Part shown: positions 1 to 64,000 of the stretch, in pieces
Layout of the letters: every line of letters starts with the position of its first letter
Numbering within the stretch: the first letter of the stretch is position 1
Assembly (NCBI RefSeq): GCF_954871325.1
Contig: NC_088775.1
Location: 25,707,561 to 25,771,560 of the forward strand
Length of the DNA: 64,000 nucleotides
Direction of reading: 5' to 3'
From: Gordionus sp. m RMFG-2023
Lineage: Eukaryota > Nematomorpha > Gordioida > Chordodea > Parachordodidae
The notes under the pieces: generated by a model
The model's database searches: none
What the model was told of the DNA's origin: nothing
What the model saw: the letters and a program-made list of their open reading frames with translations, nothing else
Program-made: the position numbers and the translations under genes

Positions 1-1854
1 GTGGCCCAAAAATAATATTAATGTTCATTCCTTTCTATTCTTAATTTTTTGCCTTATTGAATTAAATGATAAAATTATTTAAAAAATAAGAATAATAAAA
101 AATGGAAATATTTCACATAATATTTTGTAGGGTTGATAATTGCAACTACTAACTAGTTATAATTTTGAAAAATAACTGACCAGTTATTCCGAATAAATAA
201 CTATCTACATTTATGAATATAAAATATGTCAAATCTTTATTTCTCATACTTTATCTTATAATTCCCTAAATTTTAAATTACTGTTTTTTATATAATGTAG
301 GGAAACCCAGGGCAATGTGATTGATGGGATAACAATGTTGATGCAGATATTTTTTTAACATATAAGCTAAAAGACTATAAATGTGAAGATGTTAAATGTT
401 CCATCTAAAGCTGTAAAAAAATAATTTTTAAATATTAATATCTACAACATATAAAATATATTTTTAAGCAAACAGGGACATTAATAAATAATGTTATTTA
501 TAATAAATTTTTAGTAACAAAGGAAAAAATAATTGAAATGTTAAATGTAAAATAGACACACTTAAATGTGCTATTTTAGAAAAAATTTACATTCCCATAT
601 GGTATTTATTAGATTATACAATAAAGTTATGTTCAATTTTATTTTAACCATTTTACCCTCGGTATGGTGTAAAATTGCACAGTTCAAATAATCATAGCTC
701 CTAAAGTATTATAAGTAGATATATTTTATTTATTTTGCAGATAAAGGATTTGGCTACATATAAATCTATAATTTGTTTCAAAATTTTAAGATAAAAATGC
801 AAACCATTTATACTCATATTTAGGTATCTTGAAGATAAACTAATATTGAGACATCACTAACATAATTTTTATTCCACTTGTCAATAATACTATTCGTGTT
901 TTTAATGAGGAATTCCTTAAATTTATCACATTATTTGGGAGAAAATTAAGCCAAATAAGTGCCAATCATAATGAATCCTTCTATTTTAAACAAGCCATTA
1001 AAATAGTTAGTCATCAAGGTAATAGAAATGCAAATAACCCAATATATTAATTGATTCTTTTTTTATAATTTTTTGATCAATTATTTGTTTGTTTATATAT
1101 AAATGTTCTATATTTTTATAATTGTTAGTTGATTTTTAAAGTTTAAGGAAATCTTGCTTTATTTACAACACTTTATAATAAAATTCTATATTTAAATTCA
1201 ATTAAATCTTTTAAAAATTTAATTCTATTTTTGAGAGATTTAACATTATTTTTAGAAAATAAAAATTAAATAAGAATAAAATAATTATTGTTTTGGACAT
1301 CCAATAAAAATTATCATTTTAATGACAGACAATATAATAAAGTAATTGATGGTTTGTATAAAAAATGTTTCTCAACCATGTTATCATGCAAATATTTATT
1401 TGATCCAGATCAAATAAAAACTGGCTAAAACAATTATAGTTTTTTTTTAAATCTAAAGAAAAGGATATGTTTAATGAGTGATTTTGACTGTGAGGGTGGG
1501 GAGGGGATTATATAATTAACATATATTTAATTTGTATAGTGTATTAATTTGGGTACTAAAAATATCAATTGTGCTATACCATCTCTATCAATTTGTTCTA
1601 TGATATTACTGATATGCTCAATTTATCATTTATCACCAAAATATGTTAGAATATCTGCATTTTAGTGTTTATTTTATTCAGTTTTTAAAAATATATTTTA
1701 TGATTTTAAAAAATTTCATGTTTCAATATTAAAATACTAACAATTTTATATAACTAGCAAAATATAAATTTTGTCTGCATTTAAAATTTTTAACTTATGT
1801 TAAAGTTTCTTAATAAATCAAAAAACTTTATCATTCAATAATAATAAATATTAC
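1..1854. other. AT-rich non-coding DNA
   Basis: No open frame of useful length, no recognisable domain, no transposon terminus and no RNA gene were seen. The stretch is low-complexity A/T-rich DNA. If the exon at 1855-2121 is real, this part is intron or downstream flank of that minus-strand gene. Confidence 0.6.
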
Positions 1855-2121
1855 CTTCTCCCATAGCTTTATTTGCTTCTTGTCTTTTATTATCTGATTC
1901 TGTTTCCATATCCTCTGTAACATCAATATCATTATTTCCCATATCTTGATCTGCATTATCATTGGCATCAGGTTTGACAGTTAATTCATTGTCGAATTCT
2001 GGAAACAAATTGCATAGAGGACATGATAAGAAAATTTTACCTATATCACTTTCAATATCTTCTGATTCAATATCTGATGGATTAGATGATTCTTTATCAG
2101 ATTTATAATCGTGAGCAGCAT
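1855..2121 (-). CDS. Internal exon of an unidentified acidic protein
   Basis: Read on the minus strand, this 267-bp stretch starts right after a TTTACAG acceptor and ends at a G|GTAAT donor, with one uninterrupted frame of 88 codons between. The peptide is strongly acidic and serine-rich (SDIESEDIESDIG, DVTEDMETESDN) and holds a single CPLC motif. Both flanking introns would be phase 1: two bases complete the first codon and one base is left at the end. The exon has no ATG start and no stop, so it is internal. Its composition is clearly less AT-biased than its flanks. I do not recognise the family. No partner exon could be linked with certainty; the exon at 45989-46141 has the same strand and the same 1-1 phase but lies 44 kb upstream. 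An acidic N-terminal piece of a transposase is an alternative reading. Confidence 0.55.
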
Positions 2122-4035
2122 CTGTAAATATATGCGTTTTCTAATTTGTAAAAAAATTACTAATTAATATTTAAAATTATACTGGAAGCTCAGATTGTTC
2201 ATGTTTAATACCAGACCCTAAACTATATAATATTATTTGTTGAAATATTATATAAAATAAAATAAAACCTAGCGATCCAGTCTCGAAAAAAATTTAATTC
2301 AGGACTTTGAAGCACTTCTGGCTTAAGCGTGCATAGTTTGACAAAATCTTTCAATAAGTTGATCTGTTCTTTTGGAAATGACATTTTCCAGAACGTGCGA
2401 TTAGGGATGAATTATAATTCAAAAATAATACTGTTAGTCACTCTCAGTATCATCCAACTTGGTATTTTGATTAAATACAATATCGGTCATTGCTTTGTAT
2501 TCAATATTCTTTTTGTTTAGATTCCCTTTTCATGTTAATATTTAAATTTCATTTTTCGCTAATTGAAGTTTACTTTTTTGTAATTTTTATTTTTTTGAAA
2601 TTTTTATTTGATTCCTTAATATATTACTATATTCCTATCTAATATAATATTGAAAAAATTATTCAATAAAAACGGAATTGAGGAGAGTACAAGTTCTTCA
2701 AAAAACAAATAATCATATTTTAAAATAATAATTTTTTTGTTTTAAAAAATGAAATTCCTTGAAGTTAGATGTCTTCTTGAGGTTAGGATAAATGGGCATT
2801 GTCTTAGGTGTGTAAAAGTGCCTTAGGAGGGGAAGATTCTTTGAAAATCATTTAAAATATTTCGTATAAATGTTATTTTTAAATTTATTAATAGTATTAC
2901 ATAAATACCGAAAGACCTTTTCTACCAAGAGCATTATCCCGAATGTACCTTATGAATTATATTTAGTGTGACTCGGTGTTATTAAAAGATATTTAAATTG
3001 ATTAATATACAGTACATCGTTTAAATATAGGTACTAATATATTTTTACAAAATACAAATGTATCTACACACATATAAAATTTTATTATACTCATGTAAGA
3101 TTTGATAATGCTTAATTTAAGATTCTAATATTTAAATTCAAATATTTTTTATATGAGTTTGTAAATTTTTAATATTATATATGAACTGGTCAGGGCCGGG
3201 CCTGGATCTAAAAGAATTTTTGAGATTGATAAATACATTATGCCTTGATTTCAATTTCAATTGAAACCTTATTTTCAAAATGACTCAAATTATCTATTTA
3301 AAGCTACCTAAAAATCTCATAATAAACTTGCTTTGCTATCAACAGGAAAAGGTAAAAAAAAATATTTCATTTAAAATATTAAAACTAAAATAAAGGCTAA
3401 TAAAAACTGTACCGATTGGAGAAGAAAGTGCAATAATATTAGACAATAATGAGCATTTGAACAAAAGTTCATCGCGTTGAGAAATATTGAGCACTTTTTG
3501 GTTAGGTTGTTTTCGTATATATTTGATTATTAACCAGAAGTAGATTGAGAGAAACTAAACCTTTATAAATAATTTTTGATCATAATAATGGAAATATTAA
3601 TATAACGTAGGAATAATATATTATGCCACTATATGTGTTCTGATTATAAATATCATTAATACCTTAATGTAAAAAATATTAATAGATTACAAATAAAAAG
3701 CTATTTGTATTTGGGAGAAATAATTTCTTGCCTTGTATTTCTTTCTCAATTTTTATATTTATATCTATACCTCACTCTATTATTTTAATTAGGTAGGGTG
3801 TAGTTTCACTACTATACTCTATGAAACAAGGTTTGTTGACTTGAGAAAATAAATCGGCATATGGAGATTGGGCCTCCATATTGTTGCTAAAATATTAGGT
3901 CGTAAAATTTAAGATAAAATTTTGTGCTCAGGCATGCTTAGAGTACGAACCCTGAGCACAGACCCGGGGTTCATACCCCGCGATATATATTATATTCAAT
4001 GTGGAGAGGTAGTATAGAGTACATAAATAGAATTT
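2122..4035. other. AT-rich non-coding DNA with possible transposon end
   Basis: Mostly AT-rich filler. Near 3190 the GC-rich motif CAGGGCCGGGCC resembles the terminus of a hAT-type element, but no partner end was found. At 3930-3985 a GC-rich block contains the word GTACGAACCCTGAGCAC; a close relative lies inverted in the 2.07-kb repeat unit near 11098-11125. The 63-codon open frame at 2329-2520 looks random: no conserved motif, AT-driven composition. Confidence 0.5.
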
Positions 4036-4039
4036 ATTT

Positions 4040-7000
4040 ATTTATTTTAGCTCCGAACGACTTGAGGTGCAATTGACAAAAATTATGCCATTATTTAGAG
4101 TCTTAATTGCACCTAATTGCACTTCTATCCGGACATCAGCAGAATGAACCGTTCGTGAGTTATGAGCAAAATAAGGAAAGTGTGTAATTTTGATGCTGGC
4201 AGAACGACTTGAGGTGCAATTAACAAAGGTTACGCCATTATTTAGAGTCTTAATTGCACCTAATTGCACTTCTATCCGGACATCAGCAGAATGAACCGTT
4301 CGTGAGTTATGAGCAAAATAAGAAAGTGTTGGCATTTTACCAAAACCGAAAATAAAAGAGATTCTTTTTTGAAACTTAACAATAATGTAGTATATGATTT
4401 ACTCTTCAATATTCTCAAACCCGGATATCCGTATGTATAACCGTAACCGAGCTATACCTATTTAAAAAACAAGAAGTTGGCAGAACGACTTTAGGTGCAA
4501 TTAAAAAAAAATATGCCATTATTTAGAGCCTTAATTGCACCTAATTGCACTTCTATCCGGACATCAGCAGAATGAACCGTTCGTGAGTTATGAGCAAAAT
4601 AAGAAAGTGTTGGCACTTTGCCAAAACCGAAAATAAATTAGATTACCTTTTGAAACTTGGCAATTAATTAGTTTACAATTTGTGCTTTAATATTCTAAAA
4701 ACGGGATATCCGTATCATTAACCGCAAGCGAATAATATTTATTTATCTGAGGAAAATGAAGTAGGCGGAATTATTTATAAAAAGTGAGGTGCAATTAGCG
4801 ATTCTTATGCCAGTGTGTAGCCCTTTAGATGAACATTAAGAATCTTTAAACGGCATATCAGCAGAACAAACGGATAGTGAGTTATGAGCAAAATAAGAAA
4901 GTGTTGGCATTTTGCCAAAACCGAAAAAAATTATGAATAACTTTCGAAACTTGGCAATTATTTAGTATTTAATTTGTGCTTTAATATTCTCAAAACGGGA
5001 TATCCATATCATTAACCGTAACCGAGTTATATTTTTTTATTTGAGAAGCGGAAATGAGCGGAACTCTTAGTAAATGTGAGGTGCAATTAGCGATTCTTAT
5101 GCCAGTGTGTAGCCCTTTAATGGAACATTAAGAATCTTTAAAGGGCATATCAGCAGAATAAACGGCTAGTGAGTTATGAGCAAAATAAGAAAGTGTTGGC
5201 ACTTTGCCAAAACCGAAAAAATATTAAGAATAACTTTCAAAACTTGGCAATTATTTAGTATTCAATTTGTGCTTTAATATTCTCAAAACGAGATATCCGT
5301 ATCATTAACCGTAACCGAGTTATATTTATTTATTTGAGAAGCGAAAATGAGCGGAACTCTTAGTAAATGTGAGGTGCAATTAGTGATTCTTATGCCAGTG
5401 TGTAGCCCTTTAATTGAACATTAAGAATCTTTAAACGGCATATCAGCAGAATAAACGGCTAGTGAGTTATGAGCAAAAAAAGAAAGTGTTGGCACTTTGC
5501 CAAAACCGAAAAAAATTAAGATTAACTTTCGAAACTTGGCAATTATTTAATATTCAATTTGTGCTTTAATATTCTCAAAACGGGATATCCGTATCACTAA
5601 TAGTAACCGAGTTATATTTATTTATTTGAGAAGCGGAAATAAAGGAATTCTTTGTAAATGTGAGGTGCAATTAGCGATTCTTATGCCAGTGTGTAGCCCT
5701 TTAATTGAACATTAAGAATCTTTAAACGGCATATCAGCAGAATAAACGGCTAGTGAGTTATGAGCAAAATAAGAAAGTGTTGGCACTTTGCCAAAACCGA
5801 AAAAAAATAAGAATAACTTTCGAAACTTGGCAATTATTTAGTATTCAATTTGTGCTTTAATATTCTTAAAATGGGATATCCGTATCACTAATGCGATTCT
5901 TATGCCAGTGTGTAGCCCTTTAATTGAACATTAAGAATCTTTAAACGGCATATCAGCAGAATAAACGGCTAGTGAGTTATGAGCAAAATAAGAAAGTGTT
6001 GGCACTTTGCCAAAACCGAAAAAATATTAAGAATAACTTTCAAAACTTGGCAATTATTTAGTATTCAATTTGTGCTTTAATATTCTCAAAACGAGATATC
6101 CGTATCATTAACCGTAACCGAGTTATATTTATTTATTTGAGAAGCGAAAATGAGCGGAACTCTTAGTAAATGAGCGATTCTTATGCCAGTGTGTAGCCCT
6201 TTAATTGAACATTAAGAATCTTTAAACGGCATATCAGCAGAATAAACGGCTACTGAGTTATGAGCAAAATAAGAAAGTGTTGGCACTTTGCCAAAACCGA
6301 AAAAAATTAAGAATAACTTTCGAAACTTGGCAATTATTTAGTATTCAATTTGTGCTTTAATATTCTCAAAACGGGATATCCGTATCACTAATAGTAACCG
6401 AGTTATATTTATTTATTTGAGAAGCGGAAATAAGCGGAATTCTTTGTAAATGTGAGGTGCAATTAGCGATTCATATGCCAGTGTGTAGCCCTTTAATTGA
6501 ACATTAAGAATCTTTAAACGGCATATCAGCAGAATTAACGGCTAGTGAGTTATGAGCAAAATAAGAAAGTGTTGGCACTTTGCCAAAACCGAAAAATATT
6601 ATGAATAACTTTCGAAACTTGGCAATTATTTAGTATTTAATTTGTGCTTTAATATTCTCAAAACGGGATATCCCTATCATTAATCGTAACCGAGTTATAT
6701 TTATTTATTTGAGAAGCGGAAATGAGCGGAACTCTTAGTAAATGTGAGGTGCAATTAGCAATTCTTATGCCAGTGTGTAGCCCTTTAATTGAACATTAAG
6801 AATCTTTAAACGGCATATCAGCAGAATAAACGGCTAGTGAGTTATGAGCAAAATAAGAAAGTGCTGGCACTTTGCCAAAACCGAAAAAAAATAAGAATAA
6901 CTTTCGAAACTTGGCAATTATTTAGTATTCAATTTGTGCTTTAATATTCTCAAAACGGGATATCCGTATCACTAATAATAACCGAGTTATATTTATTTAT

Positions 7001-7248
7001 TTGAGAAGCGGAAATAAGCGGAATTCTTTGTAAGTGTGAGGTGCAATTAGCGATTCTTATGCCAGTGTGTAGCCCTTTAATTCAACATTAAGAATCTTAA
7101 AACGGCATATCAGCAGAATTAACGGCTAGTGAGTTATGAGCAAAATAAGAAAGTGTTGGCACTTTGCCAAAACCGAATAAAATTATGAATAACTTTTGAA
7201 ACTTGGCAATTATTTAGTATTCAATTTGTGCTTTAATATTCTCAAAAC
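4040..7248 (+). repeat. Left arm of the inverted array
   Basis: Contains about nine plus-orientation modules after the edge variants at 4040-4760. Copies from 4.8 kb to 7.2 kb differ by scattered substitutions and small indels, so they are related but not identical. The last module is cut after the words ATATTCTCAAAAC. Confidence 0.75.
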
Positions 7249-9035
7249 TCGAAAGTTATTCTTAATATTTTTTCGGTTTTGGCAAAGTGCCAACACTTTC
7301 ATATTTTGCTCATAACTCACTAGCCGTTTATTTTGCTGATATGCCGTTTAAAGATTCTTAATGTTCAATTAAAGATCTACACATTGCACCTCACATTTAC
7401 TAAGAGTTCCGCTCATTTCCGCTTCTCAAATAAATAAATATAACTCGCTTACGGTTAATGATACGGATATCCCGTTTTGAGAATATTAAAGCACAAATTG
7501 AATACTAAATAATTGCCAAGTTTCGAAAGTTATTCTTAATTATTTTCGGTTTTGGCAAAGTGCCAACACTTTCTTATTTTGCTCATAACTCACTAGCTGT
7601 TTATTCTGCTGATATGCCGTTTAAAGATTCTTAATGTTCAATTAAAGGGCTACACACTGGCATAAGAATCGCTAATTGCACCTCACATTTACTAAGAGTT
7701 CCGCTCATTTCCGCTTCTCAAATAAATAAATATAACTCGGTTACGGTTAATGATACGGATATCCCGTTTTGAGAATATTAAAGCACAAATTGAATACTAA
7801 ATATTTGCCAAGTTTCGAAAGTTATTCTTAATTATTTTCGGTTTTGGCAAAGTGCCAACACTTTCTTATTTTGCTCATAACTCACTAGCCGTTTATTCTG
7901 CTGATATGCCGTTTAAAGATTCTTAATGTTCAATTAAAGGGCTACACACTGGCATAAGAATAGCTAATTGCACCTCACATTTACTAAGAGTTCCGCTCAT
8001 TTCCGCTTCTCAAATAAATAAATATAACTCGGTTACGGTTAATGATACGGATATCCCGTTTTGAGAATATTAAAGCACAAATTGAATACTAAATAATTGC
8101 CAAGTTTCGAAAGTTATTCATAATATTTTTTCGGTTTTGGCAAAGTGCCAACACTTTCTTATTTTGCTCATAACTCACTAGAAGTTTATTCTGCTGATAT
8201 ACCGTTTAAAGATTTTTAATGTTCAATTAAAGGGCTACACACTGGCATAAGAATCGCTAATTGCACCTCACATTTACTAAGAGTTCCGCTCATTTCCGCT
8301 TCTCAAATAAATAAATATAACTCGGTTACGGTTAATGATACGTATATCTCGTTTTGAGAATATTAAAGCACAAATTGAATACTAAATAATTGCCAAGTTT
8401 CGAAAGTTATTCTTAATATTTTTTCGGTTTTGGCAAAGTGCCAACACTTTCTTATTTTGCTCATAACTCACTAGCCGTTAATTCTGCTGATAAGCCGTTT
8501 ATAGATTCTTAATGTTCTATTAAAGGGCTACACATTGGCATAAGTATCTCTAATTGCACCTCACATTTTATAAATAATTCCGCCTACTTCATTTTCCTCA
8601 GATAAATAAATATTATTCGCTTGCGGTTAATGATACGGATATCCCGTTTTTAGAATATTAAAGCACAAATTGTAAACTAATTAATTGCCAAGTTTCAAAA
8701 GGTAATCTAATTTATTTTCGGTTTTGGCAAAATGCCAACACTTTCTTATTTTGCTCATAACTCACGAACGGTTCATTCTGCTGATGTCCGGATAGAAGTG
8801 CAATTAGGTGCAATTAAGACTCTAAATAATGGCGTAGCCTTTGTTAATTGCACCTCAAGTCGTTCTGCCAGCATCAAAATTTCACACTTTCCTTATTTTG
8901 CTCATAACTCACGAACGGTTCATTCTGCTGATGTCCGGATAGAAGTGCAATTAGGTGCAATTAAGACTCTAAATAATGGCATAATTTTTGTCAATTGCAC
9001 CTCAAGTCGTTCTGCCAACTTCACAGAGCTCAATA
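7249..9035 (-). repeat. Right arm of the inverted array
   Basis: Begins in mid-module with TCGAAAGTTATTC, the reverse complement of an internal part of the module, and carries about five modules in minus orientation. The first has a deletion: TTAAAGATCTACACATTGCACC replaces the normal, longer segment around 7372. The arm ends in two edge variants (8730-9035) that mirror 4042-4335 almost base for base. Confidence 0.75.
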
Positions 9036-9804
9036 AATAATATATTACTTGGAAATAAATTTAAAAAATTTGGAAAATAAAATATATAAATATGTTATTT
9101 TAAATTAAAAGTGCGAATTTCAGAAAAACTACTTTGGATAAACAAAACAACTTATAATAAATCACAACAGAATAAATTGTGATAATATAAAAGAATATAA
9201 ATTTTTAATGCATATATAGGATACTAAGAATTTCTGAAAAGGAAAAGATTTGTTTTGACTTTTAAAGAAAACGGGGTATGTATGATCAATTGCGGGAGAA
9301 ATTTGGTGTGTAATATTTTTAAAGATAATACATGTTCGCATATTTTTAAGCGTAGGGATTAATATTACGAAAAAATTAAAAGCAAAAATAGAAACTTGTG
9401 CCAACTTCACGTTTAAAAGTCGATTAAAAGAACTAACGATAAAGTATATATCATTCTTTAGTGCTTTGTTAGTAGAGGTTAGTGCTTCAATCACTTTTGT
9501 AACCGAATTTAAGAATAAAATGTTATATGCAAAAAAAAATTTAAAAAGGTGGCCAACTAAAACAAAAACCATAGTAATACCAAATATGCGGTTTTCGTCA
9601 TTATATAGTATTAAATAGTGCTTAATTAGAAAATTTGAATTCAGTAATTTATTTAGTTACGCTAAATGAAAAAGTAGTTATACGCTAAAAAAAATTATTT
9701 GTTATCAATTTTCTACCATAAAATTATGAAAGCACTAGCAATAAAATTTATATCATTCTTTAGTTCCATAGTTAAGGTTATTAATTATATTTGTAGCCGA
9801 ATTT
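9036..9804. other. Degenerate copies of the module found in the 2.07-kb units
   Basis: Parts near 9400-9600 and 9710-9800 are inverted, diverged copies of a sub-module that opens each downstream 2.07-kb unit. The shared signal is the word series around AAAGCACTAA, TCTACTA and AAGAATGATATA. The minus-strand frame at 9162-9572 and the plus-strand frames in the units give similar peptides only because of this DNA similarity. Confidence 0.55.
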
Positions 9805-12800
9805 AAGAATAGTAGCTTAGTACTACTAAAGTTTTGTTTTGGTTGGCCGCCATTTATTGTTTATTTTTGTTTTTTTTCGCAAATAACTTTTTATTCTTTA
9901 ATTCGGTTATAAAAGTGATTAAAGCACAAACCTCTACTAGGGAAGCCCTGAAGAATGATATAAATTTCATCGTTAGTGCTTTCATGACTTTCTGGCGAAA
10001 ATTTTATTACAATTGTTTTATATATAATGACGAAAACCGGATGTTTAGTACTACTATAGTTTTTGTTTAGATTGGCCACCGTTTATTGTGTATTTTCGCA
10101 AATAAATTTTAATTCTTAAATTGGGCTACAAAAGGGATTAAAGCACTAATCTCTACCAACGAAGCACTAAAGAATGATATATATTTTATCGTAGTGCTCT
10201 TAATCGACTTTTAAGCGCGAAGTTGGCACAATTTTTTATTTTTGCTTACAACTTTTTTTCTTAAATTCGGATTTAGTACTAAAAGCTCTAAAAAATGACA
10301 TATGATTCATTGTTAGTGCTTCCAATTGTTCGGTCAACTTTATATAGCAGAGTGAAAATAATTTTAATTCATTTTTTATATGCTCAGAGGATTTTTTAAA
10401 TTTCATATTTATATATATATTATTTCTTCTTCCCCTGCCAGAAAAAAAAATACTATTTAGGTATCTTTTTATTTCAATATTATTTTGTTTCATATTTTTT
10501 TTAAAAATTGCAAAATTATTAAAAGAAAATAGAAAATAAATTTTTTATTTTGTATATTCCAATTTAATAATTAAATTTTATATATAATATAAATGAAACA
10601 ATAAAATATTATTCATTGTATATTATTATAACTATAAATAAAAATAGAAAATATATAAAAAAACCAATCCCAAATTTTTTTAGATTATATTTTTCTTTCT
10701 ATTTTCTTCTTCCATTATTTGTATTATATAAGTTTTAAATATTTCATGTCGCGAATAGCCGCGAAATCCAAATTAAAATATTTTTCATTAACTATTAGTG
10801 TTAGTCGTATGTTGGTGGACTATATTTTGTCGATTAACATCCTACTCATATTGATAAATTGTGATGATAAAAATATTCCAGCCACTGAAAGACCTAGCCC
10901 TTAATACTTTCAATATTAATTTAGTTTACAATTTAAAATATATTAAAATTAAGCCTTAGATTAGCTCATCGAGAGGAAACGCCTGTCCTCCTAATGAATA
11001 GATTTTTTGATTAGCTCTCGATTGATATATAAGATGAACATATATATTATAACTTTCTATGTTACAAAAACAAATATAAAAAAGGTTTTTCCAATGTCTG
11101 TGCTCGGGGTTCGTGCTCAGAGCTGGTTTAGTCGATTTTTAGACCAAACCCCTGGGTTTGGGTTAGACAACCAACCAATTATTTATACTAGGCCTCAATA
11201 TGATTCATGTTCGCTCACTTTGGCAGGTCTGTAACCACGTGCTAGTTAAAATTTAACAATCTAGCGTTGAGACCATATAGAGCCAAGATAAAACTCGCAG
11301 AAAAGGAGAATAGAAGTAAGACAGAATTTTGTCGCGAGGGAGGGGGGTTGAATTGTTATAATTATGGTGGACCAGGTCATATGCTTTAGGAATGCCTTGG
11401 TTGTGGAAAATTTGGGCATATAGCCCCTTCCAATGAAACAGGAGAAATTACGATATGCACAATATAGCTGTTTTGGTCATAAGCAGGAATATAATACGAG
11501 TAATTACAATAACAAAAATGGCTTTCCACAGAAAGGGTCTGACCAAAATGCATCAAATGTAAAGAGTATTGAAAGGGATGAAAATGGAAGTAGTTAATGT
11601 GCCTAATATAAAAAAACTGGGAAGCTAAGTATGGAAAATTTTAGGTGTTGAAAACCGGGATATTAGGCAAGGGACAGTGGGAATTTGTGACTATATGATG
11701 GCAAAGAATTAATACGGGGGTAATACGGTTAAGAATGACAAAGGAAGTGCTTTCTCAGGGAAAAATAAATAAGGGGGGGATGTAAAAATATGCTAAAGGA
11801 GTGGGTGGTACATGATATTTGTCCCATAGTGATGATAAATTTAAATGGAAGATAAGAATAGTAGCTTAGTACTACTAAAGTTTTGTTTTGGTTGGCCGCC
11901 ATTTATTGTTTATTTTTGTTTTTTTTCGCAAATAACTTTTTATTCTTTAATTCGGCTATAAAAGTGATTAAAGCACAAACCTCTACTAGGGAAGCCCTGA
12001 AGAATGATATAAATTTCATCGTTAGTGCTTTCATGACTTTCTGGCGAAAATTTTATTACAATTGTTTTATATATAATGACGAAAACCGGATGTTTAGTAC
12101 TACTATAGTTTTTGTTTAGATTGGCCACCGTTTATTGTGTATTTTCGCAAATAAATTTTAATTCTTAAATTGGGCTACAAAAGGGATTAAAGCACTAATC
12201 TCTACCAACGAAGCACTAAAGAATGATATATATTTCATCGTAGTGCTTTTAATCGACTTTTAAGCGCGAAGTTGGCACAATTTTTTTATTTTTGCTTACA
12301 ACTTTTTTTCTTAAATAAGGCTACTATACGGATTTAGTACTAAAAGCTCTAAAAAATGACATATGATTCATTGTTAGTGCTTCCAATTGTTCGGTCAACT
12401 TTATATAGCAGAGTGAAAATAATTTTAATTCATTTTTTATATGCTCAGAGGATTTTTTAAATTTCATATTTATATATATATTATTTCTTCTTCCCCTGCC
12501 AGAAAAAAAAATACTATTTAGGTATCTTTTTATTTCACTTTTTATTCCATATTATTTTGTTTCATATTTTTTTTAAAAATTGCAAAATTATTAAAAGAAA
12601 ATAGAAAATAAATTTTTTATTTTGTATATTCCAATTTAATAATTAAATTTTATATATAATATAAATGAAACAATAAAATATTATTCATTGTATATTATTA
12701 TAACTATAAATAAAAATAGAAAATATATAAAAAAACCAATCCCAAATTTTTTTAGATTATATTTTTCTTTCTATTTTCTTCTTCCATTATTTGTATTATA

Positions 12801-15800
12801 AAAGTTTTAAATATTTCATGTCGCGAATAGCCGCGAAATCCAAATTAAAATATTTTTCATTAACTATTAGTGTTAGTCGTATGTTGGTGGACTATATTTT
12901 GTCGATTAACATCCTACTCATATTGATAAATTGTGATGATAAAAATATTCCAGCCACTCAAAGACCTAGCCCTTAATACTTTCAATATTAATTTAGTTTA
13001 CAATTTAAAATATATTAAAATTAAGCCTTAGATTAGCTCATCGAGAGGAAACGCCTGTCCTCCTAATGAATAGATTTTTTGATTAGCTCTCGATTGATAT
13101 ATAAGATGAACATATATATTATAACTTTCTATGTTACAAAAACAAATATAAAAAAGGTTTTTCCAATGTCTGTGCTCGGGGTTCGTGCTCAGAGCTGGTT
13201 TAGTCGATTTTTAGACCAAACCCCTGGGTTTGGGTTAGACAACCAACCAATTATTTATACTAGGCCTCCATATGATTCATGTTCGCTCACTTTGGCAGGT
13301 CTGCAACCACGTGCTAGTTAAAATTTAACAATCTAGCGTTGAGACCATATAGAGCCAAGATAAAACTCGCAGAAAAGGAGAATAGAAGTAAGACAGAATT
13401 TTGTCGCGAGGGAGGGGGGTGTTGAATTGTTATAATTATGGTGGACCAGGTCATATGCTTTAGGAATGCCTTGGTTGTGGAAAATTTGGGCATATAGCCC
13501 CTTCCAATGAAACAGGAGAAATTACGATATGCACAATATAGCTGTTTTGGTCATAAGCAGGAATATAATACGAGTAATTACAATAACAAAAATGGCTTTC
13601 CACAGAAAGGGTCTGACCAAAATGCATCAAATGTAAAGAGTATTGAAAGGGATGAAAATGGAAGTAGTTAATGTGCCTAATATAAAAAAACTGGGAAGCT
13701 AAGTATGGAAAATTTTAGGTGTTGAAAACCGGGATATTAGGCAAGGGACAGTGGGAATTTGTGACTATATGATGGCAAAGAATTAATACGGGGGTAATAC
13801 GGTTAAGAATGACAAAGGAAGTGCTTTCTCAGGGAAAAATAAATAAGGGGGGGATGTAAAAATATGCTAAAGGAGTGGGTGGTACATGATATTTGTCCCA
13901 TAGTGATGATAAATTTAAATGGAAGATAAGAATAGTAGCTTAGTACTACTAAAGTTTTGTTTTGGTTGGCCGCCATTTATTGTTTATTTTTGTTTTTTTT
14001 CGCAAATAACTTTTTATTCTTTAATTCGGCTATAAAAGTGATTAAAGCACAAACCTCTACTAGGGAAGCCCTGAAGAATGATATAAATTTCATCGTTAGT
14101 GCTTTCATGACTTTCTGGCGAAAATTTTATTACAATTGTTTTATATATAATGACGAAAACCGGATGTTTAGTACTACTATAGTTTTTGTTTAGATTGGCC
14201 ACCGTTTATTGTGTATTTTCGCAAATAAATTTTAATTCTTAAATTGGGCTACAAAAGGGATTAAAGCACTAATCTCTACCAACGAAGCACTAAAGAATGA
14301 TATATATTTCATCGTAGTGCTTTTAATCGACTTTTAAGCGCGAAGTTGGCACAATTTTTTTATTTTTGCTTACAACTTTTTTTCTTAAATAAGGCTACTA
14401 TACGGATTTAGTACTAAAAGCTCTAAAAAATGACATATGATTCATTGTTAGTGCTTCCAATTGTTCGGTCAACTTTATATAGCAGAGTGAAAATAATTTT
14501 AATTCATTTTTTATATGCTCAGAGGATTTTTTAAATTTCATATTTATATATATATTATTTCTTCTTCCCCTGCCAGAAAAAAAAATACTATTTAGGTATC
14601 TTTTTATTTCACTTTTTATTCCATATTATTTTGTTTCATATTTTTTTTAAAAATTGCAAAATTATTAAAAGAAAATAGAAAATAAATTTTTTATTTTGTA
14701 TATTCCAATTTAATAATTAAATTTTATATATAATATAAATGAAACAATAAAATATTATTCATTGTATATTATTATAACTATAAATAAAAATAGAAAATAT
14801 ATAAAAAAACCAATCCCAAATTTTTTTAGATTATATTTTTCTTTCTATTTTCTTCTTCCATTATTTGTATTATAAAAGTTTTAAATATTTCATGTCGCGA
14901 ATAGCCGCGAAATCCAAATTAAAATATTTTTCATTAACTATTAGTGTTAGTCGTATGTTGGTGGACTATATTTTGTCGATTAACATCCTACTCATATTGA
15001 TAAATTGTGATGATAAAAATATTCCAGCCACTCAAAGACCTAGCCCTTAATACTTTCAATATTAATTTAGTTTACAATTTAAAATATATTAAAATTAAGC
15101 CTTAGATTAGCTCATCGAGAGGAAACGCCTGTCCTCCTAATGAATAGATTTTTTGATTAGCTCTCGATTGATATATAAGATGAACATATATATTATAACT
15201 TTCTATGTTACAAAAACAAATATAAAAAAGGTTTTTCCAATGTCTGTGCTCGGGGTTCGTGCTCAGAGCTGGTTTAGTCGATTTTTAGACCAAACCCCTG
15301 GGTTTGGGTTAGACAACCAACCAATTATTTATACTAGGCCTCCATATGATTCATGTTCGCTCACTTTGGCAGGTCTGCAACCACGTGCTAGTTAAAATTT
15401 AACAATCTAGCGTTGAGACCATATAGAGCCAAGATAAAACTCGCAGAAAAGGAGAATAGAAGTAAGACAGAATTTTGTCGCGAGGGAGGGGGGTTGAATT
15501 GTTATAATTATGGTGGACCAGGTCATATGCTTTAGGAATGCCTTGGTTGTGGAAAATTTGGGCATATAGCCCCTTCCAATGAAACAGGAGAAATTACGAT
15601 ATGCACAATATAGCTGTTTTGGTCATAAGCAGGAATATAATACGAGTAATTACAATAACAAAAATGGCTTTCCACAGAAAGGGTCTGACCAAAATGCATC
15701 AAATGTAAAGAGTATTGAAAGGGATGAAAATGGAAGTAGTTAATGTGCCTAATATAAAAAAACTGGGAAGCTAAGTATGGAAAATTTTAGGTGTTGAAAA

Positions 15801-18073
15801 CCGGGATATTAGGCAAGGGACAGTGGGAATTTGTGACTATATGATGGCAAAGAATTAATACGGGGGTAATACGGTTAAGAATGACAAAGGAAGTGCTTTC
15901 TCAGGGAAAAATAAATAAGGGGGGGATGTAAAAATATGCTAAAGGAGTGGGTGGTACATGATATTTGTCCCATAGTGATGATAAATTTAAATGGAAGATA
16001 AGAATAGTAGCTTAGTACTACTAAAGTTTTGTTTTGGTTGGCCGCCATTTATTGTTTATTTTTGTTTTTTTTCGCAAATAACTTTTTATTCTTTAATTCG
16101 GCTATAAAAGTGATTAAAGCACAAACCTCTACTAGGGAAGCCCTGAAGAATGATATAAATTTCATCGTTAGTGCTTTCATGACTTTCTGGCGAAAATTTT
16201 ATTACAATTGTTTTATATATAATGACGAAAACCGGATGTTTAGTACTACTATAGTTTTTGTTTAGATTGGCCACCGTTTATTGTGTATTTTCGCAAATAA
16301 ATTTTAATTCTTAAATTGGGCTACAAAAGGGATTAAAGCACTAATCTCTACCAACGAAGCACTAAAGAATGATATATATTTCATCGTAGTGCTTTTAATC
16401 GACTTTTAAGCGCGAAGTTGGCACAATTTTTTTATTTTTGCTTACAACTTTTTTTCTTAAATAAGGCTACTATACGGATTTAGTACTAAAAGCTCTAAAA
16501 AATGACATATGATTCATTGTTAGTGCTTCCAATTGTTCGGTCAACTTTATATAGCAGAGTGAAAATAATTTTAATTCATTTTTTATATGCTCAGAGGATT
16601 TTTTAAATTTCATATTTATATATATATTATTTCTTCTTCCCCTGCCAGAAAAAAAAATACTATTTAGGTATCTTTTTATTTCACTTTTTATTCCATATTA
16701 TTTTGTTTCATATTTTTTTTAAAAATTGCAAAATTATTAAAAGAAAATAGAAAATAAATTTTTTATTTTGTATATTCCAATTTAATAATTAAATTTTATA
16801 TATAATATAAATGAAACAATAAAATATTATTCATTGTATATTATTATAACTATAAATAAAAATAGAAAATATATAAAAAAACCAATCCCAAATTTTTTTA
16901 GATTATATTTTTCTTTCTATTTTCTTCTTCCATTATTTGTATTATAAAAGTTTTAAATATTTCATGTCGCGAATAGCCGCGAAATCCAAATTAAAATATT
17001 TTTCATTAACTATTAGTGTTAGTCGTATGTTGGTGGACTATATTTTGTCGATTAACATCCTACTCATATTGATAAATTGTGATGATAAAAATATTCCAGC
17101 CACTCAAAGACCTAGCCCTTAATACTTTCAATATTAATTTAGTTTACAATTTAAAATATATTAAAATTAAGCCTTAGATTAGCTCATCGAGAGGAAACGC
17201 CTGTCCTCCTAATGAATAGATTTTTTGATTAGCTCTCGATTGATATATAAGATGAACATATATATTATAACTTTCTATGTTACAAAAACAAATATAAAAA
17301 AGGTTTTTCCAATGTCTGTGCTCGGGGTTCGTGCTCAGAGCTGGTTTAGTCGATTTTTAGACCAAACCCCTGGGTTTGGGTTAGACAACCAACCAATTAT
17401 TTATACTAGGCCTCCATATGATTCATGTTCGCTCACTTTGGCAGGTCTGCAACCACGTGCTAGTTAAAATTTAACAATCTAGCGTTGAGACCATATAGAG
17501 CCAAGATAAAACTCGCAGAAAAGGAGAATAGAAGTAAGACAGAATTTTGTCGCGAGGGAGGGGGGTGTTGAATTGTTATAATTATGGTGGACCAGGTCAT
17601 ATGCTTTAGGAATGCCTTGGTTGTGGAAAATTTGGGCATATAGCCCCTTCCAATGAAACAGGAGAAATTACGATATGCACAATATAGCTGTTTGGGTCAT
17701 AAGCAGGAATATAATACGAGTAATTACAATAACAAAAATGGCTTTCCACAGAAAGGGTCTGACCAAAATGCATCAAATGTAAAGAGTATTGAAAGGGATG
17801 AAAATGGAAGTAGTTAATGTGCCTAATATAAAAAAACTGGGAAGCTAAGTATGGAAAATTTTAGGTGTTGAAAACCGGGATATTAGGCAAGGGACAGTGG
17901 GAATTTGTGACTATATGATGGCAAAGAATTAATACGGGGGTAATACGGTTAAGAATGACAAAGGAAGTGCTTTCTCAGGGAAAAATAAATAAGGGGGGGA
18001 TGTAAAAATATGCTAAAGGAGTGGGTGGTACATGATATTTGTCCCATAGTGATGATAAATTTAAATGGAAGAT
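9805..18073 (+). repeat. Four tandem copies of a ~2.07-kb unit
   Basis: Units start with AAGAATAGTAGCTTAGTAC at 9805, 11854, 13928 and 16000 and measure 2049, 2074, 2072 and about 2074 bp. Units 2-4 are almost identical. Unit 1 lacks two short blocks (near 10265 and 10475) and has a few substitutions, as expected for an array edge. The 2-bp length difference comes from GGTGTTG versus GGTTG just before the zinc-knuckle region. Each unit has an AT-rich half holding three diverged sub-modules of roughly 190 bp, then a gag-like half with CCHC knuckles (starting 11354, 13428, 15500 and 17574), then the first codons of a retroviral-type protease. The fourth copy alone continues into pol (GGAAGAT|TGG instead of GGAAGAT|AAG), so the array arose by tandem duplication inside a retrotransposon and not between LTRs. 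Confidence 0.9.
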
Positions 18074-18110
18074 TGGTTCCTATGTTGTTTGATAGTTAAC
18101 AGCTATTTTG
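17574..18110 (+). pseudogene. Ty3/gypsy gag zinc knuckles and start of protease (decayed)
   Basis: From 17574 the plus strand encodes a CCHC-like knuckle with one in-frame stop (CYNYGGPGHM, then the spacing to a Cys), directly followed by a second, CGKFGH. A third degenerate knuckle (CFGHK) lies about 110 bases on. Nucleocapsid regions of Ty3/gypsy retrotransposons have this arrangement. Around 18035-18100 the frame reads PIVMINLNGR, VPMLFDS and a stop, which matches the start of a retropepsin where DSG would be the catalytic triad; the expected glycine codon is lost. Copies of the knuckle part occur in the three upstream tandem units. Several stops make this non-functional. Confidence 0.65.
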
Positions 18111-18570
18111 GTAATTGGGTACACTAGGTATCATAGTATCTGGCTGGAGGGAATGATGGATTACGAATATAGCAATTTAATCGAACACAGTTGGCTGCTA
18201 TGGGTAGGGAAGAAATTGAAGCAACATTTGGTGAAAGGATTGAGGTATTAGATTTATGGATTAACAAAGAAATATAGAAGTTATGTTGGGGTGGGACTGG
18301 ATATCTGGAATTGGTCCATGGTATAGTTTTTGGGGAGTATTTGCAAGGTAGAGTGTACTTGTACTAATAACTAGTGAGGAATATACGGTTATGACGTTTG
18401 AGAGTACGAATGTATTCTAGGAGCGTATAAAGGGAAAATATTTCTGAGGGAAAAATAAGCAAAAATTTCTCGGGGAAAGCCGAACTTTTTAAAGGAGATT
18501 GTGATATTAAGAGAAGGGAGAAAGGGAAGACTGGGCAGAGGGACGTATGGCAGTATAAAAAAATCTAGAG

Positions 18571-19240
18571 TTGATGATTACTGTAACGCAGAACGGTGAA
18601 GGGGAGTTGCTACTCAAGGAAGAAGATATAGGGAAATTTGGAATGATGAAAGTGCAAGAAGGAGTTCGGAGATTAATACAGAATTATCCAAAAATTTTAA
18701 GAGATATTAAAGTGGATATAAAATTGAAGGAAACAGATGTACCAAAATTTTGTATATTACAACGAGTACAGTTCAAATGGAGAAAAGAAGTAGAAATGGA
18801 ATTGGATCTATTGGTACAAAAGGGTATTGTATATCCCGTGGAATACAGTAAATGGGCGACTCCACTGGTGCATGTAAAGAAATGGCCGGTTCCGCCTATG
18901 GGTAGATTTTGGGGTCACGCTAAATCCGTGAGCTGTAGAAGTTAAATACCTGTTGTCGCGAATTGAAGAAATATTGGCCAATTTAAAGGAAAATATTTAT
19001 TTTTCAAAGTTGATTTCTCAAATGCCTAGCTGCAGCTGCGTGTAAAACCGTAGGTAAAGAAATTATTAACCATTACTACGCCAAAGGGATTGTTCACATT
19101 TTGTGCCATTTGGACTTAGTGTATCAGCTCTTAATGATCTATTATATGGACGATGTGTTGGTGTCTAAAAGAACCCCCAAACTGCATGAACGGAAATTGG
19201 GGGAAGTATTTCGGAGAATCAAAAAAAGGATTGCGGGCAA
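18571..19240 (+). pseudogene. Ty3/gypsy reverse transcriptase (decayed)
   Basis: The open frame 18571-18945 carries the N-terminal RT block of gypsy elements: a KVEMELDLL-like helix (here KEVEMELDLLVQKGI) followed by YSKWATPLVHV. After a frameshift the plus strand continues with LSRIEEILANLK, IYFSKVDFSNA and a stop. The catalytic box YMDDVLV is seen at about 19144-19165, in a third frame. The part between is shortened, so a piece of the palm is missing. The order fits its neighbours: knuckles and protease upstream, RNase H and integrase downstream. It cannot make an active enzyme. Confidence 0.8.
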
Positions 19241-19464
19241 TTGCTGAGAAAAGTGTGTTGAAAGGTTATATATCTTGAGCATAAAATTATGGGAAAAAAG
19301 GTGAGACCATTGGATAAAAATATGACAGGGATTACCAGGATGTTGAGACCTTATAATAAAGCAGAAGTGCATGCCTTTTTTTTTATCATCGGTTTTAGAA
19401 GGATGCTCAAATAACAGCGCCATTTTATCAATTGCTTAAAAAAGGGAAGAAATTTGAATGAAAA

Positions 19465-19794
19465 GTGGAACAAGATGCAACTTTTGAAGAGTTGAAGTGC
19501 AGAATTGGAAAAGAACCCATCATAGTGTGCTTTAATAATAAATTGGAGGTGTTAATGGCTGTGGATGCGTCTAATAAAGGTGTAGTTTTGTTGGATTGTA
19601 TTGATAAATTAGAGAGACCAGTGTTATTTTTCTCAAGGATATTTAGAGCAGCAGAGATTAGGTATTCCGCGATTGAGCAAGAAGTGCTAGCCGTCATACT
19701 TGGATTAACAAAATTCCGAGAATATCTGATTGGGCAGGTTTTTTATACGGATCATAAGCCGCCAGTACATCTACTTAAGGATATAAAAAATTAA
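19465..19794 (+). pseudogene. Ty3/gypsy RNase H domain fragment
   Basis: A 109-codon frame preserves the RNase H-like domain that follows RT in gypsy polyproteins. VLMAVDASNKGVV is the first catalytic Asp block, LFFSRIFRAAEIRYS and the glutamate in IEQEVLAVI follow, and FYTDHKPPVHLL is the next Asp block. In intact relatives the second block usually reads DHKPL. The frame is open but is flanked on both sides by frameshifts and stops, so it survives as an island in a dead element. Confidence 0.85.
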
Positions 19795-20289
19795 TGCAAT
19801 CGCCCTGGCTACAAAGATGGCTATTGCTGGGTAGTTTTGATGTACAAGTGAAATAAGATAGGAAGAGGAAATTATTTACCTGACATTTTATCTAGATGCA
19901 GAGCTGGAGAAGATTTCGGGAGGGGGGGGAAGAACACGAAGAATGGGACGAGAAAAACGAGCAAGTGCTCATGAGAACTTAGGCTGGAATATCCAGAGAT
20001 GGGCAGTGACGTAGGAGGAAATTAAAAAGGTTACAAGATCGGGAATTGAGGCTAATTAAAGCGTGCATAAAAGGACGGAAAGCATGGCAGGATGGAAATA
20101 AAACGTTCAACTATAGAAAAAGAGTTAGTTATGATAGATGAATGTCTAGTGCGGAGAAGTGGGAGGAGGCAGTGATGGCAATAATTCATGTTGGACATCA
20201 AGAAATGGAAAGAAAGTAACAATGGGGATGAGAATTATGGTGGCCGGTGAATAAGGATATTAAAAATATCAGCCAAACATGTGTTAGAT

Positions 20290-20965
20290 GTAATACCTGG
20301 GCCACGATGTCTCGAAGAGACATGGGAAAAGTGTGGCCGAAAGCAACTCAGCCGTGGGAGTGTGCATATTGATTTTGAAAACAATATATATACTCGTGGT
20401 GAATGCTTATTCAAAGTGGGTAGAATATGAAGAAGTAAAAGGCAAAATCTTTAAAAAATCTATGACTAGATTCGGAGTCAATACAACAATCGTATCGGAC
20501 GGAGAGCCAGCCTTTATTAGTCCAGTTCAAGGTCTTTAGTGTGGAAATTGGAGAAAAGCACATTTTGGCGCCACCATATCACCCGAGTTCGAATGGGCAG
20601 GGGGAGCGGATGGTAGCATGGTCAAGAACTGGTTGAGAAAAACAAAGGATGAGGACGGAGAGATTTGGGTGGTAGTGGCGTATTACAATAACAGTAAAAA
20701 AAGTGGAGGAGGAATCGCCCGCGGAGAAGTTTTTAGGTAATAGAACTAGGATTTGGTTGGATTGCCAACTGTGCAAAGAGAGGAGAGGACCACGACGATG
20801 AGCCTGAATTTATGGTAGGAGAGACAATATGATAACTAAAAATGTAAGTCCGGAGTGATTTTAGAAAATATGGGGTGAAAATTGAGTAGTTTTTAGAAGG
20901 GAGAGAAAGGGTTCGGCACCGAGATCAGCTCCGCAGAAGGGTAGAACTAAAAGGGTTGTGTGGTT
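20290..20965 (+). pseudogene. Ty3/gypsy integrase core and C-terminal tail (decayed)
   Basis: A zinc-binding remnant (TCVRCNTW) lies at about 20278-20303. The core follows: QPWE plus an IDF block, LVVNAYSKWVE, RFGVNTTIVSDGEPAFIS (second catalytic Asp) and, one frameshift later, ILAPPYHPSSNGQGER with the catalytic-Glu region. The spacing matches the DDE integrase of gypsy elements. At about 20905-20950 HRDQLRRRVEL resembles the last motif of K02A2.6-type gypsy pol proteins. No LTR pair could be defined: the sequence after 21060 does not recur upstream of the array. Confidence 0.8.
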
Positions 20966-22778
20966 CCGTCAATAAGAAAATATCACAGAGAAATAAGTAA
21001 TATATGGAATAGTAAAAATCTGGTGATCTAAGATAAATAAAATTGCTTTTTTGTGGCAAGTATTGTAACATCTCACGGGTTATATTTTAATTTAAAAAAA
21101 ATTCGGAATGTTCCCATTTGACCTTATCTTTGAAGTTTCAAATTAATTGTTAGCTAGTATGTATTCTTATATTTCTTAAACTAATCGAGAGATATATGGT
21201 ATAATGTTTGAAAATTTTTAAGCTAATTGGTAGAAATTAATATTTAAGAAAAAATCTTTTAGTTTTTTATTAATATTTAAAAAAATGAAAATTAAGAATT
21301 ATGAAAAACATCCGGGGTACCTATTATCCTTTCGCGTTGTTAAATTCACCAGGATCATCTATATTAAATATCACCATGAAGAGCATGTTGTTACTTAAAA
21401 CTATCATATAATTTATAAAAATAAGTCAATAATCTTCATATTGTCATACGGGGCCTTAAACAAACTAGTGACATCTAATGTTCTTATTAATTTAGTTGAT
21501 TTTTTTTATTCAACATAATTCCTTCTTCATATCCCGTCAAAACTTTCCCCAGGTCTTCACAATTATACTTTAATTTGTAGATATTAAATTACCATAAATA
21601 TTGATACCATGATAGAATTAATTGTATTTTACCATTTAGAATTGATATTTAGTCTAGTAGCATTAATAAGTAAAAAATTAAGGTTACTTTTGATGTATTT
21701 AATTAATTTAAACTTTTTCATGAGCAATTTACCTATTATCATATTTTTTGTTAATATATAAAAATTTACAGCCCCTCCCCATGCCAAATTGTTAAGCAAT
21801 ACATCACCGGCCACAGTACTCTATTTTTTTTAAGTAGCCAGTCATTAGTGAAGCTTTATTATGCGTTAACATATGGAAAAATAAGTGATTGATGGTAAAA
21901 TGCATCTGGAGATGTAAACTAAATTTTCGATTTAATGATTTATTTTCGCATGTAGTGAAGTTTTAGACAAAGTTTGAAAAAAATGATGTTTTTGCCCAAA
22001 TTTTTTTTTAATGATAGATATTTTATGCCCAATAAAATCATTTAAGATTTGGAATTTAAATAAAATTTAATCAAAAATCCTGTTTAATCATTCTCAAAGA
22101 TATCTTAATTTTATTATGCCTCTGGTTAATATTAAATGTTTAATTCTTATTACAAAGCTCATATTCACCCTTTAAAATGACGATTCATTCTAAAATGTCA
22201 CACTGGGCCAATTATAAGTATATTATATCAAAAAGATAAAATATTTCATAAAAATTTTGTAAGGAATTAGTTGAGAAAAATATAATTATTTTTTAAAAAA
22301 TACTAAAAAAACAAGAAATTATGATTATTTATTTGCAAAGGTGTAATGGAATTTGAAAATGGTGCATAAATAAGATGAAAAAAACATAACAAATTTTAAA
22401 AATGCTAGTAAAATTGATAGGGGAAATTTCCCAATAACAAAGTATTTCTTTCAAAAAAAATATACGTGAATAAAGGTTATTTAACAATATTACTAAGATC
22501 TCATAATAATAAATCTATAACCAAAAATATAAATTTGAATTATTATTCGTAATAAATATACCATATTTTTTATTAATACTAATTACTTTATGATAAAATT
22601 TTTGCTAATATGAAATATTGAGAGATAATGTGCAAAAATATGATTTTTTCGGGTAGAAATTTTTCCTAAATCCCCTGTTCCCTCTCCCAACATTTTTTTA
22701 TAATACATCACTTTTGTTTAAAAAGATTTAAAATTTCGATAAATCCGATATAATTTATTATTAATAAATATTATGGTT
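20966..22778. other. AT-rich DNA, no gene seen
   Basis: From 21060 on the sequence is AT-rich filler. A small GC-richer patch at 21770-21820 (minus strand TGTGGCCGGTGATGTATTGC) looks like a transposon end, but I found no partner. On the minus strand an AATAAA lies about 40 bases beyond the stop at 22779 and could serve the exon there as a polyadenylation signal. Confidence 0.5.
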
Positions 22779-22897
22779 TCATAAATCGGATGTCATGAAC
22801 GCCGAAGGCCCAACACCGACTACCCATAGAAAATAAAACATCGCGCATATGAAAGCCAGAGCAAACAGTATAAGGACCAATGTCCGAGGGGAAAATT
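22779..22897 (-). CDS. Last exon: hydrophobic C-terminus of an unidentified membrane protein
   Basis: On the minus strand a good acceptor (TTCTATTTTCATACGCAG) is followed by 39 codons including the stop. Two bases complete the first codon, so the upstream intron is phase 1. The peptide has one hydrophobic stretch of about 20 residues (LVLILFALAFICAMFYFLWV) and ends VGVGPSAFMTSDL-stop, as expected for a C-terminal membrane anchor with a short lumenal or cytosolic tail. Composition and codon use are less AT-driven than the flanks, and an AATAAA follows downstream. I could not find the preceding exon; it should lie at higher coordinates. Family not recognised. Confidence 0.55.
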
Positions 22898-23156
22898 CTG
22901 CGTATGAAAATAGAATTGTTAAATGAATAGTGTAATATTCCAAGTATATTAGGTTAACATAATTACCTATTTCTAAATACATATACAATAATAATATAAT
23001 AGCAAAACTTTATTCATTAAAATTTTAGAACACACCTAATAAAAAACCTTTTCTGTAATACTTTAACTTATAAAAAGTCATCGAAAATATCTTATATATC
23101 TGGTAAGATTTACCATAAACAAATACATAAGGAAAATATAATATATATATAAGATT
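22898..23156. other. Presumed intron, AT-rich
   Basis: Would be intron of the minus-strand gene ending at 22779. Nothing recognisable inside. Confidence 0.4.
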
Positions 23157-23601
23157 AGGCCTATTCAAAAAGTTTAAATGAATCGAATAATTTACTATCT
23201 GTATTCATAAAAATAATGATATTATTTCTCTTTGATTCAAATAATTCATTTTTAAACTTTTTATTGCAAAACTAATTATAAATAGAAAAAATTATTTTTA
23301 GGATCAAGTTATTAACCAAATTAAAAGATTTTTTGATAGCAAATTAGGTAAAACAAAGAAAAGCTTTTCACCAGTAGTTGATATATATACCTGGTTAATC
23401 ACATCACCTGCCTGAGAAAGGTTATCAATAGAAATGATGGATTATTATGAAACATATTAATAATTATTCTGAATAATTCGAATATTCGAGCGTGAAATTA
23501 TTCGTTTTATTCGAATCGCATAATTCTTTACTAGTATTCGGACAAAACGAATAATTCATTATTCTTATTCGTTACTATTTAACTCATTTTTGAATAGGCC
23601 T
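23157..23601. mobile_element. 445-bp MITE-like inverted-repeat element
   Basis: The ends are inverted copies beginning AGGCCTATTCAAAAA, with partial similarity beyond (TTAAAT). Inside, ATTCGAATAATTCGAATATT-type iterations form several small palindromes. No coding capacity. Target duplication not clear, so the superfamily is left open. Confidence 0.65.
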
Positions 23602-24216
23602 TCGATCTCTAATATAGTATTTCCATTTATATTAATAATAGGTATCACGACAATTTCTGTGAATATTTTATTTAAAGGATTTTAAATAAATCCTTAATTT
23701 CCATGGTTTCTCCTTTTTCAAAATAAAAGCTTAGCAATAAAAAATGTCCAGAATTGGGAACGTGGACTAGATTTTTTCATGGTTCTTTAATTTGAAGCCG
23801 ATTCCTAATGTTCCAAAGGTTATGGTCCAACTACGCTAAAGCAATAAAAAATGGCCATGACTGCTACTAACGCCAGTGATATTTAGTGAAAAAACTAAAT
23901 AATCACACCCTCGGCTCGTTTATTAAATATGTTTAACACCATGTGCCCGCGATATTTAAAATCATCCATTTTATTAAAAAAATGGATTTTATTTTTAAAG
24001 TTATTGAATTATGCATTATGTTTATATTTCAATAATTAACCAATTAGCATAGTATTTTTTATATATTAAATTTAAATATTCTCTGGGTAATGTTTCATAA
24101 TTAACCCAGCATTCAGCATTATACTGTTTTAGTATTAAAAATACTTTGAGTGTACAGATTTATTTTATATAAATTTTTAATTTAAATAATAGGTATTCAC
24201 TGGTTAGAGCAATTTT
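23602..24216. other. Unassigned DNA with a higher-complexity block
   Basis: 23690-23945 is noticeably less AT-rich than its surroundings. On the minus strand it contains GAAACCATGG at 23710-23701, a strong start-codon context, but the frame closes after ten codons without a usable donor. It could be a 5' region of the minus-strand gene or an old repeat. The rest is AT-rich. Confidence 0.35.
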
Positions 24217-24283
24217 TTGATTCCCCTTATCTACTTCCATAAATTTGCTGCTTCTGGAAGGCACAGAATCAGAAAGTACAAAG
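24217..24283 (+). CDS. Possible upstream exon of the OTU-like gene
   Basis: Open frame ending in a good donor (CAAAG|GTAAAC). It encodes a basic peptide (FAASGRHRIRKYK). The location 260 bp before the OTU-like exon and the same strand suggest a link, but the donor leaves one base of a codon whereas the simplest acceptor downstream (24541-24542) is phase 0. The join is therefore unproven. Confidence 0.3.
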
Positions 24284-24542
24284 GTAAACAATTTTTTTTA
24301 CATTTAATAATTAAACATGACATGAAGATATTTTATGCTATTCTAAATACTTTTTCAGTTGAATTCAGGCCAAATTTTATTAATTTTAAAACTAATTACT
24401 GTCTTAGTTAATAGATTTTATGATATATTACAAATATCCTACTTCATGACGAGAAACTATAATTCTATATTAAGTTATGCAATGAACTATATTTTTAATC
24501 TTTTAAGCATTATTGTATAAAGCCTGTTGACATCAATATGAG

Positions 24543-24994
24543 GTAGATAAGGTTGATCCAATTATAAGTGATGGAAACTGTTTTTTCAGGCATTTTATTA
24601 ATGACAACTTATAGAATCTATTCTAAATATTATTATAGATGTCTTAGCAAGGAAATCAGCAATGATGAGCAACATCATGAAATGATCAAGACTGTTCTGA
24701 TATCTTTTATCCTTCAAGAAAAACATATCAACTTCTTTAGCGGATTCATAGGGGATAACACAATGTATTACATTGTGAAAAACAAAATGGGTTGCAATGG
24801 CACGTGGGCTACAGCTATTGAGATTTCCTATGCGGACATTGCTTCAAACGAATATCTTCGTTTTTTTATATGACAAATGGCTTTTATTTCATCTATTATT
24901 TATTATTCCTGAAATAAATAAATTTATTGGTTGTGTATATATATATATAAGAAATTTAAATTATCATTATAGTATAGTTTTATCTTGTAAATAA
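24543..24994 (+). pseudogene. OTU-domain cysteine-protease-like gene, frameshifted
   Basis: The frame from about 24543 reads PIISDGNCFF, the nucleophile block of OTU deubiquitinase-type proteases. Removing 24590-24638 joins it in frame to RCLSKEI, giving the family pattern DGNCFFRCLS. A helical segment follows (HHEMIKTVLISFI), then MGCNGTWATAIEI, matching the conserved GTWG.D.EL region. At about 24845 the frame shifts by one base; the other frame carries NIFVFLYDKW and, near the end, NYHYSIVL with the expected catalytic histidine, closing at 24994. So Cys and His blocks are both present in about 130 residues, a normal OTU domain length. The single shift could be a sequencing error or real decay. 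OTU domains occur in host deubiquitinases and as transposon cargo; context does not decide. No IR or TIR surrounds it. Confidence 0.7.
24590..24638 (+). other. 49-nt intron with GC-AG borders
   Basis: Defined by protein continuity: the exon ends TTC AG, the intron runs GCATTTT...TATTATAG, and the next exon starts A TGT CTT. The resulting Arg-Cys-Leu-Ser matches OTU proteins. The donor is GC, not GT. Its length fits the other small introns in this window (42-46 nt). Confidence 0.6.
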
Positions 24995-26869
24995 TATATT
25001 ATAAATTCATTTATAAACATATATGCCTGGGGCATTTTTTATATTTTAATAAAAAGTAGTATATAGTCAACTAATTGTATTTGTGCATAAAAGAATATTT
25101 GTAGCCTACTTTTATCATGTAAATAATATATTATCAATTCATTTCAATAACAGTTATTAAAATTTTTTACTGTTTAACTCTTCAAATCAGGTAGAAAACC
25201 CACATAATGGGCATGATTATGTTGGGTCTATGCAATCATAAGCTCCAAAAAACCATTATAACTGCTTAATCATAAAACAAAATTAAAATATTTTGCAGAT
25301 ATATACAATACCTACTACAAATATTAAGCTAAAAGATCCATGCAAAAAAATAGGTAATAACATTTTTTATACAACTAGAGTATGTATAGCCCATCCCCCT
25401 TCCTCCCCCCTACATGCTATAAAGGATTAAGTATTTTTTCTGTATTTATCATTTTAAATTATTTTATGAAAAGTAAAGAAAAATTTTCTAGTCAGTTAGA
25501 ATAATATATTAACTTTTAAGGTGGTAAAGTCGCATTTTCTTTCATAAAAATCTAATTCGTCGATATCTTTTACTATTTAAATATTTTCATCGGAATATCG
25601 GCGTTGTAAATTTGAAATAATTAAATCAAGGCATACATAGTAAATCTTTATTCGGTAATACTATTCTGGGTAATCGATATCAAATCGATAACTTTTCGGC
25701 CCGACCTTTTTAATGTTTAGCATTACTGAGAGAACATCATAAAGCATGAAATCCAAAATTTTAGCCTCCAAGTACTAATAGTTTCTGAGATATCAATGGT
25801 CAAAAGTGCCAAAAATGACCTTTTTTCGAAAAATACGATTTTATTAAAAAATAATGATGCTAAAAATAAAAATTATATGTCATTTTTAACTATTAAAGGC
25901 CTTTAATTAAATATTAAAATTTTTTATAAAATAAATCTTGCGGTTTTTATTTAATTTATAAATTTTGAACCAGAAGGCTCCAGGTGTTTTGCTTTCCGAA
26001 TTTTTTGAATTTAATATTTAATTATTCACTTATATTAAATATTTATAAAAAAAAATTTAAACTTGGGACAGCAATGGTTTTCTTATTTATTATAAAAAAA
26101 TTTTAGATGGCGCTCCTAATAAAATAATGCATTTTTGCTATATTTCGCCAATAATCATTTCGACTAACGGCAATTTTTCACAGTCTACATATATTTTTTT
26201 AAAAACTTTATCACGAAAATTTTTTAGCATAACAAACGAAAATCGCGAATCATTATTTCTTAAACAAAAACTTCAATTGAAAATTTTTAAACACAATTAT
26301 ACTTGCTTTTTAGGTACATTTTCATTATTAAATTAAGCTCTTTTTATAGCCTTCGATACTATTAATATATATTTTTATTTTATATATTTTTATATAGTTG
26401 TTTTAATATTTTAGTGTTTTATCATTTTTTTTAAATTATACCAATATCAATATTATCAAAATTTTAAAAATTATATAATATATGAAAATTTATAAATAAT
26501 TATTAGATTTCAGTAATAAAATATTTTCAAATTTTGATCATTAAGGCATCCTCGTTTATCTGTAAAGACATTTTTATCTACACGTCTTTCTAGTGGTGTT
26601 ATATTTTATAAATAACAATTTTAAATCAAGATATTCTTTTAAATAATAAAATCTCGACATTCATTTTTGGAAAAATTTTTTAAATTTGTTAAGTATCAAA
26701 ATTTAAATCATTATTAACAATCATATCTGCTGCTGTGGGATACTGAAAAAAATCGGATATTAAATTATTTGTTTGTAATCAATTGAAGACCTTGATAATT
26801 CATCATAATCTTTGTATTAATTATTTCATTAACAGTGTTTGATGCTTTCTCTTAAAATTACAATAGTAA
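24995..26869. other. AT-rich DNA, no gene seen
   Basis: No domain or coherent frame. The 25680-26040 stretch, with words like GTTTCTGAGATATCAATGG, has the look of non-coding transposon sequence, but no ends were found. The open frame at 26127-26336 has no recognisable motif. Confidence 0.45.
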
Positions 26870-27015
26870 ACCTTTATTTAGTATCTATACCCTTAAATGT
26901 TTTACAATGGGAGTCTATTACATCTTTTAATCTTATGCGAGAGATTAGCATGTAATCTATCTGTGTTTTCCTTGTACCACTTTCGTATGTTATTAAATGA
27001 GTGTCTTTTTCCTAT
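26870..27015 (-). pseudogene. RTE LINE endonuclease fragment in inverted orientation
   Basis: On the minus strand the segment reads DTHLITYESGTRKTQIDYML, the C-terminal part of the apurinic-type endonuclease of RTE retrotransposons, then ISRIRLKDVIDSH. The plus strand directly downstream resumes with the next conserved part (VIPGEDIATQHKLLVMDL). The two pieces are adjacent parts of one protein but on opposite strands, so the 5' end of this LINE copy is inverted. Confidence 0.75.
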
Positions 27016-28860
27016 AGTAGGTGTTGGTTAAGGCAAGGTCGAAGGCTTGCGCAAATTTCAATACGTGCTCTCCTTCATCATTAGACTTCAAAGTCATCCC
27101 AGGAGAAGATATCGCCACACAACACAAGCTACTAGTCATGGATTTACACATCTCAAATAAATCCACTCAACACAAGATAAAACTGGAACCATGCATCAAA
27201 TGGGGCAAATTAAAAACAATGACAGATGCCTTTGCAATCAATGCAAACATTGAAACAATAGATTCCTCACAAGTCAGTGAAAAAATGTGGACAGACCTTT
27301 CATCCAGATTAATAGACACTGCCAAATCGACACTAGGATTGACAAGGTGAGGCAACAATTCATACAAAGAACTATGGTGGTAGAATGAAGAGGTACAAAC
27401 CACTATAAATGAGAAAAAAGCCCTATATGTGGTACAAATCCAAAAACCCAGATGACAATTACAAAAAATCCAAGAGAATAGCTACAAAGGCGGTGGCTAG
27501 GGCCAAATCTATGGCATACGATGACATGTATGAAGAACTACATACAAAAGAAGGGCAAAATAAAATATAGAGATTAAACAGCGAGAAAAGAACTCTAGGG
27601 ATATAAACGGAGCTCCGAAAGTAATCAAAAATAAAGATGGGAAATTGATAATAAAGGAAAAAGAAATAATGAATAGATGGAAAGAATATTTTCAGGAACT
27701 TCTCAACTTTAATCCATACATACTACATCTAGACGAACACTCCTCATGTCAAAACCTTGTACAACCTATAACAGAACAAGAAATAATCACATGCCTTAAG
27801 CATATGAAAAATAACAAAACTAGGGGTCCAGACGATATTCCAATAGAAAGCCTTAAAGCACTAGGAGATGATGGAATACATCTCCTCACAAATCTGTACA
27901 ATAAAATACTTGGAAATGATGAGGTTCCCCAAAAATGGAGGCAGAGCTATCTAGCTCCTATCTTCAAAAATAAAAAGGATCCACACAATTGTCAAAATTA
28001 CAGTGGCATAAAACTAATGTCACACTGTCTAAAACTATACGAAAAAATAATAGAAAAAAGATTAAGAGACATAATCGAAATAGGAGAGACTCAGTTTGGC
28101 TTTATGCCTGAAAGATCAACAACTGATGCTATCCAAGCAATTAGGCAGATGAGTGAAAAATACAGGGAAAAGAACAAAAAGCTACACATGGTCTTTCTCG
28201 ATCTAGAAAAGGCCTTCGATAGAATCCCAAGAAAACATATCTGGTGGGCGCTACGCCACAAAAAGTTCCCGAAAAATATATAAGAATAATACAGGATATG
28301 TATATGGGCCATACAACAATGGTCCGTAGCACAACAGGTACTTACAGGCTTCACAATAGCCGAAGGAGTTCATCAAGGGTCGGCTCTCAGCCCACTTCTC
28401 TTCATTACAGTAATTGATGTATTAGCACAGTCTATACCTCAAACAGTCCTGTGGAATATGATATTTGCAGATGATATTGTGATACTTGCCGAATCCAATG
28501 ATGAAATGAAGGAAAGATTAGTGAGTTGGATAATTATCCTAGAAAAGCATGGATTAAAAGAAAATAGAGAAAAGACGGAGTATATGGTGATAGGAGGAGA
28601 TGAAACAGAGTATTGATATATATGAATGCCAGATATCGGCAATTGAAAGCTGCAAATATTTGGACTCCACTATACAAACAAATGGCACAATAGAAAAAGA
28701 GATAAAGAGTAAGATTAAACAAGGGTAGTTAAAGTGGAGATCTTTATCTGGAGTGCTATTTGACAAAAGAATCCCACACAAATTAAAGGGAAAATTTACA
28801 GTTCCATAGTACAACCAACTATTCTATATAGTTCGGAAACATGGTCAACCAAAGAGGTAA
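27016..28860 (+). pseudogene. RTE-clade non-LTR retrotransposon: endonuclease end and reverse transcriptase
   Basis: After KVIPGEDIATQHKLLVMDL (27078-27135) come the linker (WWNEEVQTTINEK at about 27373) and the RT open frame 27645-28283. The frame has RGPDDIPIESLK, WRQSYLAPIFKNK, NYSGIKLMSH, TQFGFMPERSTTDAI and FLDLEKAFDRIPR (first catalytic Asp). One frameshift later follow IRIIQDMYMGHTT, then GVHQGSALSPLLF and the catalytic box FADDIVIL. At 28650-28830 the thumb/C-terminal part is seen (CKYLDSTIQ, KWRSLSGVLF, HKLKGKF). This motif set is that of the RTE clade, often annotated as craniofacial development protein 2-like. Stops and shifts show the copy is dead, and it breaks off near 28860 without a recognisable 3' tail. 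Confidence 0.9.
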
Positions 28861-29627
28861 TGCTAACTGAAATTTTCGTATTTTTTGGTAGACATGGCAA
28901 ACATCAGAGATTTGTTTCTTTATTTTGAGACATTATTTTTGGAAACAATGTCTGAACTTTTGATGCTTCAATAATTATTACTTTCTCCTCTTCGTCATTA
29001 TTATATTAATCTAAAATAAATTTTTAAAATTAGCATAAAAAAATTAAATTAACCAATTCCATTGAAAATATAAATTGCAGATTCCTTGATATGGATTATA
29101 ATATAAAAAATTGTCTGGTTTATTGATAAACTCGAGCATAATATTTAATGAAAATATTACATAAATATATATTTTTATTACATAAATTACAATGTTTTTT
29201 ACATAAATTTTTTTATAAAATAAAAAAAAAATATTTTTTAATTTTTTTTTACAAAAGTAGCCTAAAAGGTAGCTAATAGCGCGCTACTTTTAAAAAGTAA
29301 GATTTAATTACTCTGCTATAAATCTTCAATTTAAATAAGTTAACTAACATTGCATTAAATTTTTTTCTTACTTTTATTTTATTTATATGTTTTAGATTAA
29401 ATGGTCTAGCATTGATAAAATAATAGCAAGTGTCTTACATTTTCGATATTAAATTATGATTAATTACAAAAAATCAATTTATAAACCAGAACGAACCGAA
29501 AAGAACGTTAATTTTTCAAAAAAACTTGGAATGGAACAAAACATTTATAAAATATCTAACTAAAACCTGAAAAACCAGAATCGCGGTTCGAACCCTGGAC
29601 ATTATCAAATGCCATGTTATATAAAAC
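28861..29627. other. AT-rich DNA with a hAT subterminal relic
   Basis: 29255-29305 contains GTAGCTAATAGCGCGCTACT, nearly the same as in the hAT element at 56944-58337 (near 58218), so a fragment of that family lies here. 29480-29605 holds repeated GAAC words and CGGTTCGAACC, which looks like a tRNA T-arm but lacks the other arms. Confidence 0.5.
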
Positions 29628-29887
29628 CAGGGTTGGGCATTTGACCGATATATGACCGGTAAAATATGGTTAAATTCAAATAAATGATTCTTAAATCAAT
29701 ATTAACTTTATTTTGTTTTGAATATATATAGTAAAATGAATCTTAATATTAATTTTATTTAAATCCATTGTCATTCAATAACTAATATTTAGTCAGTGAT
29801 AGAGTCTTGTTCTGATTCATATTCAATCATTTTCTTTAATATTTTTTAATCAATTTTTCTGTTGTCGAGATCTTCAATCGATTAGAC

Positions 29888-30140
29888 TAGTGTTGTTAAT
29901 TAGTCGATTTCTACCGACTAAGACTAATAGTCGTAGTTGAGGAAATCGACTAAAAACTTTAGCGACTAAATTAGTCGATTAGTCATGAAAACGACTAATT
30001 TAGTCGACTAAAACGACTAATCAGAGAAGATAAACAAAAAGAAGTAAAGTGAGAATTTGTCACTAAAATAACTATAAGAGTCATATATAAGTTATTTTTA
30101 ATATTTTTTGAATTTCTTTTTCTTTGAAGGAACAGGTTGT
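29888..30140 (+). repeat. Left terminal arm of copy 1
   Basis: 12-bp terminus, then about 120 bp of imperfect AGTCGACTAA/TTAGTCG iterations able to form many small hairpins, then a block matching 44400-44520 in inverse orientation (words GTAAAGTGAGAATTTGTCA and GGAACAGGTT). Confidence 0.75.
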
Positions 30141-30777
30141 TGTATGCAAATATATATTTAGATGAGCCCTTATTAATTGGGTGGTATTCAAATTTATATA
30201 GATGAACTTTCATGGATTTTGTTGTATGCAAATAAAAATAATTATGAATATGAATCTTTTTGATTATAGTTAAAAAGAAAAATATAATTTTTAATTACTT
30301 ATTTTTGTGATGAATTTTTACGAAATTATAATTTTTGGAATATTAAAAGTGGAATAAAATAAAAAGATTTGAAATAAAAGAAAATCATTCTTGAAGATAA
30401 AAAAAGAAAAAGGATATTAGAATTAATCTGGTTACGATCTCAGACTAGTGATTATACTGAGGGTAACATCAGTAAGATTACCAAATTCAATAAATTACAT
30501 ATATTGCATTATGTTCAGTCTCTCCCACTAGCCTCAGCAATGTATATCAATCCCATATTGGTACAGTGGTGCCTTATAGTGATTGATCCAGGCTTTAGAA
30601 GATCAAAGGTCAGTCTAATTATACATTGGAACTAGGTAAAAAAAAAATATATATAAATTTTTTGATAATTTCGGTTTTCTTATTGATGTTATATAAAATT
30701 TCGATTATTGTATTGGTTTTATTCGTATGTTTATATTTATTTAATTGTTTAAGATTAATTAAAATTATTTTAATCAA
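30141..30777 (+). other. Unique segment of copy 1 with an 83-codon frame lacking an early ATG
   Basis: 30414-30645 stands out by higher GC and complexity. One plus frame stays open for about 83 codons (ends HWN-stop near 30637; contains LPLASAMYINPILVQW and VIDPGFRRSKVSLII). In such AT-rich DNA a random frame of this length is unusual. No family recognised, no start codon near its beginning and no clear splice sites. Possibly captured host DNA. Confidence 0.35.
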
Positions 30778-31011
30778 GTGGTTATTGAGTACACTTTAAT
30801 GTATATTACGCAAATAAATTTATTAAGTTTAATACTTGAAAATATAAGTATAATTATATTTTTGTTGCTAATTTTAAGTTTCACGTTAGGTTTAATTATA
30901 GGAAGAAATACGACTTACGTTAAGATAGAGAGTAAAGAGTTTGAAAATATTAAGAATGTATTAAGAGAGGAAGATAAGAAAAGAAATATAAACAACTTCA
31001 TAAAATTATAA
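30778..31011 (+). CDS. Small hypothetical single-pass membrane protein
   Basis: An open frame of 77 codons (first codon GTG; an ATG lies at codon 8). It has one hydrophobic helix of about 25 residues (IIIFLLLILSFTLGLIIG) followed by a charged tail (YVKIESKEFENIKNVLREED). The hydrophobic-then-amphipathic layout looks less random than other short frames here. It sits inside copy 1, just before the satellite, and has no mirror copy in the other arm. No family recognised; it may still be chance in AT-rich DNA. Confidence 0.3.
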   Translation: MVIEYTLMYITQINLLSLILENISIIIFLLLILSFTLGLIIGRNTTYVKIESKEFENIKNVLREEDKKRNINNFIKL

Positions 31012-31275
31012 ATTGTTATTTCTGAACTTTTTAAAAATTATTTTAAAGCAAGGTATAAATATATATTGTAAACATGTTAAATCAAAATTTCAGTGAAGAT
31101 GTACCATAGAAAAGTGACAATTGTCATAATCGTCATTTTAAAAGTTTTTCGAATTTTTTTAACGCAAGTGGGTAAAAATATAGATTGTAAATGTTATATA
31201 AAATTTCAGTGAAGATGTACCATAGAAAAGTGACAATTGTCATAATCGTCATTTTAAAAGTTTTATGAAATAGAT
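31010..31275 (+). repeat. 119-bp satellite, about two units
   Basis: Two plus-orientation units with GAAGATGTACCATAGAAAAG and the palindrome TGACAATTGTCA at their core. Same family as 38570-39633, 50185-50830, 59560-60005 and 62045-64000. Confidence 0.85.
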
Positions 31276-32039
31276 GAAATGTTATAATATAAAGGCATTT
31301 TCAATCATGGAGAAAGAAAGAATGTGAAATGAAATTGTAAATAATTTTCATATGTTTTTCGTCTTGCCCCGCCCATATAAAAAAATTTTAACCACGCTGG
31401 CCTCATATGAAATTTAAATATGACTATTCTTTAAATTTTTTAAGTATCTAATAAAAAAAAGTTTCATCGCTACTACACCACTACAAAAAATCTCATTATA
31501 TAAAAAGCATAAAAGAATTTACGATTTAAATTATGATCAAAATATTTATGGTATTATAAAATAATATTTATTGATATTAATTATAGTTATGCAAAATTAA
31601 TAAAGAATTCATATTTTCTGTGCTCAAAGACGTTCCCATTTATTAATACCTTTCTCTCTGTAATAGAATTGCCAATATTTTTCTAATTTAATTTTAATTG
31701 TAATTACATCATTTTTTTGATGTTTCCACAATAGTAGGATATCGGTATACCTTTTCCTAAACTGAGATTTTATATAAATAAATTTATATTTAAAGAGAAA
31801 TGATGCTAAATTTAAATATATTGTTTATAAATTTAAAATAAACTAAGTAGCATGAATCCTTTCTAAATTATATTAATCAATCTCCTTTAAAATTTAAATG
31901 TTTTGTTATATAAATAGTGTACTCTACTCAGTCCTCTCCTCACTATTAACCTCATCTACCCTTATATTGTGAAATTAATATTGATAAAGTAAAAAAATTT
32001 GAAAAAAATTTAAAATAATAATATGGGAGAGAGAGAGAG
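31276..32039. other. AT-rich DNA, no gene seen
   Basis: No frame or repeat of note apart from a short GAGAGAGAGAG run near 32027. Confidence 0.5.
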
Positions 32040-32520
32040 TCGGGGGAGATATTGGTTATTTGGTATCCCGTCTTTACAGAGAATCTTTTATAGAGAATGC
32101 AAATATAGAGAAAACAATTGGAGAGAATGTCGTTTAATAATGAATGTCGTTTATAAAGAATATCGTTTATAGAGAATGATTTTATAGAGAATTTATTTTG
32201 TAGAGAAACTTTTAAAGAGAAAACAATTATGGAGAATGTCGTTTATAGAGAATTTCATTTATAGAGAATGATTTTGTAGAGAATCTCGTTTATAGAGAAA
32301 CTTTTTAAGAGAAAACAATTATAGAGAATGTCGTTTATATAGAATCTCATTTACAGAGAATTAGAGAATCTCTTTTATAGAGAATATTTTTGCAGAGAAT
32401 TGTTTTGCAGAGAATTGTTTTAGTGCGAATTATTTTATAGGGAAGGATTAATAATTTTATATTGAAGAATTTTACAGAGAATGATTTTATAGAAAATGAA
32501 TTATTTTAGAAATAAATTTT
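32040..32520 (+). repeat. TATAGAGAATG-type iterations, left block
   Basis: About two dozen imperfect repeats of a 12-20 base word around TATAGAGAATG. They are the inverse of the block at 37045-37470. The outer edges, CGTCTTTACAGAGAA here and TTCTCTATAAAGACG there, form an inverted pair, so the two blocks look like long terminal repeats of one element enclosing the MULE. Confidence 0.8.
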
Positions 32521-32597
32521 CTCAAATATGACCATTTACCGTCTAATTCTATTTTTTTGGCACTTATTAAACCAGATTTAATCTAATATAATTTATT

Positions 32598-32730
32598 AAA
32601 AATATATTTAAGGATATTTATTTGGAAAATCTACTCAATAAGAGGCTAAGGATATTTAATCTGGAAAATCTACTCAATAAGAGGCTAAGGATATTTAATC
32701 TGGAAAATCTACTCAATAAGAGGCTTTGAG
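32598..32730 (+). repeat. Three ~46-bp repeats (ACTCAATAAGAGGC), left
   Basis: Three copies of TCTACTCAATAAGAGGC separated by AAGGATATTTAATCTGGAAAA. Three inverted copies lie at 35020-35130, so these are inverted-repeat arms around the MULE transposase. Confidence 0.85.
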
Positions 32731-33116
32731 ATTCTTTTTAATTACAAATGTAGAATATTTTATTATTATATATATTTGATGCGAAATATCAAATACATTT
32801 AGAAAAGGAAAACATCAAAGTAGGCTTAAGAAAAATTTCCAAAAAAGCAATGTCCTACACCATCACTTGGAAAGCAATAAGATAAGTTGGAAAAATTAAG
32901 TTATTCACAAAAATAAATAATTACTAAGTTAGTTATAATCTTAATAACTTAACATTTTATTGCATAAATTTTTTATTCAAATTTTCAAATTTTTTCGATC
33001 AAATAAAATTAATTCAAAATAGTTCCATAATCCAAAATATATAATTTTTATTCATAACAAATGCATATATACATTGTATATAAATATAAATTTAATTATA
33101 TATTTAAAAATATAAT

Positions 33117-34553
33117 TTAAACATTTAAATTAATATTGTGAGACAATGCCCTTAGGTAATCTAACATGGGCCTTGAATAGTAATCTTCGACTATTCTATA
33201 TACCCGTTGAGCTCTTTCCCGATATTGTTTCTTTGAGAGTGGAGCCAATAGTCCCAAAGAATATTGCGCTAATTTATAGCAATTAAGGCTATCTTCATCT
33301 TTGAGAGCTAAAAATTAAATAAGATTTTTAAAATATTTTATATAATATATATTTCCAAATGGTTGGATGATGGGAACTTATATGGGAAGAAAAACTCCGG
33401 TGCCAACCTTCTACTGCATCGTTGGTATTTGGAGCTCGCATCAGAGTGGAATCATAGAAATTCCATAATGAAATACTAAACAATGGGGATCTCCTCTCCA
33501 TTGCTATCATTTTGCCTATCCATGTCTCCTCGAAGTATTCTATCAAAGGTTGGAGAATATCCCGCCTTTCTTGATAGAATTCGGAACCAACCAGCACCTC
33601 GAATCCATGGATTATGTCGTCCACTGGCACATATGCCAGTGATAATAACATCTTAATTTGTAAAGCAAAATTAGGCTCTGTCATATATGACATTCAAATT
33701 ATTGCATTTTTTTGAACGGGCGCCATATGCATTGAGACATGTGGAAGAAACATCCACGGTTATCAGCCAACGGAAAAGATTGGTTGAAAGCTGATATGGC
33801 TGCCAATTCAAAGTCTGTCATTATAGACCTAGGATCAAGATGAATTTCGAAATTTTTAATTTTTTCGAAAATATTTAAATAATCTTGATGGCGACGCGAC
33901 GCCATAAGGATATAAACGGCAGGAATAATCGTGTCGTATTTCATCCCATGGATGGTATAGATTTGTTGAAAGAGTGGAGGGCATGTTTTGAAGGTGCCAT
34001 CTGCGTACCATTTGTCGCACGTTGATAGGAACTGTACATTTTTCATTGTTGAAAATATTAGGCATCGATGATCATGGTGACCGCTATCATATAATAAAAA
34101 TTATTGCCCGTTATTATTTATTTGATATTCAATAGGGATTATTAGGTCAATTAAATTAACAGGAACAGTAGGCGCCCTTCCTACTAAGCGTCGTTTTCTT
34201 TGAATTGTTCTTTTGATTAAGGAACAACTTGGCATTCTCCCCATAGCTGCTGTAGATATATTGGTTGTTATATCCGCTATTATATTATTGGGTAGAGTTT
34301 GCGAGGTAGTTGCCTTTTCCTTTATTTGATTTATTTCTTTCCTTGCTTCAATTTCGGCAATGTCTGGAACATGATTATGCATTTGATTATGAAATATAAC
34401 TCCAGATTTTGTCCTCCTTCCATTGCACTCCTCCAAGTGGAATTTAACGCAACGCCAATAACTTGTATCGTTAATAAGCTTTTCTCGTTGAAATATAAAT
34501 GATTCAAAAATTAGTAATTGATTGTTTTGACTGCTTAAAATAAATTCAGCCAT
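33117..34553 (-). pseudogene. MULE transposase with FLYWCH-type zinc finger (nearly complete, broken)
   Basis: The ATG at 34553 opens a 150-codon frame with a FLYWCH-like finger (YWRCVKFHLEECNGRR then HNHVPD). One in-frame stop (34101) separates it from the catalytic part in the same frame: WYADGTFKTCPPLF (first Asp), GMKYDTIIPAVYILM, IMTDFELAAISAF (second Asp), GCFFHMSQ. After a frameshift at about 33695 it continues with LAYVPVDDII, FEETWIG, NDAVEGWHRSF (Glu block) and HPTIWKY. A short AT-rich gap of about 45 nt with an AG end but no GT donor (about 33299-33343) precedes the tail ALKDEDSLNCYKLAQYSLGL, ending LSHNINLNV at 33117. The domain order is that of animal MULE transposases. One stop and one shift suggest fairly recent loss of function. 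Confidence 0.88.
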
Positions 34554-35019
34554 TAATTTATAAGTTCTTTAAAAAAAATTTAGATTTCAAAATTAATGAC
34601 AATTTTTCTTAAATCCTATTATATATAAAATTAAACTTAAATAATTGTAAGTTTAAACTTTTATTATAATTTTTATTTATTTGTATTTTCATAGAGCAAA
34701 TCTCAATCAAATATAAAAATTTTTTTATTTCCATTTTATTTTTAGATTTTTTTTTCTCAATAAGAATTATATTTGTCCATATTTTCTATGTTTTATATTT
34801 TTACATAAAAAAAAACAAGACAGACGCTGTCATATAAATTCTCGGAACCCTTGAATAAAAAAAAAGGAAAAAATAATAAAAAAAAATATTCACGTTCCTG
34901 ATTTGTAATTGTTTATGAATAATTATGATAATATTTTTAAGTTTCCTGTTATTTTTTTTAAAATACGCTGAACAATTAGAAGTAGTAATGTTAAAATTAT
35001 GAAAATATTTCCTTCTTTA

Positions 35020-35130
35020 TCGCCTCTTATAGAGTAGATTTTCCAGATAAAATATCCTTAGCCTCTTATTGAGTAGATTTTCCAGATTAAATATCCTAAG
35101 CCTCTTATTGAGTAGATTTTCCAAATAAAT
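35020..35130 (-). repeat. Three ~46-bp repeats, right (inverted)
   Basis: Reverse-complement copies of the repeats at 32598-32730. Confidence 0.85.
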
Positions 35131-35152
35131 ATTCTTAAATATATTTTTAATA

Positions 35153-35305
35153 GAAAGAGCTCAACGGGTGTATAGAATAGTCGAAGATTACTATTCAAGG
35201 CCCATGTTAGATTACCTAAGGGCATTGTCTCACAATATTAATTTAAATGTTTAAATTATATTTTTAAATTATATAATTAAATTTATATACAATGTATATA
35301 TGCAT
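35153..35305 (+). pseudogene. Inverted copy of the MULE 3' coding end
   Basis: The plus strand encodes YRIVEDYYSRPMLDYLRALS-type residues, the same C-terminal end as 33117-33222 on the minus strand, and continues through the stop into the same 3' flank (to about 35305). So two 3' ends of the MULE point away from each other. Only the last part of the gene is duplicated. Confidence 0.8.
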
Positions 35306-35424
35306 TAGTTTCTATTAGTGCTTTGCTTTAACTAGTAGAGTAGCAATTTAAAAAAAAAACTATTAGCAACAAAGCCAGCCTTACGCCAATTTTTTTAGAA
35401 AATTTTGTCAATATTTAGTTGCTT

Positions 35425-35690
35425 TGTGCATTATTTTAATCTGCATGGCCTGGCCCCGATTTTTTAAAAATATATTATATATTTTTGCCTAGATAATAAT
35501 GGTGATTTAAAATATTTGGTTTTAAAATATATGGCCTGGCCCGGGTTTTTAAAAAAAAAGCTTTTTTGACCCGGCCCGTGTATTTAAAAAAATAAAATTT
35601 TAGGCTCGGCCCGGGTATATTTAAAAAAATTAAAATACAGCCCAGTCCGTGTATCCGGGCCGGATTTAAAGGGCCTGTAGGTCTCTGATT
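35425..35690. repeat. GGCCCGG-bearing iterations
   Basis: Four or five spaced copies of a GGCCTGGCCCGGG-like word separated by T/A runs in otherwise AT-rich DNA. They resemble the hairpin-forming subterminal iterations at other element ends in this window. The minus-strand frame here (35475-35735) follows from the repeat. Confidence 0.6.
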
Positions 35691-35799
35691 TATAGTACGC
35701 GTTTCTAATTTCCCTGATAAATCTGATTTTACCAAATCTATTCCGAAGAGAATCTACCCTGGGAATTTCATAAGATTTCGCCTAAATTTTTTGTATTTA

Positions 35800-36530
35800 A
35801 TAATTTATAATGAAAATCTATATAATTTAGTAAAAATTAAGGTAAGGGCGATAGTTTGATGGGTATTTTGTTCTATTTTTTGCATTTTAAATAATAAATT
35901 GAGCGCGTTTTATTAAATTTTAAATCTGATTTTGCCGAAAATGCATTCCAATATGTGTAGAATACCCACCCTATAAATTTCAGAAGATTTTATATTGAAC
36001 TTCTGAAGAAATTTTAATTTACATTAATCTGAAATTTATAAGTAATGTTAGTAGCCTAAAAATCAGCTAAACCTAATTTGGCTTAACCGAAAAATCGCCT
36101 AAAACTAATTAGACAAAATGTAGGGACTGGGAGCTAGGCTAATCGCCCGTCTGCGTTATGCAACACTAAGCCTAGCCTTTATTAAAATTATTTTATAAAT
36201 TTATTATGTAACGATATATGACGAGTGATTAACCGAGCTCCTTAGCCGATGCCTAATTTTTGACTATTCGTTTTCGCCTATTTTTATGTTAAGCCTAATT
36301 ATGCTTAGCCGATTTTTTGGCCTAAAAACTTGGCTAACCGTTTTGGAATTGCCTAAAATTAACCGATTGCGCAACATTAAGGGTGGTATGTTACACTTAT
36401 TAAGGTGCATTTCTTGCAAAATCAGATTTTTAAATTTAAAAAACGCACTCAATTAATGATTTTAAATGCAAATAACAACAAAAAATAAAACAATACCCAT
36501 CAAACTATCGCCTTACCAAAATTAAGTTAA
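35800..36530. repeat. Inverted repeat enclosing a small TAATGTT-ended element
   Basis: 35810-36010 and 36378-36525 are inverted relatives (shared GCGATAGTTTGATGGGTATT). Between them lies a ~335-bp piece (about 36043-36378) beginning TAATGTTAGTAG and ending CAACATTA, with AGCC/GGCT iterations inside, similar in style to hAT MITE ends. Confidence 0.6.
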
Positions 36531-37044
36531 GATCACTAGAGTACTGTCTAATATTCACATGATAGGAGGGAACACTCGGGGGTGGTTGGATCAATTTCTG
36601 TCGAAATCATCATAGGTCCGAAAATAATTGTATCTGAATTTACAAAATAAAAAATGATAGTTCAAACTCTTACCTAAAAATTATTCATCGACAAAATTTA
36701 AAATAATACATTTTTTTCTCTAAATTGATTTTAGTAAAATGAAAATTTCTTATTACAAGCCGTAAACTCCTTATCAGTTTAGAGAAAGATGAATCAAAAA
36801 GTTTAAAATGTTTTTTGCACTTGTTAAACATAACGGAATTCCAAATACAAACTAAAGTGTCCTTTTATTATTGGTAGATAGATCTGGTTATAAGCAAGTA
36901 TAATTATCATTAATATTTAAATTTCTTCGTATCATTAGGACTAATTATTTATTCAAACTTTTCTGTTGAAGGGGGGGGGGGGTGTTTTTTTCAAATCCCG
37001 CATAAAATTTTTGAACTTTATAATTGTCCCATATATAATATTTC
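36531..37044. other. AT-rich DNA with a poly-G run
   Basis: A run of about a dozen G at 36970-36982. No gene or element end seen. Confidence 0.5.
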
Positions 37045-37470
37045 TCTATAAAATCAAGATCTACAAATAATTCTCTACACAAAATAATTCTCTATAAAAG
37101 TAATTCTCTTTAAAATCATTCTCTTTGAAGTCATTCTCTATAAAGGACATTCTCTATAAAATAATTCTCTTAAAAATCATTCTCTATAAATTACATTCTC
37201 TATAAAACCATTCTCTATAAACGGCATTCTCTATAAATTACATTCTCTATAAATTACATTCTCTATAAAATCATTCTCTATAAATTAATTCTCTATAAAA
37301 ATTATTCTCAATATAAAACATTCTCTATAAAACATTCTCTATAAAACATTCTCTATAAACTACATTCTCTATAAAACAATTCTCGGTAATGCATTCTCTA
37401 TAATTGTTTTCTCTATAAATGTTTCTCTATAAAATGCATTCTCTATAATGGTTTCTCTATAAAGACGTTA
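37045..37470 (-). repeat. CATTCTCTATAAA-type iterations, right block
   Basis: More than twenty copies of ATTCTCTATAAA; reverse complement of the block at 32040-32520. See that entry for the pairing of their outer edges. Confidence 0.8.
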
Positions 37471-37661
37471 CAAAAAATTAATGGTGTAGATAGGCGCTAA
37501 CATTATTTAAAATAAGAAATAAAATATCAAAATGTGATGAATTATTAAATTTAGGCAAACAATAAACAAAACAATTTATAAAAATAAGGGAAAATATATG
37601 AAAGTTTCAGAATATACTATATTTTAAATTAAATTTTATTTTTTTAAAAAAAAAATATTAT

Positions 37662-37968
37662 ATTGCAATCTAGATTTTAAAAACATAATAATTGAAAAAG
37701 TAATCATTTTTGTAAAATTAAGGTATGGTATGGTTATTTATTGAATTAAGTCATAGATATCAATTTTCACGTGGAACCAGCTACCGGATTAAAAACAAAA
37801 AAATGAATTAGCAGTATTGCAATCTAGATTTTAAAAACATAATAATTGAAAAAGTAATCATTTTTGTAAAATTAAGGTATGGTATGGTTATTTATTGAAT
37901 TAAGTCATAGATATCAATTTTCACGTGGAACCAGCTACCGGAAAACAAAAAAATGAATTAGCAGTTGC
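37662..37968 (+). repeat. Direct tandem duplication of ~154 bp
   Basis: ATTGCAATCTAG starts at 37662 and again at 37816. The two copies are almost identical, including TCACGTGGAACCAGCTACCG, so the duplication is recent. Confidence 0.85.
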
Positions 37969-38569
37969 AATCATCAGATAAATCAGATGATCGATCATAA
38001 TCACGATCTAGTTTTGATTTTGAACATTCAATATCAATATTGAAAAAGATATTTTTGTATATTATTTTCTAAGTTTTCAAAGATGTTTTAATTATTTTAA
38101 ACATTTATAAGTTTTAAAAAAATCAGTTGATAATTAAAAAATATTTATATTGATTCCTTAAATAAATTGTAATTTGCACCCTTCTTTTGTGATATAATCT
38201 TGACGTGGATGTTATCTATTTCAAAAATTTCATTTATAATTGAATTATCTTTGCTTTTGGGAAAAAGGGTAAAATTAAATTTTTATCCACGTCGATGTTA
38301 GTTACATGCAAAAAAATCCAAAAAGTATTTTTAATCTAATTACCTTCTCTCAACAATAATATCCAAAACAGTAATCGGTACTTTAGTATTAAAAATGTTA
38401 AAAATGAAGCATATATTTTTTAATGTTTACCTAATAAATTTTAAATAACTAATAAGAGTTTAAATTTTTAAATCGGTCCGTTAGCACTTTTAAAATTAGA
38501 TAGAAGAGCTTAGGCTAAAACCCAGCTCGTTTCAGCAATTATTCTAAAGATCTTAAAATTAACGATTAT
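37969..38569. other. AT-rich DNA, no gene seen
   Basis: No coherent frame. A small ATCAGATGATCGATCAT patch near 37980 is palindromic. Confidence 0.45.
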
Positions 38570-39633
38570 ATTAATTGTCATATGGCACATCCATTTAAAT
38601 TTTAAATTAACATGTTTACAATTTATTTTACTCTGTTACTTCAAAAAAGTTTAAAAAAATAATGATTATGATAATTGTCACTTTTCAATTGTATGAAAAT
38701 TTTATTTAACATATATATACTATATATATTTTTACCTATTTGTTTTAAAAAAAAGTTCAAAAAGAATAATTATGACAATTGTCACTTATCTATGGTACAT
38801 CTTCACTGAAATTTCAATATAACATGTTTACAATTTATATTTTTACCCATTAACTTCAAAAAATTTTTAAAAAAAACTTAAGAATGACGATTATGACGTC
38901 ACTTTTCTAGAGTCTTCATTTAAATTTTAATATAGCATGTTTAAAATATATATTTTTAACCATTTGTTTCAAAAAAACTTAAGAATGACGATTATGACAA
39001 TTGTCACTTTTCTATGGTACATCTTCACTGAAATTTTAATTTAACATGTTTACGATATATATTTTTACCAATTTGCTTAAAAAAATTTCAAAAAAACTTA
39101 AAAATGACGATTATGACAATTGTCACTTTTCTATGGTACATCTTCACTGAAATTTTAATATAACATGTTTACAATATATATTTTTACCAATTTGCTTTAA
39201 AAATTTTCAAAAAACTTAAAAATGACGATTATGACAATTGTCACTTCTCTATGGTACATCTTCACTGAAATTTTAATATAGCATGTTTACAATAAATATT
39301 TTTACCAATTTGCTTCAAAAAATTTCAAAAAAACTTAAGAATGACGAATATGAAAATTGTCACTTTTCTATGGTACATCTTCATTGAAATTTTAATACAA
39401 CCTGTTAGAATATATATTTTTACCCATTTGCTTTAAAAAATTTCAAAAATGACGATTATGACAATTGTCACTTTTCTATGGTACATCTTCATTGAAATTT
39501 TAATTTAACATGTTTACAATATATATTTTTACCAATTTGCTTGAAAAAGTTTCAAAAAAACTTAAAAATGACTATTATGACATTGTCACTTTCCTATGGT
39601 ATATCTTCGCCTAAATTTTATTTTAACATGTTT
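38570..39633 (-). repeat. 119-bp satellite, about eight units, minus orientation
   Basis: Repeats of GTACATCTTCACTGAAATTT plus TTATGACAATTGTCAC, the inverse of the array at 31010. Units are unequal and diverged. The palindrome TGACAATTGTCA is kept in most. The array is cut at 39633 by a hAT terminus. Confidence 0.88.
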
Positions 39634-40802
39634 CAGGCGCGTACGCAGGAATTTGCTGTGGTGGGTGGGGGGATAATTAAAATTTTTTTAAATAAATTTT
39701 TGTTATTTAAAATTATGAAGCATAAATTTATTAGGACTAATAACTTTTTCTAATACACAATTTTAAATTAATGTGAATTATAAAAATTAAATATATAAAC
39801 CGGCATATGAAAAACTTTAAAATATATAAACCAGCACATAAAAACTTTAAAATACCACCGGCATATAAAAAACTTTAAAATATATAAATAGGCATATAAA
39901 AAACTTTAAAATATATAAACCGGCATATAAAAAACTTTAAAATAAATGTGAATTAAAAAAATATTAAACGGATATAACCGGCGGCATATGAATAACTATA
40001 AAATAAATGTAGAAATTTTTTGTGCCTTTAAAATTTATATATAAAGTATAAAAAATATAAATGTTGTAAATATAAATAAGTTTATTAGGTATTATTGTAT
40101 TTTGTGAATGAACTATTTTTAATTCATAGGGCAGCACTTAGCAACTGCTCCCAACCTTTTTTGGATGCCAAAAAAATGCTATGGATGCTTTGCATCAATT
40201 CAAACATATTTTAGATTAAAATTATAAAATTGCAAAAAAAAAATTAAAAGCATATAATATATTTATAAGGTAAAATCCAATCTTCGTTGGGATAGAGCTA
40301 ATTTTTCAATTATCTCATCCGTGTTTGGCGTCAAATGCCTATGAATATTCAGGGCCAAATTATTCAATCTACTTTCAGAAGTTGTACTTCTTAGGTAAGT
40401 TTTTATTTTTCTCAAAGAAGAGAATGTTCTCTCATTAGTTGCAGTACTAATGGGAATAGTTGCTAATATGTATAATAATTTTAATATATTAGGAAAATAA
40501 TCTAAAATATGTTTGAATTGATGCAAAGCATCCATAGCATTTTTTGGGACTATACCAACCATAGTTAATATACCATAGTTGCATTCAGCTAATAAAGCAT
40601 CATAAGATACTTGAACATCTTCATGATAAAAATCTGCTAAATATTTTATTTTATTTCTATCACCATCTGAAAAAGGTTGGGAAGGTTTTTGTGGTAATAA
40701 TATCTGCAGATTGCAAAGTGCTGCCCTATTAATTAAAAACCGTTCATTTATTTGTGTTATAAATGTATCTAAAAGAGGGATAAATAGATTTATTTTATAA
40801 TA
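39634..40802 (-). mobile_element. hAT transposon copy A, 5'-truncated, inverted
   Basis: Begins with CAGGCGCGTACGCAGG, the 3' terminus of the family read outward, and mirrors 43190-44332 of copy B. The copy contains an extra tandem of short CCGGCATATAAAAAAC words near 39800-39920 and a small duplicated, scrambled segment at 40131-40215. It stops at 40802 where satellite DNA resumes. On its own strand, its 3' side is followed by AAACATGT, the same eight bases that precede copy B's 5' end (40902-40909). Confidence 0.8.
40263..40802 (-). pseudogene. hAT transposase C-terminal fragment (copy A)
   Basis: The minus frame encodes the dimerisation end of a hAT transposase: FPNILKLLYILATIPIST, then NERTFSSLRKIKTYLR (conserved catalytic-Glu/dimer block) and LALNIHRHL. 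It is nearly identical to codons in 43200-43755 but has an indel around LLAECNYG and no N-terminal half. The open frame runs a few codons into satellite DNA beyond 40802, which is not part of the gene. Confidence 0.85.
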
Positions 40803-40909
40803 TTCTGTGAAGATGTACCATAGAAAAATGACAATTGTCATAATCATCATTTTAAAAGTTTTCTAATTTTTTTAACGCGAGTGGGTAAAAATATAGATTG
40901 TAAACATGT
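40803..40909 (+). repeat. Satellite piece between the two hAT copies
   Basis: One plus-orientation satellite unit, opposite to the array at 38570-39633, ending ATTGTAAACATGT where copy B starts. Confidence 0.85.
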
Positions 40910-41290
40910 CATTGGCGTACGTAGCGGGGGGGGGGCAGGGGGACAAATCCCTCCCCAAAGCCAAAAAATGCAGATGCCGGATATATTTTTCAAAAAAATT
41001 ATTGTCTATATATTAATATTATTTTTATTATCTTTATTCATATATCTTTCATTCAAATATATATTTAATTACATTTATTTACCACAATCATTTACGAAGT
41101 TATTTTATCAATTAATTTCAATTTCAAGTTTTCCTTAATATTTATCTCCTATTTTCAAATTTTTACCGGCAAAATATTTATCTACCATTTTTTTCTAGTC
41201 AAATAATAATTATGGACATAAGAAATTTTTTTAAAAACACTAATGATGATAAAGATTCTAGTCATCCTCATCTTATAAAAAAGCAAAAAG

Positions 41291-41332
41291 GTATGAGTAA
41301 TTTTATAACATATTTTTATTATTTTCTTTAAG
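41291..41332 (+). other. 42-nt intron in hAT transposase
   Basis: AAAAG|GTATGAG ... TTTAAG|TAATT. Splicing joins KQK to VIKTP in frame (phase 1). Confidence 0.65.
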
Positions 41333-42479
41333 TAATTAAAACCCCTGCCATAATAAATACAAATAATGAAATAATTGTTGGAAGAATAATTGAGAGTCAG
41401 GATATAGAGCCAAAGCCATCAAAAAGGTTATTCTAAATAAAGATTTTGGCTTTTTTAAAATAATTTTAATGAATTATACTCATAAACTTATAACTAAAAT
41501 CCTTAATAGAGTACAATGATCATCTATATGATATAGCCAATTTTTTGGATAAAGATAATATTAGCCTAGAAGAAAGTCATTTACTTCGATAAGATACCTA
41601 AGATAAATAATTTATTTAATTTAATAATAGATTTATATTCCACCCCTCAATTTTCAATATCCACAAACTGTGTGTGCTAATAGAAAGTTAAAATTTCAAA
41701 ACAGCTATTTTACTAGATGGTTATGGCTAGCATACTCTATCCGTGACAATGGAGCTTATTGTAAGATATGTGTCCTGTTTGGTCCAAGATATGCTGGAAG
41801 AAATTTGGTTAAGCTTAATAGCCTTGTTAAGACTCCATTTAACAGATACAAGATGCTGGAGGAATTTTTGATAATCATCAAAAAACAAATTATCACAAAA
41901 GTTGTGAACTTGATTTCCTCAAAAGAATCAATTCAAAGTGGGGATATGATTCCCATATCATCACATATTGATAAAAGTAGGATTACTATTGCAAAAGAAA
42001 ATAGATACAAGATAAGACTAACTATTGAGGCTATTCTATATTGTGGGTTGCAGGGATTAGCATTACGTGGCCATTTAGATTCAGGAAGCCTGAATTTCAA
42101 TAATAATGATAACGAAGGTAATTTTCGTGGCCTTATAAAATTTAAAGCATTAGGAGATTCTGCATTAATGAAGAGCATTAATAGTAGTAATAAAAATGCT
42201 ACATATCTTAGCCCTAGGATCCAAAATGAAATAATTGATGTTTGCAATAATATCATTCTAGAAAAATTGATTACTGAAATCAATTCTGCCCCATGCTTCT
42301 CAATTTTGGCAGATGAGACCACAGACATTGCTGGCATTGAGCAGATGTCACTTTGCGCACGATATATAGACACTCAAAATAACATTATAAAAGAGATGTT
42401 TCTTCAATTTATACCAGTTTCTAGCATGACTGGGTCTGCCTTAGCTGATGTAATATTTAACAATCTTGAAAAATTCAAA

Positions 42480-42525
42480 GTAATAATTAATCACATTATT
42501 AAAATTATTTTTTTCAAAAATATAG
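42480..42525 (+). other. 46-nt intron in hAT transposase
   Basis: TTCAAA|GTAATA ... AATATAG|CTTAAT. Splicing joins NNLEKFK to LNINLIRGQGYDGA in frame, restoring a conserved stretch. Confidence 0.75.
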
Positions 42526-42710
42526 CTTAATATAAATTTGATACGTGGGCAAGGGTATGATGGAGCTCGTGCAATGAGTGGGCAATTCAATGGGCTTCAG
42601 GCATTTATAAAAAAAATGCCCAACAGCCATATATGTTCATTGTGCTGCTCATTCCCTCAACCTGGCTATATCTGATGCATGTTCTTTGCCATTGATATCA
42701 AATTGCTTAG

Positions 42711-42755
42711 GTATAATTTTATTTATTTCAATTAAATTTCTTATATTTATATAAG
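42711..42755 (+). other. 45-nt intron in hAT transposase
   Basis: TTGCTTAG|GTATAAT ... TATATAAG|GAAAAA. Splicing joins ISNCLG to KISSIYEMFTRW in frame (phase 1). Confidence 0.75.
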
Positions 42756-44332
42756 GAAAAATATCTAGCATCTATGAGATGTTTACAAGATGGAGCCTTC
42801 GCCATCAAGCTGTGACTTCTTTTATGGAGTTAGAAGAGCCAATTATTAATGCTCTTACCGAAATCTCACAATGGTCTGAGAGAGACATTTCTACAGAGGC
42901 TAGCAAATTATTAGATTCTATATTTATACCAAATTTTTTTTCTCATTACAATGTATTAATAAATTATTTAATTATACAACCATTTTATGCAATACTTTTC
43001 AAAAACCCGATATTGAGATGATGAGAATAGCAGAGAGTATTTTCATAGAACTCAATGAAATTCGAGCTAATGTTGATGAAGAATTTCATATTTTATATGT
43101 TATTGTTGAGTCAAAAGCACAACAATATGAGTTTAATATTTGTCTCCCACGACTTGCGGCAAGGCAAGCTCATCGCCCAAACATTAATATAGGGTCAATC
43201 GAAGAATATTATAAAATAAATCTATTTATCCCTCTTTTAGATACATTTATAACACAAATAAATGAACGGTTTTTAATTCATAGGGCAGCACTTAGCAATC
43301 TGCAGATATTATTACCACAAAAACCTTCCCAACCTTTATCAGATGGTGATAGAAATAAAATAAAATATTTAGCAGATTTTTATCATGAAGATGTTCAAGT
43401 ATCTTATGATGCTTTATTAGCTGAATGCCAACTATGGTATAAAAGATTAACTATGGTTGGTATAGTCCCAAAAAATGCTATGGATGCTTTGCATCAATTC
43501 AATCATATTTTAGATTATTTTCCTAATATATTAAAATTATTATACATATTAGCAACTATTCCCATTAGTACTGCAACTAATGAGAGAACATTCTCTTCTT
43601 TGAGAAGAATAAAAACCTACCTAAGAAGTACAACTTCTGAAAGTAGATTGAATGGTTTGGCCCTATTGAATATTCATAGGCATTTGACGCCAAACATGGA
43701 TGAGATAATTGAAAAATTAGCTCTATCCCAACGAAGATTGGATTTTACCTTATAAATATATTATATGCTTTTATATTTTTTTGCAATTTTATAATTTTAA
43801 TCTAAAATATGTTTGAATTGATGCAAAGCATCCATAGCATTTTTTGGGATCCAAAAAAGATTGGGAGCAGTTGCTAAGTGCTGCCCTATGAATTAAAAAT
43901 AGTTCATTCACAAAATACAATAATACCTAATAAACTTATTTATATTTACAACATTTATATATAAATTTTAAAGGCACAAAAAATTTCTACATTTATTTTA
44001 TAGTTATTCATATGCCGCCGGTTATATCCGTTTAATATTTTTTTAATTCACATTTATTTTAAAGTTTTTTATATGCCTATTTATATATTTTAAAGTTTTT
44101 TATATGCCTATTTATATATTTTAAAGTTTTTTATGTACTGGTTTATATATTTTAAAGTTTTTCATATGCCGGTTTATATATTTAATTTTTATAATTCACA
44201 TTAATTTAAAATTGTGTATTAGAAATAGTTATTAGTCCTAATAAATTTATGCTTCATAATTTTAAATAACAAAAATTTATTTAAAAAAATTTTAATTATC
44301 CCCCCCACAGCAAATTCCTGCGTACGCGCCTG

Positions 44333-44400
44333 TGTTTACAATATATATCAAAAATAACAATTATGACAATTTTCACTTTTCACTGAAATTTTGTTTACAA
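44333..44400 (-). repeat. Satellite remnant right of copy B
   Basis: TGTTTACAATATATA followed by a shortened, diverged minus-orientation unit (ATTATGACAATTTTCAC). Confidence 0.7.
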
Positions 44401-44725
44401 TTTATAATTTTAACCTGTTCCTTCAAAGAAAAAGAAATTCAAAAAATATTAAAAATAACTTATATATGACTCATATAGTTATTTTAATGACAAATTCTCA
44501 CTTTACTTCTATTTTTTTTATCTTCTGATTAGTCGACTAAATTAGTCGTTGGTTTTAGTCGACTAATTAGTTGTTTTAGTCGACTAAATTATTCGTTTTT
44601 AGTCGACTAAATTAGTCGTTTTTAGTCGACTAATTTAGTCGCTAAAGTTTTTAGTCGAATTTTTCGACTAAAACTATTGGTTAGTCGTCTGTTAGTCGAC
44701 TACATTTAGTCGATTAACAACACTA
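44400..44725 (-). repeat. Right terminal arm of copy 1
   Basis: Mirrors the left arm: the shared block at 44400-44520, then about 200 bp of TTAGTCGACTAA iterations, then TTAACAACACTA. The iterations are more numerous than at the left end. Confidence 0.75.
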
Positions 44726-44752
44726 GATTAGACTAATTTCTTTGAAGAAGAA

Positions 44753-44808
44753 GTACTTAGAAATTGTTAGTAAAATGCCAGTACTTAGAAATTGTTAGTA
44801 AAATGCCA
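44753..44808 (+). repeat. Direct duplication of ~28 bp
   Basis: GTACTTAGAAATTGTTAGTA followed by AAATGCCA occurs twice in direct succession. Confidence 0.85.
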
Positions 44809-45139
44809 CTTCTCTTGAAGCAACTAACTTGAGGCCGGAATCTGATTGTTGCTTATGGAAGTTACTGTTTTCCAGTATTTTTAAATATTTTGATCATCAC
44901 CTCACCACCTTTTAAAATGCCTAATTCTTGTAATATATTCTATTAGATTCACTTCTAGTAAGATGCTCCCCTTGTTATTGGGAACCCAATAAATAAGCAG
45001 CATTATGATTACATATATTTATATCGTTTTTTCTTTTTTTCAAACATATTTTTAATTTTTTTTTCCAGATTTTTTTAGAGTATTTGACTGTTAAATACTC
45101 CTCCTATTAATTGACCGACTTTCCAACCCTGAATAAAAC

Positions 45140-45988
45140 ATATTGTACCAAATAAACAAACAGATAGCAACTTATTTTATTTCCTAAATTAATTTTTATT
45201 CTTATTTTGTATACAACCATTTTATAATAATTATATATATGTGCATTCTTATTTTGTATAAGTTTATGCATATATACATATAAATATAATAAAATTATCT
45301 GAAAATAATATCACTGTTTGCTGAACTGTGAATATAACAGATGTTAAAAGTTTTTTTAAAAAAAGTAAAAAATATAAAGGATGAGCAAAAATCTTGGTCT
45401 TAACCGTGTCCAAATTAGACAGATTGACTGGATGAGATGAAGCAATGGAATGTCAAGAACCCATAATAACGGGTTAAACATAAAAATTAATAAATTAATT
45501 ATATAATATTTTTTACTGAACGGTTTATTTCCTGGTAACTTGTCCTTATCATTTGTATACTCTGAAAACAATTTTAATTTAATATAGTCATTTTATAATG
45601 TAATTATTTTATCTAACTGAATTCTTATTTTTTTTAAATTTAAATTATTCATCAAACTCAAAATGATTATAATTTTTTCAAAAAATAAGAAAAAGACTAT
45701 CGAATTAGTTTTTCCTAGAAGACACTCACACTCACCTCTAGAGACTGATGCTTGAAAATCTTTTATCGGATGTTTCAACAGAACCCATAATTATTTTACC
45801 CCCTCATAAAAATTTCTCGCTCAATTCGTCAAGTCCACTCAAAAAAAATCTTTTTGCCTAGGTCGAGTTTTGGGCTGCACCAACCTCTACACATCATATC
45901 TTCTTTATTTCCATTTATATATCAATCCCATAAATTTCACTCCCTCTACTCAATTTCTTTTAATATAATAAAAGAATGGTGTATTTAC
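45140..45988. other. AT-rich DNA; one possible exon on the minus strand
   Basis: On the minus strand at about 45720-45785 LLKHPIKDFQASVSR ends at a strong donor (AGAG|GTGAGTG), phase 1, but no convincing acceptor is seen and the alternative frame is also short. If real it would be the exon after 45989-46141. The rest is AT-rich. Confidence 0.3.
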
Positions 45989-46141
45989 CAGTGATCCTAT
46001 TATGAGATGGGTCTTGATTCCAATGCTCCTGCAATCGCTTCTGCTCAATCTCCAATCTTCGTTTATCCTTTTCAAGTTTTTTATTCATCCGCATGGCCTC
46101 CTGTTCTTTGCGTTCCTTCTCTTCCATTTTACGAAGGGCGT
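45989..46141 (-). CDS. Internal exon encoding a charged coiled coil
   Basis: Bounded by a TTGTTTGTAG acceptor and a CACTG|GTAAAT donor on the minus strand; 153 bp, one clean frame, introns phase 1 on both sides. The peptide is a continuous charged helix, DALRKMEEKERKEQEAMRMN then KKLEKDKRRLEIEQKRLQEH, followed by WNQDPSHNRIT. Heptad-like Leu/Met spacing and very high Lys/Glu/Arg content indicate a coiled coil. Composition is far less AT-rich than both flanks, and no transposon motif is seen, so this is probably a host gene. Coiled-coil sequence alone does not identify the family. It shares strand and 1-1 phase with the exon at 1855-2121, but a connection is only conjecture. Confidence 0.65.
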
Positions 46142-47759
46142 CTACAAACAATATATATTTTATTTTTAAATCATGAATAGGCATGAAAGTTCTTAAAAGA
46201 TATAAAAGAAAAAGTATCCATACATACACATTTAAAAAAATAACATATATATAAATTATACAAAGTGAATAAACTATAATGGCGCAAAAATTGTAGTATA
46301 ATAAATGATATATACTACTAGATTGGACATTCATTAATTAAAATTAAATATAGGAGGAAGCTGTAGAGCCATTTTGTGGTTTACACATTAATTTTCTTAT
46401 TCGTCATTATATTGATGCATACATTCATGCCATTTAATAGGCGTGCAACCCACTAAACACTTTTAAATGCATTTAATGCTAGAATCGCCAATCTCGTTGT
46501 ATGTACACATCATTGACTAGTAAGCTTGGACATATTCGTTTTTCCCTAATTCTAGTTTGCTTCACATAACAATATTTAGTATAAAAAACATTTTCTTTTA
46601 AAATTAAAATAATTTTACCTGTCGCTATAAAATTAATATCATACATAAATTTCAATAGATATCTTGTTTTAAGTTAGTGATGAAAGATGTTTTTCGACAA
46701 TAAAATTTATATATAAATGATAATTTTAGGAAGATGTCTTTAATGGATACTTAAATGTAATAGTTGATATATATCATAAAGAGTAGTGAATAAAAATTAC
46801 ATATTAATAAAATTTAATATTTTTTTAGGAACGTGTTCAGAGTTATTCCGAAACATGGGAGGGAACGGTAACAGAACATATTTTGTTTCGACCAGAACAA
46901 AGATGGAACAGGAGTGTAAAAATGCCTTTGTTCAGGGTCCATGATAGTAAACGAAGACAACATAATTTTCTATTAAAACTTTATTTCGCAGACAAAAAAT
47001 TTAAGAACGTATAATTTACTAATTTCAGCATCGAAATATATTTTCGAAACATAATCAATATGTTTTAAACCATAAATATGAACTCTAGATTTTTAGAAGA
47101 AAAACTTATGATGATGCGAAAGCTGTATTAATAGTTAAAGCTATTGGCTGAAGGTTGTACGTAGCAAAACTGGATTCAATTTGTTTTTAAAAATCATTTG
47201 AAATGCAATTGTAATATTGTATTACGAAATTCATCGTAAATTTAATTTATTAAGTAAACAAAATAAAATATTTGGGCTATTTAAAATTATGACCCAACTT
47301 CAGTTAATTTATTAAAATTATAACAAATTTAGAATTCTTTTTCACATAATAAATGAATTATTAAGAATAAAAATAAATTAGAGCTTTCAATGTATCGGTA
47401 AACGAAAACCATCTACATTATTATAATTATTTGGCCTTTTTATGATTTCGATAGATTCCTTTATTAGTCTAGGGAATTAGTTAAAATATTGTGATTATAA
47501 TTTTAAAAATCAATATTATTGCATGATATCGTTGGGTTTCATGTTGCATTCTTATATCCCGACATATAAATCATCGCATGGGTTACATAGTATATGATAT
47601 ATACACACTCATTAAAATAATCCTTTTTGCTTAAGGAATTTTTGGGAGAGGGGAGAATGTTTAATTTGAGTTGGTTTGTAAACTTTATTTCCGATTTTAT
47701 CAGTTATACCTTACATTTATTTTTGTAGACGATCTGATCGGGCTTGTAATTCAACACGT
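46142..47759. other. Presumed intron/intergenic DNA with a GGAAC-rich patch
   Basis: 46830-46945 carries repeated GGAAC/GAAC words (GGGAACGGTAACAGAACAT, GACCAGAACAAAGATGGAAC), similar to 29480-29530 and typical of subterminal iterations of hAT-like elements. Otherwise AT-rich and featureless. Confidence 0.45.
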
Positions 47760-48480
47760 TCGACAATAGTCATTCTACACCAATGAATAGCTAATAAGGA
47801 CTCGTATTTATAAATCAGTCTTTGGGCCATTTAATAATTTTTATAAACAGCATTGACAATTGGATGAGAAACCATGTAGACAAATCATTTATTATATATG
47901 ACATACCATCAATTATTAAAATGGAGCTTACTAAAGCTACAACCCCCAAAAATATTCAAAATGGATTTTTAGCCTGTGTGATATATCCTTACAACCCTGA
48001 TATATTCTCTGAAGATAGTTATTTAATATCTAATGATGATATATCAGAATTATTTATTATTCCTCTGGAAGTGGGAAAATTAGTTTATTGTGATGCTGAA
48101 AATGATTAAATAAATTCCACTCCTAGCCCTATGCCTACCACTTCTAATAATGAGTTATATAACTTAACATGTCCAAAAATACTTTTAATTCACAATCTAT
48201 TGTACCACATCCAATTTTATATAGTAATAATATTATCAAAATAGACAAAGGGAAAAATAAATTTGAAATTTCACCTCATCACCATATGAAAAACTTAAAT
48301 TAACAATATTAAAAAAACAATAAAAAGAAAACTAATGATGAATGGCTTTGCATAATATGCAATAAGGCATATTCAAAGAGCAAGAAAGATGAAGAGTGAA
48401 TTGCTGCAATATGAAGAATAGGCTCATACTCAATGACAAATAACAATGATTTATCTGTTTGTTATTTATGTAAATAAAGA
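47760..48480 (+). pseudogene. pogo/jerky-like transposase C-terminal relic
   Basis: The frame 47822-48109 contains IDNWMRNHVDKSFIIYDIPS and ATTPKNIQNGFLACVIYPYN then PDIF. These match the end of the DDE_1 catalytic domain of jerky/Tigger-type transposases, where relatives read a TP-N-GF-GI-PFN-IF pattern. Just upstream, in another frame, VFGPFNNFYK is the preceding conserved bit. Downstream at about 48330-48420 EWLCIICNKAYSKSK resembles the cysteine-rich tail of such proteins. The Asp residues of the catalytic core and the CENP-B-type DNA-binding domain are absent. Several shifts and stops; a dead fragment. Confidence 0.7.
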
Positions 48481-49743
48481 TACTATAATTGTTTCAATTA
48501 AAAATTAATAAAATAGTTTTCATTATTGTTGTGTATTAATAATTGTCTAATTAAGTTTAACATCATGAATGATTAAATTATTAAAATAATTATTTTAACA
48601 TAGATAATTAAAATAAAAATTTATAATTAAATAGATAGTGGTTAATTTTATATTGAAATAAGAATTTTTTAATAAAAAGATAATTAAGATATTATAAAGT
48701 AAAAATGAAGAAATATATAAGATAGGTCTTTTGCAAGTATTTCATATTTATAATAACATTCTTAAATAATATATTATGACCAGTTATCTCATAGTAAATT
48801 GCCAATCAATACATACTATATTTTGACTGAGGCAGAAAAACAACTTTCACATAACCTCATTATTTAGCTCATAAAATATTATAAATAGAGATTTAATTCA
48901 ACTTTGATTTTATAGATTAATAATTAGACTACACATTGATATAAAATTTGTTTGGTTAAACCCAAATCTTAATAACTTTTTTTCAAAAAAAACAAAAACA
49001 TGGGCATTCATAGCACATTTCCCCTAATAATATGGTCATCGTTTTACCAAATACATGGAAAGCTATGATCTTTAATTATCTGGAATTATATGACTTCAAG
49101 AGGTGTAGGGGGAGGCTGTGCTTTTCTGCTAGGAAATTATGAAATGTAGGAAAAATCTTATTAAATGAAGGAAACATATACTAAATAAATCGTGCGTATG
49201 GGTGATAGACAATAATTCGTTTGCCTTTTTAAATTAAACTTGTGTATTACCAGGGTCAAAGCGAGGAAAATTCGCGATAATAAAAAGCGTGATTGAAGGA
49301 AAGAATTACTCGACCATCATTCAATATATAGATAACCAATAAAAATTTGGGGATTAAATTTCCGGATTATCGAATGTGCATCAAATTTAATACTTTTCCA
49401 AAAAATTTTCACGATTCTTTTAATATCGTTACAAAAATAAAACACCGAGGGTAATTTTAAAAATAAATAATAAAGTTAATTAAGGTCGAGACTAAACTAC
49501 AAAATAAACAACGATTTTTTTTTCAAAATCAAATATCATTCATTCATTGAATTCATTAAAAGAAAAATGAAAACACATTTAAAAACCAAGTTTAAATTTT
49601 TAAGCCTCGAATCAGATTTAAATCTTCATTATTAGTAAACCCAGACACAGAGTTAGGCAGTAGTAAGACTTGGTCGGGGCTCAACCAAAATAAAATATTT
49701 TAAATTTTAGGAACATTAATTGCTTCCTTAGTATTTTACATAA
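48481..49743. other. AT-rich DNA, no gene seen
   Basis: No coherent frames. Small GC-richer patches near 49090-49130 and 49630-49680 were not identified. Confidence 0.45.
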
Positions 49744-50184
49744 GAAATTTCAATTACATATCAGCAAGTAAAGAGATAAGATTCGTAGAGCAGATTCGAT
49801 ATTAAGATTATAAATGTTTTTTTAATTTTAAGCCTGCATTTATTTATCAATATTGGATTTAAAATCGTGTTTTTTTGTCAGGGAAGCAATTTGGGCGAGG
49901 AGGTAAAGAAAAGAGGATTGTTTGTGGCATCTTTAATGTGCTGGATCAGATTTTTTGATTGAACTTAGTGGGGGTTGAAGGATTTGGTATGAAAATGTGA
50001 AGAGAGAAATGCACGTGCTGTTGATTAAGAAGTGATGAGATGCATTTTGATAGAACTTTGGTCATGGCTTTCTTCCAACTAGTGTTGTTAAAACGCTGCG
50101 AGTCGCGACCCCGACTCAAAGTTCGGGTCGTTTTTTTCGACCTCGACCCAAAATATGGGTCGTTTTTTTCGACTCAGACTTTAA

Positions 50185-50830
50185 GTTTATTTTTTAAGGC
50201 AAATATGTAAAAATATATTTTGCAAACATGTTAAATTAAAATTTCATTGAAGATGTACCATAGGAAAGTGACAATTGTCATAATCGTCATTTTTGAACTT
50301 TATTAAGGCAAATGGGTAAAAATATATTTTGCAAACTTATTAAATTAAAATTTCATTAAAGATGTACCATAGGAAAGTGACAATTGTCATAATCGTCATT
50401 TTTGAACTTTTTTGATTTTTTTAAGGCAAATAAGTAAAAATATATTTTGTAAACATGTAAAATTAAAATTTCATTGAAGATGTACTATAGGAAAGTGACA
50501 ATTGTCATAATCGTCATTTTTGAACTTTTTTTAAGGCAAATGGGTAAAAATTATTTTGTAAACATGTTAAATTAAATTTTCAGTAAAGATGTACCATAGG
50601 AAAGTGAGAATTATCATAATCGTCATTTTTTAACTTTTTCGAATTTTTTTTAGACAAATAGGTAAAAATATATTTTGCAAACATGTTAAATTAAAATATC
50701 GTTGAAGATGTACCATAGAAAAGTGACAATTGTCATAATCGTCATTTTTGAACTTTTTCCAATTTAATTGAAGCAGATAGATAAAAATATATACTGTAGA
50801 CATGTTAAATCAATTTTTCAGTGATGAAAA
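50185..50830 (+). repeat. 119-bp satellite, about five units
   Basis: Plus-orientation units with GAAGATGTACCATAGGAAAG and TGACAATTGTCA, decaying into diverged units to about 51000. Confidence 0.85.
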
Positions 50831-51748
50831 ACCTTGAAAAAATTTAAATAACCATGTTGATAATATTTTTGGAATATTTTGAAGAAAATGGTTAAAATAT
50901 AAATTATAAACTAGTTAATTAAAATTTCAATAAAAGCCATAGAAAAGTGATAAAAGTCATAATTATTTTTAAAATCAAATAGTAAAAATCTTATTTGTAA
51001 AACATGTTATATTAATATTTTAGTGTAGAAGAACCCGAGAAAAAGATTCATGGTGCAAACTATCTCATATAAATACTTGTTTATTTTTGGAAAACTGATT
51101 TTATTTATAATTAGTATTTCAAAGCTTGTTTTTAAGAGTTTCCGCTATTTTTTCAATAAAGTAGCGTCTTATTAACCACTTTTTACAATACTTCGTAATT
51201 TTTTATAAATATCTCTATTTCCACAAATAAAATAAATATGATTAAAATTTTAAATATAAATATTTTTTTATTGTATCTTAATAATAATATAGTGTCATCC
51301 CCAACTTTAGAGCATCGATGAGAAAGTATAATCCGAATAAATAAACTTTCTTATTTAATTTAACCCTTCAATACTCCGGTGAAAAAAATCAAGTTAATAC
51401 TCGGGTGGGGTTTAATAGACCCCAATTTCAAATGCATATATCTCCAGTTATATTCATTATTTAGATTTAATATTTGGATATAAGATAGAACTAACCTTAA
51501 ACCTGATAAAATAATTATTTATTTTTATTTCTTAAGTTTAAATTAAAAATGATGAGGAGTAATATAATTTGTCACAAAATTTTCTAATAAAAGCTAACTT
51601 TTTCTAAATTTAAAATATTAAATAAAAAATTAACTTATATATACATATAATCATGATAATTCATAACATGGATCTTTATTCTTCAATATAAAAAAAAAAT
51701 CACACTGATTCATTCAAACATAAAAAAAATATAGAACATTGAAATATG

Positions 51749-53269
51749 TTAATTTTGACATGTAAAACATTTATTACATAAAGCATTCATGTGTTCTAAA
51801 CATAAATTTATTTTACATATTTGATAAAAATATTTTGTTTTTTTATCCCTTTTTTAGGACAAACACTACACCTTCCTATTGAAGGCTTAATATTTTTATT
51901 TGGTTGGCCTAATATATTGTAAATAGAATCTTTCAGGGGTGGCAATCTAAGACTTTTCTTAATTCTAAATGTGGAGTAATAAATTCCATAGCTAATTTTT
52001 TTATGAAAATACTTCTACTAATTGATATTTTTGTATTTGCTGTGTATATAATGTGAGAATTAATTGTTGTTATATTTATAAGTGTATAAAAAATTGTTAA
52101 AGGCCAACAATAAGATTTTCTTGATATTGAAAAATTTTCAATCCTATGGTCAACCATATCGACCCCCCCCCCTTTAGTCATATTATAAAATGATAAAATA
52201 TCAGGTTTGAAAAGGTTATTATCATCAACATTTTTATTTGCAATGTTGAAAGCATTATCACATTTTTCCTTTTTTTAGGGGATATATGATAATAATGTGA
52301 TGTCTCTGTGAAATCCAAATATACTATTATAAATTTTCCTTCCCTTTGTCATTATAAAATCATTAGGAATTTGTGGTTTTTTTTTCCTTAATGTGCCCAC
52401 TATTGTTAATTTGTGTGTATGCAATAAACTTAATGCAGTATCATAACTTGTAAACCAATTATCCATGGTTACATTGCGACTTGAACCAGATATTGGAAGA
52501 ATTAATCTATTAACCACATCTGCTAGTTTAGATTTCCAGATGTTTCTAAATTAAGTGTATAGTAAGTTTTGGCATCCACCAAGGAATGTAATTTTATGCC
52601 ATATTTTGATGGCTTATTGGGCATGCATATTCTGATATTGTATAATGTTGCAGTTATCAACAATTTTTTAAAAATATTTCTAATGTGAGTTGCTTTGTCG
52701 ACCATTTTTCTCTCTTCTCTTGTTATTATGTCATCAAATCTTATTGTGAATTAGAAATCTGAATCTTTTGAGGGTCATTGTTGCTCTAAATATATCTATT
52801 CCAAACCCATCAGATTTCCATAAATCGGACATATTTTGATGGTTAGATTTAAAAATTCCAGCTAAATAGAGAATTCCCAATAAAGCCTTGAATTCTTTTA
52901 CATCAACTTCTTTGGTGGAACTTTCATATTGGTCTTTATAGTTTTTACTTATACTTTTTATTTTTTCATTAGTATGATAAATAATTTCTCTATCATTTTT
53001 GGGGTTATAAATAAATCAAAATATTTTTCTGGAGTATCAGCTTTTTCTCCATATTTTTTGACTCCTGGAAGATGAATAATTAAATTTTGTTGTCTTGTTC
53101 TTATTCTTTGATTTGGAATATCCTTTTTCCATTTAATAAACTTATCTTTAGCTAATTTAGAGTGGTAAATTATTACATTACCTAAATAGTATTGTCTATT
53201 GTCTGCTTCAAACATATTATCTTCTTCTTCATCTAATAAAGATTGTGTGTCATGATCACTCACACACAT
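51749..53269 (-). pseudogene. piggyBac transposase, left copy (broken)
   Basis: The N-terminal part 52958-53269 has an acidic start (LLDEEEDNMF) and KWKKDIPNQRIRTRQQN, PGVKKYGEKADTP, FDLFI. After a decayed stretch, NKPSKYGIKLHSLVDAK gives the first catalytic Asp, SRNVTMDNWFTSYD the second, and TKGGGVDMVDH the third Asp region. WPLTIFYTLINITTIN follows. The cysteine-rich tail (GRCSVCPKKGIKK, then C-x2-C, C-x2-H and C-x2-C words) ends at the stop 51749. At least four shifts or stops occur. The GGG run in TKGGGVD is one codon longer than the usual TKGGVD. Confidence 0.85.
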
Positions 53270-53799
53270 AAAATATCATAAACACCTAAAATAAAATATT
53301 ACATCTAAATAATTTTTTATTTATACTTTCAGAATCTGCAAAAATTATTGTAATATTTTAAAATAATTTGAAAAATGAGTCAATCAGCTATTTAAAAAAT
53401 AAAAAAATAACTCCACCTGAAAAAATGTTTGTTTTCTTTTTCATATATCTCATTCAAAATAAAAGATATTTAAATTTTTAGATAAATTTTATATTTTAGT
53501 TATATATTTATAATTATAACAATTAAAAAAAAAAATTCTTAAAAAGTTACGAATTTACTCTGTTGGGGTCTCACACACCCCAATCAGTCACAAAATGCTT
53601 ATATCTTAAAAACTACTCAACCGAAATGTATGAAATTTGGAATATAGATTCTAAGATATATTTGATGAAGCTACTGAAAAATCCAGATAATAATATTTAA
53701 CTTTTATGCAATATCATTTCTAGCATGCCTGGGGTTTCATATTAGAAATATTTTTCAAAATTTTGTTGATAACTGCAACAAATCTTATACAATATCAAA

Positions 53800-54770
53800 A
53801 TATGCAACCCTAGATGAAATGCTTCCAGCATTTCATGGTAAATGCCCATTTAGGCAATACATAACCAATAAGCCATCAAAATATGGCATAAAATTATATT
53901 CCTTGGTGGATTCCAAAACTTACTATACACTTAATTTAGAAATATATACTTGAAATCAACAAGAGGGGCCTATAAAATAAGTAATAAACTAGCAGATGTG
54001 GTTAATAGATTAATTCTTCCAATATCTGGTTCAATTCGCAATGTAACCATGGATAATTGGTTTACAAGTTATGATACTGCATTAAGTTTATTGCATACAC
54101 ACAAATTAACAATAGTGGGCACATTAAGGAAAAATAAACCACAAATTCCTAATGATTTTATAATGACAAAGGGAAGGAAAATTTATAATAGTATATTTGG
54201 ATTTCACAGAGACATCACATTATTATCATATATCCCCTAAAAAAAGGAAAAATGTGATAATGCTTTCAACATTGCAAATAAAAATGTTGATGATAATAAC
54301 CTTTTCAAACCTGATATTTTATCATTTTATAATATGACTAAAGGGGGGGGGGGTCGATATGGTTGACCATATGATTGAAAATTTTTCAATATCAAGAAAA
54401 TCTTATTGTTGGCCTTTAACAATTTTTTATACACTTCTAAATATAACAACAATTAATTCTCACATTATATACACAGCAAATACAAAAATATCAATTAGTA
54501 GAAGTAATTTCATAAAAAAATTAGCTATGGAATTTATTACTCCACATTTAGAATTAAGAAAAGTCTTAGATTGCCACGACCCCTGAAAGATTCTATTTAC
54601 AATATATTAGGCCAACCAAATAAAAATATTAAGCCTTCAATAGGAAGGTGTAGTGTTTGTCCTAAAAAAGGGATAAAAAAACAAAATATTTTTATCAAAT
54701 ATGTAAAATAAATTTATGTTTAGAACACATGAATGCTTTATGTAATAAATGTTTTACATGTCAAAATTAA
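53800..54770 (+). pseudogene. piggyBac transposase, right copy, C-terminal two thirds (broken)
   Basis: Runs opposite to the left copy: LDEMLPAFHGKCPFRQYITN, NKPSKYGIKLYSLVDSK, VTMDNWFTSYDTALSLL, GTLRKNKPQIPNDF, then the Asp region and cysteine-rich tail to the stop 54770. An 11-G run (54343-54353), against 10 in the left copy, shifts the frame before VDMVDH. Upstream of about 53870 this copy has sequence the left one lacks (the KCPFRQYI region) and the reverse is true for the left N-terminus, so the copies complement each other but neither is whole. Confidence 0.85.
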
Positions 54771-55155
54771 CATATTTCAATGTTCTATATTTTTTTTATG
54801 TTTGAATGAATCAGTGTGATTTTTTTTTTATATTGAAGAATAAAGATCCATGTTATGAATTATCATGATTATATGTATATATAAGTTAATTTTTTATTTA
54901 ATATTTTAAATTTAGAAAAAGTTAGCTTTTTTTAGAAAATTTTGGGACAAATTATATTACTCCTCATCATTTTTAATTTAAACTTAAAAAATAAAAATAA
55001 ATAATTATTTTATCAAGTTTAAGGTTAGTTCTATCTTATATCCAAATATTAAATCTAAATAATGAATATAAATGGAGATATATGCATTTGAAATTGGGGT
55101 CTATTTAAACCCCACCCGAGTATTAACTTGATTTTTTCACCGGAGTATTGAAGGG

Positions 55156-55985
55156 TTAAATGATTAAGATTTTAGAATTATTTATAAATATATCTTAATA
55201 AATATGTGTATTTTATATGTAAAATAGCGCGTTTTAAGCCTATTTTTAGAAACCGTCAGGCCATTAATTTAAACAGAAAATAATGACTAGTCCACAGATT
55301 ACTATAAGTTATGTCTATTTGTACCATCTATGAGAAAAATGGCTCACGTAATATTATTCTCAATAAAATAGTGAATTAACCGCTTTAAAAATCTGCTCAA
55401 ATCGCGCGATTTAACAACACTTTAGGGAATTAACGCCTGAAAATAAGTATAGCGCTCTACTTTAAAATATTGGTTCAAAGTTAATCCCAGTATCAATATT
55501 TTTTTTGATATTAATATCTTCCGTTTTTTACTTTTCTTTTCATAATAGTATAATTTCCAATCCCCCTCTAAAACGGCCTATTTAGCCGCTCGAGGCTGAG
55601 CCGTTTCTTACGACTTAAAACTCGACTCGATTCACGGCTAAGCCTAAGCCGATAACACTACATCTATGAAAAAAATGGTTCGCCTAAATTACTAAATTAT
55701 ATAAATAAAAATTTATATTTTATATTTAAAAAAAAGCATCGGCGAAAACTTATATAAAATATATTGTTTTATTAGTTTTAAAACTCTTTATGGAAGTGAC
55801 GGATATATAATATTAGAAAAGGATTTTTATTTTATTTGGAGTGGTGCCAGCTAGACGGCAAATTTGTTGAGATTTTTTCTTTCTTCATTGTTATTGTTTG
55901 TTAGGGAGAAACATATTAATCATTTTTTTAAACTTTCCCCCTTACAATTAAAAATTTTTTTAAATTATTTTTGGGGCTTGCCATT
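55156..55985. other. Palindrome arm and AT-rich DNA
   Basis: 55156-55500 mirrors 58560-58832 (shared GAAACCGTC, TAAAATACACAT inverse words, GGCGTTAATTC inverse) and includes a TTAACAACACTTTA terminus near 55415. From 55560 on, GCCTATTTAGCCGCTCGAGG-type iterations suggest another transposon end. No gene. Confidence 0.6.
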
Positions 55986-56779
55986 AGGTCCGTGAAGTTG
56001 GCCCCACAATTTTTGATTTTCAATGGTTTATCAGTTGGTGTGATTAGTACCCGATTTGTACCGTTTTCAGTTCGATTTGTACCATCACCGTTTTTGAGAT
56101 ATTCAAAGAACAAAATGGGGGGCCAACTTCTGACAGCCCCCAACTTTTGACCTTAAAAATAAAAAGTGAACAGGTCGATAGAGAATGATTTGTACCGTTT
56201 TCAGTTCGATTTGTACCATCACCGTTTTCCAGCTATTGACCGTTGAAAATATGGCGCCAAAAATTTAAGTTTTTAACGTACAACGGTAGAGAATTTTTTT
56301 TTCTTCCTAATGATGCCTCAAATTAAGCTTTATCTTCATTATTTATTTCGGAAATCAAATTTTAAACCTTACATTATAGCGTGAAGTTAGCCCACACACC
56401 CCCCCCCCCGATATTCAAAATTTGAGATTTTTCAAATTTTTAAAACGGGATTGATTTGTACCCGATTTGTACCGTTTCAAACTCGATTTGTACTATTACC
56501 GTTTTCCAGCTATTGACCGTTAAAGATATGGCGCCAAAAATAAAAAACAGTCAACATTTATTTTTTTTAAATTTTTTAACGTACAACGGTAGAGAATTTT
56601 TTTTCTCTTTCTAATGATGCCTCAAATTAAGCTTTATCTTCATTATTTATTTCGGAAATCAAATTTTAAACTTTATATTATAGCGTGAAGTTAGCCCCCC
56701 CCCCACGATATTCAAAATTTGAAATTTTTAAAATGGGATTGATTTGTACCAAAAATTGTGGGGCCAACTTCACGGACCT
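55986..56779. mobile_element. MULE-type MITE, 794 bp, 9-bp target duplication
   Basis: Inverted termini AGGTCCGTGAAGTTGGCC (55986) and its complement ending at 56779; the inverted similarity continues through CCCACAATTTTTG. Both sides are bordered by the direct repeat CTTGCCATT (55977-55985 and 56780-56788). Nine-base duplications are the mark of Mutator-like elements. The interior has three iterations of GATTTGTACCGTTT and CATCACCGTTTT words and no coding capacity. Confidence 0.85.
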
Positions 56780-57183
56780 CTTGCCATTGCCAAATGAAAT
56801 CTTAAATTTTTTTATTTTATTCATTTTTTGTTTTTAAAATTAAAATTTATTATTATATTAATAAAAGTTGTCCAACTTAATCATTCATGGAATACAAATA
56901 TCATGAATTATAAATTTTGGACATAATTTTTATATGTATATATCAGTGTTGTTAAAATAGTACAGTAGCGGTAGCTTTAGCTGACTACTTTTTTTAGAAA
57001 ATAGCGATAGCGGTAGCTCGCTACTAATTTAGAAAGTAGCGAAGTAGCGAATTTTACATAATAAATACATATAAAAATTATTAAAATATATTTTTTATTA
57101 AATCTAAAATTATAATCCTTTTATTTAATTTAATTTTGAAATTTATATTTAAAAATATACATTATAAATCTAGTTATTAAAAA

Positions 57184-57363
57184 TGTGTGAGATTGTTGAA
57201 GATAGCGAAATTTCTTTGGAAAATGAGAAAAATATAGATTATCCTTTCCCAAAATTCAAAAAATACTTTAATCTTGAAGAAAAAATTACTAGTATCAATG
57301 CAAGAAAATTTTGCCAACCACTGGTAGAGTCTAGGCTAAAAGGCATTGAGAAAAGGACATAAC
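57184..57363 (+). pseudogene. Possible hAT transposase N-terminal fragment
   Basis: A 59-codon frame from ATG 57184 (MCEIVEDSEISLENE) with YPFPKFKKYFNLEEKI and NARKFCQPLVESRLKGIEK. KYF/L-E-K and a Cys position loosely recall the N-terminal region of hAT transposases, but a full BED finger is not present. It sits in the right place, after the 5' terminus and before the C-terminal fragment. Confidence 0.4.
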
Positions 57364-57896
57364 TATTTTTATTTTCTATTATACAATTATATAAAATGAA
57401 TGATTTATTGCTTGATTAGCCATAATTTAAATTGGCTTAATTTACAACACAATCTATAATATTAATATATAGTATTAATATAAAATTCAAAATTAATATA
57501 ATATTAATTACATTGTGTATAATAATTATATTTTTAAAATCTTTATTTACCATAATTTAATGCTATTTTAATATTTTTTTTATAAATGAATTTAAATCTC
57601 AGATAAATTTAAATTTTGAAATAAAAAGGTATTCTTCTTATTTTATAATTAATACAATCGCTTTATATAAATTAGATTTCCAGATCTGTATGATGATGAT
57701 AATGTAATAGCTGGTATCATTCATCCTAGTTTCAAGTTAAATTAGCCATACATTAATTTGACTGAATATAAAGGGCAACTTGATAGGCCGATGGTAACGT
57801 TAAAAATGTCATGCCTAACCACGATACTAATACTATAGCTAGATCGAAACTGCGGCCTTCCATAGACGATTTTTTTGAAATAATAATATTATTGAA

Positions 57897-58112
57897 CCTT
57901 TAGATGCTTTTTTTAAATCTAAAAATACTCATTTAAATATCTTTGATGATTTTTTTCATATAAAAAGTGTGTTTATTAAATTTAATACTGCGTAGTCCTC
58001 AGTGCTGAACATATTATTTAGTATAGCAATGCTTATACTTTCTGAACGTCGCTTTAGACTTGGGGATTTCAGTACCGAAATGCTATTATTATTAAAGTGC
58101 AATATTGAATAA
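57897..58112 (+). pseudogene. hAT transposase C-terminal dimerisation fragment
   Basis: PLDAFFKSKN, FIKFNTA with one stop, LFSIAMLILSERRFRLGDFS and EMLLLLKCNIE-stop. This is the standard C-terminal end of hAT transposases (relatives read LPSSAPVERLFS-AG-ILS-R-RLS-E-LLFLK-N). The SSA/ERLFS part is altered. A diverged relative lies at 58880-59300. Confidence 0.8.
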
Positions 58113-58567
58113 ATTATATATATATGTAACAAATTATAGTCATGTTTTTATACCATATTTTATTTGTGGAAATAAAGTTATGTAAAAATCATTTTAAAAA
58201 AATATCAAAATAGCGTAAAAAGTAGCTAATAGCGCGCTACTCATTAATAAACGATAGCGATAACGATAGCGCGCTATTTTTTTATAAAATAGATAGCGAT
58301 AGCGCGCTACTTTTAAAAGTAGCGTTTAACAACACTGGTATATATATATTGTTAAATATAAATTTCTGTATGTTAATAAATATCGTATTTTTAAGCATAG
58401 TGTTGTTTCAGGCTGTTGTTTTTTTATGAATACTGGAGAACATTAGTGGTTTAATAATATTTGACTTTAAATTTGTACTAAAATAGTTTTTGATATTAAG
58501 ATTTAGGATTTTGAACACTTAAGAAAAATTACACATTAAAATTTATACTGGGATTAACTTTGAACTA

Positions 58568-59470
58568 ATGTTGTTAAAGTAGAGCGCTATACTTATTTTC
58601 AGGCGTTAATTCACTATTTTATTGAGAAGAATATTACGAGAGCCATTTTTCTCATAGATGGTATAAAGGTTTAGACATCACTTATCGTAATCTGAGGATT
58701 AGTCATTATTTTTCTGTCTAAATTATTGACCGACGGTTTCTAAATAGGCTTAAAACGAGCTATTTTACATATAAAATACACATTTATTAAGATATATTTA
58801 TAAATAATTCTAAAATCTTAATCATTTAAATTAATATTAAGAATCTACATAATCTAGTTACTAAAATAATTTAAAATATCAATGATAGATATATAATGAA
58901 GATACATTTGTAGATAATATATATACAAAGTTATTTCCTTGTTATAATGATATGTAATTCCTTCCTGATATCGCATAAATTTTAGTCTCGATAAAAAAAT
59001 CTATTAATGAGAGTGAATCTAAGGACATTTTAGTAGGCTAATGATAAAGCTAAATAATACAATACCTCACCAGGATACCTTAGCTACCTAGTATAGAATA
59101 TTCTTTTAGAAAAAAATATACTACTGAAAATACTCTAGCCGCTATATTATAAATCTAAAAAATTTAAATTAATATTTTTAATGATTTTTCTATAAAAATT
59201 TTATTATATTAAATTAAATAAGAAAGTTTATTTATTCGGATTATACTTTCTCATCGATGCTCTAAAGTTGGGGATGACACTATATTATTATTAAGATACA
59301 ATAAAAAAAGATTTATATTTAAAATTTTAATCATATTTATTTTATTTGTGGACATAGAGATATTTAAAAAAAATTTCGAAGTATTGTAAAAAGTGGTTAA
59401 TAAGACGCTACTTTATTGAAAAATAGCGGAAACTCTTATAAAAACGGGCTTAGAAATACTAATTATAAAT
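58568..59470 (+). pseudogene. Older relative of the same hAT (C-terminal relic)
   Basis: Starts with AATGTTGTTAAAGTAGAGCGC (58568). At 59105-59300 the DNA aligns with 57897-58100 (ATACTTTCTCATCGATGCTC versus ATACTTTCTGAACGTCGCTT), i.e. the same C-terminal end with many stops. After it AATAGCGGAAAC words resemble the subterminal iterations. A mirror fragment lies at 51100-51363 in the other palindrome arm. Confidence 0.6.
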
Positions 59471-59559
59471 AAAATCAGTTTTCCAAAAATAAACAAGATT
59501 TATATGAGATAGTTTGCCACCAATAATCTTTTTCTCGGGTTCTTCTACGCTAAAATAAT

Positions 59560-60005
59560 AATATAACATGTTTTACAAATAAGATTTTTACTATTTGATT
59601 AAATAGAGTTTAAAAATATTTATGACTTTTATCACTTTTCTATGGCTTTTATTGAAATTTTAATTAACTAGTTTATAATTTATATTTTAACCATTTTTTT
59701 CAAAATATTCCAAAAAAATTATCAACATGACTATTTTAATTTTTTCAAGGTTTTTCATCACTGAAAAATTGATTTAACATGTTTACAATATGTATTTTTA
59801 TCTATCTGCTTCAATTAAATTGAAAAAGATTCAAAAATGACGATTATGACAATTGTCAATTTCCTATGGTACATGATATTTAAATTTAACATGTTTACAA
59901 AATATATTTTTACCCATTTGCCTTAAAAAAATTCAAAAAAGTTTAAAAATGACGATTATGACAATTGTCACTTTCCTATAGTACATTTTCAATGAAATTT
60001 TAATA
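59560..60005 (-). repeat. 119-bp satellite, right arm of copy 2
   Basis: Two clear minus-orientation units with TTATGACAATTGTCA (near 59840 and 59960), preceded by older, diverged units mirroring 50830-50990. Confidence 0.8.
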
Positions 60006-60216
60006 TAACATGACATCCAAGCTTCAAGTCTGAGTCGAAAAAAACAACCAAACTACAAGTCTGAGTCGAAAAAAACGACTCATATTTTGGGTCGAAGACG
60101 TTTTTCGGCTTGGATTAGAATCGAGGTCGAAAAAACGACCCATATTTTAGGTCGAGGTCGAAAAAAACGTCGAACTTTGAGTCGGGGTCGCGACTCGCGG
60201 CGTTTTAACAACACTA

Positions 60217-60626
60217 GTTGGAAGAGAGCCATGACCAAAGCTCTATCAAAATGCATCTCATCACTTCTTGATCAACAGCACATGCATTTCTCTCTTCACT
60301 ATTTCATACCAAATCCTTCAACCCCCACTAAGTTCAATCAAAAAATCTGATCCAGCACATTAAAAATGCCACAAACAATCCTCTTTCCTTTACCTCCTCG
60401 CCAAAATTGCTTCCCTAACAAAAAAACACGAATTTAAATCCAATATTGATAAATAAATGCAAGCTTAAAATTTAAAAAACATTAATAATCTTAATATCGA
60501 ATCTGCTCTACGAATCTTATTCTCTTATCTCATTACTTGCTGACGTAATTGAAATTTCTACATGTAATAGCAGTTGACCTTATATCTATGTTATAATTAT
60601 TTATGATTCTATAAAATGTTTTATAT
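60217..60626. other. Right flank arm of the palindrome
   Basis: Reverse complement of 49744-50079 to 60559 (GGCTCTCTTCCAAC in the reverse reading, GATCCAGCACATT, CTCCTCGCCAAAATTGC). Less AT-rich than typical. The open frame at 60087-60350 crosses the element border and is not a gene. Confidence 0.6.
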
Positions 60627-60762
60627 ATGTTTTCCCGAGAAGGGGAATTTGTAAATGGAACAATGTCTAATAATATAGATTTTAATACCCATAAACCTAA
60701 AATTGGACATTTGTGGTACTTATCCAAATGTATGTTGCAAAATTTAATTGAGCTTTTGAATT
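60627..60762 (+). CDS. Possible short exon, unidentified
   Basis: Opens at ATG 60627 (MFSREGEFVNGTMSNNIDF) and runs through HKPKIGHLWYLSKCMLQNLI. A GTATATTG...TTGTAG pair (60763-60814, 52 nt) would fit the small introns here. After the acceptor a 28-codon frame (IEHILMLRFDPLIKHLNHVA) is open, but the simple join makes a stop at the junction. The composition looks coding; family unknown. Could be a decayed gene. Confidence 0.3.
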
Positions 60763-60984
60763 GTATATTGTTAATAATTTTTTTGAATTCAATTTATGTA
60801 TTGTTTTATTGTAGGAATTGAACATATTTTAATGCTAAGGTTTGATCCTTTAATAAAACATTTAAATCATGTTGCAAGGATTTTAAATGGGATTTGATCA
60901 AAAATTTTAATAAATGATGTTTGATATAATTATTAAAATATGATTCCATAAATTTATATTATGATAGAATAGTTTATTATGATT

Positions 60985-61095
60985 AATTAAAGCTGAAGTC
61001 GTTTTTTTTACAATTAATTTCAACCTGACAAATCTTACATCTAGCAGTTTCTGTTGATGCTTGGCAAATATAATGTTTTCATATATCTGCATTTT
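60985..61095 (-). pseudogene. BED-type zinc finger fragment of a hAT transposase
   Basis: On the minus strand: KHYICQASTETARCKICQVE, then after a one-base shift in an A-run TTSALINH. The C-x2-C and L-x2-H arrangement with an aromatic start is a BED finger, the DNA-binding module at the start of many hAT transposases. No downstream catalytic part found, so only the N-terminus survives. Confidence 0.55.
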
Positions 61096-61374
61096 CCTGT
61101 CCTAATCCCGATTGTATAGAATTTGATATGGATGAACATTGGTTTTGTTCTCCAAAGCTTTCTGATTCAGAAATATTTATTATACCAATGGGTTGAATAT
61201 CTATTTAGCAAATTAAATATTATTATAAAATTTATAGCATGGCCAAAGGGTAATAGGTTAGTCAGTAAAATATATGTCAAAATCATCAGATCCTATAATT
61301 ATCATATCAGAATTTTTGTATAATATAATAAATTAAAGCTTGATTGTTGTTAGTGTTGTTAATCGGCTTAGCCG

Positions 61375-61930
61375 AGTCGGCTCGAACAGAGCTCACCCAA
61401 ATTTTGGGTCGTTTTTTTCGACTCCAACTCAAAGTTTTGGTCGTTTTTTACGACTTCGACCAGAGTTCAAGCCGAAAAAAACGACTTCGACCCAAAAGAT
61501 GGGTCGTTTTTTTCGACTCCGACCCAAGTCCAAGCCGAAAAAAACGACCTCGACCCAAAATATGGGTCGTTTTTTACGACTCCGACTCAAAATTTGGGTC
61601 GTATTTTTCGACTCAAACTTGAAATTTGGGTCGTATTTTTCGACTTAAACTTGAAGTTTGGGTCATATTTTTCGACTCAAACTTGAAGTTTGGGTCGTAT
61701 TTTTCGACTAAAACTTGAAGTTTGGGTCGTATTTTTTGACTCAAACTTGAAGTTTGGATCGTATTTTTCGACTCCAACTCAAAGTTTGGGTCGTTTTTCT
61801 GACTCAGACTCAAACATCGGGTCGTTTTATTCAATCCGACCCAAAATATGGATCTTTTTTTTTAAAGACGACTTAAAGTTAGGGTTGCTTATTTTCACCC
61901 CTAACCCAATTATCTAGATCATTTTTTTCG
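61375..61930 (+). repeat. Subterminal hairpin iterations
   Basis: About 13 imperfect units of 35-45 bp built as GGGTCG-T-run-CGACTC plus a spacer AAACTTGAAGTTT or similar. Each unit can fold as a small stem with a T-rich loop. Four overlapping open frames here, on both strands, are by-products of the repeat. Confidence 0.85.
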
Positions 61931-62044
61931 ACCAAAAGTCAAATAACATTTAGTATATATTAATATTATAGCTGGGAAAGTTACTTAAAGCTTCTTTAAA
62001 TTATAATGCTCTGATTAATATTCATCATAGTTATATTTTAAAAT

Positions 62045-64000
62045 TTTTAAGTGATGTACCATAGAAAAGTGCCATTTGTCATGATAATTATTTTTGAACT
62101 TTTTTAAATGAAATAGATAAAAACATATATTGTAGACATGTTAGATCAAAATTTCAGTGATGATGTACCATAAATAAGTGGTAATTGTCATAATCGCTAT
62201 TTTTGAACTTTTTTGAGTTTTTTTAAAGCAAATTGCTAAAAATATATATTCTAAACATGTTAAATTAAAAATTCAGTGAGGATGTATCATAGATAGGTAA
62301 CAATTGTCATAATCGCTATTTTTGAACTTTTTTCAATTTTTTTAAAGGAAATAGCAAAAAATATATATTCTAACCATGTTAAATTAAAAATTCAGTGAGG
62401 ATGTATCATAGATATGTGACAATTGTCATAATCGCTATTTTTGAACTTTTTCAAATTTTTTTAAAGGAAACATCTTAAAATATATATTCTAAACATGTTA
62501 AATTTAAAATTCAGTGAGGATGTATCATAGATATGTGACAATTGTCATAATCGCTATTTTTGAACCTTTTCAAATTTTTTTAAAGGAAACATCTTAAAAT
62601 ATATATTCTAAACATGTTAAATTTAAAATTCAGTGAGGATGTATCATATATAGGTGACAATTGTCATAATCGCTATTTTTGAACTTTTTCAAATTTTTTT
62701 AAAGGAAATATCTAAAAATATATATTCTAAACATGTTAAATTAAAATTTCAGTGAGGATGTATCATAGATAGGTGACAATTGTCATAATCGCTATTTTTT
62801 AACTTTTTCAAATTTTTTTAAAGGAAATAGCTAAAAATTTATATTCTAAACATGTTAAATTAAAATTTCAGTGAGGATGTATCATAGATAGGTGACAATT
62901 GTCATAATCGCTATTTTTAAACTTTTTCAAATTTTTTTAAAGGAAATATCTAAAAATATATATTCTAAACATGTTAAATTAAAAATTCAGTGAGGATGTA
63001 TCATAGATAGGTGACAATTGTCATAATCGCTATTTTTGAACTTTTTCAAATTTTTTTAAAGGAAATAGCTAAAAATATATATTGTAAAGATGTTAAAATA
63101 AAATTTAAGTGATGTACCATAGAAAAGTGACAATTGTCATAATCGCTATTTTTGAACTTTTTTCAATTATTTTAAAGGAAATAGCAAAAAATATATAATC
63201 TAAAAATGTTAAATTAAAAATTCAGTGAGGATGTATCATAGATATGTGACAATTGTCATAATCGCTATTTTTGAACTTTTTCAAATTTTTTTAAAGGAAA
63301 CATCTTAAAATATATATTCTAAACATATTAAATTTAAAATTCAGTGAGGATGTATCATATATAGGTGACAATTGTCATAATCGCTATTTTTGAACTTTTT
63401 CAAATTTTTTTAAAGGAAATATCTAAAAATATATATTCTAAATATGTTAAATTAAAAATTCAGTGAGGATGTATCATAGATAGGTGACAATTGTCATAAT
63501 CGCTATTTTTGAACTTTTTCAAATTTTTTTAAAGGAAATAGCTAAAAATTTATATTCTAAACATGTTAAATTAAAATTTCAGTGAGGATGTATCATAGAT
63601 AGGTGACAATTGTTATAATCGCTATTTTTGAACTTTTTCAAATTTTTTTAAAGGAAATATCTAAAAATATATATTCTAAACATGTTAAATTTAAAATTCA
63701 GTGAGGATGTATCATATATAGGTGACAATTGTCATAATCGCTATTTTTGAAATTTTTGAAATTTTTTTAAAGGAAATATCTAAAAATATATATTCTAAAC
63801 ATCTTAAATTAAAAATTCAGTGAGGATGTATCATAGATAGGTGACAATTGTCAAAATCGCTATTTTTGAACTTTTTCAAATATTTTTAAAGGAAATAGCT
63901 AAAAATATATATTCTAAACATGTTAAATTAAAATTTCAGTGAGGATGTATCATAGATAGGTGACAATTGTCATAATCGCTATTTTTGAACTTTTTTTAAA
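62045..64000 (+). repeat. 119-bp satellite array, about 16 units
   Basis: Regular 119-bp spacing (for example the palindrome at 62416, 62535, 62654, 62773 and 62892). Consensus words: GTGACAATTGTCATAATCGC, TATTTTTGAACTTTTTCAAA, ATATATATTCTAAACATGTT, TTCAGTGAGGATGTATCATA. Nearly every unit keeps TGACAATTGTCA; single exceptions near 63605 and 63845 have one changed base. The first unit or two (62045-62200) are more diverged and closer to the versions in copies 1 and 2, so the inner units look homogenised. Confidence 0.93.

Follow-up and report, generated by a model that had tools for sequence, protein, structure and literature searches.

Three elements with a common terminus

The window, the whole stretch of 64,000 nucleotides that was analysed, belongs to the 287-Mb genome of Gordionus sp. 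and contains five exact sites of the terminus TAGTGTTGTTAA (29888+, 44714-, 50080+, 60205- and 61351+). As the preliminary description of this DNA had claimed, the terminus is common to three elements, which we call copies 1, 2 and 3. With up to one mismatch, the window held 10 terminus matches against a shuffle mean of 0.68; across the whole genome, exact sites numbered 13,755, whereas the reversed control gave 97. An Rfam scan of the window at gathering thresholds gave no match. That description was partly confirmed and was largely right: copies 1 and 3 stood as hAT-type elements with perfect 8-bp duplications, while copy 2 turned out to be rearranged and to have no direct duplication. The assignment of copies 1 and 3 to the hAT type is supported, as far as sequence can support it, by these duplications and by the hAT transposase of long copies with A and B ends.

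Copy 3 is a 4812-bp palindromic element with ATTGTTGT, a perfect 8-bp duplication, on either side. Its left part (61351..64000, +) starts with a type A end, and the type B end lies outside the window, the element ending at position 66162 of the window frame. The subterminal iterations (61363..61970, +) consist of 32-bp units of the form GGGTCG-T-run-CGACTC, and the 119-bp satellite array of the left arm occupies 62066..64000 (+), with its mirror array outside the window.

Copy 1 (29888..44725, no strand assigned) has TAGTGTTGTTAA ends and TTAGTCGACTAA subterminal iterations, and the perfect 8-bp duplication claimed for it was found as a direct GATTAGAC at 29880-29887 and 44726-44733. Its right-end type occurs at 258 sites in the genome with up to one mismatch (control 0). 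The satellite is present as ~2 units at 31011..31285 (+) and as an array at 38541..39633 (-). The described order of terminus, iterations and then satellite held in that copies 1, 2 and 3 all contain the satellite; it failed in copy 1, where the first satellite starts 1.1 kb from the left end and not directly behind the iterations.

Other elements are nested in copy 1. MULE-type transposase ORFs at 33328..34568 (-) matched the Pfam families FLYWCH (2.9e-10) and MULE (2.5e-14), and the ORF at 33328-33693 in this region had no Pfam match. A hAT of another family, with DUF4371 and Dimer_Tnp_hAT, sits in the satellite at 40910..44332 (+), and an inverted 3' fragment of it, with satellite on its flanks, at 39634..40806 (-). 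The statement that no copy has a clear own transposase therefore needs qualifying: copy 1 does hold a DUF4371/Dimer_Tnp_hAT gene, which belongs to this nested hAT. The nested element has CAGGCGCGTACGCAG-type ends, the left one mutated, and was also found at L033 (with ACCCCCCT on either side) and L034. It was rejected as the source of the family's transposase on account of these ends of its own; likewise, 0 of its 38 entered matches, among those listed on contigs C1 and C2, lay within 15 kb of a listed A or B end.

Copy 2 (50080..60216, no strand assigned) has two facing type-B ends, and because both are of type B we take this copy for a rearranged inverted duplication and not a simple element. 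Its flanks, CTTCCAAC and GTTGGAAG, are inverted, and a direct duplication was not found there. The flank at 49736..50079 (+) has an inverted repeat at 60217-60567, so that the repeat reaches ~340-350 bp outside both 'termini', with 326 of 342 aligned bases identical. The satellite forms a left array at 50190..50963 (+) and a right array at about 59530-60012 (-). Inside lie an element at 51358..55161 (no strand assigned) that has long inverted repeats as well as DDE_Tnp_1_7 (piggyBac-type) ORFs, and a non-coding hAT-type element of 1394 bp (56944..58337, no strand assigned) with CAGTGTTGTTAA ends, exact at 56944+ and 58326-, and GTATATAT on either side. The best explanation of copy 2 is that it was in origin a member of the family with A and B ends described below.

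The subterminal iterations do differ in type between the elements while terminus and satellite are kept, as described, but a CGACT/AGTCG core is common to the types of copy 1 and of the A/B ends. It had been suggested that the shape of this part, rather than its sequence, is under constraint, and inverted subterminal motifs do follow the tip in copies 1-3 and in the element at 56944. Among 50 distinct hairpin units, however, we observed 0 compensatory double changes (shuffle mean 1.0), and the paired fraction (0.933) was not above that of the shuffles (0.937). Along with the common core, this makes a selected hairpin shape improbable; in the passages that describe Hermes, the palindromic subterminal sites are bound by two BED domains via their sequence (PMC10368747). 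For copy 1, the best explanation is a sister family that has tip and satellite in common with the A/B family and differs in its subterminal iterations.

A/B ends, inverted arms and the satellite

On C1 and C2, a facing B end lies no more than 15 kb away for 57 of the 93 exact A ends, and the other 36 have no exact B partner within that distance. Other pairings were rare there (same-strand 0, outward 4, A-A 0, B-B 1), and one A-A pair was seen on C3. The end lists are complete for C1, C2 and part of C3, the exact 28-base A list reaching C2:36.4 Mb. C1 and C2 carry 68 A/B pairs. We read the flanks of 16 pairs, a non-random set made up of three pairs of ~6.3 kb (L035-L037), one of 14.6 kb (L038+L039), nine of at least 8.6 kb, L030 and L032, both chosen from satellite matches, and copy 3. 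An 8-bp duplication was perfect in 13, had 7/8 bases in 2 and was lacking in 1. At two further satellite loci, L029 and L031, an A end was present and the second end was absent from the fetched piece. The 8-bp duplication expected of a hAT element was thus found for A/B pairs and copy 1 and not for copy 2.

Inside A/B elements the satellite lies in inverted orientation (+ then -), and the elements are therefore foldback-like: their long inverted arms contain tandem repeats, as that architecture calls for. Four of the five elements compared with themselves showed an inverted self-match of at least 1.5 kb, the exception being L037. As regards possible homogenisation of the arms, the best such matches reached 93.9-97.4% identity in these four, against 90.8-95.7% between elements (10 pairs).

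The satellite had been proposed to be a component of the element, and for the A/B family we found it to be a regular internal part. All 16 copy-3-type satellite clusters listed on C1 and C2 have a facing exact A or B end within 6 kb, as do 9 of the 19 copy-2-type clusters there. In a 264-kb stretch, 47/47 satellite matches fall in the three elements. Conversely, one could suppose that the satellite is independent and that hAT elements prefer it as an insertion target, as the nested DUF4371 hAT in the satellite of copy 1 and the sampled arrays without recognised ends would suggest. The 47/47 and 16/16 counts speak against this, and with the 8-bp duplications lying outside the A and B ends and the satellite inside them in mirror-image order, this reading is largely refuted for the A/B family and in our view very improbable.

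The genome contains 15,323 exact matches of a 17-base piece of the satellite. Over the initial 7.1 Mb of C1, where 18 clusters were grouped by script, an end was recognised in 5; 4 others showed none up to 1.4 kb away on the side viewed, and 9 were outside the sample, so the satellite probably also exists outside recognised family members. The sample comprised every third of 14 unlinked clusters, and in 4 of its 5 arrays no end was recognised over 1.4 kb of the one side. That most arrays might lie away from such termini, which was to count against the proposal, is thus partly borne out: many arrays are found apart from any recognised end.

We find it an even question whether the satellite is an old arm sequence common to several foldback families and predating the A/B family. 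Copy 1 combines the same satellite with different subterminal iterations, L062 and L064 have another array variant in common, and at the start of C1 the order + then - was seen in 7 of the 18 clusters, most of them without a recognised end, and the reverse in 0 (6/19 if arrays 10 kb apart are kept separate). On the other hand, decay of A/B copies may account for the unlinked arrays, since the search for ends covered 1.4 kb, one side and 5 of the 14 clusters; L063 indeed has a mismatched A end.

The family transposase and its probable deletion derivatives

An autonomous copy coding a hAT transposase was sought, and long A/B-ended copies were found to carry the family's own. Where both ends are known, the long transposase-bearing copies measure 13.2-15.6 kb. 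The 14.6-kb copy, read whole, has A and B ends, CTTTCCTG on either side, satellite in + and then - orientation, and hAT ORFs. Its transposase matched PF05699 (1.6e-23) and PF14372 (2.4e-5, below the curated cut-off), and Dimer_Tnp_hAT was the sole Pfam family above the curated cut-off in the transposase pieces. The stretches TTDIWT, THDNGSN and SERVFS, which we take to hold the catalytic D, D and E, align with TIDLWT, VTDRGAN and SERTFS of Hermes; they belong to the 14.6-kb copy and not to the window copies. Hermes is the best solved relative of this transposase (hAT structures PDB 4d1q and 8edg). The C-terminal dimerisation region and the catalytic motifs of a hAT transposase are both present in the 14.6-kb copy, where the gene is broken across several frames. 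At loci of at least 95% identity among the matches listed, 15 of 22 are stop-free in both matched stretches, a count that covers the gene short of its first and last exons. The two matched stretches are separated by a constant gap of 55 nt, a probable intron. Of an N-terminal finger-like stretch, just the end could be identified in the family transposase; a relative of ~50% identity in the same genome matched zf-BED (7.8e-6).

The linkage of transposase and ends was counted for 50 matches among those listed, one stretch per locus and all on C1 and C2. At least 95% identity went with a facing A or B end within 12 kb in 9 of 11 matches (both ends in 5), and 72-79% identity with a facing end in 3 of 4, two of which share one element. 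At 53% identity or less, 2 of 35 had a facing end and none had both. The relative L058 (~50% identity) showed no TAGTGTTGTTAA end in 4.2 kb, where there were two mismatched look-alikes. A PF14372 search gave no entered match on C1 and C2 within 15 kb of a listed A or B end, and the family's own domain scores below that model's cut-off.

The 1.4-kb hAT at 56944 had been named as a candidate source of the transposase, and its 12-bp tip is similar. However, it has no ORF of at least 70 aa, its subterminal motif is TAGCG and not CGACT, and the family's own transposase is present in long A/B copies. As a coding source this copy, taken alone, is refuted, and there is next to no chance that it was the one.

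Shorter copies keep less of the gene: three ~6-kb copies that were read retain just the transposase 3' end, and three of 1.2-4.8 kb retain none. The core of L035 (~6 kb) matched PF05699 (2.1e-15). Of 40 cores, 26 were tested for orientation, owing to the extent of the end lists (C1, C2 and part of C3), and 22 of the 26 had an A or B end facing them within 9 kb. Relative to A, 14 were in the same orientation, 7 inverted, 1 ambiguous and 4 unlinked; the ambiguous core (C3:2950982) sits between two A ends, where orientation is undefined. Core inversion by recombination between the arms was dropped, and the preferred reading became an internal deletion in a giant copy whose arms both hold the 3' end, since L036 follows the giant's left arm to core base 152 and then continues with the core in right-arm orientation. 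The transposase 3' end is in fact duplicated into the opposite arm in the 14.6-kb copy. A 152-base remnant was seen in 5 of the 7 inverted cores, the exceptions being C1:64464588 and C1:28236739.

Three other classes were considered and rejected. The P superfamily, to which Galileo belongs, requires a P-type transposase with a THAP domain, and the duplications are 8 bp, not 7. Mutator/MULE elements have duplications of ~9 bp, and the MULE of copy 1 is nested inside it. Helitron-type carriers produce no target-site duplication, and here 8-bp duplications are present, which excludes Helitron/Helentron membership.

A proposed model and known systems

Taken together, copy 3, and copy 2 by its origin, very probably represent a hAT cut-and-paste family with asymmetric A/B ends, satellite arms and a transposase in the long copies, a reading drawn from sequence comparison. 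Each element would consist of the TAGTGTTGTTAA tip, CGACY-rich subterminal iterations and the 119-bp satellite array, set in long inverted arms; in long copies, these arms enclose the family's own hAT transposase. Internal deletion would give the ~6-kb copies with just the transposase 3' end, and the shorter ones would be arms with little between them. The long-copy transposase may recognise the tip and subterminal sites and move short copies in trans, and unequal exchange, together with arm-to-arm repair, may lengthen and shorten the arms. It is rather unlikely that the satellite arms are a working cis part: a tandem, mirror-symmetric docking platform that would raise transposase capture, with the satellite grown and spread along with the transposon, and a palindrome that would bring the 3' exon of the transposase into either arm and leave deletion derivatives as long hairpins.

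Since the copies in this one genome range from those with a transposase to palindromes that are nearly bare, the origin of the satellite arms, and any help that they give to the transposase, become directly testable. The family also shows a route for making and spreading a dispersed satellite in Nematomorpha, a phylum whose nuclear repeats were not described in any paper that our literature searches listed. Satellite arms have been known from other foldback transposons; new here are the assignment to hAT and the coding copies that go with it.

In its described architecture, the family resembles Tetris, a foldback of Drosophila virilis (Dias et al. 2014, PMC4079207). In the parts of that report concerned, the inverted arms likewise comprise an outer flank, a variable block of tandem repeats (units of ~220 bp; 119 bp in the A/B family) and an inner part, satellite repeats occur outside the element too, and copies lack coding capacity. 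The same parts give three structurally complete copies, against 68 A/B pairs on C1 and C2 here, and duplications of 8-10 bp, against 8 bp. They place Tetris in no definite superfamily because no transposase was found, unlike the long copies here with their hAT transposase, and say that most foldbacks belong to Mutator.

Galileo, according to the sections that describe it (PMC3688188, PMC4168063), similarly has foldback-like arms with internal tandem repeats and multiple binding sites, one arm took in the last piece of the transposase ORF, and coding and non-coding copies coexist. It differs in its P-superfamily transposase with a THAP domain and its 7-bp duplications, where we found hAT and 8 bp. 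Direct tandem repeats are given for a single copy in D. willistoni, whereas here they are in every A/B element read whole. Hermes and other hAT elements are alike in having a transposase with a C-terminal dimerisation region (PDB 4d1q, 8edg) and a quasi-palindromic order of subterminal repeats, and the relevant portion of the Hermes account contains no satellite arms (PMC10368747). Finally, in the excerpts on Xmix/Xstir of Xenopus and other MITE-borne satellites (PMC9659126), and on Helentron-borne satellites of oysters (PMC7492417), a transposon spreads satellite units as it does here, although the carriers differ.

Ends of the A/B family and the copies in the window

The window lies at C1:25707561-25771560, on a contig of 93,749,283 bases in the genome (287 Mb in 267 contigs) of the horsehair worm Gordionus sp. 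m RMFG-2023 (phylum Nematomorpha, taxid 3053472), which was reportedly published by Eleftheriadi et al. in 2024. We found the 12-bp tip TAGTGTTGTTAA at the window positions claimed for it in the preliminary description, far above chance. It had 13,755 genomic sites (97 for the reversed control). As the majority of the sampled sites (the stretch beyond copy 3 and the loci L001-L008) were in other, often short elements with different interiors, the tip alone marks a broad clan and not one family.

Copy 3 (61351-66162) starts with one end type, A (TAGTGTTGTTAATCGGCTTAGCC...), and finishes with another, B (TAGTGTTGTTAAAACGCCGCGA...). Exact A ends (43-base) numbered 166 and exact B ends (36-base) 151 genome-wide, and the controls had neither; when as many as 3 mismatches were tolerated over 28 bases, there were 521 A-like ends (control 0). 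On contigs C1 and C2, a B end faced 57 of the 93 exact A ends within 15 kb, and 68 of the 116 A ends in the 28-base list had a B partner within 20 kb. Neighbouring exact ends on these contigs included four outward pairs, one B-B pair, and no same-strand or A-A pair. The 68 pairs from the 28-base list measured below 5.4 kb (n=29), 5.4-8.7 kb (n=29) or 10-15.6 kb (n=10). The flanks of 16 A/B pairs showed a perfect duplication in 13, 7 of 8 bases in two, and no duplication in one.

The window had been described as containing three elements that share the tip. Copy 1 (29888-44725) does have the perfect direct 8-bp duplication reported for it (GATTAGAC), and copy 3 has one of its own (ATTGTTGT). 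In copy 2 (50080-60216), however, the flanks are inverted and both ends belong to one type, and it is therefore better read as a rearranged inverted duplication. Copy 3 is a long palindrome, in which 1970 of 2000 aligned arm bases were identical, with 812 gap columns, when the arms were split at a centre that we picked.

Transposase-bearing copies and the core of shorter copies

An autonomous copy coding a hAT transposase had been proposed as a check, and transposase ORFs were indeed present in long A/B-ended copies, the frame being broken in the 14.6-kb one (C1:22151084-22165682). This element has A and B ends, satellite arms, minus-strand hAT ORFs, and CTTTCCTG flanking both sides. Its ORF pieces matched PF05699 (1.6e-23) and PF14372 (2.4e-5, below the curated cut-off), and the whole transposase aligns with Hermes across the catalytic motifs. 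The transposase 3' end also occurs as an inverted repeat in the other arm.

The closest proteins were from Gordionus sp. m RMFG-2023 itself (40-47% identity). Among the matches listed, at least 22 loci genome-wide had ≥95% identity to the transposase; in 15 of these 22, both matched stretches were free of stops and were always separated by 55 nt, probably an intron. On C1 and C2, an A or B end faced 9 of the 11 listed loci at ≥95% from no more than 12 kb away. Five had both, in elements of 13.2-15.6 kb (n=5) whose gene, judged by strands and sides, always points toward the A end. In contrast, relatives of ≤53% identity on these contigs had a facing end in 2 of 35 listed cases and both ends in none. 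This difference ties the transposase to the A/B family. Hits of 72-79% identity there had a facing end in three of four listed cases, two of the three belonging, as separate copies, to a single 8.6-kb element.

L035-L037, the ~6.3-kb copies, each contain a core in the middle. The minus strand of the L035 core codes for the C-terminal dimerisation region of a hAT transposase (PF05699, 2.1e-15), with Hermes again as the best solved relative. We scored 40 near-full core copies, and 22 of the 26 tested were faced by an A or B end no more than 9 kb away. Copy 3, L030 and L032 lacked the core. Relative to the A end, the L036 core is inverted in comparison with L035: L036 matches the left arm of the 14.6-kb element to core base 152, and then its right-arm core.

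Two other genomic cores (C1:64464588-64465638 and C1:28236739-28237789) also lie in inverted orientation with respect to the A end, and lack the 152-bp remnant by which the other deletion class is marked. An A-A element, alongside the usual A/B ones, occupies C3:2948506-2954479, where a core is flanked by inward-facing A ends at a spacing of 6 kb.

Satellite, subterminal iterations and other palindromes

Seven A/B elements were read from end to end (copy 3, L030, L032, L035, L036, L037 and the 14.6-kb element, L038+L039). In all of them the satellite ran in plus orientation from the left and in minus orientation toward the right, except for a single stray opposite match in L030. A 17-base satellite piece had 15,323 genomic matches (control 0), which amounts to ~1.8 Mb at 119 bp per unit. 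The claim that the satellite is a component of the element was supported for the A/B family, each of the 16 copy-3-type clusters on C1 and C2 having an exact end that faced it from no more than 6 kb away. Copy-2-type arrays had such an end in 9 of 19 clusters, and three of the ten endless ones (window copy 2, L030 and L032) proved on reading to have mismatched ends. Clusters were also taken without selection, as the first 18 along C1. An exact known end was present in four of them; of five read among the other 14, one had a mismatched A end, while four had no recognised end in the 1.4 kb inspected on one side. Plus-then-minus order was seen in 7 of the 18, and the reverse order in none. From the end counts and array order, the satellite appears to serve more widely as an arm sequence of foldbacks, with the A/B family as one carrier. 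At L062, one of the four arrays without a recognised end, a MITE-like tip with 2 mismatches was 1.4 kb off. The L062 and L064 arrays have another variant in common (GAACCACAGGAAAGTGACAATTATCATAATCG) and a similar start, and are perhaps a further element family.

The suggestion that shape rather than sequence is constrained in the subterminal iterations was not borne out. We took 90 32-base units from eleven arms (50 distinct sequences, six stem pairs scored), these being mutually related and picked for their similarity to a consensus which already forms a hairpin; 93.3% of cells paired, versus 93.7% in shuffles, and 477 of 500 shuffles reached the observed value. Compensatory double changes were absent from the 50 distinct units at the six stem pairs (1.0 in shuffles). 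The density of CGACT/AGTCG was 25-80 per kb in the subterminal regions of all three window copies, versus 0.5 per kb over the 198 kb beyond copy 3. The motif was absent from two MITEs and from the non-coding hAT-type element at 56944-58337, which has TAGCG instead. Judged from sequence, a putative binding sequence common to copies 1-3 explains them better than a common shape does.

Other repeats were seen in the window. A nested DUF4371 hAT and its inverted fragment (39634-44332) have the same 8-bp flank, AAACATGT, at opposite ends, each in its own orientation, as if an inverted duplication inside the satellite had split one insertion. Part of the transposase of a piggyBac-type element (51358-55161) also lies in a long inverted duplication, a second case of coding sequence pulled into a palindrome. 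An unrelated satellite palindrome (4055-9012) contains units of 292 bp and 147 bp within its inverted arms (90% across 1.79 kb), with no duplication seen at its edges. A 2.07-kb unit is repeated in four tandem copies (9804-18073; 98-99% identical), with no Rfam match and, in the first unit, no frame above 110 aa. Mitochondrial genes of hairworms, too, contain long coding palindromes (PMC10380579; PMC6649704), which may or may not share a cause with the nuclear ones.

Proposed mechanism and known systems

The A/B elements have defined ends, flanking duplications and mirrored arms, with the transposase in long copies and its 3' end in ~6-kb copies. The hAT transposase would move these elements by cut-and-paste and would mobilise the short copies in trans, while long copies may give rise to shorter ones by internal deletion; the L036 junction at core base 152 is what such a deletion would leave. 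Paired BED domains of Hermes bind palindromic subterminal sites (PMC10368747). The arms of Galileo are described as having multiple binding sites (PMC3688188), and capture of the final piece of its ORF into an arm (PMC4168063) is similar to the 3' end in the 14.6-kb element.

Among the papers listed by the literature searches (tip sequence; foldback, hAT and satellite; hairworm repeats), with subscription papers thinly covered, no title or opening of an abstract described the A/B family; the tip sequence gave a single match, which was unrelated. Satellite-armed foldbacks themselves are already known from Tetris, in which no transposase was found, and the majority of foldbacks are said to be Mutator (PMC4079207). 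What is new here is a satellite-armed foldback of the hAT type with transposase-bearing copies.
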